Made by a program: the position numbers and the translations under genes
Notes under the pieces: model-generated
Database searches by the model: none
The model's input: the letters and a program-made list of their open reading frames with translations, nothing else
Told to the model about the DNA's origin: nothing
DNA from: Bolinopsis microptera
Lineage: Eukaryota; Ctenophora; Tentaculata; Lobata; Bolinopsidae
Direction of reading: 5' to 3'
DNA: 64,000 bases
NCBI RefSeq assembly: GCF_026151205.1
Contig: NC_087081.1
Span: 4,035,246 to 4,099,245, forward strand
Shown: piece by piece, positions 1 through 64,000 of the stretch
How positions within the stretch are numbered: position 1 is the first letter of the stretch
Layout of the letters: each line of letters opens with the position of its first letter

Positions 1-333
1 ACAACAACAAATAACAATACATGTGATATTAGACACTGATCATGTACACATATTTTAACATTTTTACTGCTTAATGACTGCTTTTCTTACTTACTGTATA
101 AAAAATGGATTTAAAAATCTTTTGCTGAAACTTAAAAAACGTCAACAAAATTGAAAAAAATCGGATTTTTGATGGTTTTGGAATTTGGATGCCTTCTAGC
201 GTTCATATTAATGTCCGTTCATAATTATGTCCGTTCATGTAATGTCCGTCCAAATAAGGTCCGATAAGGTATATATGTTTTTATCATTATTGAGGCAATG
301 TGTATGTTTAAAGCTCCAGTTTGGACTCTGACC

Positions 334-654
334 CTATAAACAGCACCAGTTCACAAGTTGGATAGCATCGCTTTCATTCAGTTTACTTTTGCCAGTTACA
401 TAATTTGAAAGCAAAATTTTACTTCTCATGTTATTTAGAAGCCTGAACTAGTGAACTAAACAATTAATTAATTTGTAAATTTACCTCAAAAGAAATACCA
501 TTACACTTATCTTCAGACCACATGCAATACATTGCACACGCGTTAAAGTCTCTAGCAGCAAGTTTAACTATCTGTGTTCCACTGAATTTTATTTTGTCCA
601 TTTGGCATCTGTCTTCTGGGAGCTCGCATATCGCTAAAGTCAATCCAAGCAGTG
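334..654 (-). CDS. PAN/apple-like secreted protein, last two exons (5' exon not found)
   Basis: Two exons are visible on the minus strand: 654-485 (after TTTCAG, before GTAAAT) and 447-334 (after CACTAG, stop TAG). The first starts at a split codon and encodes a hydrophobic stretch (LLGLTLAIC) followed by a cysteine pattern including NACAMYCMWSEDKCNG. That spacing of paired cysteines with a CxG motif is typical of PAN/apple modules in secreted animal proteins. The hydrophobic stretch could be the end of a signal peptide. Phase is 0 between the two exons. The last exon reads 37 residues to NWCCL and stop. The exon with the start codon is not identified between 655 and about 1000. The PAN assignment rests on cysteine spacing only. 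The second exon is less certain because its acceptor is TAG and the next AG gives a stop. Confidence 0.45.
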
Positions 655-1088
655 CTGAAATAATTCAGTTAAGTAAAAGTAACAAAATTAATAATATGAA
701 ACGTTGAGATTGAGGATTTTCAGCAGCTGTTATTCAACATATATTTTAAAACTTTATACTTGTATAGTAGAATAGCATCCGCCATAAAGCTTGTATCATC
801 TCCCTTCACCATTCAATCACTGATTATTGTTAACATCATGATGACTAAAACCTGGTCTTTAAAGTTAAACAAAACATTTATTCAAAAAATTCCAAATTGT
901 TTATTAACGGCCCTTATTTCAGCAACTTGCACTCAACTGCTTAAAAAGAGGGAAGCTCACAATTTTGGCCGTGTAATTTTGGTTGCTCATAATTATGTTA
1001 TTCGTTATTTCGGAACTTAAGACCAATACTATTTTCAATAGTCTCACAGCCTTTATGCGTACAAGTACTGTACAATTGTCCTATGACT
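655..1088. other. unassigned, probably 5' region/intron of the PAN-like gene
   Basis: AT-rich sequence with several short open frames but none with a recognisable domain. It should contain the first exon of the minus-strand PAN-like gene. An ATG with a short hydrophobic reading near 835 ends too early to be convincing. Confidence 0.3.
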
Positions 1089-1681
1089 CCCAGGTCAATA
1101 TCATTACATATTTCGCATATTAATATACGACATATTTCGAAGGAAAACCACGACATAACAAAATTATTGTTAAATTTTGTTACAAATTAATTTAATTTCA
1201 GAAATAGTTGATTACAGAATTCCTTGAAAAAAAAATTTTTCAAAAAAATTTCTTGAAAAAATTTTGGGAATATTTTGATATTTTCATGACATCCGAAATC
1301 ATGACATCCGAAATCTTGACATCATGTCATGATTTACAAATATCTGAGAAAGTTCACGCATATTTTTACCTGTATTTTACAGGCAAAACTTGACATGAAA
1401 AACGTCCCCGCATATGTGATAAGATGAGCGCATATTTGACATGGATCTAAATATCTGACGGGGGATATCATATAAAAAATATCCGTGTGTTTGAAAAATT
1501 ATATCAAAAAAGTTAAGAATTTTTTAATAAATCTTTCTAGGACTCGCCTGTAGCAGGCTTTGTCCCCTGCTAATTTGGATCATTGTGGGGCCCAAAAATG
1601 CCCCATCGGGTGATAAAAACCATGACATATTTCACCCAGATATAATAATATACGACATATTTTTAATGATATTGACCTGGG
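1089..1681. mobile_element. MITE with TIR and perfect 8-bp target-site duplication
   Basis: The 593-bp element starts with CCCAGGTCAATATCATTA and ends with its reverse complement. CTATGACT flanks it directly on both sides (1081-1088 and 1682-1689), a perfect 8-bp duplication. There is no transposase frame, and the interior is AT-rich with secondary short palindromes. An 8-bp TSD is characteristic of hAT superfamily elements, although the TIR lacks the usual CAG start. It is therefore a non-autonomous cut-and-paste element, superfamily hAT-like by inference. Confidence 0.75.
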
Positions 1682-1689
1682 CTATGACT

Positions 1690-2508
1690 GACACAGAACG
1701 TACTGTCTTACTGTAGTACTGTGTAATGATTCGCCGACATTGTTGCGATGGTTCTTAATCTGCACAGTAATTCGTGCTTCGTTTGAGCAATTTGTTCTAC
1801 TATGCTCTTAATTAGGGCCGTCAATACCAGGTTGTTGCGTTCAAATTAGGCTGGTAAGGTAGTTACTCTGGTCAAAAATTTAAAGGATGTTAATGCCAAG
1901 ACAAACACTTAAATATGCCAAGAATTCGTATATAGTTCCACGGAAAAAGAACAAGGCTCTGAAACCTGGAGGGGGATATTTAAAACATATAAGTGATACG
2001 ACAGATTGTATTAGCAGTGGGCTCTGAAAGCAAAGGATTTCTGATAATTATGAACTAAGCGCGGATCAGAAGATTGTAATTTTAGGAGTAAAACAAATAT
2101 TTTGAGATGATAATTTTCAGCATCTGGCCGGTGCCCCTTTCACTTAAAGATAATCAGTGAGCAACTATAACTTCAGCCGCGAGCAACTATAACTTCAGCC
2201 GCGGAGGAGAATCATACATGCAACTGATAGACGATACCACTTAAGGGACCGAAATAATTGGCCATTATAACGCTCATTATCTATTTTCAATTATAAGGGG
2301 TCTTAGTTATATGGATCTTTGTCTCGATTTAGAGGGTCGGCTTTAAAAAAATTCAACGCAGGTTCTAATAATTCAAACTTTTGGTATGAATATGAATTAT
2401 TTTATGTCGAAATTTTAGGACAATAGTTGATAATATCGCACATAAGGAGAGAGTTTTCACTCTTCGGCTGATGAAAGTTTACAACTCTCTAAATATTATT
2501 AGACTTAA
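1690..2508. other. intergenic, nothing recognised
   Basis: No gene or long repeat is recognised. A short tandem duplication (AGCAACTATAACTTCAGCCG, twice) lies at about 2160-2200. It is otherwise AT-rich unique sequence. Confidence 0.3.
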
Positions 2509-2511
2509 GTG

Positions 2512-2584
<73 letters not shown>

Positions 2585-2586
2585 TT

Positions 2587-2618
<32 letters not shown>

Positions 2619-2646
2619 GCTACTAATACTACTACTACTACTACTG

Positions 2647-2719
<73 letters not shown>

Positions 2720-2733
2720 TACAACTTAGTCGA
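2509..2733. repeat. (CTA)n trinucleotide microsatellite
   Basis: About 75 CTA triplets with a few CTT, CTG and AAT interruptions. It reads as poly-leucine in one frame, but no gene context supports translation. Confidence 0.95.
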
Positions 2734-2739
2734 AGGGGC

Positions 2740-3287
2740 CGGGGAAATCTCTGCAGATGACTGATTATTCATACAGAATCATTATAAAAGTAGCCTTAGC
2801 AACAGCTATATAACAACATACTATTAGTAAAGGATTCACTGCTGTAAAGTATTATTTAATTTTATGCGGTCAATGGTAAGTCTCAATAATTTAACAAGTT
2901 CGAATGGTGCATGCAATTGGCAAAAATCTCTTACACTTCATTGGCCAAACAAAAATTAAAACTCTTGAGAGCAGGAACGAGTGAAAGTTGAAAACATTTA
3001 TGACTACATAAAAGATATAAATTAAGCATAATGAACAAAAATTTACGATCACAAGCACGATATTCGAATAAATATTATTAACGATAGTTTAAAATTCGAA
3101 TAGCAGCAGGCATTACAGAATGTTTTGTCTTGTGGTGAAGGTAGTTTTAACGTCATATTTAGGGAGAAAACAATGACTATTTCACAAAGCTGGAACGTGA
3201 GCGATTTAATTAGTGTAAAAACTTGGTATACTCGCAATTGTAATATTAGTATTTCAATTAAATCACCGTGCGATTATTTACCGAAAC
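2740..3287. other. intergenic, nothing recognised
   Basis: AT-rich sequence with no domain-bearing frame and no repeat I can define. Confidence 0.3.
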
Positions 3288-5660
3288 TATAAATTATCTC
3301 GGCTTCTGATTGAGATACAGACCTTAATTATGAACCAAAATGTGCCTAAGATGCATATTTATATTAGTGATATGAAGATACTTAAGACCTAAGAGACTTA
3401 GTTTTTGAGAAATCGTCAAAAATCCGATTTTACTATATTAGCAGTCTATAGTGAGTAACAATTATTACACTTATTTCAAGATATCTCAGCTTCTGATTGG
3501 ATCTAAGCGCTCATCTTGGGCATTAAAATGGTCAGAATCATCACAATGAGTGGGGTAGAGCATGGTTTTAAAGTCTTCAGACTTCAGGTTGTTGAGTTAT
3601 TAGGTCAGATCTCATTTTTATGCTCTCGCGAGTAGCGATTGATGCACATATTTCAAGATATCTCAGCTTCTAATTGGATCTAAGCGCTCATCTTGGGCAT
3701 CAAAATGGTCAGAATCATCACAATGAGTGGGGTAGAGTATGGTTCTAAAGTCTTCAGACCTCGAGCTGTTGATTTATTAGGTCAGATCCCATTTTTACGC
3801 TCTCGCGAGTAGCGATTGATGCACTTATTTCAAAATATCTCAGCTTCTAATTGGATTTAAGCGCTAATCTTGGGCATTAAAATGGTCAGAATCATCACAA
3901 TGAGTGGGGTAGAGCATGGTTTTAAAGTCTTCAGACTTCAGGTTGTTGAATTATTAGGTTAAAACATATTTTTACGCTCTTGCAAGTAGCAATTGACACA
4001 CTTATTACAAGATATCTCAGCTTCTGATTGAAGCTAAGCGCTTATCATGGGCATTAAAATGGTCAGAATGATCAAATTAAGTGGGGTAAAGCATGTTCCT
4101 AGGGCTAGAGGTTTTTGTGAAATTTCACTGATATTTTTTGGCAAACGACTTTTTCCTGGCGATTAATTAAAGTTCATTTAATAAATATTTTCACCATTTC
4201 AGTGATCATACTTGCGAGAGCATAAAAATAGGGTTTGACCTAATCATTTAATAACCTAAAGTCTGAAGATTTTAAAACCGTGCTCGATGCTACTCAATCT
4301 GATCATTCTTACTATCTTAATGCCCATGATGAACGCTTATCAATATCTCCACTCAGAAGCTGAGATATCTTGAAATAAGTGCAACAAATAATCTCAACAC
4401 TTGTTTTACTTCGGACTTTCCAACAACCACATTGTTACACAAGTTTAACCAGCCAATTACAGGAAGCCGAAGGATTCAATTATACATTAGGCCAGTGACG
4501 GTTAAGGTAGTGTGTACCATCTTCGTCCGAGACTTGCTGCAATGGGCAGCTCTTCATTTAACCCTCACACCCGATTACTGAGTATTCGGCTGAGTGGACT
4601 GGGGGGCTGCATAGACCACTCAGGAGTCAGGGTCCTTAGCTTAGCGTCGAATACGCTCAGCCCACGGCTAGTGACACTGACAGAGTCGGGAATCGAACCT
4701 GGTACCTCGAGAAATGCCAGGCCGATTTACCAACTGAGCCACTGAGCCGTTCGCGAGAGCGTACTCCTGTACTCGCTACTCGCGAAAGCGTAAAAATGGG
4801 ATCTAACTCAACAACTTGAAGTCTGAAGACTTTAAAACCATGCTCTACCCCACTTATTATGATGATTCTGACCATTTCAATGCCCAAGATTAGCGTTTAA
4901 CTCTAATTAGAAGCTGAGATATCTTGAAATAAGTGCATCAATCGCTACTCGCGAGAGTGTAAAAATGGGATTTGACCTAATAACTCAACAACCTGAACTC
5001 TGAAGTCTGAAGACTTTAAAACCATGCTCTACCCCACTTATTATGATGATTCTGACCATTTCAATGCCCAAAATTAGCGTTTAACTCTAATTAGAAGCTG
5101 AGATATCTTGAAATAAGTGCATCAATCGCTACTCGCGAGAGTGTAAAAATGGGATTTGACCTAATAACTCAACAACCTGAAGTCTGAAGACTTTAAAACC
5201 ATGCTCTACCCCACTCATTGTGATGATTCTGACCATTTTAATGCCCAAGATGAGCGCTTAGATCCAATTAGAAGCTGAGATATCTTGAAATAAGTGCATC
5301 AATCGCTACTCGCGAGAGCATAAAAATGAGATCTGACCTTAATAACTCAACAACCTGAAGTCTGAAGACTTTAAAACCATGCTCTACCCCACTTAATACG
5401 ATGATTCTGACAATTTTCATGCCCAAGATGAGCGCTTAGCTCCAATCAGAAGCTGAGATATCTTGAAATAAGTGTAATAATTGTTACTCACTAGACTGCT
5501 AATATAGTAAAATCGGATTTTTGGCGATTTCTCAAAAACTGAGTCTCTTAGGCCTTAAGTATCTTCATAGCACCTAAGCACTAATATAAATATGCATCTT
5601 AGGCACATTTTGGTTCATAATTGAGGTCTGTATCTCAATCAGAAGCCGAGATAATTTATA
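3288..5660. mobile_element. foldback element with inverted arrays of ~180-bp units
   Basis: The ends are inverted copies: TATAAATTATCTCGGCTTCTG at 3288 and its complement ending at 5660. Inside the left end are three to four direct units (each with TATCTCAGCTTCT and a GTGGGGTAGAGCATGG core) spanning about 3470-4110. On the right, about 4200-5480, similar units run in the opposite orientation. The whole can fold into a long hairpin. A tRNA-type SINE sits between the arms (4495-4755). No transposase frame and no clear target duplication were found. The organisation resembles a foldback DNA transposon whose arms are tandem arrays. Confidence 0.7.
4495..4755 (-). mobile_element. tRNA-derived SINE inside the foldback
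   Basis: On the minus strand a pol III A box, TGGCTCAGTTGG (4741-4730), is followed about 30 bp later by a B box, GGTTCGATTCC (4699-4689). This is tRNA spacing. The sequence continues with a non-tRNA body of about 190 bp. GC content is higher than the flanks. The lack of a tRNA 3' acceptor fold after the B box argues for a SINE, not a tRNA gene. Exact ends are not determined. Confidence 0.65.
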
Positions 5661-6470
5661 CTTATAGCGGGGGTCGCGATATGCGGATATGGGTGCGGTC
5701 AAAAAGGGCGTGATTCCGAGAAATGCCCCACCGGTGAAAAATGTACCCGAGTAATTTATAATAATTTAAGATTTAAAGGAATGTTTTTTTTTCAAAAGTT
5801 TTTAACAAATTTTCTAAAAATTTGGCGCTTTAAATATTATAATTTTGGTACCAAAAGTTGCGTCTGATTAATTAATAGCTCATTACGATCCTGTAAGAAT
5901 TATTTCAAAATTTTTACTATTTTAGGAGTTATAGGCATTTTAAGCAATAAATTAACCATTTTTCGTCCTTTGTACACTTTTGCAATGCACAGGAGGCCCA
6001 CATACATGTCGACGTTATTATATCGTGCTACACGGTGAATTTTCATTATTCACAGTTTAAGGCAACTTTTGGTACCAAATTTATCAAAATCAGAGACAAA
6101 TAATTCTGTGCCAACTCATGGCGCTTATTACATAAACTACATTGAGTGCGCGGCGCGGCACAGTAACGCATCGCGCTACAAGCATACGTTGCAATAATAT
6201 GACGACGTGACATGATAAGCATCGTTAACACGAACAAAACCGTGCAAAGTATAAAATGATTTACAACCAAACCACATACAAATCGACGCCGACACCTCAG
6301 ATGTGCGCAGGATTTTTCAAGTTCTGCACGCCTAATATAATTTAAATAATTAATTAATGCACCAAACACCACATTGGGATGCAATAAAGTAAAACAATTA
6401 CATTGTAGGCAGTAGGGAAATTTGAGCGTGCGTGGTGTACCGCGGCGAAATTTATGTTGGAAATTAGATT
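5661..6470. other. intergenic, nothing recognised
   Basis: Contains a GC-richer patch (about 5660-5760 and 6120-6320). A 112-codon minus-strand open frame (6384-6046) has no recognisable domain, no splice context and an atypical Arg/Cys-rich composition. Confidence 0.25.
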
Positions 6471-6471
6471 A

Positions 6472-6632
6472 AATTCATGATATTGTAAGGGGTCGTTCAT
6501 ATACTGAACGACCCCTTACAATATCATGAATTATATTTATCAGCAATCAGCTGAGGGGGGGGGGAAGAGGTTCCTAATGATTAGGGGGGGTAAAAATGTT
6601 CCAAAAAATGATTACGTAATATGTGAACGATC
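6472..6632. repeat. perfect hairpin plus inverted MITE ends
   Basis: ATTCATGATATTGTAAGGGG is followed by GTCGTTCATATAC and then the reverse complement of both, a near-perfect palindrome centred near 6501. A further inverted GTGAACGATCCC copy lies at about 6620-6632. This looks like the end of one MITE abutting another. A G-rich stretch lies between the copies. Confidence 0.5.
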
Positions 6633-6639
6633 CCACTAA

Positions 6640-7304
6640 TAACTATATAATATAATGATGATGTAACAAGGTTACATAGCATAGGAGCATAATTCAAGTA
6701 TGCAGAGTGTTAACGGGTGATACTCGTAAAATATCTGTTCCATATACAGGACCGTCGACGAGTCACATTTGTGGTACTAAACCATCAAGTAAACCACTTT
6801 CCACCAGCCGATTTTTAAAAGATTTGCTTATTGGCTTCGTCAGATTTTTGTCGGCACTATACCGAAAAAAACCAGTCCTATAACTCTTACAGTTTTCTTA
6901 ATTAAGACGCTCGGAAATTTCCCAAAAACACACAGATTTACTGAGATTATTAGTATTGATTATCGTTCCAAATTTATCGCTGATAACCGATATTATCGCG
7001 ATAATTTTGAAAAAGTTATCGATTATCGCGATAAAAGAAATTGTACCGATAATGGCAACCCTAGGTAGAACTAGATTAATTTTGATATCGTAACTTCCAT
7101 ATTTGGTATAGGAAAGTAAAATAAAAATAGAAAAGTTAATAAACAATAACACTGATTATTATACTTTCATACTCTCATAGAGATACAAATGTTGTGATTA
7201 AATAAACCCTTTTCAAAGCGTTAAACACTTCAACTAACGCATAGTATTGCTACCTAAAATGTACCTAGTTACCATGGTAACTGTAAGTGTAGTTACTTAA
7301 TTAT
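6640..7304. other. 3' flank of the SLC18B1-like gene, nothing recognised
   Basis: AT-rich. It includes clustered TTATCG/CGATAA motifs around 6960-7040 and one GTTACCATGGTAAC palindrome at 7269-7282, just downstream of the stop codon. The poly(A) site is not assigned. Confidence 0.3.
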
Positions 7305-9897
7305 TTATAGTATCGGCGTGGTCTCGGAATATTCTCCTTTGAAAAGTTTTCTGTTTTTCTTCATCAAATGAACTCCCCAACAAAACACCAAACACGCCAA
7401 CGACTGGAGGGAAATGAGCGTTAATATAAAATAAAATCAACAAAAAAGGAGGACCTTATTTGTTCGATTGAACAATTTCCACCATCTCATAGTAATAGAA
7501 ATTGAAGGTATTCATATTTTTTGTATTTACCTCTGCGATAAATACCAAAGCTAAGATTCCGGTGGACCACTCAAAAATGTACTTTTCAGCTACTATCCCA
7601 GAAATTGTTGCTCCGAGAAAACTACCAATGGGGAATGAGGCGCAATAAAGGGAAACAATTACGTTTTGAACCGATTGAGGCAAATCACCACCCGACTTCG
7701 TCTGAAATTACATAGGTCACAGTTGCTAGGTCACAGTTGCTAGGTCACAGTTGCTAGGTCACAGTTGCTAGGTTACAGTTGCTAGGTTACAGTTGCTAGG
7801 TTAAAGTTGCTAGGTTACAGTTGCTAGGTTAAAGTTGCTAGGTTACAGTTGCTAGGTTACAGTTGCTAGGTTACAGTTGCTAGGTTACAGTTGTTATATA
7901 TAACCTTATTACGATTTAAAAATATCAGATACGTTGACTAATCTGTTTACTTTATGAACGTTATAAACAGTTTGTTTACCTTACTAAAATTGATATTACA
8001 ACCAACAAATTATAACATTATATAAATAACATGTTTAATTTACAAACATTAAATAAACAAAATGTTTACCTTACAAATATTATAATAAACAACTTAATTA
8101 CTTTAAAAACATTATATAAACAACTTATTTACCTTGTAGATATCGAACATAACAAGGAGAACAGGGGTACACCCCATAGGAACAAAGAATCCCAAACACA
8201 TGAGCGTGGTCAATAGTTGCCCTTTTGACGGCTCGATAAACGCTGGGGTGATTTATGTTTAATTAGGTTAAACATAGATTTAATGAGTTAAGAAAATTAA
8301 TAAAAATTCGAGTTCAAGTTGAGTAACTGCAAGTTTTATATAAACTTTGGTTTACTCATTGTGCTAAACCTGTTGTCATATTTTTAATCTAAATCAGTAT
8401 TTGCAACTACAGTTAAAGGGTTCCATATCTTGTATCTAAGTGTTAAACACGTGGTTACTTAAAGAATAATCGACACAATCTCACAGTAACCATGGTAACT
8501 ATAACTATAGCTACATAGAAATTATCAAGTTACCATGGTAACTGTAACTAAAGCTACATAGAACATACCTATTTACCATGGTAACTGTAACTATAGCTAC
8601 ATAGAACATACCTATTTACCATGGTTACTGTAACTTAACCGAGTTTTTGATTCAGGATGTTACTGAAGATAGTAATGCAAATGTTTTAACACCTCAGAAC
8701 TGTGTATTACTACAGCTCAACCTGCTCAGTCTGACTAATTGGAAATTTAAACTCTTGGTAACTGTAACTATTTAATTTCACATAATATACTCACAGAGAA
8801 GTGGTAGAGGTCCAATGAACATGTAACAAATAGGAAGGAAGATGGAAGAGATCACTAAGAATATGTAAGGATTGTACCGGTCAATGAGAAAACCTGCAGG
8901 TAGATTAGAAATACAAATATACATTATAGTATATGTATGTATATATAATATACATTATATTTGAAATATACATGACTCAAGCTAATGATTACTTTTCTGT
9001 ACGCAAAAAACATGTAATTTAGAATTAAGATCACGAATCTTGCAAAACAATTTAATGCGAGGCTATTTCAATTTAAAGCTTTAAAGGTTGAGACAGACTC
9101 AGTCAGGTACTAACTACAACTTACTGCTAACTGCCACTAACTCACCTAAGAATGGGGCAGATAAACAAATGTTATACTAACTCACCTAAGAATGGGGCAG
9201 ATAAACAAATGTTACTAACTCACCTAAGAATGGGGCAGATAAACAAATGTTACTAACTCACCTAAGAATGGGGCAGATAAACAAATGTTACTAACTCACC
9301 TAAGAATGGGGCAGATAAACAAATGTTACTAACTCACCTAAGAATGGGGCAGATAAGCAAATGTTATACTAACTCACCTAAGAATGGGGCAGATAAACAA
9401 ATGTTACTAACTCACCTAAGAATGGGGCAGATAAGCAAATGTTACTAACTCACCTAAGAATGGGGCAGATAAACAAATGTTACTAACTCACCTAAGAATG
9501 GGGCAGATAAGCAAATGTTACTAACTCATCTAAGAATGGGGCAGATAAACAAATGTTACTAACTCACCTAAGAATGGGGCAGATAAACAAATGTTACTAA
9601 CTCACCTAAGAATGGGGCAGATAAACAAATGTTACTAACTCACCTAAGAATGGGGCAGATAAACAAATGTTACTAACTCACCTAAGAATGGGGCAGATAA
9701 GCAAATGTTACTAACTTACCTAAGAATGGGGCAGATAAGCAAATGCTGCCAGAGTTTATCATGAGAGCGGTCCCAGCCCAAACTACAGATTCTCCAAACA
9801 CACGTTCAACGTAGGGCGATAAGATTGGTATGTGGTAGTTTAGTAGTATCTAGTGAAAGAGAAAGTAAAAGTTAGAATGAGAGTTAAAATGACAGTG

Positions 9898-9976
<79 letters not shown>

Positions 9977-11809
9977 AATTGAACTCGTAAACTAAGAAGT
10001 TACCTGACACGCTGAGCAATGCCACGCAGCGAACAGGATGCCAGGATCCAGTAAAGTTTTGAGAGACCGCCAAGTTGTAGCCTTACTGCTGGTGGTGAGT
10101 TGGGGAACAAAACACTCAGGGAGGACGGACAGCAGGATTAGGAGACCGGGTACAAAGAACGCTAGTCTGGGGGAGACGGTTTACTGTAACTATAGTTACA
10201 GTTACCATGGTAACATGAGAGGGTTCATTGTAGCCATGGTTACAAGGATATTACAGATTGGGGACGATTGTTACAACTTTACATAAAACCGGTCTGCAGG
10301 TGAAATCATATCGACTAGTATCAACAAATTTATATCGAGCAATAATAGAATAATGAAGATACGAAGCAACTCACTGAAACCCCCCAGTCGCGTACAGAAC
10401 GCTCCCTAAAAAGGGGCCCACAGCAAGGGCCCCATTAAGAACTGTCTCCGCAAGTGCGGTTACCGTGGCAACTCTATCAGGGTAGATCGCTACCAGGGCA
10501 GCAAACGAGGTCACCGAGATTATACCCCCGCATATGCCTGTGGGAAACTTTTTTAGTTGAATACGGAAATAACTAAGGAATATGATAAAAGTAATTTTAT
10601 TGGACATACAAAATTAATCTAGTTCATATGGCAACTCTGGTTAAATGTGTTTTTAAGCACGATAAGGAAACATGCACGAATGTTTTCGATATTTTTCTAT
10701 TTTGACCAAGATGTGAAATCTGCAATCAAATATTACCTTGAACGATTCTCAAGAGGAAGCCGAACCCCACGAATATATCAGCAGATGGGACAAAATCCAG
10801 TAGACTGAACAGCATCGTGACAATACCTGAAGAGATTCAGGTGGTTACCATGGTTACCTGAAGAGGTTTAGGTGGTTACCATGGTTACCTGAAGAGTTTT
10901 ACGGTACAGAATAAACGTGTTTACAAAGTGATCCAGATCAGAGGAGAATTATTAGGTACTACCATGGTTACTATAGTTACAGTTACCATCATGGCATCAT
11001 GGCTAATAGGTTACTATAGAGCTATAGTTACAGTTACCATGGTTACTAGGTAGTTACTAGGAAACTATAGTTACAGTTACCTAATGAAGCTGTGGGCACG
11101 ATATATAGCTTCTTGTTTGAGAAGGTGTTCAAAAGAAGAGCTGAGAGGGGACAAACAAAAACGTAGCTGAAAAATATTTTATCAATTTGTTATATTGATG
11201 AGGATAAGATATGTGCCCACAAATTAATAATTATGCTATTGGTATTATACTGTATTACTAAAGGGATATTATTATTAAGATACATTTAATGTTTATTTAA
11301 ACTGCGTAAAAAGTTAACATCATAAAACTAAGTAATACTTCAGATAAAATGTGACTTGTATTTCAACTCTGATAAAGTTATAGGAACCTAAGAGGACCAG
11401 CTCCGATGAGAACCCCTGTCCAAGTACTGGAGACGTCATGAGACTGGTCGTAGAGGGGGAGGAAGGCAGCTGGGAGCGAGTAGAACACAAACGCAAAGAA
11501 CAGAACACACGTGATTATCCCTGAAAAGAAGAATTAGATACTTACATGCTACAAATTTTAATGATGTAGTTTTATGAAGATTTCGAGCCTTATGTTGTGT
11601 GTTTCCCTTCGTGTCCAAAAGCATTAGAGAATTAGATACCTGTACAAAGATTTGCTAATTAGCTGTTCTAAACAAGCAATTGATACCCTGCTCTTACTTA
11701 ATAACTTAATAATAATAAAATTAGAGCGGAAACTAGACTAAAACTCACCAAACAGGACAACTTTCCTCGTCCGTGATAAAGTGCCAGCTACGCTGTGTAA
11801 ACCCTCCAT
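7305..11809 (-). CDS. SLC18B1-like: SLC18B1-like MFS vesicular polyamine-type transporter, 434 aa, 11 exons
   Basis: Exons on the minus strand: 11809-11749, 11520-11388, 11166-11081, 10826-10737, 10537-10375, 10166-10004, 9849-9720, 8893-8795, 8242-8133, 7701-7531 and 7403-7305. They total 1305 nt with every phase matching. The start is MEGLHSVAG; the protein ends SETTPIL and stop. The predicted product is a 12-TM major facilitator. Segments line up in order with vertebrate SLC18B1, for example GIVTMLFSLLDFVPSADIF, VGPFLGSVLYATGGF (TM5 GPxxG), GPLPLL, and ASFPIGSFLGATISGIV in the C-terminal half. Human SLC18B1 (about 456 aa) is a vesicular polyamine exchanger; the substrate here is inferred from family only. 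Several introns are filled with tandem repeats. Intron 7 contains 15 extra copies of the exon 7 tail with its donor. No frame lesion is seen. Confidence 0.85.
7711..7896. repeat. 14-bp minisatellite next to exon 10 acceptor
   Basis: About 13 copies of GGTCACAGTTGCTA, drifting to GGTTACAGTTGCTA. They lie in intron 9 of the SLC18B1-like gene, about 10-20 bp upstream of the exon 10 acceptor at 7701. Confidence 0.9.
8480..8640. repeat. X-box-like palindrome repeated ~44 bp, intron 8
   Basis: Four copies of a unit containing TTACCATGGTAACTGTAACT and TAGCTACATAGAA. Each carries the GTTACC/GTAACC-AT-GGTAAC palindrome that matches the RFX X-box consensus. They lie in intron 8 of the SLC18B1-like gene. 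Confidence 0.75.
9137..9746. repeat. 38-bp minisatellite made of exon 7 tail plus splice donor
   Basis: Sixteen tandem units on the minus strand, including the functional exon end. Each unit has about 26 nt of exon 7 coding sequence (residues ICLSAPFLG) followed by a donor, GTGAGTTAGT. The functional copy at 9720/9719 reads GTAAGTTAGT. Period is 38 bp, with two units of 40 bp. Because 38 is not a multiple of 3, use of successive donors would shift frame except every third unit. Confidence 0.93.
9891..9980. repeat. (GTGAAA)n microsatellite forming the intron 6 pyrimidine tract
   Basis: About 14 GTGAAA copies. Read on the gene strand it is (TTTCAC)n and fills most of the 154-bp intron 6, leading into TTTCTCTTTCACTAG at the exon 7 acceptor (9850). 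Confidence 0.93.
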
Positions 11810-12422
11810 CGCTCTGTTGAGCACTATTCCCAACTATTAGAATATTATTTCAATATTCTATTACATTTACAGTATTCTAGTATTACCAACAAGCAAAAAA
11901 CCTTGTGACTATAAGAATTATTTACAGTTATGTTTGTCAACTAGCTCGCAACTAAAGCTCGCAACTAAAGCTCGAAACTAAAGCTCGCAACTAAAGCTCG
12001 CAACTAAAGCTCGCAACTAAAGCTCGCAATTAAAGCTCGCAACTAAAGCTCGCAACTAAGATTCATTTGCAACTTGTAATATTATTTTTTACGTATTCTG
12101 ACATCTAAGACTCTGACTGAGTAGCGCAACTAGAAGTTATTGGTTATAATTTAATGGTTCATTTTACGTTTAGTGGCTTTACTTAACAACTGTTGATAAA
12201 AATATTCATTGAATTGGAAATATGGAAACGAGCCATGCTCATCAGTCAGAAACTCTCAAAATGATTCAAATAAGTAAAAATCAAAAAGTATCTTAAATTT
12301 GAAATGTCTAGACACTAAGATAATGTTATCATTTTGTTACACAGCATTCGGGCAGATATTTGATAAGGAGTCATTGTAATATATTAAAATTATTATTATA
12401 ATATTATTATAATATTATAAAC
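11810..12422 (-). promoter_or_regulatory. 5' flank of the SLC18B1-like gene with a 13-bp array
   Basis: Upstream of the start codon. It contains about nine copies of CTCGCAACTAAAG (11938-12058), followed by AT-rich sequence with ATTATTATAA runs near 12390-12420. No core promoter can be assigned with confidence. Confidence 0.35.
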
Positions 12423-12554
12423 ATGGTTTCGACTAACATAATTACTGATAAACTGGACGAAGTACAGAGTAAAATGTTTTTGATGAGTTTAGAAAGGTTA
12501 TCAGGTTCTATTATATTGATTAGGTTCTATATTGATATAAGATATCTCAGTCCC

Positions 12555-12715
12555 AAGGGTATTAGTAAAATCCCAATTTACCGCGTAGTTTGGGGGAAAA
12601 AAACAACCGCAGTAAATCGGGGCGCTGTAAATCGAGTTTTTGTTTGTTCACTTTATGTATGTTAAGCCCCACTTGGGGAAAGGAAAAAACGCGGTAAATT
12701 GGGGTATTAGGTACA
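12555..12715. repeat. dispersed repeat with CCGCGGTAAATTGGGG-type motif
   Basis: CCCAATTTACCGCG, CCGCAGTAAATCGGGG and CGCGGTAAATTGGGG occur in inverted arrangement. The same motif (CGATTTACCGC, CGCGGTAAATCGG) recurs at about 55083-55160. It is probably a short interspersed element; ends are not defined. Confidence 0.5.
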
Positions 12716-12984
12716 TCATCCTGGACACTAAAGTTGCTAACTGTCGCTATCTGACGCTAGATAGCGCTATCGCTATAGCGCCATATATAGCGCTCGAATT
12801 CCAAGTATCGGTAAAGAACCAAAAATACAAAACAGGCTAAAAGATACGCGGTACATCCGTGTTATTGTCACATCACTTATCAAAGTAGGTAACACGTCAT
12901 GATAACTAATTAGTTATCTACTTCCTAATCAGCTAATTGATCTGCGAATAGAAACCATGTTGTTATCATAGTGTTAGGAAGTAC

Positions 12985-13442
12985 TACAGTACGTGTCGCA
13001 CTACAGTACGTGTCGCACTATACAGTACGTGTCGCACTGCAGTACGTGTCGCACTACAGTACGTGTCGCACTACAGTACGTGTCGCACTACAGTACGTGT
13101 CGCACTACAGTACGTGTCGCACTACAGTACGTGTCGCACTACAGTACGTGTCGCACTACAGTACGTGTCGCACTATACAGTACGTGTCGCACTGCAGTAC
13201 GTGTCGCACTACAGTACGTGACGCACTACAGTACGTGTCGCACTACAGTACGTGTCACGCTACTATACAGTACGTGTCACGCTACTATACAGTACGTGTC
13301 ACGCAACTATACAGTACGTGTCACGCAACTATACAGTACGTGTCGCACTACAGTACGTGTCGCACTACAGTACGTGTCACGCTACTATACAGTACGTGTC
13401 ACGCTACTATACAGTACGTGTCGCACTACAGTACGTGTCGAT
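12985..13442. repeat. 17-bp minisatellite with CAGTACGTGTC core
   Basis: About 26 units of CACTACAGTACGTGTCG with variants (TATACAGTACGTGTCACGC). It reads open in several frames only because the unit lacks stops. The core CAGTACGTGTC is shared with the 22-bp array at 26645-27535. Confidence 0.93.
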
Positions 13443-13619
13443 ACACTGGTTACTGGTTTAGGGCAGATGCTATTAATTTATATCGTTGCTGAGCTGTCTT
13501 CACGGTTTTTACATACTACAAATCAAAATAACCCAGCTACTAAGAAAACAAAGCTGAAACAAACACACTTGAAACAAACACGGCTAGGCTGTGTTCGTGA
13601 AGCAATCTACTAATTACTA

Positions 13620-14473
13620 CTACTAGATGAAGTAGAGGTGAAGTAGGGGTGAAGTAAAGGTAAAGTAGAGGTGAAACCTCAACAGAACTCTATAGAGTAG
13701 GTATCTCCGCTATTGCCAGACTATTACAGATTACTGAACTATTTCACACGGAGGCGGAGGTAACATTCCGGAAACTAATTACATCATGACGGATCACAGA
13801 AAGCAAACATGTGAAGTTGTGACAGATTATAACAAAAATTAAAAGCTCAGCTCATTTTGCTATATCTTCTGAGTTCTGCATGATACTTGAGTTCATAGTT
13901 TATAGTTAATTAGACTGGACATTCAGAAATACTGGTTTACCATGATAGTAGGATACTAGAGAGAGGATCTATGAACGAGACTCTACAAGACTCTACAAGA
14001 CTTTACGAGACTCTACAAGACTCTACAAGACTTTACGAGACTCTACAAGACTCTACAAGACTTTACGAGACTCTACAAGACTCTACAAGACTTTACAAGA
14101 CTTTAAAAGATTTTACAAGACTCTACAAGACTCTACAATCTGGAGTGTTTTCCTCTTAATTCTTTTATACTTTTACAGTATAATGAATAATGAATAATGT
14201 TAATATTGAAGAAGAAAAAGGAAATTATCGAAGATTCATGTTGCATAACTTATCCGCTGAAGACGTGGCAATTGCAATCTCACCACCTAGATTTTGTTTT
14301 GACCTTGCACAACATACCTGACAGCAAACACCTTAACATGGTAGTTTTTGCTAGTCATAACAAATGGCATTTTGTTAAACCATAACACGCCCTGCAGATT
14401 TTCAGCTGTTTTGATTTTCCAGGTGTAACCTCGATTTCTTTGTTACCAGTTTTAAAATTTCGGTTACTGTGAA
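13620..14473. other. 5' flank of the acidic/mucin-like gene, with a 30-bp array
   Basis: Holds short GATGAAGTAGAGGT repeats (13625-13680) and about six units of CTCTACAAGACTCTACAAGA plus TTTACGAGA (13971-14145). The upstream promoter of the gene starting at 14474 should lie here, but no element is recognised. Confidence 0.5.
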
Positions 14474-17400
14474 ATGCGTCGTGTTTTATGTTTACTTGTG
14501 GTTTTGAGTGTGTTATCCCGAACTCTTGGTAACCATGGAAAGAATAAAAAGGTAAACAATTTAAATTTAAATTAGTTTGTTCTGACTTCTGGAGTTTTGC
14601 AAAAAAAAGGTGAATGACTTACGATCGACGTAGTAAAGGCGTTATCTATTTAGCTCAATCTCGTCAAATAAAGGTATCTTAAATAACTGTTAAATATCAT
14701 CAAAGTCCACCGTACAAACGATAGAGACCTTGGCAGTTGGCCCTAACTTTAACAATAAATGATGTTATATTTTAGGATAACGGTGACGATGCTGTTAATG
14801 TCGCAGGAGATGAAGATGATGACATAGCAGGAGATAAAGCAAATGGTGAAGATGATGCCATAGCAGGAGATAAAGCAAATGTTGAAGATGATGTCCTAGC
14901 AGGAGATAAAGCAAATGGTGAAGATGATGTCATAGCAGGAGATAAAGCAAATGGTGAAGATGATACCATAGCAGAAGATAAAGCAAATGGTGAAGATGAT
15001 GCCATAGCAAAAGATGAAGCAAAAAGTGAAGATGATGCCATAGCAGGAGATAAAATAAATGGTGAAGATGATGCCATAGCAAGAGATAAAGCAAATAGTG
15101 AAGATGATGTCATAGCAGGAGATAAAGCAAATGGTGAAGATGATACCATAGCAAAAGATGAAGCAGATAATGTGAATGACATAAAAGAAGATGACGCAGA
15201 TAATGTGAATGACATAAAAGAAGATGACGCAGATAATGTGAATGACATAGCAGAAGACGAGGATGGAATGGCTGAGCTTTACTATGGCAATCCTTTAGTT
15301 GATGCGGGAGGTTACCAAAATAACGTCTACGGCTACGCCGGTGGTAAGGCTAATATTGTTCTAATAATTTTTACATTTCCGACTTTGAAACGTTTAAAAG
15401 CGCGGTTTTTAAACAGCAAAAAAATGAAGATTTTGCCCGGAAATTACAAATTCAGTTTTTAACTTTTACTCTAGTAGCAGAGAGGAGTTGAGTGTGCACT
15501 TCAATGTACACAATTTTTGACCACGCAGGGTCTTTCATTAGGTCTTTCCAAACCAAAATCATCTAGGTACCCATTTTGTATCGGTAGTCCCAGTCCTACA
15601 GGGCGAAATTTCTAAATTGCCCTCAGGCGCAAATTTGGGATTTTTGTATCTCGGCTTCTAAAAGACTTAGAGACTTGAATATTGGCTTAAAATAACCGCG
15701 ATACCCTTATTTATATACAAGTTATGAAGCAATATAAGGTCTCAAGTGCCTAGTTTTAAAGATATTCACGAAAAACTGTTTTTTGGCTCATCGCAGCTGG
15801 AATTACCGGATTATTTTTACATCTCGAGCTAGAAAGGTCGTAGAAACTTCTCCGATATTGGAAAGTATTCGCAATGAGCACATTTATATAAGACTTATGA
15901 ATCATTGTATGCTCTAAAATGCTTATTTGTAGAGATATTAGCAAAAATCGGTAATTTTGGCTTCACCAATACAAATTTGGTAATTCGTTTTGTCTTTTTG
16001 TTGCAAATTTTCACGTTGCAATTTTCAAGATGCGGTTTGTGGCTATCAATGGGGCTTTATATGCTATTGTATGGTTTTGATACAATCCTTCAGCACCTAG
16101 GACATAGGCAATAGGGGTCTCAAACCCTGAAATGTCAGGAACTGGGCAGTGGCCAAGATAAATATTTGATAATTACTTGGACTCTTGACTCAAATTCATC
16201 TTTTCAACGGTTAGTTAGACATCTTAAACCAGTATTGAACGTTGAGTGAAACTTCTGATCCATTTGTAGCTCAGGTGATGTGCCCCAGAACAACACACCT
16301 GAGTGACAGTGGGCCTTATCGATCATGAGCCGCAAATCACAGTGACTTTGGGCCTCAGAGACAAGGGCATTCGTACTCTTGGCTTAAATTGGCTCTTCGT
16401 TAGTATCATCAATCAGGTTTCTAACCTCTAAATCATCTGCCTGTCCATTGTCCATCCGTCTCTTTGAGATTCATTATTACTTCAAGTTTAGTCATTTCGT
16501 TTCTGTTCAACTGTAGGCGTAATGAGGGACTTCAGTCCAGCAATAAAGTCAATATCTCTAGATTTAGCAATATTTGGTTGGTTTCGCTACTTTTAAGGTA
16601 ATTATGTTCAGCAAGCAAGGTTGTAAGTTTTCAGCCCTACTGCCCCGAAATATTGCTTAACATAGCTCATTTTAAAGTTCCTTTATCAGCAGTCTTCCCT
16701 ATCATACTGGCATATAAACAGATTCACCTCCTTTATCTCTAGATATAATCTTGAACCTAGGCTCTACAGGTTATCGAATGTCCACCAACCTCTTTCATTG
16801 AGTCATAAATTAGAATTATGTGGGGCACAGAGTCACTGAGGGACAGGTATCTTTGGGCCCGAAGTTCTAAGACCCAAAGTTGCAGGTGATAGAGGTCCTG
16901 GGGCTGACAATAATTGGGGAAAGAGGTTGGTGGACATTCGATAACCTGTAGAGCCCAGGGGGGGGGGGCAATATTTCGGGGCAGTAGGGCTGAAAACTTA
17001 CAACCTTGCTTGCTGAACATAATTACCTTAAAAGTAGCGAAACCAACCAAATATTGCTAAATCTAGAGATATTGACTTTATTGCTGGACTGAAGTCCCTC
17101 ATTACGCCTACAGTTGAACAGAAACGAAATGACTAAACTTGAAGTAATAATGAATCTCAAAGAGACGGATGGACAATGGACAGGCAGATGATTTAGAGGT
17201 TAGAAACCTGATTGATGATACTAACGAAGAGCCAATTTAAGCCAAGAGTACGAATGCCCTTGTCTCTGAGGCCCAAAGTCACTGTGATTTGCGGCTCATG
17301 ATCGATAAGGCCCACTGTCACTCAGGTGTGTTGTTCTGGGGCACATCACCTGAGCTACAAATGGATCAGAAGTTTCACTCAACGTTCAATACTGGTTTAA

Positions 17401-20400
17401 GATGTCTAACTAACCGTTGAAAAGATGAATTTGAGTCAAGAGTCCAAGTAATTATCAAATATTTATCTTGGCCACTGCCCAGTTCCTGACATTTCAGGGT
17501 TTGAGACCCCTATTGCCTATGTCCTAGGTGCTGAAGGATTGTATCAAAACCATACAATAGCATATAAAGCCCCATTGATAGCCACAAACCGCATCTTGAA
17601 AATTGCAACGTGAAAATTTGCAACAAAAAGACAAAACGAATTACCAAATTTGTATTGGTGAAGCCAAAATTACCGATTTTTGCTAATATCTCTACAAATA
17701 AGCATTTTAGAGCATACAATGATTCATAAGTCTTATATAAATGTGCTCATTGCGAATACTTTCCAATATCGGAGAAGTTTCTACGACCTTTCTAGCTCGA
17801 GATGTAAAAATAATCCGGTAATTCCAGCTGCGATGAGCCAAAAAACAGTTTTTCATGAATATCTTTAAAACTAGGCACTTGAGACCTTATATTGCTTCAT
17901 AACTTGTATATAAATAAGGGTATTGCGGTTATTTTAAGCCAATTTTCAAGTCTCTAAGTCTTTTAGAAGCCGAGATACAAAAATCCCAAATTTGCGCCTG
18001 AGGGCAATTTAGAAATTTCGCCCTGTAGGACTGGGACTACCGATACAAAATGGGTACCTAGATGATTTTGGTTTGGAATGACCTAATGAAAGACCCTGCG
18101 TGGTCAAAAATTGTGTACATTGAAGTGCACACTCAACTCCTCTCTGCTACTCTAGTATTTCAACCATAAATTTGCTTGAAATTCCTCATATAATTTGAAG
18201 TTTCTCACTGTTATAACACTTCATTTAAGGAGAAGCAAGCACCGCAGCGTCCTCCCTGCCGTCCATAACATTGCCCACGGGGAGCACTGCAACTGGCTCT
18301 GCCTTCACGGCCACCGGCTCGATCAGTTTCAGTCCTGTATCCAGTACTGTAACCAGTTTTGGTACTGTGTCTGGTACTGTGTCTGGTACCACTTCTGGTA
18401 CTGCATCTGGTACCGTTTCCGGTACTCCATCCGGTACTGCATCTGGTACTGCATCTGGTACCGTGTCTGGTACTACATCTGGTAGCCCTTTCACCGGGAC
18501 TTCTTTCCCTTCTATTTTTGCTACTTTACCTTCTGGTTCTAGTTCAAGTCCGTCAGGTCCTACTGCTGCAACTACCACACCCACTGGTTGGTATCTAAGT
18601 TTTATTAAACAATGATTAATTTATAACGACTAATTTTTAAACTTCTAATCAGCAGCAACTAATCTTTGATCTACAAATTTCGTCACTTTTTTGAGAGGAC
18701 GTTAAACTTGAAGTTTTAAATGGCAGTTTAACTTCGTCCAACCCAAATATTTAGGCACAACTTCTTCACATTATAACTTTGTATGAAAAGCATTAATAAG
18801 TATGATAAGTATGATAATCATAATTGATAATTATGGAAATTAGCATTAATAATAATGATAATTGTAATTACAGGACCTACAGCTTGCTGGCTGCAACTTC
18901 AAAATAAACAGTGGATCTGGAACACATATCTCACACATTACAACGGTAATTACATAATACACATTATATTCTTAGTTATGATAACATTAATTAGTTGCTT
19001 GGTTTGCCAAAGAAAGTGCTCAACTGCATATAAGAAGGAGCATTTCAAACTAGCGAAAAACTCGAATTAGGCCGGCAGAATCAAATGAACCATCATCATT
19101 TCATGGTATAAATATACTGTTATAGAAAGAATAATACCAATCCTCGGGCATATGAAACTACTCGTCTGCCCGCCTTTTTCGAGTTTTCACTTGTTTAAAT
19201 ACTTGTTTGTTCATAATAGCGTACTTATATTCTTCGAATCTGTGTTCTTTATTTCTATAGATCAGCTCAATTTGGTTAAATCAAGAATTTGTATGACAGG
19301 TAATTTACAGTGCGGAGGATGGGTAAGACTTCCTAATTGTCACTGGCATTGGACTGATCAACCCCAACACTACCGTCCAGTGTGAGTATTTTCAAAATAT
19401 TTCCTTGGGTACTTTATATTTATTTTCAAAATATTTATATTCAAAATATTTCCTTGGGTACCTTATATTTATTTTCAAAATATTTATTTTCAAAATATTT
19501 CCTTGGGTACTTTATATTTATTTTCAAAATATTTATTTTCAAAATATTTCCTTGGGTACTTTATATTTATTTTCAAAATATTTATTTTAAAAATATTTAT
19601 TTTAAAAACATTTACTTAAAAATATTTATTTTAAAAATATTTATATTCAAAATATTTCCTTGGGTACCTTATATTTATTTTCAAAATATTTATTTTCAAA
19701 ATATTTCCTTGGGTACTTTATATTTATTTTCAAAATATTTATTTTCAAAATATTTCCTTGGGTACTTTATATTTATTTTCAAAATATTTATTTTAAAAAT
19801 ATTTATTTTAAAAATATTTACTTAAAAATATTTATTTTAAAAATATTTACGGGTATCGGCATTACAAAATGACAGGCCTCAAAAAATGACAGTCCACATA
19901 GACCATGCTGTAGCTTAGGTTCCCTATACATTGAACCCTATTCCTTTTACTGTATTAAAGAAAAAGCATTGATTAAAACTTCCCAAGGAATGATATTGAT
20001 AATGACATAGAATTTATATTTCTTACATACATATGGACGTTTTTGCTGTTCAGTCATTGCCCCGCCTAACTGTTACCCAGAATGGAGACCAAAGTTTAGA
20101 ATTTAACCCCAGGAAACCAGGTACTACCATGACTTATGTCAATCAAAGGCTACTCTGGTCAAGTAAAAAAACTTAGTGACTTTGGTAGAAAAATGACCTA
20201 GCCTCACAAAATGACACTGTTATGCCTCACAAAATGACAATTTAATTTATGAATCTACAAAGATGGCATATTTATATTGGATGCCCCTTGCCTAATTATT
20301 GGTATTCTAAAACCCAGTAAGCTTATGATGAGCCTAAATGAGTTTTTTTGATCATCAATTTTGATCAAAATGCCTCACAAAATGACAGCGAAAAGCCTTA

Positions 20401-23400
20401 CAAAATGACAATGTTTCAGATTGAAGTACTCTGACAGTTAAAAATCAAGTAGCATTACAAAAGTGCAGCTCTGATATCAAAACTTTGATTTCAAACTCTT
20501 TGATTTCACACTCTGATTTCAAAACTCAACGAAATAATTAATAAAGCTTCTATTTTGTGAAAGCAGAGAGTAATAACAACTCTTAAAACATGTCAAACGT
20601 TAACTAAACACTGAAAAGTGATCTATCCAGTCATAGAAAATATCAAATATAACCAAATACTGTGTTCAAGTATGAAAACAAAAAATGATTCTTACGCCTC
20701 ACAAAATGACATTCTTAAACATTTTTCTTTTTTAATATATTCCATATGTTCAATATGTTCCACAAGATACGAACTTAAGTGTTCAATCAATAATCTGATA
20801 CAACCTCATTTTGAGTAAAATTTTGTTAGTCTTTTTCAATTACCCTTTTTCAGAGTTTGCTACGATTGGATCTGGGATAATAACTCTGGCGGGGGTATGA
20901 AATAATAATTAATTTTTATTTCAAAATTCAAATAAACTTTACATCAATGTATTACAGTTATATTCAATAAAAAGACCACAATATCTCCTGTGAAGCAAAA
21001 ACATGGAAAAAGAGAGCTAGAAAAATATTCATGATACTCAACACTACCAGACTCAGCTGGAGTGAGAAACAAATTGTAAAAACATCAACGTAAAATTTAT
21101 TTCGGCTGAACCAAAACACGGTGGTAAGACCATAATAACATTGGTGCCGACCCTACATAAAATCATTAATAAATAATCAAGAGAACAAATTTAAATGTAT
21201 ACGATACCTTCTTGCTACTACTCCACAAACTTACACGACATAACAACAAAATAACATAATTAAATAATATTATAATAAAACAATCTACAATCTAGCCACT
21301 CACGTACTGCGTGACGCGCTTGTTTCGGGTTGTTTCATAAAAGAAAAAACGGCGCGTTCTACTGCAGGTGCGAGGGGCAAATTATAGAGAGTATGACATT
21401 CATAAAGTAAAATATATATATAATAATATTCCATGATGGGCCATCTAATCAGGCCAGCATACGTCAGAAGACCAGAGAAATTCAGTTAGCTTTGTTTTGA
21501 AAATAGAAATTTTCTCAGTCTGTCTAACATAGGCTGGCAGTGCATTCCACAGAAGCATTGTTCTATAAAAGAAGCTGTTTCTGAAACTATCGCAGTTTGG
21601 TACAATAGAGCAGGTATATGTGCTGGTGTCAAGTCCTTCAATGACTGATGCCGTGCTCCTTGTGTACCTCATTGTTCCAGCTTCAACAACAGTAATATAT
21701 TCAGGTAGAGATATACTTACCAAATCATTTACTATTTTATAGAAGAGCGTAATTGAATTATGGATGAACTTAGATCTAATGGGTAGAATTTTAAGCTCCT
21801 TCTGCTTCTCATAGAATTCAATATCACTATAATGATCAAACTGTTGTCCATTGATCCATTTGATCGCTCTTTTCTGGATTGCCTCAAACTTCGACATGTG
21901 TGTCGATCGCTGAGGACACCATATAACTGAGCAATGTTCAAAGATTGATCTTACAATGGTAAGGTAGAAAGCCCTCTTTTGGCGTTTATCCATGGTAAAA
22001 TGACAGGTTCTCTTTAAGAGCCCAAGCTTTGAGCTTGCTTTAGATATCAATTGATCACAATGTGCACCCCACAGAAATCTGTTGTTCATTATTACACCAA
22101 GATCTGTATGGGATGCCACATAATCAATTATGACTTCATTAAGATTATACCAATAAATATTAAAAGGAAGATTGTCTAATACATTTCTTTGCAGAGTTAC
22201 AGATAACACCTTACACTTTGAAGGGTGAAAAGTCATTTTGTTATCGATTGACCAGGCAAACAACCTGTCTATATCTCCTTGGAGAATATAGTGGTCTTCA
22301 AAGCATTCGATGACCCTCCAAATTTTGGTGTCATCTGCATACAATGCTACATTTGTATCCTCCGAAACACACGAGAACATGTCGTTGATGAATAGAACAA
22401 ACAGAAGTGGTCCCAGAATAGATCCCTGGGGCACTCCTGATTGCACGGGAAGCATGCTTGAGACAGCTCCGCCTACAACAACCTGCTGTCGTCTGTCTTG
22501 TAAATACGACTTTAAAAATCTAAGCATCAGACCATCAATACCATATAAATTTTTTAGCTTGCGAAGGATTAAGTCATGTGATACACTGTCAAATGCCTTA
22601 GCAAAATCAAAATAAACAATGTCGGATCTTGACTTATTGTTCAGGGCCAGCGCAAGGTTGTCTGTGAATGGGACCATCTGGGTAGTGCAAGACTTCCCAT
22701 TCACAAAACCGTGTTGTCTACAGTCGATTAACCCTTCACAAGCTGCGAGCAACTCTTTCGAAATACAACGTTCAAAAACTTTCATAACTAAGCATGTCAG
22801 TGAGATGGGTCTGTAATTTTCAACAGATCCTTTTTCACCCTTCTTGTGTACCGGAACAACAGAAGCAAGCTTCCATTTCTCCGGCACACATCCAGTCACA
22901 AAAGAGGTGTTGAAAATCATGGTTAGAGGCTTTGCAAGAGTGCTCGCACAATTTTTTAACACTGTGCCATGGATACCATCTGGACCTGCAAACATTCTTA
23001 ATCTAATAATTAATAAACATTCATAATAATAATAATTAATAAACATTAAACATTCTTGACAAAATGGTCGATGACGAAACTGGTCAGTAAAAGTACAATT
23101 TGTTAAATTGAAAGTACAATATTTTAAATCAAAAATACAACATTTTCATCGTTCAGGTGGCGGCGGTAGCGGTGGTGGTGGTGGCGGTGGTGGCGGCGGT
23201 GGTAGTGACGACGGTAAGAGTTTAGAGTCCATATCTTAATACGTAATTGATAGCACAGCTTTTGTTTATTCTGCGTCATAACATGAGCAGTACGAAAAAG
23301 CTTTTCTCATAAAGTAGGCGATATTAACATTTCAACACCTCAGGAGGCCCCAGCACTGAGGGACCCAGCACCGAGGGACCCAGTGAGACCCCTCCTACAG

Positions 23401-23864
23401 ACTCAACTACAGCTGAACCAGGTGTAGTGGGCACGAACCCTCCCGTTACAACTGAAGCCCCTCCCTCTGAAACAGAGGCCCCCTGTGATTGCGATGAGTG
23501 GGATTATCCTGGTGACTGTGGTACTGATGGGTTTATATTCAGGTAGGGTCACAATCCAAATTTTTCTATTTCTCTCATAGTATTGCCAGATCCCAGTTCA
23601 ATTTGTAACGGAGTTTTATATTAACAGGAAACGATGAAACGAAGTTGATATATTTTAATGTTGCCATGGGGTGGCAAGTCCCCATACATCGTAGTCCGGT
23701 AGTGCCATTGCGTCAAGCGTCTTTATTTACTCCTTCACATTATTAAACATTACGTCTTAATATATGCTACTCCTCTTTACATCATGACATTAATATTTCC
23801 TCTCAGATGGAGAACATGCTACCCTTATGATTGCCTCCAAGAAGATGAATACGTGGCGTGCTAG
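14474..23864 (+). CDS. secreted acidic-repeat / mucin-like Cys-rich protein, 503 aa, 9 exons
   Basis: Exons: 14474-14551, 14776-15343, 18230-18586, 18874-18945, 19300-19381, 20854-20894, 23157-23213, 23344-23542 and 23807-23864. They total 1512 nt with all phases closing and stop TAG. Residues 1-19 form a signal peptide (RRVLCLLVVLSVLS core). About 30-160 are 12-residue acidic repeats (GDKANGEDDAIA type), then three DNVNDIKEDDA units. About 216-334 are Ser/Thr-rich with GTxSGT repeats. Small exons then carry Trp/Cys motifs (ACWLQLQNKQWIW, PNCHWHWTDQP, VCYDWIWDN), followed by a poly-Gly exon, TEGPS/TTEAP repeats and a Cys-rich tail (CDCDEW, CYPYDC). No enzyme or known domain is seen. It is probably an extracellular matrix or mucus component; the acidic repeats could bind Ca2+ (inference). 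The exon 3 acceptor is AAG at 18229; 18232 is an in-phase alternative. Linking the acidic and mucin exons across the palindrome rests on phase only. Confidence 0.65.
14776..15255 (+). repeat. in-frame 36-bp coding minisatellite (acidic repeats)
   Basis: About eleven copies of a 36-nt unit (GATAAAGCAAATGGTGAAGA core) encode 12-residue acidic repeats. Three 33-nt units encoding DNVNDIKEDDA follow. The array stays in frame and lies wholly within exon 2 of the secreted-protein gene. Confidence 0.85.
15476..18148. mobile_element. 2.67-kb foldback transposon, two 1181-bp near-identical arms
   Basis: The left arm 15476-16656 and right arm 16968-18148 are inverted copies of equal length with only a few mismatches. 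They start AGCAGAGAGGAGTTGAGTGT and end with its complement. ACTCTAGT flanks both sides (15468-15475 and 18149-18156), an 8-bp target duplication. The 311-bp loop has a smaller nested inverted repeat (about 16757-16797 and 16919-16960). There is no transposase. It lies entirely in intron 2 of the secreted-protein gene. The 8-bp TSD suggests hAT-like or MULE-like mobilisation; class is not determined. Confidence 0.85.
18360..18490 (+). repeat. coding Ser/Gly/Thr tandem repeat
   Basis: Degenerate GGTACTGTGTCT / GGTACTGCATCT 12-nt units encode GT[VTAP]SG repeats within exon 3 of the secreted-protein gene. This is typical of O-glycosylated mucin-like segments. Confidence 0.8.
19386..19850. repeat. 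AT-rich minisatellite just after exon 5 donor
   Basis: Repeats of TTTTCAAAATATTTCCTTGG plus GTACTTTATATTTA (about 50 bp) with sub-repeats AAATATTTATTTT. It begins four bases into intron 5 of the secreted-protein gene and fills the first 470 bp. Confidence 0.9.
19851..20853. other. intron 5 of secreted-protein gene
   Basis: Repeated GCCTCACAAAATGACA motifs are scattered at 19870, 20210, 20225, 20372, 20395 and 20698, a dispersed short repeat. A cryptic exon-like stretch near 20052-20125 does not fit the phase of its neighbours. Confidence 0.4.
20903..23040 (-). mobile_element. CR1/Jockey-like non-LTR retrotransposon, 5'-truncated
   Basis: A LINE with a reverse-transcriptase frame (entry below) and a 3' untranslated region running to about 20903. 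ATAATAATTAAT occurs at both edges (about 20905 and 23028), compatible with a target-site duplication. The endonuclease domain is absent, so the copy is 5'-truncated at the start of the RT domain. It is antisense to, and immediately after, the exon 6 donor (20894) of the secreted-protein gene. Confidence 0.75.
21445..22996 (-). CDS. LINE reverse transcriptase, uninterrupted
   Basis: About 515 codons from FAGPDGIHG (RT motif 1) to the stop at 21445 without a break. RT landmarks in order: ENYRPISLTC, FDFAKAFDSVSH (catalytic Asp, motif A), QSGVPQGSILGPLLF (motif B), ALYADDTKIW (catalytic YADD, motif C), then thumb and the conserved C-terminal HCSVIWCP and RTMLLWNALP. This matches CR1/Rex/Jockey-group LINE proteins. 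The Met upstream at 23046 belongs to the flank, not the element. The intact frame suggests a fairly recent insertion although the copy is dead on arrival. Confidence 0.88.
23579..23722. repeat. dispersed ~140-bp repeat family, copy 1
   Basis: Sequence with GCCAGATCCCAGTTC, ATATATTTTAATGTTGCCAT and CCCCATACATCGTAGTCC. It recurs at 28031-28171 and, in part, at 44222-44280. No coding capacity. It lies in intron 8 of the secreted-protein gene. Confidence 0.75.
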
Positions 23865-24161
23865 CTGATCCCTCCGCTTGCAATCTAAATAGTGAATATA
23901 ACGCTCCGTTCGTGTTCACACCAAAGTTCACTCCACTGCAGTTTTTGATGGGTTGCGTGGGTTCACTCCGCAAGCAATCGGTGTGGGACTATGTTCACAA
24001 GCAATGTAATTACAAATAAAATGGTTCTTTATGTTAAGATTTGGTGTTCTATACTATTATAATTGCTATATCGGAGAATATAGTCGTTTACCTGTCTCAT
24101 TGCTCAGTTTCTTCTTACTTGTGAGTCTCAAAGTAATTAACCAAACAAGAATTAGTTTAAA

Positions 24162-24192
<31 letters not shown>

Positions 24193-25431
24193 CACCCTGA
24201 TTTTTTTGTGAAACTTGGTTTCGAGATAGCAGTTGACCAACAAACTAGAACCGGGGACCGAACTTTTGAGGGGGTCCCCGACCCCAACCGCCAAACGGTG
24301 CCCGCGGGACAGCCACGCCCATATTTGGTCTAAATTAGGCCCAATTTAGCCAAATACCCTGAACATGCCCAAAACCCAGATTTAATGTGCTCTACTTGTA
24401 GCTAGTGGTCCCCTGAACAAGTATATGCATTTTCATCAAGATTGGGCAAAAAATGACTGAGTTATGAGCCAAAAACCATATTTGGGCATACGCACCAAAT
24501 TTGATCGATTTTGGCCCATAAATTGGTCAAATATCAATATTTTTGAATGAAACCAACTTTATATAAAAGGTGAGCTTATACTACACATTCTCTGTGATTA
24601 TCAGCTCAGTATCTACCTAACTGTGGATTCTGTGTTCAAATAATCACAAAAAATGAACAAAATCGTCCATATCTCAGTACGCGATATTTGCAAAATTTTG
24701 AGTTAGGCCTTTAAAAAAATTTGGCGGCCAAAATCTGAAAAATGCCTGGCAAATTTTGGAATTTGGCCGCCAAATATTTTTAAAGGCCTAACTCAAAATT
24801 TCAATACAAGAGATAAGGTCGAAATGCGATTCTACGTTGATTCTGAAAATTTCATGTAAAAATATTGAAACCCTATTGAGTTCTATTGTTTTGAGCGAAA
24901 TCAGTTTTGCAAATATTGCGAACTGAGATATGGACGATTTTGTTCATTTTTTGTGATTATTTGAACACAGTATCCACAGTTAGGTAGATACTGAGCTGAT
25001 AATCATAGAGAATGTGTAGTATAAACTTACCTTTCATATAAAGTTGGTTTCATTCGAAATATTGATATTTGACCAATTTATGGGCCAAAATCGATCAAAT
25101 TTGGTGCGTATGCCCAAATATGGTCATATGGTTTTTGGCTCATAACTCAGTCATTTTTTGCCCAATCTTGATGAAAATTCATATACTTATTCAGGGGACC
25201 ACTAGCTACAAGTAAAGCACATTAAATCCGGGTTTTGGGCATGTTCAGGGTATTTGGCTAAATTGGGCCTAATTTGAACCAAATATGGGCGTGGCTGCCC
25301 CGCGGGCACCGTTTGGCGGTTGGGGTCGGAGACCCCCTCAAAAGTTCGGTCACCGGTTCTAGTTTGTTGGTCAACTGCTATCTCGAAACCAAGTTTCACA
25401 AAAAAATCAGGGTGAACCCCCCCCCCCCCCC
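24162..25431. mobile_element. foldback element with terminal poly(G)/poly(C)
   Basis: Inverted arms, left about 24162-24735 and right about 24760-25431. They start with a 29-bp G run followed by TTCACCCTGATTTTTTTGTG, and end with the complement and a 15-bp C run. The right arm has about 100 bp more near the loop (about 24806-24920). There is no transposase. A diverged single arm of the same family lies at 53395-53725. Confidence 0.8.
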
Positions 25432-25439
25432 TTAATTGG

Positions 25440-26640
25440 ACCCATTGTTGACCCCCCCCTCTTCCTACACCCCTGTGCCCAGAATGAACGGAGATTGAAT
25501 TTGAAAATTCACCCACGCGCTCTGACGTGCATAAAAATAATGTTTGTAAAATTCATCACCTGTATAATTATATGCAATATGATTAAATACTTATTGAGAT
25601 GAATCAGCCTGTGTAATTAGTTTAAAAAATTACCATTAAAGCATCGATTCAGAGATTAAGAGATTAAGTAACAAATGTACGAACTGTCACGCTGGCTTGT
25701 TTCTACATGAGCCGTTTACTGCTCATTTCTTCTTATCGACGGGGATAAATTAGTGTGTAATTCAAGTTATAAATTGGAAGTTTCACGTCCAAATTTTTGA
25801 AATATCACCCTCCACTTTATAATTTTATATAAGCGGTAGTTCGGTTATACTTATACTGTGGTTCCATAATACTCAATCCTAGTATAATACTCGCTATATG
25901 GTTACTACTTTACTATGGTTACTATGGTTACTATGGTTACTATGGTTACTAACATTATTTGCAATGTTTCACTTCCAACCTTAAAGTTAAACCGATTTTA
26001 CTACTGCCCTAATAATAATGTTATAATGTTAAACTTATCAACTGTTTTAACACTTTTGTCGCGTCGTGTCTGTGAGAATATTATCGAATCTATAAGAGTA
26101 TAAGCAACTATGCATGCTGCGTTACTAAAGCAATTTTACTACGGATCATGATCACTCATAAAAATGTGCATATTATCATATTACTGATTTCTCGTTAATT
26201 TCCACTTCACGATTGAATTAAAGGACTGACGACTATAACATGCACAGATCCCCTACATTCACAGATAATCTGTTTGTTCAGCTTATTTGTATTTTTACTG
26301 TCTTACGCAGGGTGCTATATATATTATGCAGTTATAGAGTGATATTATATAGACTATATAGACTATTATTTATATTATACAGTTATAGAGTGGTATTCAC
26401 TGTTGAAACTACAGAATCAAATTAATTTGCCCATATACATGGTATATAAACACTGCACAATGCACATCCTATAGCTCTATACTTCAACAGTATGATAGTT
26501 TACATTGTGCGTTATCTGTACTTCTATAATATTTCGATCTCAAGTAACTAAGTAAGTAGTAGTAGTATAGGTACACTTCTTTGTATTTTATAGTTTGTTA
26601 GTAATCAACGATCGCGTATGAATAATGTAGTTTTGCTGCA
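25440..26640. other. intergenic, nothing recognised
   Basis: AT-rich. It contains a short TATGGTTACTATGGTTAC repeat (25913-25950). No exon with plausible splice sites was found. Confidence 0.3.
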
Positions 26641-26644
26641 CTGC

Positions 26645-27535
26645 CAATCACGTGTAACTACAGTACGTGTCACGTGTAACAGCAGTACGTGTCACGTGTA
26701 ATTGCAGTACGTGTCACGTGTAACTGCAGTACGTGTCACGTGTAACTGCAGTACGTGTCACGTGTAACTGCAGTACGTGCCACGTGTAACTGCAGTACGT
26801 GTCATTTGTAACTACAGTACGTGTCACGTGTAACAGCAGTACGTGTCACGTGTAACTGCAGTACGTGTCACGTGTAACAGCAGTACGTGTCACGTGTAAC
26901 TACAGTACGTGTCACGTGTAACAGCAGTACGTGTCACGTGTAACTACAGTACGTGTCACGTGTAACAGCAGTACGTGTCAGGTGTAACTGCAGTACGTGT
27001 CACGTGTAACTGCAGTACGTGTCACGTGTAACTGCAGTACGTGTCATGTGTAACTGCAGTACGTGTCACGTGTAACAGCAGTACGTGTCACGTGTAACTA
27101 CAGTACGTGTCACGTGTAACTACAGTACGTGTCACGTGTAACAGCAGTACGTGTCAAGTGTAACTGCAGTACGTGTTACGTGTAACTGCAGTACGTGTCA
27201 CGTGTAACTGCAGTACGTGTCACGTGTAACAGCAGTACGTGTCACGTGTAACAGCAGTACGTGTCACGTGTAACAGCAGTACGTGTCACGTGTAACTGCA
27301 GTACGTGTCACGTGTAACTGCAGTACGTGTCACGTGTAACTGCAGTACGTGTCACGTGTAACTGCAGTACGTGTCACGTGTAACTGCAGTACGTGTCACG
27401 TGTAACTGCAGTACGTGTCACGTGTAACTGCAGTACGTGTCACGTGTAACTGCAGTACGTGTCACGTGTAACTGCAGTACGTGTCACGTGTAACTGCAGT
27501 ACGTGTCACGTGTAACTGCAGTACGTGTCACGTTA
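26645..27535. repeat. 22-bp minisatellite with CACGTG and CAGTACGTGTC
   Basis: About 40 copies of CTGCAGTACGTGTCACGTGT plus AA, with T/A variants at one position. Each unit holds an E-box (CACGTG). The core CAGTACGTGTC is shared with the array at 12985-13442. Confidence 0.95.
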
Positions 27536-27539
27536 TTTG

Positions 27540-28395
27540 CCTCACGTCTGCGAAGTTATTCAGCTTCAGTTTACTCTAGATCACTGCTTGGGTCTTGACC
27601 GCGATTATCTCTGTTTGTAAATACGCACATGTTACAATTAGCATAGATCAATAAAACCATTTGTGTAATTTTGTAAGCTTTTTACTCTTGTCAAAGTATT
27701 ATATCGTCTCGATTAAGTTTTTTTGTACACATTTTGCTGCAATTACATGTGATTTTTGCTGCGATTATAATTCCTTCCTGACTTATAGTTTAGATAGTTT
27801 CTGATTCTCTAATCACAGTCAATTATTCAAATAGTAGCCGCAAAATGGTCATAAATTCTCATCTAGTTTGAATAATATTGTCATTATACATGTTATTGCA
27901 TGTTGTATCTTTATATAAATCAAATGTAAATGTTATTATCTATTTCATATGTATAACGTTTGAGAGGGTGAAGGCTATTTACTTGACTCTAATTAAACAC
28001 TACTTTATCATATTTTATTCATCGAAGGTGTAGTATCGCCAGATCCCAGTTCGATTTGTAGCGACGTTTTATATTAAAAGGAAAAGATATAACAGAGTCA
28101 ATATATTTTAATGTTGCCATGGGGTGGTAAGTCCCCATACATCGTAGTCCAATAGTTTCACTGCGTCATACTATAAGTCTGCACACTCATACACATTTAA
28201 CACATTAAACACATTTAAATACATTTCACACAAACACACAAGCACCACATCAAACTGTGATATAACGTAGCCATTACTGACAATTCATAACAACAAGTAT
28301 ATTGTTTTGCACTTCTCGTTGCAATTTGTGATTCATACTAACAGTTTAACAGCTATTCTCATATGATCTTATTATGATTGTAGGTTATAATTTGC
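27540..28395. repeat. intergenic, with copy 2 of the ~140-bp dispersed repeat
   Basis: 28031-28171 is about 85-90% similar by eye to 23579-23722 (same GCCAGATCCCAGTTC and CCCCATACATCGTAGTCC landmarks). Nothing else in this stretch is recognised. Confidence 0.6.
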
Positions 28396-28685
28396 TAACA
28401 CCCCAGTTCCATGGCCGGATATTATGCCAAATTATTAGACGGAGGTCTATTTCCCGTAGATCATCTCCGGAGATGATCCTCCGGCTCCGTCTACTGTACT
28501 ACTGTATTAGACGGAGATGAAGCTCTCCGGGAATTTCTCGGAGATTAATTCATACAGAATCATACAGAATCAACAAAATTACCGTAGATGGTCTCCGGTC
28601 GTGGAACTGCAAACCGGAGAAATATCAGTAGACGATCTCCGTCTAATAATTTGGCATAATATCCGGCCATGGAACTGGGGTGTTA
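28396..28685. mobile_element. 290-bp MITE with ~48-bp TIRs
   Basis: TIR TAACACCCCAGTTCCATGGC and onward (CGGATATTATGCC) is mirrored at 28638-28685. The interior has further CTCCG/CGGAG palindromes. No coding capacity. Ends are compatible with a TA target, so it is possibly Tc/mariner-type. Confidence 0.75.
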
Positions 28686-28689
28686 TGTA

Positions 28690-29794
28690 TAATGTTTGAT
28701 TATAGTTTATCTTCAGCTGTTTCGCGAGGTCGTTATTTCAATGAACATGATTAATTGTAGCATTTGTAGAGTAAAAAGTGTATGAAATATCTGAAAATCG
28801 TACAGGAAATTTAAATCTCTCCAAAGTTAACGACTAGGCTGGGGACGGGAAATATATTTTAAGGGCGTTTCTTAGTAACACTGTAGTTTCTTAGTTACGT
28901 TGCTTAGTGCAACAGAGCAGCCTCTTAATATAAACATAAGGAAACAATGTACTACTACAATTATAGTATGTAGTATGAGATAAATATTAATATTATTATA
29001 TTTTAATCTACAACTACAGAACTACCTAATCTTCTGCCATGTAAATGATTTGTAATCCTGGTTTAAATGGGTTTTCAATTATAAATATTTGCGGTGATGT
29101 ATTATGAAAGTAAAAGCATTTGCCAGCTATATGCATAACAACGTGAGCATAATTAGTGAAACTTTGAATCAATAATTTACGTATATAATATTTCATAGCT
29201 AAAAATGTTAAAATTTCAGATTTGATATCGTGTTCATACATTTCATGGCTCGGATAATTCTTCTCTTATTTCATTATATTCCACAAATTTCATTTTACAC
29301 AATCAATATCAGAATATACGCTATATATAGTATATTATATATTACTACTTATTTATTCCCATAAACTAACATTATACATAATACTACCTAATCTACAAAA
29401 TCTGATACCTGATGAGTATATGACTAAGAAATAATTGTAGTACCGTTACTCGATGCTCTGAAATTTCAACCGTCCTAATCACTGGAAAATATCGGATTTC
29501 ATCACTGATCCCCACCTGTAATTACTTAATAAGAACACTCTGTTCGCTTCGTTAAATACACCCTTAAAACCCAATTATCGGTCGAATCCTTTTTCATATT
29601 TCACGTTTGTTGAAATAAAGTTTCCGAGTTTGTTGTTCACATGAATATAAACCCGCTGTGTTTTGTGTTACGTTTAGTTGCTTAGTGATCAAGTTATAAG
29701 GCTCGTTTTATCAGATACAAGCGTGCAATGTGATTTCTACTAATCTACTCAAAACTGATGCTGTGATTGTCTTGGCCCCTTGTGATTTGTGACA
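28690..29794. other. upstream region of the SLC13 gene, promoter not resolved
   Basis: AT-rich with no open domain. TATA-like TATATATAGTATATTATA lies at about 29322, too far from the start codon to call. The transcription start and any 5' UTR exon cannot be set. Confidence 0.3.
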
Positions 29795-32700
29795 ATGGCG
29801 GGAAAGTATGAAAAGGTTGATGATAGCGGCTTAGTTAGCATCGAGGAAGAAGATAACAGGTAAGACGCTCTCAAATCCAACCTCCTTAATTATTTAATTA
29901 ATTAAGTCTCCAATGATTCATTTATCCATGATATTGTTTGATCGTGCCGTAAAATAAATAAGTTTGATAAAAAACAGTTAATTTTAAGCGGTGATAAATT
30001 ATAATGTTATGATATATAATCAGCATACTTTAATTATTTTGGTGATTATAAATCATAATTATTGATACATACATGTTACATGGCGAGATCTCCATCCAAA
30101 AGGATTAGTCTGCGTCGACTGCGTCATTACTTTGTATTATACAACTTCGGCGGGTAACATTTCTCCATCCCTTTCGGTCTGCAGCTAATCTTCTCATACA
30201 ATCAATCGTGAGTCCATTACGATCCAATCTCTGCTCAGCATCCTCAATGAATACATCATTTAAGCTCTTCCTAGGCCTGCCTCTTGATCTCTTCCCATGC
30301 TTGGGTTTCCATTCAAGTAAATAGTTGGGCAACCGATCTTCAGGCATTCTACTGACATGTCCAAACCAACGCAGCCGTTTTGTTGTTATTATGTCAGCAA
30401 GGGCAGTTATTGATGCCCTTCTTAAAACATCCTCATTACTTACTCGATGGAACCACCTCACTCTCAGGATTCTTCTTAAGCAGTACTGATGGAAAGACTC
30501 CAATCTTCTTGTCTGCACTTGAGTCGTGTTCCATATCTCACATCCATAGGTCAGAATGGTAAGAACAGCTGCGATGTAGATTCGCACTTTGTTGTTAATG
30601 CTTATGTTCTTATTCTTCCAAATGTTGTTGAGTTGGTTAAAAGCTCCGGTTGCTTTTCCAATCCTGACCCTTATTTCTTTATCAATCTTGCCATTTGATG
30701 TAATTTTGGCACCCAAATAAGTGAATTGAGTGACCTGCTTTGCAGAGTTTCCATCGACAGTTATATCTATGGTCCTATTCTCTGGGAGTGGGTGCTGCGA
30801 TGTATCTTTCCCAATGACCATGATCTCTGTTTTCTTTGCGTTCATCTTTAAACCCCCAAGTCCACAGTATTTCGCAATATTGTCCGTAGTTTCTTGCAGT
30901 CCTTCAACAGTGTCATCCATTCCTGCGATGTCATCAGCATAGTCAAGATCAATGACACATTTTTCCGGTTGTCTGGAACTTTGTCTGTACTGATGTGTAA
31001 AACCACGGGATATATTCTTAAACTTCTCTGCAAGTTCTAATCCCCAGTTAAGTACAAGATTAAAAATAGGGGGCCCTTGCACATCACCTTGTCCAGTCCC
31101 CGAATCGACATCAAACCATCTTGTCAATTCTCCATTGACACGAACTGCACTTTCAGTTGCTCTAAAGAACGCTTTGAAAACATTGATATATTTTGTCGGA
31201 AGACCATAATGTTCAAAAGCTTTCCAAATAAAGTCACGATTGATTGAATCAAAAGCAGCTTTAAAATCAATAAAGTTTATGTACAAAGGGACGTTGAATT
31301 CTATACAATTGTGTATTATACAATGAAGTGAGTACAGCTGATCTATACAAGAACGGATCTATATAGTAATATAAAGCTTACAGGTAAAATAAATAATATA
31401 TCGGTATTTAGATAACCTTTAATACATTTACAAGTGTAACATAAACATTATAAAATAGTTTTAACAGTTTCCACACCATTCTATTTATATACTTTTCTAT
31501 TTAATACTTTCAACACTACTATATAACAAATAATTTGAGGCTCTAAGGATGTAATTTTACAAAGATTTCAAGCCTCAAGATGTGTGTTTTCCTTCGTGTC
31601 CAAAAGCATTATATCTATTTATGGAGTGTTATAATTTATAAAGTTGTTGTACCCTATAAGTGTATATTCACCTACAACCATAACTGCTTGGCGTGATTCG
31701 GTACATCTTTGATTGGTCGAAGGTCTTTCAACAACACAGCATCATCACTTTCATAGTAGTCCCCGGCTTATGACGGGTTTATAGCGGTATTAAACATGTT
31801 TTTCTGGGCCCAAACATTCTACGCTCCTACTATAATATTATTACTCGTCTCTTGACTAACTCCCAATCATCTGTCCATATGGTAGTGTTTCTGGACAAAT
31901 AGATGGTATACGATGCCCTCAGGCTAATCTCAGCGATCTTCATGCAGGCCTTCTTCTTCTCTTTGTTGTTTACGTTCAGGTAGTTCATAAAGGTTGGGAG
32001 GCTATAGTTGTAAATGCCTCGAGCTCCTAATTCTACTGTCTGGAGCTTGCAAGCCCATCCGTTGGCTTCTATCTCTTCTGTCAGCTGCTGATATCTCTTC
32101 ATCTTCGCTTCTCTTGATCAGCAAAGTTGTGCTCATTTCCACAAGTCAGCTCCATTAGATAAACCTTCTTTGCTTTATCCGAATAGCTCACTACATCAGA
32201 TCTTAGTGGTGTAGCTGCAATGTGCTGCGGGAAGTTCCTCTGTCTCTCATCCTCATCAAATATTATCTTCCAGTCGTTGGCATCTGAGAAGAAATATCTT
32301 TGGGTCTTATGATGAGTTGGGTCAGCAGCTGACCGTCAGCTAGGGTAACCTTTTCGCGCTTATTGCCTGCCTTGTGAAAGACCGACGGTGCCCTCTTCGA
32401 TTCCTTGGTGATGTCGGAATTAAACTTGTCAATCTGTGATGAAACAGTCTTCATGATTTCACGTAGGACCTGATCATGGCGCCAGTTGAAACGTCCCTGT
32501 CTTAGTGCAACCTTGCAGAACGTGAGGATATGATTGAGTGTCCCTTGTTTGCTGCAGAGTTTACAGTTTCCTGAAACGGCTTTATTCCAAAGCTTTAGGT
32601 TGCTAGGTGTTGACGCAGTGTCATGGATAGCATTGACATGAAACTTTAACAGTTCCGGACTAAGTTGAATGATCAGGTTATTCCACGTGGTGTCAAATGT

Positions 32701-35700
32701 CATTATATTTTCCCATGCGAGAAAGAGGTTTTGCCGCTTTTTGTCAAAAAGTGAACACCATGTTGGTTAGCAGTTTCCTCTCTGATGTGTTTTCATATCT
32801 TGTCCCATACCCGAGGCCAGTTGTACCAACTGCAGGTTTTCCAACTAACTCTTGGAAGTAAAGTTGGCGCTGACGGTCTTTCAGCTCTTTGGGATAATAC
32901 CACATTTTCTGTGTGTCTGCAATTATAGCCTTATGGTTAGAGTACACTTTTTTGATGTAGGGGTCACTAGAGTTACAAAGTTGGTGTCCCTTGATAAGTT
33001 GAATGACTTTGTACTCAGTGCAGATGTTTTTCAGCTGCAATCCTTTCTGGTCTCTACTCCTGTAGAGGACGGTGGTGGTACAAGGATGTGCAATCCCTAG
33101 CCACTTCTTAAGGTATCTGTTACACAGTGCCTCAAGCTCTGTCACAAATGTGATGGGTAGGTTATAAACAGTAAACCCCCATGACATCTTACTAATGATG
33201 AGGTGGTTATACACCCACGCCTTCATTGGAACCGTGATTTCATCATTAGACGTTGTTTCCAAAGGGTCCTCTAATTTCTTCTTTATCATGGACCGAATTT
33301 CCTTCACCTCAAGATCTACATACATGTACATTCCTAGGAAATTCATTGGTGCTTGGAAAATGGACGGCACCTGTTGTTCGCTTAGTACAAACTCTGCATC
33401 ATAGGTATTTTACTTTCCTCCAGTACACTTCATAGACATAGACATGCACTTCGATGGTTAAGCCTAGGACACTGAGGCTTCCATAATACTCAATTATAAG
33501 CTTAATGAAGTTTTCAGGTAGGTGGTACCGGCGTAGAGCATAAATAATAAGGCTGTGCGGGACTCTCCCATACGCATTCATAAGGTCAATCCAGATCACG
33601 TGGACTTGTCTTCTGTGGCTTTTAGCATCTTTAATCTCTTCAAGGAGGGCTTGAGTGTGTTCTAGGCAACCAGGGGTTTTCTTCATGAAACCTTTCTGTA
33701 CTGAGGTGTCAATGAACAGATTTCGTGTCATGTGCTCAAGTACACGGTCTCCCCAGATGGCAAAGAACAGCTTCCCACTACAGTTTTTGAGTGTGATGTT
33801 ACGGAACTTTCCAGGATCTTTTAGATCATCCGTTTTAGGAATTAATGTACTCACTCCCACCTTCCACTGTGGGGGGACAACTCATGTTTTCCAAATCCTG
33901 CATATCAGATGGAGTAGATGGTGACTGAAAGTTTGACACTTTTTGTAGATCAGGTAGTTGACACCATTTGACCCAGGTGCTGACTTATTTCTCCTTGACT
34001 TAAGCTTTAGATGGAATTCATCCCATGTGGGTGGCACTGTACTGCAGATCCAATTAGGCTTGTCAAGGTCTTTCAGTCCTTTGAGGTTTACATAGTCACG
34101 CTCTCGGTCATCATCTTTGTACTCCTTTTCAAAGAACTTGGATGCTTCTTCACTGTCAAACTCAGGCTCTTTATCTTTAGTCTTTTCCTTCGTGAGCAGT
34201 TTCTTACCATACTCATAAGGGTTTCTTCTAAAGAGTTTGGAGCTATTCTCTTTCATCTTTTTCCTTTCTTTCTTCTGGGCGGTCTTTCTTGCTTTGTTAT
34301 GAAGTCGTACTAGTTTCAGGTAAGAAATCTTCTGTCTTTTAACCTGTTCATCATCATTTGAGTCACATACTCTCTTCCATTCCTTTCTACTCTCTTTCTT
34401 CATTTCCCTCAACTGTCTGCACTCAGCATCAAGTCTCGGTTTTTCTTCGATGGTATAATGTTTGTTGAACCAACTTCGCATATCAACTCGAGGTAGTCAT
34501 AGGTGGTGTTCTCAAGTAACTCCAAACCCTTAATAGGGTCGCTGAGTGTAGTGAACTGGAGACCAATTAGACCGAGGTTTTGATCAATCTTGTTCCACCT
34601 ATTATCATTGGCCTCAGGTAGTTTTAATCGAGTTTTAATATATTTAATATATTTAATATATTTTCACTGCCTCTTAATATAGTTCTCAAATATCTAATAA
34701 GTGAAGCAGTCACACTGATATAATATTACCTAACGAATTTTGATGAATAATGTACTAACAGCAAGGAAGTACTGCTCCTTCATTAGCGTTTTTATTAACA
34801 GGGCAGATCCAGACGCAGAGTACACCAAAGTTCCACAATGGAAGACAGTTTTCACTTTATTCGTTCTTTTCATTAGTACTGTTATTTCTATGAATCTCCC
34901 TATAGAGGTTAGTCTACAGTTTGTTTACTGACCCATACAGTAAAGCAGTAAAACAAAATTATCAATTTTATGCACATTTTATACAATAATAATGAAAATC
35001 TTTACAAAGAAAAGCAATTTAAGATAATTTTGCATACAAGTCATACTGCAGATAAACTGATAGTTGACGGGGCAAAGGGGTGATTCTACTACAATAAGAT
35101 AATACACTATGATCAGATACAAACTTATTTAATCATAATGATAATGATAATTAAAACAATACTGCCATCAACAGCTACCTACAGTAGTCTACTGTAGGCT
35201 AGGTAGCCATTGTTACATCACGGAACTATAAGAAGATACAGTAATCACAATAATAATTTTGAATATAACAACAGGCAAAAGAAGGGCGAGCTGCCTGTGT
35301 GATATTAGCTACAGCAATGTTATGGATGACAGAGGCTGTGCCACTAATGATCACTGCTCTGTTACCTGCTATTATGTTCCCCATGGTCGGCATCATGGAC
35401 ACCAAGGAGGTTATTACTCCTTCATAAACCTTTTTTATTAATTATTCAAATTATTTTTAGTTAATGAAATAGTTTATAACATATCACACTTTCTTTTTTA
35501 TTCAGAATTTTGACAGGAAAAGAAAGTGTTTTCAAAGCTTCAAAGCTAAATTTCAAATAATTGTGCTTGTACAATGTACAGGTGTGTGACTGCATATAAT
35601 TAATTACCCTCAAATAATTGTGTTTGTACAGGTCAGTGCGAAGTATTTCAACTATGTAAGTATGTTGATGATGGGTACATTCCTGGTAGCTGAAAGTGTA

Positions 35701-38700
35701 GAAGCGTGTGGTCTGCACAAAAGGATAGCTCTGAAGATCTTATCACTACTGGGTAGGAAGAATTATCAGATAATTGTTCACAGATAACAGAAAATATGTC
35801 TCATTAAAATATAAATTTATGGGAAGCACATCTTTCATTTCATAATTTGACCACTACAGTTTAGAATCGTTTTCTCGTAAAGGAAAAACATAGGATGCAG
35901 TAGAATTTAGATAACATTTTCTTATCTAAAAACAGTTTCTTATCTAAAAACAATCTTCTAATTATAACGTGTTATTTGAGGTCGAGGAGAAGCACTCCTG
36001 ATGCTGGGAGCTAGTCTTTGTACCTGGATACTCTCCATGTTTATGAGCAACACCGCTACAACCGCTATGATGCTCCCTATAGTCGGTAACTGTACTTACT
36101 TCTTCAATAGACGTATATTTCATTTCCAGAGCCCATTTTATTTGATAGTCATGAGGATTCACTGAAGAGATTTAAGTCTTGCTTCGCATGAACATTTATA
36201 ACGTGTACTTGTAAACTAATATTTTGATTGTCGTTGCTGCATACGAATCTTTTAAAACTTTAAACTTATACTCCTGAACCTGTTGACTCTGATATGTTTT
36301 CAGGCTCCATACTGCAGAGTTTACGAGAGATAAACCACTCACTAGGAGAGGATCTGTTAACAGTTCACTTTGACAAGGAATCTCCCGGAGATAAGGATCA
36401 CAGCACAACAGTGGTCAGTGTTACCATGACCACCCCCACTGTTACCATGACCACCCCCACTGTTACCATGACCACCCCCACTGTTACCATGACCACCCCC
36501 ACTGTTACCATGACCACCCCCACTGTTACCATGACCACCCCCACTGTTACCATGACCACCCCCACTGTTACCATGACCACCCCCACTGTTACCATGACCA
36601 CCCCCACTGTTACCATGACCACCCCCACTGTTACCATGACCACCCCACTGTTACTATGACCACCCCCACTGTTACCATGACCACCCCCACTGTTACCATG
36701 ACCACCCCCACTGTTACCATGACCACCCTCACTGATTGGGCTCTGCCAGGCTACAAGCCTATGGTAGCCTAACCCTTGAAACTATCGCCTTCAGAAAAGG
36801 TACCATCAAAGCTCACACCACAATCAACAAACAGTTCATGGCTGATCTCAACATACCACCCAAAGCAGTGAGAGACCTATCAATACCAACCATGATGCTT
36901 GAACGGCATTTCAAAGTCACCACTCCTGGAGCTAACAACACTGAATATAGAGATTCACTTCAAAACACCATCGAAAACATCTCTAGTGAGACGATCACTT
37001 GCTACACAGACGGGTCACGCACAGACTCAGGTAGCGGGGCTGGCTACATCATCACCACTGAAAATAACAACACTACCCTCGAAGAAAGATCTTTCAAGCT
37101 TCCTGATCACTGCACTGTTTACCAAACAGAGCTCACTACCATCATCGAAGCTTGCAAATATCTCTCAACTTACAACAACACACACATCATCATATGGTCT
37201 GACAGTCTCTCATCCATTCAACCTATATCCTCGATCTCAACGAGGAGTAGAACTACTAGAGACTGTTACGACATCCTCAATGCTATCGGATCCACCAACA
37301 CTCTAGAGAACCGATGGATAGCTGCACACATCGGATTATGGGGTAATGAAAAAGCAGATGAGCTGGCCAAAATTGGTACAACCAGTGAATCCACTTTGAA
37401 TTGCCCTATTCCACAATCTTATATCAAACGCCTGATCAACGACAAAGTCTCTAGACTTAACCAGGAAAACTGGTTAGCTGATGGACCCAGACACACCAAA
37501 CTGACACTCGGCAACAAAAACATCAACATCATCAAAAATCTCAACACTACACTCAGCAACAACAGACAAAATTACAGAATTGCAGTGCACCTCATCACAG
37601 TTCATTGTGGCTTGAACAAACACCTCCACAACATCCGCAAATCAAGCACCAGTGCTTGTCCCATGTGCGGTGACGGAGAGGAAACTGTCTCACACTTTAT
37701 AGCACAGTGTCCGGCTATTGCCTAAGTAAGAGGTCAATATTTCCAGGACTATTACCTCTCCGTTAATGACATATTCGACAACCAACACGTATCCACTATT
37801 GTCAACTTCACAAAACGCTTAATAGTGCCAGAGGAGCTGGACCAGACTGGTGTAACATAGCGACTACTTACACGTCGTCGTCGACCTAGCTCACCTTTCT
37901 CTTCCACGCCCAGTTGCCACTTAAGCGCTGTGAAGCGTAAATTTATGACACATCTATCAACATTTACCATCATCCTTGATCACACTTTCTATTTCCCCCG
38001 GCATCCTACTTTAGGAATGTCATACCCCAGAGGTAGGCAAATCATCCACATGCTATCCTTTTGTGGGCCACCCAGGCCCAGCCTCTCTTTAAAAATTAAA
38101 AAAATTAAAAAACCCCCACTGTTACCATGACCACCCCTACTGTTAACATGACAACCCCCACTGTTACCATGACCACCCCCACTGTTATTTCTTGTTTCAT
38201 TGAACAATTCAATGTTATGCAAATCATCGCAAATCATCGCAAATCATCGCAAATCATCGCAAATCATCGCAAATCATCGCAAATCATCGCAAATCATCGC
38301 AAATCATCGCAAATCATCGCAACTCTTCACGCCCTATCTGAGATACTATTTACTATGTACTATGTAGTAAATATCACCAATGATTCAGTAAATTTATTTT
38401 TAATTGTAGTTGACGAAATGAGAGTCTCCACTCAGTGTGTTAAAACATAATTCTTTGTCGACGTTTCGGCTACATGCCTTTGTCATAAACAGGACGTACT
38501 GAAAACTTACATAGCTGCAAAGATACAATGTTAAAATAATCTATTAAAATAATCTATTAATACTACGAAATATAACAACAACAAATAACATCTTGAAACA
38601 CAACAACAATCACAAATTTATCCAAAAGAAACATAAAATATAACGGCTAAAAGAATCCAAATCGCAACAAGCCGTGAAGGTGATTGGATAAAATATACTT

Positions 38701-41700
38701 GGAAGTTAATGTAATATTGAACTTATAAACATAGATAAAATTTTTGATTAATCAGTTTTATGAAGGAGCTATCTTGGTAAAATGTTTGTAGTATTATGAA
38801 GAATTGTTCACGGCTTGTTGCGATTTGGATTCTTTTAGCCGTTATATTTTATGTTTCTTTTGGATAAATTTGTGATTGTTGTTGTGTTTCAAGATGTTAT
38901 TTGTTGTTGTTATATTTCGTAGTATTAATAGATTATTTTAATAGATTATTTTAACATTGTATCTTTGCAGCTATGTAAGTTTTCAGTACGTCCTGTTTAT
39001 GACAAAGGCATGTAGCCGAAACGTCGACAAAGAATTATGTTTTAACACACTGAGTGGAGACTCTCATTTCGTCAACTACAATTAAAAATAAATGATTGAC
39101 CCACTCATAAGAGCAAAACAAGATTACCAGATTCAGTAAATTAATGGAAATGGTTTGAATTCTGATCATTTCATCCTGATTTCACCCTGATTTCACCCTG
39201 ATCAGGACATAATACGAGCAGATGGTTCACGTCCAGACTCAAAAGGCTTCAAATGGTTCTGTAAAGGACTTCTACTCTGTGTTCCGTACGGAGCATCCAT
39301 CGGTGGCATCGCTACATTAACAGGTTTAGGAGAATACATGCACATTCGCACAGTTTGAATACCACACCGCATGGTACCAAATTATCCTACGACTCAATGA
39401 TGTAAGGGTATACACCTGAATTATAAGAGCCGGACAGAAAAGTAACCCACCACCACTCCTCAGGGACTCCTCCAAACCTGGTCCTGAAGTCCATCTTCGA
39501 GGCAACATTCCCCGGACAGAAGTCAGTGGATTACCAGACGTGGTTCACAGTAGCATTCCCTCTGTCTCTTATCCTGGTGTTCGCAGGGTGGACACTACTT
39601 TGTTTAATATACGCGAGGAGTAGTTACTGGTACCTGATTACGGGGAAATTCATATGGGATAAATCAGGTTAGCAACCGTTGCTAATAGCAACATTATAAT
39701 TAGATTAGTAACTGTTGATAATAGCAACATTGTGACCAGGTTAGCAACTGTTGCTAATAGCAACATGATAATCAGGTTAGCAACTGTTGCTAATAGCAAC
39801 ATAATAATCAGGTTAGCAACTGTTGCTGATAGCAACATGATAATCAGGTTAGCAACTGTTGCTAATAGCAACATGATAATCAGGTTAGCAACTGTTGATA
39901 ATAGCAACATGATAATCAGGTTAGCAACTGTTGCTAATAGCAACATGATGAGACGATACCAAAATATTAATACTTAACTCTTTTATTTCATCATTGTAAG
40001 ATTTATATTAAGCGCGATTAAAAAACAATCTTTCCAGGCAAGAACAAAGAGGTACAGAAATGGAGCTACGTGAACAAAGCGATCAGGAAGGAGTATAAGA
40101 AGCTAGGTGGTCTGAGATTCCCTGAAATCCTCCTCCTCCTCATGCTACTTCTTCTCATCTTTCTGTGGCTTTTCAGAAAACTTGAAGGCTTCGATGGTTG
40201 GGCTGAGGTTAGTTTCCCTTTAGATGTGTTGAACAGGGAGCCTAGAATTAGATCATACAATGTATAAAAAGAAAAACCAAATTTTATTCTTATACATGTA
40301 GACTTTGGCACTGCTGCAGGGGAGGTGATAAACTTTTAAAGTGTCTTGTAGAGTTGTGGGGGTGGTCATGGTAACAGTGGTGGTAGTCATGGTAACTAAT
40401 CTACTGTATTACTGTTGCCTTATGGGGGTGGTTATGGTAACAGTGGTGGTAGTCATGGTAACTAATCTACTGTATTACTGTTGCCTTATGGGGGTGGTTA
40501 TGGTAACAGTGGTGGTAGTCATGGTAACTAATCTACTGTATTACTGTTGCCTTATGGGGGTGGTTATGGTAACAGTGGTGGTAGTCATGGTAACTAATCT
40601 ACTGTATTACTGTTGCCTTATGGGGGTGGTCATGGTAACAGTGGTGTTAGTCATGGTAACTAATCTACTATATTACTGTTGCCTGGTAGTCATGGTAACT
40701 AATCTACTATATTACTGTTGCCTGTTAGTCATGGTAACTAATCTACTGTATTACTGTTGCCTGTTAGTCATGGTAACTAATCTACTATATTACTGTTGCC
40801 TGTTAGTCATGGTAACTAATCTACTGTATTACTGTTGCCTGGTAGTCATGGTAACTAATCTACTGTATTACTGTTGCCTTATGGGGGTGGTTATGGTAAC
40901 AGTGGTGGTAGTCATGGTAACTAATCTACTGTATTACTGTTGCCTTATGGGGGTGGTTATGGTAACAGTGGTGGTAGTCATGGTAACTAATCTACTGTAT
41001 TACTGTTGCCTTATGGTGGTGGTCATGGTAACAGTGGTGGTAGTCATGGTAACTAATCTAATGTATTACTGTTGCCTGGTAGTCATGGTAACTAATCTAC
41101 TATATTACTGTTGCCTGTTAGTCATGGTAACTAATCTACTGCAGTAAGTTTATTAATCAAACTTGACCAGGTTCACGCGAAAGCGATCGGAAATATGAAA
41201 GAAAATGGTCAATACAAGATCTACCTGAAGGATGCGTGGGTTGTTATAACTCTAGGACTGTTCCTGTTCATTATTCCTGCAGAGAATCCTTTCAGAGGAA
41301 TTCTCAAATTTAAACCTCCTCCAGGTTTGTACTTTGATTCGTTTGTTATTAAAGTTGGATGATCGCCAATAAATTATTCGATATTGGTTGACTATGCTAT
41401 TCAAAAATTCATTCATAAATTTATATTACTTAATTTCTTATCATGCTACTACCGTATTTATTTAACTAATTACCCTGATTAGTTGGATAACTAATAACTA
41501 ATTATCTAATTATCTACCGTACTAATGTCCAGGTGGAAAGAGGTTCACGAGAGTAAAGAGGTTACTTGATCTGGAAACTGTGATGAAGAAAACACCTTGG
41601 GATGTACTGTTTATTCTGGGTGGTGGGTACGCTATCGCTGCTGGTTGTAAGGTAAGAAAACACCTTGGGATGTGCTGTTTATTTTGGGTGTTGGGTACGC

Positions 41701-44700
41701 TATCGCTGCTGGTTGTAAAGTAAGAAAACACCTTGGGATGTGCTGTTTATTTTGGGTGTTGGGTACGCTATCGCTGCTGGTTGTAAAGTAAGAAAACACC
41801 TTGGGATGTGCTGTTTATTCTCGGTGGCGGGTACGCTATAGCTGCTGGCTGTAAGGTAAGAAAACACCTTGGGATGTGCTGTTTATTCTGGGTGGCGGGT
41901 ACGCTATAGCTGCTGGTTGTAAGGTAAGAAAACACCTTGGGATGTGCTGTTTATTCTGGGTGGCGGGTACGCTATAGCTGCTGGCTGTAAGGTAAGAAAA
42001 CACCTTGGGATGTGCTGTTTATTTTGGGTGTTGGGTACGCTATCGCTGCTGGTTGTAAGGTAAGAAAACACCTTGGGATGTGCTGTTTATTCTGGGTGGC
42101 GGGTACGCTATAGCTGCTCGCTGTAAGGTAAGAAAACACCTTGGGATGTGCTGTTTATTCTGGGTGGTGGGTACGATATAGCTGCTGGCTGTAAGGTAAG
42201 AAAACACCTTGGGATGTGCTGTTTATTCTGGGTGGTGGGTACGATATAGCTGCTGGCTGTAAGGTAAGAAAACACCTTGGTTATCTCTTATAGCTGCTGG
42301 CTGTAAGGTAATTGTTTTGAAACGCCACCAGGATAATTTCTAATTAGATTCGTTCATTAACGACAAAATTTTAAAATTTTAACGAAAAAAACGTATCAAT
42401 GTATCTTATACAAATATTGTATAATACTGCATAATAATCGTTGTCAAACGTAATTCTTGTACAGGTTTAACCCACTTATACTGTTTATAGTCCATAAATG
42501 AGAGCTCGAAACTCGGAAAAGCTAATTTTCCCATCAGTATTAAGATCCGCTTCTTCTAACAAGTACATAATGTCCTCTGTTAGAATTCCAACGTCTGCTT
42601 TTTGCATCGCTACCGCTACCTTCAGGAAGTTGAGATCAGTCAAATTATCATGAAAATAACCCTTATAAAGTTCGAGCATTGGTGGAGATATAAACAAAGT
42701 TAGAATTAGAATGAACAAAATTCGAAAGAATGAGGTCTAATGGCATAAACGCCATTACACTCCATAACACTCCATAACACGCCATAACACTCCATAACAC
42801 TCCATAACACTCCATAACACTCCATAACACTCCATAACACTCCATAACACTCCATAACACTCCATAACACTCCATAACACTCTTCTCACCTCTTCGTGTG
42901 ACACCTCCCCGCTTCCGTCTTCATCTATCAAATTAAAAGCGTCCACAACTTCGTCTGAGTTTGGTTTTTCTGCCATTATCTCCTCAATGTACGCCATCAG
43001 CTCATCAAAGTCTACAGTTCCGTCCTGGTCTGTGTCTACCTTTAAAGAAACTCATTGAATAATTATGCAATTATGCAATTAAGCAATTGTACAATTAATC
43101 GGATTCTGAACGTAGACTTAAAATATGTATTTTAGACTTTAAATTGGCGTCAGACTTAAAATTGGTACTAAACTGAAGGTTACCAGTATTTTCACAAATG
43201 GAAATCGATGTTATTTATTTATGCAATTATACATATTGTTATCTATTTTATTTACCACGTACGGTAATGTATATAAGTCAAACCTGCCCAAGCTAGAGAG
43301 CCACGTACGGTAATGTATATATAAGTCAAACCTGCCCAAGCTAGAGAGCTGCACGTACGGTAATGCTTCCAGACAAAGTGAAGATATTTTGACATAAGTC
43401 GTAAAATAACAGTAGAATGTAGACTAAAATAAATCTTTAAATTATAAAAAGGCACCCACACGAAAAAAAAAACCTTGATCAAATTTGCAAGGCTATAAAA
43501 TCATAACAAAAACAGTGGTGGTAGTCATGGTAACTAAAACTGTAGTAACCTTTTCAAAGAAAGCCTTCAGATCCTCTTTCAGAGCAATGACATTAAAATT
43601 AGCAAACATTTTCTGCAGCTCATCCAGCTCCAGTGTCCCGTTTGCATCTATATCATAAGTTTTAAACATGCTTTTCATCTCCGTCTCCTCCTCCTTAGTC
43701 AACGTACTGGTACTAAACTCCATCTTCAAGCTTTCAAGGCATTCGTATCTAAGGAGGAACATTTGTTTAAGTTGAGAGTGAATCATGGCAGTAAATAAAG
43801 TTGGAATCACCTAGAATTGCAAAACAACTTTGTTACTGCCGACTCTGCACCGACTAATAGCTGCTATGTCTGCACAAATAAAAGGTAAATCGGTTGTTAA
43901 ACCAGTTAAACGACAGTATTGAACATATTACATTTGATTTTACAATTATTATTATGAAAGTATTCTTGTGAGGTCTGGTATTGCATGTAACGTAGGATGT
44001 ATCAGTAAATGTCACTGAGCTAAAATATTAACTGTATTAAATATAGTGGCAAGAATGTTATGATAATACAAAAAAATCTAACGATTTTAAGCATCGAAAT
44101 TGTAGATTGCAGCCTTGCGTCTAAGATGAGATATACATAACATACCACGTGTTACCATGGTAACATGTGTTCAAACAGGAATCTTGATAATAACAGCCTT
44201 GCGTCTAAGATATGATATAGTTTTATAGATTTATATTAACAGGAAACGATGTCCGGTAGTTTCATTGCGTCCTAATATACACAAAATATGGCTTATCAGC
44301 GTGCGCGGGAATATATTATGTACATAGCGGGTCTGCCAATGACTGTGGCTACAACGTGGGAATTATCAGTAAATGCCACTGTGGTAAAATTCTAACCACA
44401 GCCGAACTGCCGAAGCTGTTAGAAGTTATAACCACAAATGAAACCCGGAAGCCTCCTAATTATTTAAAATGCTAAACGTATGATGGGGATGGAAATGCTT
44501 TTCAGAGTTTTAGAAGAATCACCCAAGTTGCAGCAGAACAAAGACAAAATTAAAATTATAATTGGTCTAATTCAGTCTTGAAAATAGTCCTAGGCTATAA
44601 TTAAATTTAAAACGCATTAAAACAATCGTTTGAAAATGTAATCCCAAAATAAACTTCTATTTCAGGGACACAGAGCTTGACATAAATTATAATAAAGGTA

Positions 44701-47700
44701 TAATTGGTATCCGGCGGACAAAAGGCGGAATGAGGCATAATTATGACTAATTATGAGTAGAATAAATACATGAAATGACCAAGGAGAACACTAATACTTG
44801 CACTAATTTGTATGTTAAAATGAAACCAAGTTTTAGAATATTTTTGACTACATCTATTGAGAATTGAGGAATGCCCAAAATGAGATCATGCATAAATAAA
44901 GAAATAAAGCTATCCAATCTTAATTTATGTAGTCAGAAACGCCCAAAATAAGATTTCGATTCTCGTGCATAAAGTTACCAGTCGGGGATAAATTGTCGAG
45001 TAAACCATTATTATAAATAGTTAGCAAACTATGTATTATAATGGTACTGTTTTTAACTTTTAACCCTATTTATAATTACCCCTTAAGGTTTACTAGGTGA
45101 TAATTCGACTAATTGTCAATCAAATCACTGTGTTGGAATATAGGATCATCAAGTCCGCTAAATATTTATATTGCCCACTTTCATTGTCGCCCTGATGGCC
45201 ATAATATAACTTGAAGAATGAGTATCGTCGAAACAATTACAATTTATGTGGATCAAAAGCAACTAATAGTAATATTAGCCAGTAGCCAGTCGTTCAAATA
45301 AACAATAGACTTAGAGAAACAAATAATATATTCAACCACAAACTGAATTCCAGGCCATCTATCTGAAATAGATACGTTTGCGTGCCGTGTCTATGTTTAT
45401 TATCGACAGCCTTATCCGAAAGAAAATAGAAAATCCAAGCAGACTAAATTAATGACTGTTGTAAATTGTAGCTACCAAATATTCGTACCACGTGTTACCA
45501 TGGTAACATGTGTTTACTTATGTTATGGTATCATGTGATTAAGCTACCAACTATTTACTACTTTACTATTATATTTCGTGCCGATCAACCCTATAGAAGA
45601 TTGATAAGGTCCGTTTTACAATCAGTTTTCGTCCTTTCCTGTAGGTGTTAAAAAAGAGTTAAAAATGTTTGATAATTCCGTATATGCGACCAAGGGGAAC
45701 TTTTCTTTTCAGGTAAAGGAAACTTAATCTCTAAACGAGTTTTAATAATTTCAACACTGCTATATACTTATATAACACTGTTATATATAATAAATAATTT
45801 GAGATCATGAATACGATGTTGTAACATTGAACGTTGAGTAAATTCCTTTCCTGATAAGAGCATTTTTCCTTGTCGCATCAAACGGGAATACAATTTTACA
45901 CAAGAATACTGTGAACTCTAGACATCACAACAATGCGACTTATAAATGATGTTACTATCCGGGTAATTCAAGAAAATGGGAAGTATCTAAGCATAAAAAG
46001 TTCAGTGAAACATCTATTACAGTATTTACCGACTAACGAACATATCAGAAAGAAATCTACCAGAACCAAATCCATCGAACATATCAAAAAGAAATCTACC
46101 AGAACCAAATCCATCAGACAAACGCATATCTTTAAATCTAGCCGCTCTAGAACCTGGAACGACGACAACTGTATTCCTACTGTGATGAACTGTATGCCGT
46201 CTTATGATGAACGATCAGATATATTATACCCTATCATTCATATCCCGGTAAAGTTCATATTTCCTACAGTCTACAAAACAGAGTGCAGTTGGTCAGTTAC
46301 AGCCGCCGCTTATAGCTGGATCAACTTGTACAGTTACTAGGAAATTTAATGCCAGCAAGTAAAGTCATGATGTCAAATCAGGGAGAAACATGGAGCAAGT
46401 CTTTACAAAAATAGGTCGCAATGGCCAATGCGTTGTTATAAAAAACATGTATTGAAAATAGTTGGAGCTTTATAAGATTAGTGAATATAATAAGACTAAC
46501 CAGAGTTGGACTGAATGTTGAGGCTGAGTTAGCTTCACAAACCTAGCTGTAGACTGACAGACTAATCATGTATATATGGACACGTTCATTTTAGTTTGAG
46601 GATATCGGTAAATATTAGTGGCCCTATTAAATGGCACGACGAGGTAAAATTTGTCACACTATGAAATTATATAAACCCTCAATGGTTAGGATAATCGTAT
46701 CATCCTCTAGGCAAACTTTGTCACATAACTACATATATCAGATGATAAGATTTCGCTTAAATTAGGCAGTGAGATGTAAAGTAGATCTAGCCATCCAATA
46801 GTTTAATGAACATCCCAGAGAGTTAATCAGTCCTGAAAATGGGACAAATATCTAAAATCTTCAAAAGATATAAAAATAAAGCTCGGATAAAACTTCATGA
46901 AATTATGCATTAAATAAGCCTGAAATTAAATATTCTACACCATAATATTCTACCTAATAATATACCGAAGGGTAACTTATCGTCCTAGATATACAATATT
47001 AATAATGATTATAATGATGATATTAGTAATTATACATACTCTATATTTAGAGAAACATATATTTACCCAAAAGTCAAAAAGTATAAATACAAGAGAATGA
47101 GAATAAAATTTCAACACTATAATAATAATAATAACCTGGTTTTATTCCCTTGCGCCCCGGTTTTCTTCCCTTGCGCCCGGTTTTCTTCCCTTGTACCCGG
47201 TTTTCTTCCCTTGCGTAGCAAGCCCTGTCTCTTGTAAAAACAACCTCGAAAGATTTGTAGATACACATAGTCTCTACACCTTTACCCTCTGGTCCCTAGG
47301 GTCAGCTGACTCCGGGCCAGAGGAATATTACCGATTGCCAAGGTTTGATGCCTAGGCAGTCGAGACCTCTTATTGAGACCCGATATAATAATAACTAGAA
47401 ATTTATACATCGCTTTATAGCCAAAAAGAACTCAAAATCCAAAAAATTCAGTTCAAGCCATTTAAAGCGACTCATAAACATGTTCACAAGAACTTAGAAT
47501 TTAATGAAGTATGGTTTTTATGAGAAAGATATTATATGATACTTAGATGAATACTTTTTCAAAGAGATGAGTCTCTAGTCTCTTTTTAAACAAGACAATA
47601 TTGGTCAATGTTATCTATAATCACCATGGCAACACTATTATAAAGTTATAAGTATAATCACCATGGCAACACTATAATTACAATGGCAACACTATAAGTA

Positions 47701-49005
47701 TAATCACCATGGCAACACTATAAGTATAATCACCATGGCAACACTATAAGTATAATCACCATGGCAACACTATAATAACCATGGCAACACTATAATAACC
47801 ATAGCAACACTATAATAACCATGGCAACACTATAATCACCATGGCAACACTATAATCACCATGGCAACACCCCCAGGATTCAGGACTATCAGCCTGGATC
47901 GGAGAACAGTTTAGTTTCCTCCACAACAGCCCCCATGTCGTGATCGCACTGGTGGTTTCCTCTTTTGTAGCGGTACTCACCGAGTTCGCTTCAAACACCG
48001 CCTCTACTACCCTACTTCTACCAGTTCTAGTGTCGCTTAGTCAGGCTATCACTGTAAGTGTCTGTATGCGGGTTAGCTTTTTAATGTTTTTAATGTTAGC
48101 TTTCTAATGTTTTTCATGTTAGCTTTTTATGTTTTTCATGGAAATTCAGATTTCAAACTTTTATGGAAATTTTATTGCTTTATTATTATAAACTTTACCA
48201 TAGATTAGCTCAAACTAAAGGAATGAAATATTTGAGAGGTTTTTTAAATGAACTATAGTGCCAGTACGATAACTCACAAAAATAATTATAAAGGAGTTAT
48301 AACTGTTTAACTGTTTAAATATTCAATTTTGTAAATAAAACAAACTGTCAACAGGTTCACCCATTGTACCTAATGATGACTGGGACCCTATCAGCTTCAC
48401 TTGCCTTCTGTTTACCTTCTGCTACTGGGCCTAATGCGCTAGTGTTCGCCTACCCTGAGATTAAAGTTATTGATATGGTTAGTTGTTATACAAATCTACC
48501 AATATTTATTTTATTCCGCAGTAGATTAATATTGGATATTGATTATTGATGAATAGAAAGGTAAAATGCTGGTACATACAACCAGCTCAGTAACCATGGT
48601 AATCAGCCCAGCAACCATGGTAACCAGCTCAGTAACCATGGTAACCAGCCCAGCAACCATGGTAACCAGCTCAGTAACCATGGTAACCAGCTCAGTAACC
48701 ATGATAACCAGCCCAGTAACCATGGTAACCAGCTCAGTAACCATGGTACCCAGCCCAGTAACCATGGTAACCAGCTCAGTAACCATGGTAACCAGCTCAG
48801 TAACCATGGTAAAAGATGTTGATCAGTTAACAAACTAACATAAAAACCTTTTCCTCAGATCAGAACAGGACTAGTAATGAACTTTGTGTGTGTGTTATTA
48901 ACAGTAGCAGCTACTTCTACCTGGGTCTACACCATGCTAGACTTATCAGAGTACCCTTGTTGGGCAGATCCAAACGACAACATAACATGTACCTTCACAC
49001 CATAA
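29795..49005 (+). CDS. SLC13-like: SLC13-family Na+/carboxylate or sulfate cotransporter, 617 aa, 14 exons
   Basis: Exons: 29795-29859, 34802-34907, 35275-35409, 35632-35752, 35981-36085, 36304-36413, 39206-39323, 39464-39667, 40038-40207, 41171-41324, 41533-41651, 47877-48053, 48355-48477 and 48859-49005. They total 1854 nt with all phases closing. SLC13 (DASS/NaDC/NaS) proteins couple Na+ to uptake of di/tricarboxylates or sulfate at the plasma membrane. Landmarks: WMTEAVPLMITALLP, both substrate/Na+-binding SNT motifs (MSNTATTAMM, residues 165-167; ASNTASTT, 508-510), GASIGGIATLTGTPPN, WDVLFILGGGYAIA, ASLAFCLPSATGPNALVF, and C-terminal DLSEYPCWADP. Length is normal for SLC13A2/A3/A5-like members (about 570-630 aa). 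Substrate cannot be set from sequence. Introns host LINEs, a foldback, minisatellites and a nested EF-hand gene. The stop codon lies in the first units of a 3.7-kb minisatellite. Confidence 0.92.
30070..31292 (-). mobile_element. LINE fragment (5'-truncated RT), antisense in SLC13 intron 1
   Basis: An open frame, 31286-30105 (393 codons), starts at RT motif A (INFIDFKAAFDSIN, catalytic Asp). It continues through GTGQGDVQGPPIFNLVLNW (motif B) and DYADDIAGM (catalytic YADD), then the C-terminal LRWFGHVSRMPEDRLP block common to one large group of animal LINEs. The fingers and endonuclease are missing, so it is a truncated copy. The apparent Met is internal; clade is not assigned. Confidence 0.85.
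31300..31825. other. intron 1 spacer, includes a small dispersed repeat
   Basis: 31555-31615 (TGTGTTTTCCTTCGTGTCCA) is also found at 11590-11630. The upstream TTTCAACACT...ATAATTTGAG block resembles 45750-45810. This is a short interspersed family; otherwise nothing is recognised. Confidence 0.5.
31830..34620 (-). mobile_element. degenerate RLE-type (R2/NeSL/HERO-like) LINE lacking the RT core
   Basis: Minus-strand fragments in element order: a basic N-terminal part (34620-33882), an RT N-half reading YGRVPHSLIIYALRRYHLP (33860-33399), a linker/thumb (33370-32744), a zinc knuckle CKLCSKQGTLNHILTFC (C-x2-C-x7-H-x4-C) at about 32570-32525, and a restriction-like endonuclease segment (PLRSDVVSYS...VYLMELTCGNE) at about 32230-32110, continuing to 31830. 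Several frameshifts separate the pieces. The RT motifs B and C (YADD) are absent between 33399 and 33370, so the copy has an internal deletion. It is antisense in SLC13 intron 1. Confidence 0.8.
36414..36730. repeat. 21-bp minisatellite starting at SLC13 exon 6 donor
   Basis: About 14 copies of CTGTTACCATGACCACCCCC plus A. It begins within ten bases of the exon 6 donor (GTCAGT at 36414). The array resumes at 38113-38185 after the LINE insertion. Confidence 0.95.
36731..38112 (+). mobile_element. LINE 3' fragment with RNase H, inserted in the minisatellite
   Basis: An open frame to 37725 encodes an RNase H domain and a C-terminal zinc knuckle. The catalytic carboxylates are visible: CYTDGS, QTELTTI, WSDSLSS and NEKADELAK. 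The knuckle is CPMCGDGEETVSHFIAQCP. It ends in an A-rich tail (AAAAATTAAAAAAATTAAAAAA region, 38092-38112). Both flanks are the same 21-bp repeat, showing insertion into the array. The RT itself is missing. This domain order is found in I/R1-type LINEs. Confidence 0.85.
38113..38325. repeat. remnant of the 21-bp array plus (AAATCATCGC)n
   Basis: 38113-38185 continues the CTGTTACCATGACCACCCCC array. 38218-38322 holds about eleven copies of the 10-mer AAATCATCGC. Confidence 0.92.
38392..39093. mobile_element. 702-bp foldback MITE, two 287-bp arms
   Basis: The left arm 38392-38678 and right arm 38807-39093 are inverted copies of equal length. They begin ATTTATTTTTAATTGTAGTT, and the 128-bp loop is unique. 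The arms carry GTCGACGTTTCGGCTACATG. No transposase. It lies in SLC13 intron 6; the target duplication is unclear. Confidence 0.85.
39655..39952. repeat. 36-bp minisatellite spanning the SLC13 exon 8 donor
   Basis: About eight copies of ATAATCAGGTTAGCAACTGT plus TGCTAATAGCAACATG. The first copy overlaps the exon 8 end: GATAAATCAG then donor GTTAGC at 39668. The unit contains a TTAGCAAC/GTTGCTAA hairpin. The unit therefore copies about nine exonic bases plus the donor. Confidence 0.9.
40345..41148. repeat. compound minisatellite ending 23 bp before SLC13 exon 10
   Basis: Units of about 60 bp (GTCATGGTAACTAATCTACT, ATTACTGTTGCCTTATGGG, GGTGGTTATGGTAACAGTGG) alternate with shorter units of about 39 bp that lack the second half. 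The array stays open for 268 codons only because the unit lacks stops. Confidence 0.93.
41586..42318. repeat. 68-bp minisatellite: tandem copies of SLC13 exon 11 tail with donor
   Basis: Exon 11 ends TGTAAG then GTAAGA (41651/41652). Downstream, ten further copies of the last 66 coding bases (KKTPWDVLFILGGGYAIAAG block) follow, each ending in TGTAAG-GTAAGA or TGTAAA-GTAAGA. Period is exactly 68 bp; the last unit is shortened. Sixty-eight is not a multiple of 3, so unit read-through shifts frame. The seam is an AAGA shared by donor and exon. Confidence 0.95.
42485..43723 (-). CDS. calmodulin-like protein with four EF-hands, 152 aa, nested in SLC13 intron 11
   Basis: Exons: 43723-43550, 43039-42890 and 42619-42485 (stop TAA); all junctions are phase 0. 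Four canonical 12-residue Ca2+ loops are present: DIDANGTLELDE (about 24-35), DTDQDGTVDFDE, DEDGSGEVSHEE (split from its exit helix by intron 2) and DLNTDGKISFSE. All have Asp at position 1 and Glu at 12, so all should bind Ca2+. Size and spacing fit the calmodulin/troponin C superfamily, but the sequence is well diverged from calmodulin. The role is a Ca2+ sensor; targets are unknown. It lies antisense within the 6.2-kb intron 11 of SLC13. The start MEFSTSTL is chosen because acidic EF-hand proteins begin close to the first helix; an in-frame Met at 43810 is possible. The exon 3 acceptor is the unusual AAG at 42620. Confidence 0.85.
42754..42884. repeat. 10-bp minisatellite at the EF-hand exon 2 donor
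   Basis: About 13 copies of ACTCCATAAC begin six bases inside intron 2 of the EF-hand gene (donor GTGAGA at 42889). Confidence 0.93.
43255..43360. repeat. ~55-bp tandem duplication in EF-hand intron 1
   Basis: CACGTACGGTAATGTATATA plus AGTCAAACCTGCCCAAGCTAG occurs twice, with a third partial CACGTACGGTAATG copy. Confidence 0.85.
44140..44290. promoter_or_regulatory. X-box-like palindrome upstream of the EF-hand gene; partial dispersed repeat
   Basis: CACGTGTTACCATGGTAACA (44149 on) is a near-perfect palindrome centred on an RFX X-box-type core, 430 bp upstream of the EF-hand start codon. The same sequence recurs at 45490. 44222-44280 is a partial copy of the 23579/28031 repeat. Confidence 0.45.
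44291..47600. other. SLC13 intron 11, mostly unrecognised
   Basis: Contains a second CACGTGTTACCATGGTAACA palindrome (45490) and a 135-codon plus-strand open frame (45933-46340) with a duplicated KKSTRTKSI motif. That frame has no recognised domain and could be a small gene or chance. A short GGTTTTCTTCCCTTGCGCCC repeat lies at 47150-47210. No convincing exons. Confidence 0.35.
47605..47876. repeat. ~21-bp CACCATGGCAAC minisatellite abutting SLC13 exon 12 acceptor
   Basis: About 12 copies of ATCACCATGGCAACACTATA. The last unit runs directly into CACCCCCAG and exon 12 (47877), so the acceptor lies at the array edge. The unit matches an RFX half-palindrome, CCATGGCAAC. Confidence 0.92.
48583..48812. 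repeat. 21-bp X-box-like minisatellite in SLC13 intron 13
   Basis: Eleven copies of CAGTAACCATGGTAACCAGC plus T or C. It occupies most of the 381-bp intron 13. The same unit forms the array at 54190-54315. Confidence 0.95.
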
Positions 49006-52000
49006 CATGTACCTTCACATTATAACATGTACCTTCACATCATAACATGTACCTTCACAACATAACATGTACCTTCACAATATAACATGTACCTTCACAA
49101 CATAACATGTACCTTCACACCATAACATGTACCTTCACATTATAACATGTACCTTCACACCATAACATGTACCTTCACATCATAACATGTACCTTCACAT
49201 CATAACATGTACCTTCACAACATAACATGTACCTTCACAATATAACATGTACCTTCACATCATAACATGTACCTTCACACCATAACATGTACCTTCACAA
49301 CATAACATGTACCTTCACACCATAACATGTTTACCTTCACATCATAGCATGTACCTTCACATCATAGCATGTACCTTCACACCATAACATGTACCTTCAC
49401 ACCATAACATGTACCTTCACAACATAACATGTACCTTCACACCATAACATGTACCTTCACACCATAACATGTACCTTCACAACATAACATGTACCTTCAC
49501 AACATAACATGTACCTTCACAACATAACATGTACCTTCACAACATAACATGTACCTTCACACCATAACATGTACCTTCACAACATAACATGTACCTTCAC
49601 AACATAACATGTACCTTCACAACATAGCATGTACCTTCACAATATAACATGTACCTTCACAACATAACATGTACCTTCACACCATAACATGTACCTTCAC
49701 ACCATAACATGTACCTTCACATTATAACATGTACCTTCACATCATAACATGTACCTTCACAACATAACATGTACCTTCACAACATAACATGTACCTTCAC
49801 AACATAACATGTACCTTCACACCATAACATGTACCTTCACAACATAACATGTACCTTCACACCATAACATGTACCTTCACACCATAACATGTACCTTCAC
49901 AACATAACATGTACCTTCACAACATAACATGTACCTTCACAACATAACATGTACCTTCACATCATAACATGTACCTTCACACCATAACATGTACCTTCAC
50001 AACATAACATGTACCTTCACAACATAACATGTACCTTCACAACATAACATGTACCTTCACACCATAACATGTACCTTCACAACATAACATGTACCTTCAC
50101 ACCATAACATGTACCTTCACACCATAACATGTACCTTCACAACATAACATGTACCTTCACAACATAACATGTACCTTCACATCATAGCATGTACCTTCAC
50201 AACATAACATGTACCTTCACACCATAACATGTACCTTCACAACATAACATGTACCTTCACAACATAACATGTACCTTCACACCATAACATGTACCTTCAC
50301 AACATAACATGTACCTTCACATCATAACATGTACCTTCACACCACAACATGTACCTTCACAACATAACATGTACCTTCACACCATAACATGTACCTTCAC
50401 ACCATAACATGTACCTTCACAATATAACATGTACCTTCACACCATAACATGTACCTTCACAACATACATGTACCTTCACACCATAACATGTACCTTCACC
50501 ATAACTGTACCTTCACAACATAACATGTACTTCCACAACGACTAACATGTACCTTCACAACATAACAGTACTTCACACCATAACATGTACTTCACAACAT
50601 AACATGTACCTTCACAACATAACATGTACCTTCACTACATAACATGTACTTCACACCATATCATGTACCTTCACACCATAACATGTACTTCACACCATAA
50701 CATGTACCTTCACACATAACATGTACCTTCACAACATACATGTCACCTTCACACATAACATGTACCTTCACACCATACATGTACCTTCACACCATAACAT
50801 GTACTTCACACCATAACATGTACCTTCACACCATAACATGTACCTTCACACCATTAACATGTACCTTCACAACCATAACATGTACCTTCACAACATAACA
50901 TGTACCTTCACACCATAACATGTACCTTCACACCATAACATGTACCTTCACACCATAACATGTACCTTCACAACATAACATGTACCTTCACACCATAACA
51001 TGTACCTTCACACCATAACATGTACATTCACAACATAACATGTACCTTCACACCATAACATGTACCTTCACAACATAACATGTACCTTCACACCATAACA
51101 TGTACCTTCACACCATAACATGTACCTTCACACCATAACATGTACCTTCACAACATAACATGTACCTTCACACCATAACATGTACCTTCACAACATAACA
51201 TGTACCTTCACACCATAACATGTACCTTCACACCATAACATGTACATTCACAACATAACATGTACCTTCACAACATAACATGTACCTTCACAACATAACA
51301 TGTACCTTCACACCATAACATGTACCTTCACAACATAACATGTACCTTCACACCATAACATGTACCTTCACAACATAACATGTACCTTCACAACATAACA
51401 TGTACCTTCACATTATAACATGTACCTTCACACCATAACATGTACCTTCACATCATAACATGTACCTTCACACCATAACATGTACCTTCACACCATAACA
51501 TGTACCTTCACACCATAACATGTACCTTCACAACATAACATGTACCTTCACACCATAACATGTACCTTCACAACATAACATGTACCTTCACAACATAACA
51601 TGTACCTTCACACCATAACATGTACCTTCACACCATAACATGTACCTTCACACCATAACATGTACCTTCACACCATAACATGTACCTTCACAACATAACA
51701 TGTACCTTCACAACATAACATGTACCTTCACAACATAACATGTACCTTCACAACATAACATGTACCTTCACAACATAACATGTACCTTCACAACATAACA
51801 TGTACCTTCACACATAACATGTACCTTCACAACATAACATGTACCTTCACAACATAACATGTACCTTCACACCATAACATGTACCTTCACATCATAACAT
51901 GTACCTTCACACCATAACATGTACCTTCACAACATAACATGTACCTTCACAACATAACATGTACCTTCACAACATAACATGTACCTTCACAACATAACAT

Positions 52001-52700
52001 GTACATTCACAACATAACATGTACCTTCACATCATAACATGTTTACCTTCACACCATAACATGTACCTTCACGCCATAACATGTACCTTCACACCATAGC
52101 ATGTACCTTCACATCATAACATGTACCTTCACAACATAGCATGTACCTTCACAACATAACATGTCCCTTCACAACATAACATGTACCTTCACACCATAAC
52201 ATGTACCTTCACAACATAACATGTACCTTCACATCATAACATGTACCTTCACAACATAACATGTACCTTCACAACATAACATGTCCCTTCACAACATAAC
52301 ATGTACATTCACAACATAACATGTACCTTCACATCATAACATGTACCTTCACACCATAACATGTACCTTCACACCATAACATGTACCTTCACAACATAAC
52401 ATGTACCTTCACATCATAGCATGTACCTTCACAACATAACATGTACCTTCACAACATAACATGTCCCTTCACAACATAACATGTACATTCACAACATAAC
52501 ATGTACCTTCACATCATAACATGTACCTTCACACCATAACATGTACCTTCACGCCATAACATGTACCTTCACACCATAGCATGTACCTTCACAACATAGC
52601 ATGTACCTTCACAACATAACATGTCCCTTCACAACATAACATGTACCTTCACACCATAACATGTTTACCTTCACAACATAACATGTACCTTCACACCATA
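48977..52700. repeat. 3.7-kb, 20-bp minisatellite derived from the SLC13 terminal codons
   Basis: About 186 copies of CATAACATGTACCTTCACAN. The first copies encode the SLC13 C-terminus NITCTFTP, and the second unit's CATAA supplies the stop TAA. The rest would be 3' UTR. Units differ mainly at one dinucleotide (AC, AA, AT, TT). Indel-rich units cluster at 50460-50880, and longer-period ordering appears at 52000-52660. Confidence 0.95.
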
Positions 52701-52704
52701 AATA

Positions 52705-53390
52705 CAATACATAGGTATTAATAACTTCAAGCCTTGTACATTGTATATTGTACATTGTTTATTGTACATTGTACATCGCACATAATACATTGTACATTGT
52801 ACATTGTACTGGAGAGTGGAATTCCTCAGAAACTAAATCAATAGCAGATAAAACTCCGACTACTCATTATAAAGTCAAATATTTGAGTAACTTTATAAAA
52901 TTTTCAGTCAAGATCGACAAAACTTAAACTAATTCACCAGCAGTGAAGTTGTTTTTTCTTAAGGTCGAATGTTTAAAAACTATTGAGATAATGACCGTAA
53001 AAGTTTAAAAATTAAATTATCAAACGCCCAATGTATAACGATATGATATTTATATTAGACGACTGTTCATCATAAGGGTTAAGGGTTTATTTCAAATGAA
53101 CTGTACGATAATTACCAGCAATCAGGTTTCATCCTGGATTTAAACAGTAGCCGTAATGTGTATTTTAATTGGAAAAATATTTAACATGATTTACTTTTAG
53201 CAGGGAATAAACTCAATGATATTATCAAATTATTCTATTGTCCTGTATCTTTGTTATGGACTTAACATTCTTAACATTCTTAACATTCTTAACATTCTTA
53301 ACATTCTTAACATTCTTAACATTCTTAACATTCTTAACATTATTTTCATTCTATATTAATGTTAAAATCAAAAGTATTCCTGTATGCAGT
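52705..53390. other. downstream flank with short repeats
   Basis: TTGTACATTGTA repeats (52730-52810) and nine copies of CTTAACATT (53262-53342). AATAAA at about 53206 is a possible poly(A) signal for SLC13 if the whole minisatellite is transcribed. Confidence 0.4.
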
Positions 53391-53394
53391 TTCG

Positions 53395-53725
53395 GGGGGT
53401 TTACCCTGATTTTTTGTTAAATTTGATTTAGAAATAGCAACTGACCAACAAACTAAGGCCTGTGACCGAACTTTTGAGGGGGTTCCGGACTCCGGGTGCC
53501 CACTGGTGCCCGCGGGATAGCCTTGCCCATATTTGGTCCCAATTTGAATTATGCCAAATCACCTTAGCATGCTCAAAACCATGCTTTTTTGGGGTGCTTT
53601 TGTAGCTACTACTGAACACTACTGATAAAATTTAATTAACGTAGAATTGCATGTCGACCTTAAGTTTTGGAGTAAAATTGTGAATTAGACCTTTAAAACA
53701 ATTTGGCCGCCAAATTTTAAAAGTT
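53395..53725. mobile_element. diverged single arm of the poly(G) foldback family
   Basis: GGGGGGTTTACCCTGATTTT, CTGACCAACAAACTA, GACCGAACTTTTGAGGGGGT and TGGCCGCCAAA follow in the same order as in the arm at 24185-24735. Divergence is clear. No inverted partner lies nearby. Confidence 0.75.
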
Positions 53726-53729
53726 TCTA

Positions 53730-55080
53730 AAATGTAGCGCGCTGTGGCCTGCTGTGCGCCTGAATGTAAATGTCAATTGTCAAAACAGCGAATTCAGTAT
53801 CAACCATGCCTGTAAAAACTTTTAAAGTTTTAGGCAGGACTATCGAAAGCTGCATCCTGTTCAAATTCGGTAAGCTGATGGGTATTAATGGCAAACATGT
53901 CGCCCTAGTTGAAATTGCGTTGTTTTTGAAGATTTTGCTTATGCAAAATACCTAGCTGAGAAATTTGGCACTATAGTGATCATTTTCAAGAACGATTCAA
54001 ATAATACGATATTAAATGCATATTAGAGCCAGCCAGCAGCTCTTCCTAAATAAGGTTAAGTGTGAGTCGAAAAAGAGATGCATAGTGTATTCATTGGAAG
54101 AATTTCAGAAAGTTTGCTTTCAGGATTGAAATCTAGCAATAAATTTGGATTACAGGGTAAGTTATGTTTTGTTGTTGTTGTTGCTGTACCCATGGTAACC
54201 AGCTCAGTAACCATGGTAACCAGCTCAGTAACCATGGTAACCAGCTCAGTAACCATGGTAACCAGCTCAGTAACCATGGTAACCAGCTCAGTAACCATGG
54301 TAACCAGCTCAGTAACTGTTGTTGTTGTAGCTGAGCTTACTGTATGATTGTAGCTTTTGTAGGCTGCTATAAACCCCTCCGGGATACTGCTAAGGAACGG
54401 GATAAAAAATAAGTTGGAGCGTTTTTTGTAAATACTTAAATAATCCCTGGCCTGCACAGTTTTAACAATACTATTACTACTCCTTATTCACTTAACCCGG
54501 TTTGGTATGTTGAGTGATACTTCGTCTTTGACAGCAGACAGGGGTGTAGAAATGGTTTTCTTCGTGAGGGGAGCAAAATCTTAGAGTTTTTCTTGACTTA
54601 CGTTGCATGCCACTTTTCGCGCGCTTTGATATTTGGGATACGTAACACAGGATTACACAGGATTAATTAAAAATAATCTGTGTGTGATTCCTAAGTCAAC
54701 GGCATTCCTGGAACAAAATTAGAGGTTTGGACTTTGGATTTATGATATCTATTATTCTTTTATACATATATATTATTTAATGGATAATTTTGGGTTACTT
54801 TGACGTGTCATGTCCTGTAGGAGCAGGCTAGATGTTGTTTTAGAATTTGCTTAAGATCGAATCTCAAAAACCTTAAATTGATCATGATATGATTTATGAG
54901 TCCATAAAAACGATGATTTTATTCAACATTCAAGAGTAAGTTTTAGTAAAAACTGAGCATAAACAGCAAACATCAGCCTAAAATAACAAATAAAGCATAA
55001 ATTATCAATAATAAAGCAACATATCAACATTTATTACAATACCCAGGATCTCAATCTCTCAATGAATTATATGTAGTAAA
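53730..55080. other. intergenic; X-box-like array at 54190-54315
   Basis: Six copies of CAGTAACCATGGTAACCAGC lie just after GGATTACAGG-GTAAGTTATG, which looks like an exon/donor boundary at 54161. The short open reading before it (from ATG 54078) has no recognisable domain, so no gene is called. The rest is unrecognised. Confidence 0.5.
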
Positions 55081-55082
55081 AC

Positions 55083-55512
55083 CGCGCCCCGATTTACCGC
55101 AAACCCCGAATTACCGCGGCTTTTTTCTTTCTCCCTTACCCGCGGTAAATCGGAAAGTAAAGGTAAAACTCGCGTCGAAGCCCTGTGCTTACCCCGGTAA
55201 AAGTAATGAATGTGGAAAGTAAAGGTAAAACTTGAAGCCCTGTGCTTACCCCGGTAAAATTAATGAATGTGGAAAGTAAAGGTAAAATTTGAAGCCCTGT
55301 GCTTACCCCGGTAAAATTAATGAATGTGGAAAGTAAAGGTAAAACTTGAAGCCCTGTGCTTACCCCGGTAAAATTAATGAATGTGGAAAGTAAAAGTAAA
55401 ACTCGCAGCCATTTGCTTACCTCGGTAAAATTAATGAATGTGCAAAGTAAAGGTAAAACTTGAAGCCCTGTGCTTACCCCGGTAAAACTAATTAATATGG
55501 AAAGTAAGGTAA
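55083..55512. repeat. 57-bp minisatellite 3' of the GPCR gene
   Basis: Six to seven copies of GGAAAGTAAAGGTAAAACTT plus GAAGCCCTGTGCTTACCCCGG, preceded by inverted CCGCGGTAAATCGG motifs shared with 12555-12715. It begins about 40 bp past the GPCR stop codon, so it probably lies in its 3' UTR. Confidence 0.88.
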
Positions 55513-55550
55513 AACTTGCAGTTTACTACATATGGCCGTCTCTGTAAAGT

Positions 55551-58500
55551 TTACCGCACATGTGAAGAAGACCGGAGATTAGAAGTACTGCCCCCACTAG
55601 TAGCAGTGTGGGTGGATATCAGGGAGACTACAGATAGTTGTGTGTTGGGACCCCCCCTCTTCTTCTTTTTCTTCTTCCTGTCCCCAGGCTGGACTGTCAT
55701 CACCTCGTCTAGCGAGGAGGTGGACTTGGAGTTAGCGTCCACTGTTCTACTGTGTAGTGTCTTCTGTACAGGTGTCTTGGTGGTGCAGCCCACGTGGAGG
55801 AGGAACCTTTCTAATGTGTTCTTGTAGGCTTTTCTGAAGACGGGGTTTACCAAACCGTATATTATAGGGTTCACTGAAATTGTGGTTGGGTAAGATTTCA
55901 CTATGAGGTTGTATGGTCGTGGTTTTTTTTTAAAGGGCGAATGTAAAATCACTATGGCTTAAAAATAGGTCTTATAGAGGTCTATCATATCCCGAAAAGT
56001 TTGAAGCTCTATCGTGCCAAGTTTAGATTTTTAAACTTTCAAAGGGCGAATGTTATTTTCGAGATTTCAAATGCCGAATGTTACTGTCACCAAAATGTAA
56101 TTAGATCGAACGCAGAAATTAAATCGAACCGGTTCGATCTAGGAATTAGATCGAACGCGCGGCGCGGCTTTCAATGTATTTATAATTATATATGTATCTC
56201 GCGCCAGCGTTCGATCTAATTCCTAGATCAAACCGGTTCGATCTAATTTTTGCGTTCGATCTAATTACATCTTGGTGACAGTTATACAATATGTTATACA
56301 TACAATGTCACACATTCGCCCTTAAACTCACTGCAACCAATAAGATTATTCAGCTCAAACCATTTCAACAGATATTAACTCCGGAGATAGATATATTAGA
56401 TATAGCATGAATATTTTTATACATTAAGAGAATTAAAAAAATATATATATACTTTCAAATTGTTACACGAATACATAATTGTATTTCAAAGAAAATTCGC
56501 CAAATGAGCATGAACATGCCTCGACAGTTGACAAGTGACCAAGTGTAAAAAGAATAAGGGTCACTGAAACAGATGACCGGTACACTAGCCATGTCAATTA
56601 TTTTATCTATGGAACAAAGGGAGATTAATGGAAATAATACCTGCATTGTTGAAAAGAAGAAGCCAGTGGAAAGCGACAAATATTTTGAATGAGATTGCAG
56701 TAGATCCAGTGATAAAGCTGAACATTCCTGAAAAGTAGTGTTTTATATTTATGTTACAAGAGATTAGTTCTTATAATGGAGGTTGGCAACTCTCTCTATT
56801 AAAGTATTAATGGCCTCATGTGGGAAGCCTTCTCACTGTGCCCTCAGAGTGAAACTCCTGCTAGCTACAGCCAAGGACTCCCTAAGTATGATATACAAAA
56901 TCATAAAATAATATATATTCATTAATTGAAACTTATTGTTTCATTGAATAGATATTGGATATGAAGGTTAACAAGATCGGGCGGGTGTTGCTTTAAGCCC
57001 TAACCCAAACTTTGATTTGATCATTTTGGTCTAAAGACGATAACAGAAGGGGGAGGGGTCTAAGACAAGCCCCCCCCCCCTTCTGCAGCTCACCTAATAT
57101 TAATATAGGAAGAAGACAAGACCCCCCCCCCCCCTGCAGCTCACTTAATATGGATATAGGAAGAAGACAAGACCCCCACCCCCCCTGCAGCTCACCTAAT
57201 ATTGATATAGGAAGAAGACAAGACCCCCCCCCCCCTGCAGCTCACCTAATATGGATATATGGAGAAGACAAGACCCCCACCCCCCCCCCTGCAGCTCACC
57301 TAATATTGATATAGGAAGAAGACAAGACCCCCCCCCTGCAGCTCACCTAATATGGATATATGGAGAAGACAAGACCCCCACCCCCCCCACCCCCCCTGCA
57401 GCTCACCTAATATTGATATAGGAAGAAGACAAGACCCCCCCCCCTGCAGCTCACCTAATATTGATATAGGAAGAAGACAAGACCCCCCCCCCCCCCCCCC
57501 CCTGCAGCTCACCTAATATTGATATAGGAAGAAGACAAGACATCATCATGCCAATTATGATAAGGATCATGAGAGCTGCCCGCAGGTTATTTTGCTGTCG
57601 CGACTGCTTTTTACAGTCCTTCTTGTTGTTTGAGATGTTGGTTGCTTTCTTTCCATGTCTCTGAGATACCTAAATAATTACTGGTTAATTTTAGTGTCAT
57701 ATATATATATATCAATATATTACATTACATGACATTTGGCGAATGAATCGTTGTTATAATTTTAAATCTTCCATAATTGATATTCGATGTGTATTCAATG
57801 AGCAAAGAAAAATGTTATGGAAAACAGAATATATCCTGAAGAGGAATCACAAGAATAACAAGAATAACAAGAATAACAAGAATAACAAGAATAACAAGAA
57901 TAACAAGAATAACAAGAATAACAAGAATAACAAGAATTGCAAGAATTACAAGAATTACAAGAATTACAAGAATTACAAGAATTACAAGAATTACAAGAAT
58001 TACAAGAATTACAAGAATTACAAGAATTACAAGAATTACAAGAATTACAAGAATTACAAGAATTACAAGAATTACAAGAATTACAAGAATTACAAGAATT
58101 ACAAGAATTACAAGAATTACAAGAATTACAAGAATTACAAGAATTACAAGAATTACAAGAATTACAAAATTACAAGAATTACAAGAATTACAAGAATTAC
58201 AAGAATTACAAAAATTACAAGAATTACAAGAATTACAAAAATTACAAGAATTAAAATAATAAGAATAACAATAATTACCCTGAAGATGTGAAAGTAAAAG
58301 AAGACAATAAATCCGAGCGGAAGAGGCACAAAGAATATGGTGTAGACAGTACAGTACACGAACCCCCACCCTTTGTCGTCACAGTTCAACCCACAGGAGA
58401 AAGCAAAGGGACTGTACTTGTAGTAGGCGAATTTCACCTGTTCCGTAGGTACATTAATTAAATGAAATACTTTTTATAATCGTAAAAATTTTGTTCCCTA

Positions 58501-60548
58501 GCTCCTGAGCTCCACTCAAAAAATTATAAATAAAAAATTATATTATGACAGTATAATCAGTACTCAGTATGCGTACCGATTGCAATAACTAAACGTGTAA
58601 ATCGGGATTCAATAAAGCTGAAGACGCGACGATTCGTCTCAAAACTTTTCATCTATCATAGCAGTTCGAATGTAAATTTAATTTAAATTCGTACCCTACA
58701 CAATCTAATCTGACCGCAAAACATCAAAGCAGTAACTACGGCTTAAAAATAGACACATAAAATATATGGGTATACCTGAAAAAGGGGGATGATGGTGAAA
58801 CAACACGACACAAACCAAATAACCCCTATCATTATCAGAGCTTTTCTCTTCGTCATGGAGGATCTGTAACTGTGGGGCCTACACAGCATGTAGTATCTGA
58901 ACATAATATTCAGGAATATTCAGTAATATTCAGTAATATTCAGTAACATTCAGTTATATTCAGTTATATTCAGTAATATTCAGGTATATTCAGTAATATT
59001 CAGGTATATTCAGTAATATTCAATAATATTCAGTGATGTTCAATAATATTTAATAATATTCAGTAATATTCAGTGATATTCAATAATATTCAGTAGGTAA
59101 TATTCAATAATATTTAGTAATATTCAGTAATATTCAGTAATATTCAGTAATATTCAGTAATATTAAATAATAAGGACGCATACTGGTAACTGGTATGATT
59201 CTTAAAACAGCAGGCTCTCTACGTAGAACAGCGAAAAAGCATTAAATAAAATCGTCTGGAAATTATGTTCCATAGTGTATTTTCGGTATCTTTTGTGTAT
59301 TTAATGATACTTATAGTGTATTTAATGGTACTTATAATGTATTTAACGTTACTTATAGTGTATTTAATGTTACTTATAGTGTATTTAATGGTATCTCTAC
59401 AACATAACTTAAATCTTCTCATACCTGTCGAAACTACAGAAAGCGACAGTCCAGACACTAGCAAAGAGAACAGTGTTATCAATGAAGGCTGAGAAGGCAC
59501 AGGCCCAGTCGGGGAGGAGCCAGGCGTTAGCGACCACTGACACGAAAGTTATAGGCATGTTCCACACACCTGGCCATTACAAATGTTATTTGTTTATTTT
59601 TCAAAAGATTTAATATATGAGGGAAATAGGAACTATGACCGAAGAATGTGTTTGAGATTGTTCAGCCAGTAAAATTATATCGTTTGAGTAGATATATATT
59701 ATATATTATATACAATATATATACAATATATACATTATACAATGTACAATATACATATCTTGAGGTCGTGTTACTGTGACAGCTATTATGCATCAGATCA
59801 AGTTTAAATTTTAATCAGATTAACTTTAAATTTTAACAGGGCGATTCAGATTTTTTTAATAAAGCCGTATCAATTGCGATAGCTGCTGCTGTAAAATTGG
59901 TTGATTACATTTTTAAGTAATTGATCAGTAAATAGTGCAAAAATTCAATTATTGGAAAGAAATGAAAAGTAATATAGCTTAATAAATATGACAGTAACAA
60001 CGTGTACAATTCATTACATCTTAATCTTTAACACGTGTCACTATTTAAATGGGCATCACGTGTCAATAATGTCGGCTTTTGATTAATATCTACCATGAAA
60101 CTATGCAGCATACGCAGATTCTAAAGTTTAAATCTTGTGGAGAACATACTTTTATTTAAACGTTTACTTTATGTCTATTTTACTTATATTTTGCTTGTAC
60201 GATAATCACACTTACCCACAATCATGTCAGTCAGAGAAAGGTTAAAGATAAAGAGATTGCTGATCCTCTGAAGACTTTTGTTACACAAAATGGATACCCA
60301 GAGGAGGAAGTTACCTGTTGTGTATTTTAATGTTTAATGTTATGCAATATAATGATTAATAAGTATATACTCTTATATTAACCATATTTATCTTAGCCCA
60401 GGATTTGATAATTAATTATTATTAATAACGACGAGACCCAGAAGAGAAAGTTACCGAAGGTAGCGAGAAAGGAAAAGAGGGCTATGCTCAGGGCTAGGAG
60501 GGATCTTTCCAGATCGGTAAAGGGGGGCGCTTCTGCCCCAGCTACCAT
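55551..60548 (-). CDS. class A (rhodopsin-like) GPCR, 391 aa, 8 exons
   Basis: Exons: 60548-60455, 60314-60216, 59569-59425, 58896-58776, 58437-58279, 57660-57513, 56727-56641 and 55873-55551. They total 1176 nt with all phases closing. Short N-terminus MVAGAEAPP. TM1 contains GN (32-33, split by intron 1), TM2 LSLTD (D2.50), TM3 WACAF (disulfide Cys) to SFDRYY (DRY 112-114, split by intron 3), TM4 IGVIWF, ECL2 with FSCGLNC, TM5 FFVPLPLG (P5.50). TM6 reads MSCLLPIS, a CWxP motif with Leu in place of Trp. TM7 ends NPIIYG (286-290). The 100-residue tail is Ser/Thr-rich with a K6 run. The ligand class is not recognisable; an orphan amine/melatonin-like receptor is possible. Intron 1 begins with a copy of the exon 2 start. 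Intron 6 begins with eight extra exon 6 tails. Confidence 0.88.
55932..56323. mobile_element. MITE with AAGGGCGAATGT ends in GPCR intron 7
   Basis: TIR TTTAAAGGGCGAATGT (55932) is matched by ACATTCGCCCTTAAA at the other end. Inside is a long inverted repeat (CTGTCACCAAAATGTAATTA, about 56088-56166, and its complement at about 56207-56284) rich in TTCGATCTAAT. TTAA-like ends hint at piggyBac-type; no transposase. Confidence 0.7.
57065..57560. repeat. ~50-bp minisatellite: tandem copies of GPCR exon 6 tail with donor
   Basis: Nine units on the minus strand, including the functional one. Each has GTCTTGTCTTCTTCCTATAT plus CAATATTAG (residues SCLLPISIL of TM6), then donor GTGAGCTGCAGG and a G run of 7-22. 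The functional donor is at 57512. Unit length varies with the G run. The intronic copies keep TTAG-GTGAG intact in most units. Confidence 0.94.
57847..58258. repeat. 9-bp (ACAAGAATT)n array at GPCR exon 5 donor
   Basis: About 45 copies of a 9-bp unit, ACAAGAATA then ACAAGAATT. On the gene strand it reads GTAATTCTT and begins about 20 bases into intron 5, whose donor is GTAATTATTG. It is open in several frames as a result of composition only. Confidence 0.95.
58903..59170. repeat. 10-bp (ATATTCAGTA)n array at GPCR exon 4 acceptor
   Basis: About 25 degenerate copies fill intron 3 from about 7 bp upstream of the exon 4 acceptor (58897). Confidence 0.92.
59283..59400. repeat. ~19-bp (TGTATTTAATGGTACTTATA)n array near GPCR exon 3 donor
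   Basis: Six degenerate copies in intron 3, ending about 25 bp from the exon 3 donor (59424). Confidence 0.88.
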
Positions 60549-63155
60549 TCTCTGTCTGCTATATTCTGATGAATTCGTTATCTAAATCATTTTAGACATG
60601 AATATGGTGTAGTGAAATGTCAATTATTTCCTTTACCTGAAAAAAGAATATTCCTTTGTTGCAATACACGAAATCACTAAAATTTTCATCAGAAACATAG
60701 TTTGTTGTTTAATTGATTAATTTTGATTTACTAATCAAATATTTATTAAGTTATAAGTGTACTGATGATGAAAGAAAATATTCCCTTATTAATGTTATAA
60801 AGATATTATCAAGAAATACTATTTAATCCTTCTGAAAAGTTCAAAATAAAACCAATTCAGTCAAAGGAATCGGAGTAATTCCGTTTGAGAAAAATAATAA
60901 ATCCAAATAAAATGGCCCATGATTGTAGGATAGTAATTATTCCTAATAAAGATAAATATTTTTGAACGTTTCCGTGGGTTACGGACATGCTGAGTCATAT
61001 TACCAGGCCAAAAAATCAGATACCAAGAAGATCTTTCTAAACGAGTGGTAACTCAGACAAATTGACATTCAGAGAATTGAACGATGAAATGTAACCCAAA
61101 TTCTCAAATCCGAAATCCAAGAACAAGAGCGTTCCCGAAGTGTTCCAAAAAGGATTTAACCCGATCCTCCTCAAGATTTAGAAGGGACAAAACAGGCACT
61201 TAACCCTGGCAATTTGTGTGAAGCTGTCGTATGACGTTTAAATTTAGAGGACTCGAGACAAGACAGGCCCTCAACCCTGGCAATTTGTGCGTATTTCAGC
61301 CATATGACGTTTAAATTGTCGTTTTGAGATTTGATTAAGCGATCTATAAACGTCACGTCCTAATTTTGGATTATTTTCGGAGGTTAATGCACTGCTATAA
61401 ATAGAGGCATACTGGATTATATGCAGTAATAGTTGGATTATTCCATGTATAGTGTAGACTTAAAACTATAAAAGCCATTGCCATGTCAGAATTAAATGAT
61501 TGCAAAAAAAGAACGACAGCTTTTGCCAGACTTAAACGTTTTATATTTTAGAATCTTTTACGACTTTTATAAGCTGCATGAGGTGCCAAAAAAACCATAC
61601 AACTATTCTGATACTATACCAAGTACCAAAGTACCAACCATTACCTTGCCAACCACCCCAGATGTGACTCCATTATACCTTGCTAGCCACCCCAGATGTG
61701 ACCACCCCAGATGTGACTCCATTACCATGCCAACCACCCCAGACGGTGAGTTTAAATCTGACAGGTTATGGGGTAATTTCTAACAAACATCAACTCAGGT
61801 CCCCTAAAAGGCGATATTGATCAAGAAACACTCAATATTGAAATTATTCGTGGCTCTTATGTCCCACGTGATCAAAAACCTGTCAGGTTATATAAACTCC
61901 TACATAAGCTAATTTACTCAAATATTAGAGGGAATAGTCTCGCCAACACAGTTCAAATATAGAAACAGGCAAATTATAAGATGCCGAACCAATTAGAGAA
62001 CTGTATCGACTATACTATAGAATTAGGTGAACCATAGAGATGATGTATTAGTAACCTGTTGACCTGGTAACCTGGTAACCAGTAGCTGTATAACACTACT
62101 AGTACTACTACATGTTCCGTACTAGTGTCCGCGAATCATAATTAGAATCCAAAATAGCTGTCTTTTTCACGTATAGCAGTGAGTAAAGTTAAAAACTTTG
62201 ATCATTACATCGCATAAAATAAGCAGCACAATTCAGTCAAACAAAAATTTAAATTTTATGCCATTTATTACAATAACAAGAATTGCGCCGGTTAGCGGAC
62301 GCTAGATTTCCATCAACCGTAGTGATTGCCATGCCTTTTAAAATTTGAAATTAAAATTAACGATAGTTTCATGTTGGTCAAAATATTAAATAATGGTTCT
62401 TTATTCACCATTCTTGGGGCGCTACGGAACATAAAGTGGAGGGGTTGCCATTGTCAATAGTCAAATTTAAAAAGTTAAATGACCGGACACCGTAGCCTGC
62501 ACCTGTGTGGTGATATGCAGATAAAAGTCGTGAAATCCGTAGTAGGTAATCATGCAACTCATAATAACATTTATGGTCCATTTCGTATAACAAATCAAGC
62601 ACTCACAACAAAACGAGAAGTTAGTATGTTGTACCGCATCATGATCAATGATCAAGTAAAGAAGAGCGTGAGCTACTTAACACATTTATAAGATTCGGGA
62701 AATCGCTTGTTATTCAAATCAATTACCATAGAATTCAAATTGTATGCTTGGCGCCGCGCATTTGAGGTGTAATTCAATCAATCGTCAAATCGTGCAAACG
62801 TATGCGGAGGGTAACCATGTCGACGACACCATAACTGCTCTGCGCGCGGACAATATACATTAAAATAACGTATGCGGAGGGTTATGCATGTTTTCCTTTG
62901 TGACACCGAACGAAAAACATACCTACCTACTATACCCATTCTCAATTCCTTCCACTTCTATACATCTTATGCCTTTTTAAAGAAAAAGACAGTTGATGTA
63001 AAAAATGAGGGTATAATAGTTCAATTTGATATTTAAAGGAACTTGAAAGCCTTATTTTATGCGTATACTACTGTACTATAATGTAAAAGACTAGTAGTGT
63101 TTGTCATTTTTTAAGTAGTTTAGATATATTATGACTATGTTGACGGGCAAAGGGG
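60549..63155. other. GPCR upstream region; nothing coding recognised
   Basis: Promoter not resolved. 61155-61325 is a tandem duplication of about 85 bp (GACAAAACAGGCACTTAACC / GACAAGACAGGCCCTCAACC, both followed by CTGGCAATTTGTG and TATGACGTTTAAATT). CACCCCAGATGTGAC repeats lie at 61655-61745. AACGTATGCGGAGGGT is repeated at 62797 and 62867. No domain-bearing frame is seen. Confidence 0.45.
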
Positions 63156-63159
63156 TGTG

Positions 63160-64000
63160 CATGCTGGGCGCCATTACTCACTAGGCGCCATTGCTGGCTG
63201 CCACTGCTCACTAGGCGCCATTGCTGGGCACCATTACTCAGTAGGCGCCATTGCTGGCTACCACTGCTCACTAGGCGCCATTGCTGGGCGCCATTGCTGG
63301 CTGCCACTGCTCACTAGGCGCCATTGCTGGCTGCCACTGCTCACTAGGCGCCACTGCTCAATAGGCGCCATTGCTGGCTGCCACTGCTCACTAGGCGCCA
63401 CTGCTCACTAGGCGCCATTGCTGGCTGCCACTGCTCACTAGGCGCCACTGCTCAATAGGCGCCATTGCTGGCTGCCACTGCTCACTAGGCGCAATTGCGG
63501 GGCGCCACTGCTCACTAGGCGCCATTGCTCACTAGGCGCCATTGCTGGCTGCCACTGCTCACTAGGCGCCACTGCTCAATAGGCGCCATTGCTGGCTGCC
63601 ACTGCTCACTAGGCGCCACTGCTCACTAGGCGCCATTGCGGGGCGCCACTGCTCACTAGGCGCCATTGCTGGCTGCCACTGCTCACTAGGCGCCACTGCT
63701 CACTAGGCGCCATTGCTGGGCGCCACTGCTCACTAGGCGCCATTGCTGGGCGCCATTGCTCACTAGGCGACATTGCTGGGCGCCATTGCCCATTACTCAC
63801 TATACTAGGCGCCATTGCTGGGCGCCATTACTCAGTTGGCGCCATTGCTGGCTACCACTGCTCACTAGGTGCCATTGCTGGGCGCCATTGCTCACTAGGC
63901 GACATTGCTGGGCGCCATTGCCCATTACTCACTATACTAGGCGCCATTTCTGGGCGCCATTACTCAGTAGGCGCCATTGCTGGCTGCCACTGCTCACTAG
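63160..64000. repeat. GC-rich 30-bp minisatellite running off the window
   Basis: About 28 units built from CACTAGGCGCCATTGCTGGC and TGCCACTGCT modules, mixed in several orders. It is much GC-richer than its surroundings. The right end lies beyond the window. Confidence 0.95.

Follow-up and report, generated by a model that had tools for sequence, protein, structure and literature searches.

Tandem arrays at and across 5' splice sites in genes of the ctenophore Bolinopsis microptera

Tandem arrays in the ctenophore Bolinopsis microptera cross 5' splice sites (donors) more often than 3' splice sites (acceptors). We analysed a window of 64,000 nucleotides (NCBI contig NC_087081.1, positions 4,035,246 to 4,099,245) and one other gene family, the myosins, elsewhere in the genome. 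Among 128 introns (32 of the window and 96 of myosin genes) and 85 array entries, in which four arrays of nested EF-hand introns are counted again under an SLC13 intron, donors are crossed 11 times and acceptors once. The arrays have the form of minisatellites or VNTRs, with head-to-tail units of ~6-100 bp, as defined by TRF, in several copies. Tandem duplications over donors probably survive since the first donor still works, and those over acceptors are probably purged. The phenomenon is best read as a variant of tandem-duplication intron evolution, a known process, and not as a new system.

Genes of the window and their arrays

Four genes were modelled in full, three of which correspond to NCBI proteins at 100% identity; a fifth gene, put forward in an earlier note on this DNA, was not supported. 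The SLC18B1-like MFS transporter gene (7300..11833, minus strand) comprises 11 exons, from 11749-11833 down to 7300-7403. Its frame is open over the modelled junctions, its product has a structure match to SLC18B1, and it corresponds to NCBI protein P0121 (100% identity, 98% of the query). The spliced model of the SLC13 gene (Na+/citrate cotransporter-like; 29795..49010, plus strand; 14 exons modelled) equals NCBI protein P0001 over 617/617 residues, and its product harbours the Pfam signature Na_sulph_symp and has a structure match to SLC13A5. An EF-hand (calbindin-like) gene (42480..43748, minus strand) with the Pfam EF-hand signature lies inside an SLC13 intron; the junctions between its three modelled exons keep the frame open. 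Finally, a rhodopsin-type GPCR gene (TAAR5-like; 55555..60555, minus strand; eight exons modelled) corresponds to P0128 (100% identity, 99% of the query). Alignments with SLC13A5 and, for the GPCR, with the beta-1 adrenergic receptor pass straight through array junctions. A LINE ORF scanned against the genome contigs yielded no relative, and a phage search gave no match.

In the SLC18B1-like gene (minus strand), an array of 16 x 38 bp (9136..9745) crosses the donor at 9719.5. Its unit consists of 26-28 nt of exon end followed by GTRAGTTAGT, with the GT intact in 15 of the 16 copies. A degenerate array with a 31/63-bp period (8014..8135) crosses donor 8132.5 by 3 nt. A 31-bp x 2.4 array (10824..10896), the sole acceptor-crossing array counted in the 128 introns, likewise extends 3 nt across acceptor 10826.5. 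A 14-bp x 12.9 array (7713..7893) ends 11 nt before acceptor 7701.5, and a 6-bp x 22 array (9852..9983; TTTCAC in gene sense) ends 2 nt before acceptor 9849.5.

The SLC13 gene (plus strand) harbours a 68-bp x 10.2 array (41586..42280) that crosses donor 41651.5 and whose unit is made of 66 nt of exon end (KKTPWDVLFILGGGYAIAAGCK) plus GT, intact in 10/10 copies found. A 36-bp x 8 array (39662..39949) crosses donor 39667.5 by 6 nt, with GT intact in seven of eight copies. Three others abut splice sites: a 21-bp x 15 array (36419..36734) begins 5 nt inside donor 36413.5, an 11-bp x 3.2 array (39168..39202) ends 3 nt before acceptor 39205.5, and a 20-bp array (47615..47870) ends 6 nt before acceptor 47876.5. 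In the nested EF-hand gene (minus strand), a 10-bp x 14 array (42744..42882) begins 7 nt inside donor 42889.5. In the GPCR gene (minus strand), a nine-copy array with a spacing of 47-60 bp (57062..57541) crosses donor 57512.5; its unit comprises 28-29 nt of exon end and GTGAGCTGCAG, and GT is intact in 9/9 copies. A 9-bp x 48 array (57844..58278), whose unit has GTAATT, as the donor does, begins exactly at donor 58278.5, and a 10-bp x 27 array (58904..59172) ends 7 nt before acceptor 58896.5.

The earlier note had listed 15 sites with an array within about 25 bp of a splice site, an observation partly confirmed here, for 11 of them. Seven have an array within 25 nt that does not cross (7701, 11 nt; 9850, 2 nt; 36414, 5 nt; 42889, 7 nt; 47877, 6 nt; 58278, 0 nt; 58897, 7 nt), and at four the array crosses the donor (by 26 nt of exon at 9720, 6 at 39668, 66 at 41652 and 29 at 57512). 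Three listed sites are at genuine splice sites with the array farther away (41171, 30 nt; 59424, 34 nt; 48859, 46 nt), and at 19382 no exon end was found, by eye or by gene finder. Donor 8132.5, acceptors 10826.5 and 39205.5, and four further sites with an array at 18-21 nt (the latter from first window models lacking some exons) had not been listed.

The 11 donor-crossing arrays contain either 14-66 nt of exon sequence plus GT (five arrays) or 1-6 nt of exon (the other six), and the acceptors of all 11 introns sit outside the arrays. Over five of the donor-crossing arrays, the four of the window with copy counts above and one of the myosins, GT is intact in 63 of 65 copies. The longest identical run, in a myosin gene, consists of 22 copies of 40 bp. 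P0001, P0121 and P0128, which are gene models and may be predictions, contain the peptides of the first-donor junctions without a break. The main TRF period of 8 of the 11 units is not a multiple of 3, and the use of a later donor would therefore usually shift the frame.

Enrichment at donors and acceptors

Permutation of array positions relative to splice sites, as proposed in the earlier note, revealed enrichment in the window and in the myosin family. In the window, for which final figures come from corrected gene models, an array lies no more than 8 nt from 13 of the 64 splice sites, compared with 2.56 expected when arrays are shuffled within their own introns (p=0.0002, the floor of the test); these are 8 donors, where 1.29 are expected, and 5 acceptors, where 1.27 are expected. 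Under a null that allows junction crossing, 3.1 are expected for each type, with 8 observed for donors (p=0.006) and 5 for acceptors (p=0.18). Arrays occupy 26% of the bases of the window, an unusually high share next to the 9.5% found over 185 kb from elsewhere, and this inflates raw counts. From 274 predicted myosin introns, we retained 96 shorter than 12 kb with a paralogue alignment over the junction, excluding a near-identical stretch at C11:12.107 Mb. In this set, 9 donors were found vs 3.2 expected under the crossing-allowed null (p=0.002), which brings the two sets together to 17 vs 6.3 for donors (p=5e-5) and 7 vs 6.3 for acceptors. Gene-finder introns outside the window, collected at three exon-score cut-offs without homology filter, gave 5 vs 0.66, 8 vs 1.08 and 11 vs 1.58 donors (within 8 nt), and their acceptor excess was not significant at these cut-offs.

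Tests of crossing left out arrays reaching more than one unit + 3 nt into the exon, a rule that removed a single case, on the acceptor side: C11:11964837-11965059, which extends 177 nt into a predicted exon. With tolerance alone, 4.65 donor crossings are expected and 11 are observed, a 2.4-fold excess (p=0.004). Acceptor crossings show a weak deficit (1 vs 4.66 expected, p=0.04), which is not significant at TRF scores >=80 or >=120. Arrays that merely abut are in excess at donor and acceptor ends alike (6 vs 1.7 each).

Tolerance at donors and competing explanations

We propose that ordinary tandem duplications, in an array-rich region of the genome, would by chance include a 5' splice site. 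After duplication of the exon end and its GT, the first donor would still yield normal mRNA, and the extra copies, including their exon sequence, would end up in the intron. Because the first donor gives normal mRNA, such duplications would be tolerated as neutral changes and could expand into long runs of intact donors. Duplication of an acceptor would put an earlier AG on offer, and the variant, which would alter the mRNA, would be removed. The earlier suggestion that arrays are tolerated or used at splice sites finds support at donors, both in the 11 crossings to one and in the NCBI proteins of three window genes, which splice at the first copy. A surplus of synonymous differences suggests that exon and intron copies may also exchange sequence: exon-derived copies of three arrays differ from the exon by 10 synonymous and 5 non-synonymous changes, where 25-30% of the changes should be synonymous (p=0.001-0.003). 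Of the 10, at least one is specific to the exon, all nine intron copies differing from it, which is explained by selection on the exon.

The tolerance model leaves a residual donor excess unaccounted for, in the proximity counts as in the crossings, and some of the alternatives to it could hold alongside it. It is possible, if unlikely, that a process linked to transcription or splicing (R-loops, paused polymerase or U1-bound nascent RNA) makes duplication itself commoner at 5' splice sites; donors would then be hot spots as well as safe sites. In the first window models, near-donor arrays (n = 16) have a median length of 125 bp, compared with 48 bp for interior arrays (n = 59), and their units are larger (29.5 vs 17), with copies equally similar in the two groups (93.5% vs 93.0% identity). 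However, larger units are likelier to reach a junction, and the equal excess of arrays abutting acceptors indicates an effect that is only partly specific to donors. A more far-reaching version, which we offer only as a speculative and slightly less probable proposal, is that 5' splice sites are preferred birthplaces of arrays in ctenophores: co-transcriptional or splicing-linked events would repeatedly amplify the exon end and donor, and intronic exon copies would exchange with the live exon, so that introns would grow on the donor side and could rewrite exon ends.

Arrays beside splice sites might alternatively persist longer because a deletion that took them out would damage the splice site or exon too. 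The similar enrichment of abutting arrays at both ends is consistent with this idea, but near-donor arrays are not older as judged from copy identity (p=0.87) and the crossing of donors but not acceptors is left unexplained; we consider it doubtful.

Chance, combined with the selection in the earlier note of a window rich in arrays, or a bias of the gene finder, appears to be a very unlikely explanation. Beyond the array density of the window, a first myosin set, in which Pfam exon hits were paired into 35 introns, gave only 2 sites with an array no more than 8 nt away, where 0.5 were expected (p=0.075); it used 72 of 73 exon hits, five hits at C3:4.91 Mb lay outside the stretches taken, and 35 of 37 paired introns were kept. 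Likewise, near-perfect nearby copies were found for 3/24 donor and 0/25 acceptor junction 30-mers, compared with ~20-24% of intronic 30-mers in array-rich introns, i.e. no enrichment, which counts against a strong enrichment claim. This control is a cruder measure that scores array membership and not array edges, and it misses arrays beginning at GT because the copy must hold 20 nt of exon. Like the comparison of array length, unit and identity, it was made on the first window models, which lacked GPCR exons 56641-56727 and 60216-60314, SLC13 exon 39206-39323 and the first three of that gene, and SLC18B1-like exons 11081-11166 and 11749-11833. Against chance or bias stand the 96 paralogue-spanned myosin introns and a simulation in which random duplications were passed through the same gene finder: 11 donors were observed, compared with 2.6 in the simulation (p=0.01, the lowest value attainable with 96 runs).

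Creation of the introns by the duplications, for which units holding exon end and GT have precedents in the cited parts of PMC4974935 and PMC2891723, is most improbable: all 11 acceptors lie outside the arrays, and introns with an array at the donor do not have novel positions more often than the others (3/9 share theirs with a paralogue vs 29/86). We likewise give very little credence to selected multi-donor platforms, in which repeated 5' splice sites would recruit U1 and protect or enhance the transcript; runs of intact donors are long (22 identical copies in the myosin; 16, 10 and 9 in window genes), but by eye GT seems to be kept no better than the rest of the unit, and intact donors are expected without selection because the copies are young.

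The earlier note had also proposed AGGT or GTAAG microhomology as the seed of duplication, which we reject as a general cause: in 166 arrays away from verified splice sites, AGGT is found in the units of 29 (24.6 expected) and GTAAG in those of 9 (7.0 expected). GTAAG is commoner in the 30 arrays near splice sites (7 vs 1.5), which would follow from inclusion of the donor. By eye, two two-copy donor arrays apparently have just 1-2 bases common to their breakpoints.

Related duplications and significance

The earlier statement that no system of this kind had been described goes too far, as intron gain by tandem duplication of segments that hold a splice site has already been published, according to the cited section of PMC4974935. 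In the potato RdRp case described there, as here, the duplicated segment contains AG|GT or spans an intron-exon boundary and the protein is unchanged. In Bolinopsis, by contrast, the intron is not between two copies; the acceptor is outside the array, which lengthens the intron on the donor side. The same section reports multi-copy 24-bp exonic duplications with AGGT in fission yeasts (Zhu and Niu 2013), similarly several tandem copies of an AGGT-containing exon segment. The yeast introns extend over two or four copies, whereas Bolinopsis has single arrays of up to 22 copies, at donors of unrelated genes, that remain outside the mRNA by gene models. Novel Drosophila introns attributed to proto-splice-site tandem duplication likewise involve duplicated AG/GY segments with splice potential; in the part of PMC2891723 cited here, those duplications are proposed to create introns, unlike the donor-side arrays of Bolinopsis. 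Intronic minisatellites or VNTRs, such as those of earthworm metallothionein introns (PMC12783039), are also tandem arrays within introns, but the cited portion of that paper does not describe them as units of exon end and donor. In functional tandem alternative donors, more than one donor is used in mRNA, whereas the NCBI models here use the first.

Splice-site choice can be studied in these genes as a natural experiment: 9 to 22 almost identical donors follow one another in the same exon context, and the gene models use the first. They suggest a possible route by which introns may lengthen on the donor side with the protein untouched. The donor/acceptor asymmetry is predicted by tolerance and can be checked in any annotated genome. 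If duplication is truly donor-biased, splicing or transcription would be linked to local DNA amplification.

Gene models and repeats in the window

Tandem arrays cover 26% of the window (G000:C10:4035246-4099245, on a contig of 18,271,524 bases in an assembly of 264.65 Mb), where TRF delimited 68 merged arrays at a score of at least 50, compared with 9.5% (132 arrays) of the 185 kb of other loci. Exons were obtained by three-frame reading, followed by joining and checks. The 14-exon SLC13 model (29795..49010, plus strand) is identical to NCBI protein P0001 of the ctenophore Bolinopsis microptera, the species of all the NCBI proteins named here, over 617 of 617 residues, and the alignment with SLC13A5 runs uninterrupted across the array junction of this gene. 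The SLC18B1-like model (7300..11833, minus strand) is 100% identical to P0121 over 98%, with SLC18B1 as its structure match, and the GPCR model (55555..60555, minus strand) is 100% identical to the TAAR5-like protein P0128 over 99%, its alignment with the beta-1 adrenergic receptor extending from TM1 to beyond TM7. The EF-hand gene (42480..43748, minus strand), nested in an SLC13 intron, was defined by a Pfam match and an open frame only. Because the training set of the gene finder included some of these window exons, it cannot serve as independent evidence for them. The NCBI proteins do provide such evidence, and their models may be computed predictions.

Other repeats include a perfect inverted repeat (15524-16656 and 16968-18100) with arms of at least 1133 nt, as bounded by the region searched, and a 311-nt spacer, which may represent a true palindrome, a mobile element or an error of assembly. 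Two arrays with a unit of ~180 bp, at 3446-4095 and 4804-5495, lie in mutually opposite orientations. On the minus strand of the first SLC13 intron (30105-34481), open frames resemble, by eye, fragments of LINE-type reverse transcriptases. The octamer ACCATGGT, some occurrences of which lie inside arrays, is found at 0.42 per kb in the window vs 0.05 per kb in the other 185 kb, about eight times as often; the palindrome GTTACCATGGTAAC is similar to an RFX/X-box site.

Anatomy of arrays at splice donors

In three window arrays the repeated unit consists of an exon end and its donor, namely in SLC18B1 (donor 9719.5, 16 copies of 38 bp), SLC13 (donor 41651.5, 10 copies of 68 bp) and the GPCR gene (donor 57512.5, 9 copies spaced by 47-60 bp), and the GT is intact in nearly all copies. 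Arrays also cross donors 39667.5 and 8132.5, by 6 and 3 nt, respectively, and another begins exactly at the GT of donor 58278.5. Beyond the window, a myosin gene on contig C2 harbours 22 identical copies of a 40-bp unit made of the exon end and GTAGGAGAG, an identity that could be an assembly effect, and a myosin gene on C13 has a similar array (31 bp x 4.1) that includes 14 nt of exon. Over the 11 donor-crossing arrays, the exon portion ranges from 1 to 66 nt and reaches at least 14 nt in five; the TRF period is not a multiple of three in 8 of them.

Excess of arrays at splice sites

The earlier note listed 15 arrays near splice sites. For eleven of them a supported splice site is no more than 25 nt from the array edge, three lie at 30-46 nt, and the site at 19382 is unsupported. 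When arrays were shuffled within their own introns (32 final window introns; 38 array entries, the four arrays of the nested EF-hand introns being counted again under the SLC13 intron), 13 of 64 splice sites had an array within 8 nt vs 2.56 expected (donors 8 vs 1.29, acceptors 5 vs 1.27, p=0.004).

As an independent sample, we collected this genome's exon matches to the myosin head family together with 20 surrounding stretches (185 kb), which merge into 12 on 7 contigs, or 11 once a near-identical one was dropped, all from one gene family. After a first pairing of Pfam matches, 35 introns were usable, and 2 of their splice sites had an array within 8 nt vs 0.5 expected (p=0.075). We then retained, of 274 gene-finder introns, the 96 for which an alignment with a myosin from a different locus runs across the junction, a lenient filter that the 22-copy C2 junction barely passes (its alignment has 3 gaps and only 3 identical residues to either side). 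With random within-intron placement at 8 nt, donors numbered 9 vs 1.16 (p=0.0002) and acceptors 3 vs 1.14 (p=0.10). The permutation check proposed in the earlier note, run on window and myosin introns, bears out an excess of arrays near splice sites.

Several of these loci have further features. On C11, the myosin-like genes L050 and L051 (12.107 and 11.962 Mb), ~145 kb apart, encode predicted proteins that are almost the same, with an additional array-derived insert in one of the two predictions. Neighbouring matches at L040 (C3:9154012-9154203 and 9154255-9154485) to one myosin-head segment (profile 105-167 and 102-167) are possible duplicated exons, perhaps mutually exclusive. At L032 (C2:20654222-20655203), an array of 36 copies of 27 bp with an open frame (EDTVVAAGS), within a paired myosin intron, was called coding by the gene finder.

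Since duplications can cross junctions, the proper null allows a unit to begin at any position from one unit length within the exon onwards. At 8 nt, donors remained in excess in the window (8 vs 3.1, p=0.006), outside it (9 vs 3.2, p=0.002) and in the two sets together (17 vs 6.3, p=5e-5, the smallest value attainable with 20,000 runs); combined acceptors showed no excess (7 vs 6.3, p=0.45) and exceeded expectation only at 25 nt (15 vs 9.8, p=0.04). Eleven arrays crossed a donor vs 4.65 expected (p=0.004; in the window by itself, 5 vs 2.35, p=0.07) and a single one crossed an acceptor vs 4.66 expected (p=0.04 for the deficit). Arrays abutting junctions within 8 nt were equally in excess at donors and acceptors (6 vs 1.72 each, p=0.007). 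More than one distance and score cut-off was tried: at TRF scores of 80 and 120 the donor-crossing excess persists (p=0.004 and 0.023), and the acceptor deficit loses significance (p=0.13 and 0.17).

Gene-finder bias was assessed by collapsing the arrays, re-making them as random tandem duplications free to cross junctions and repeating the whole pipeline without the homology filter, at 8 nt and the lowest exon-score cut-off. Outside the window, donors numbered 11 vs 2.6 +/- 1.8 (p=0.01, the lowest value that 96 runs allow) and acceptors 3 vs 2.3 (p=0.46); for the window itself (200 runs), donors numbered 5 vs 1.35 (p=0.025) and acceptors 4 vs 1.12 (p=0.03), the donor excess being non-significant at the strictest cut-off (2 vs 0.39, p=0.055).

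Origin of the donor arrays

The earlier proposal that AGGT or GTAAG microhomology seeds the duplications fails as a general cause, because neither motif is over-represented in the units of the 166 arrays away from verified splice sites relative to random local segments (AGGT in 29 vs 24.6, GTAAG in 9 vs 7.0). In a cruder control, 30-mers at junctions were copied no more than intronic 30-mers. Creation of the introns by the arrays is likewise unsupported, since intron positions shared with a paralogue are no rarer when the donor has an array (3/9) than when it has none (29/86), and the acceptor lies outside the array in all 11 donor-crossing cases. In the first window models, near-donor arrays are longer than others, and their copy identity (93.5 vs 93.0%, p=0.87) does not point to a greater age. 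Literature on tandem arrays at exon boundaries, intron gain by duplication and ctenophore or Bolinopsis repeats, mainly open-access, describes no donor-derived arrays in animal introns in the titles and abstract openings of the matches listed; boundary terms found no match in PMC3152781.

The arrays, their exon content, the intact repeated donors and the donor/acceptor asymmetry are observed, and the gene models splice at the first donor. A duplication over a donor would leave the mRNA unchanged, because the first donor would still set the exon end, whereas one over an acceptor would not. This mechanism explains neither why donor-crossing arrays are 2.4 times as frequent as such tolerance predicts nor why abutting arrays are over-represented at the two intron ends. 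The donor arrays have a parallel in a 3.7-kb array (48977-52701, about 186 copies of 20 bp) that starts within the final SLC13 codons and includes the stop codon: the NCBI protein ends in NITCTFTP, inside the first copies, and function is kept by the first copy. Exon-derived copies differ from their exons by 10 synonymous and 5 non-synonymous changes (15 sites in three arrays, one synonymous site being an exon-specific change), with 25-30% synonymous expected (p=0.001-0.003), which suggests an exchange of the array with the live exon or its repeated birth from that exon.
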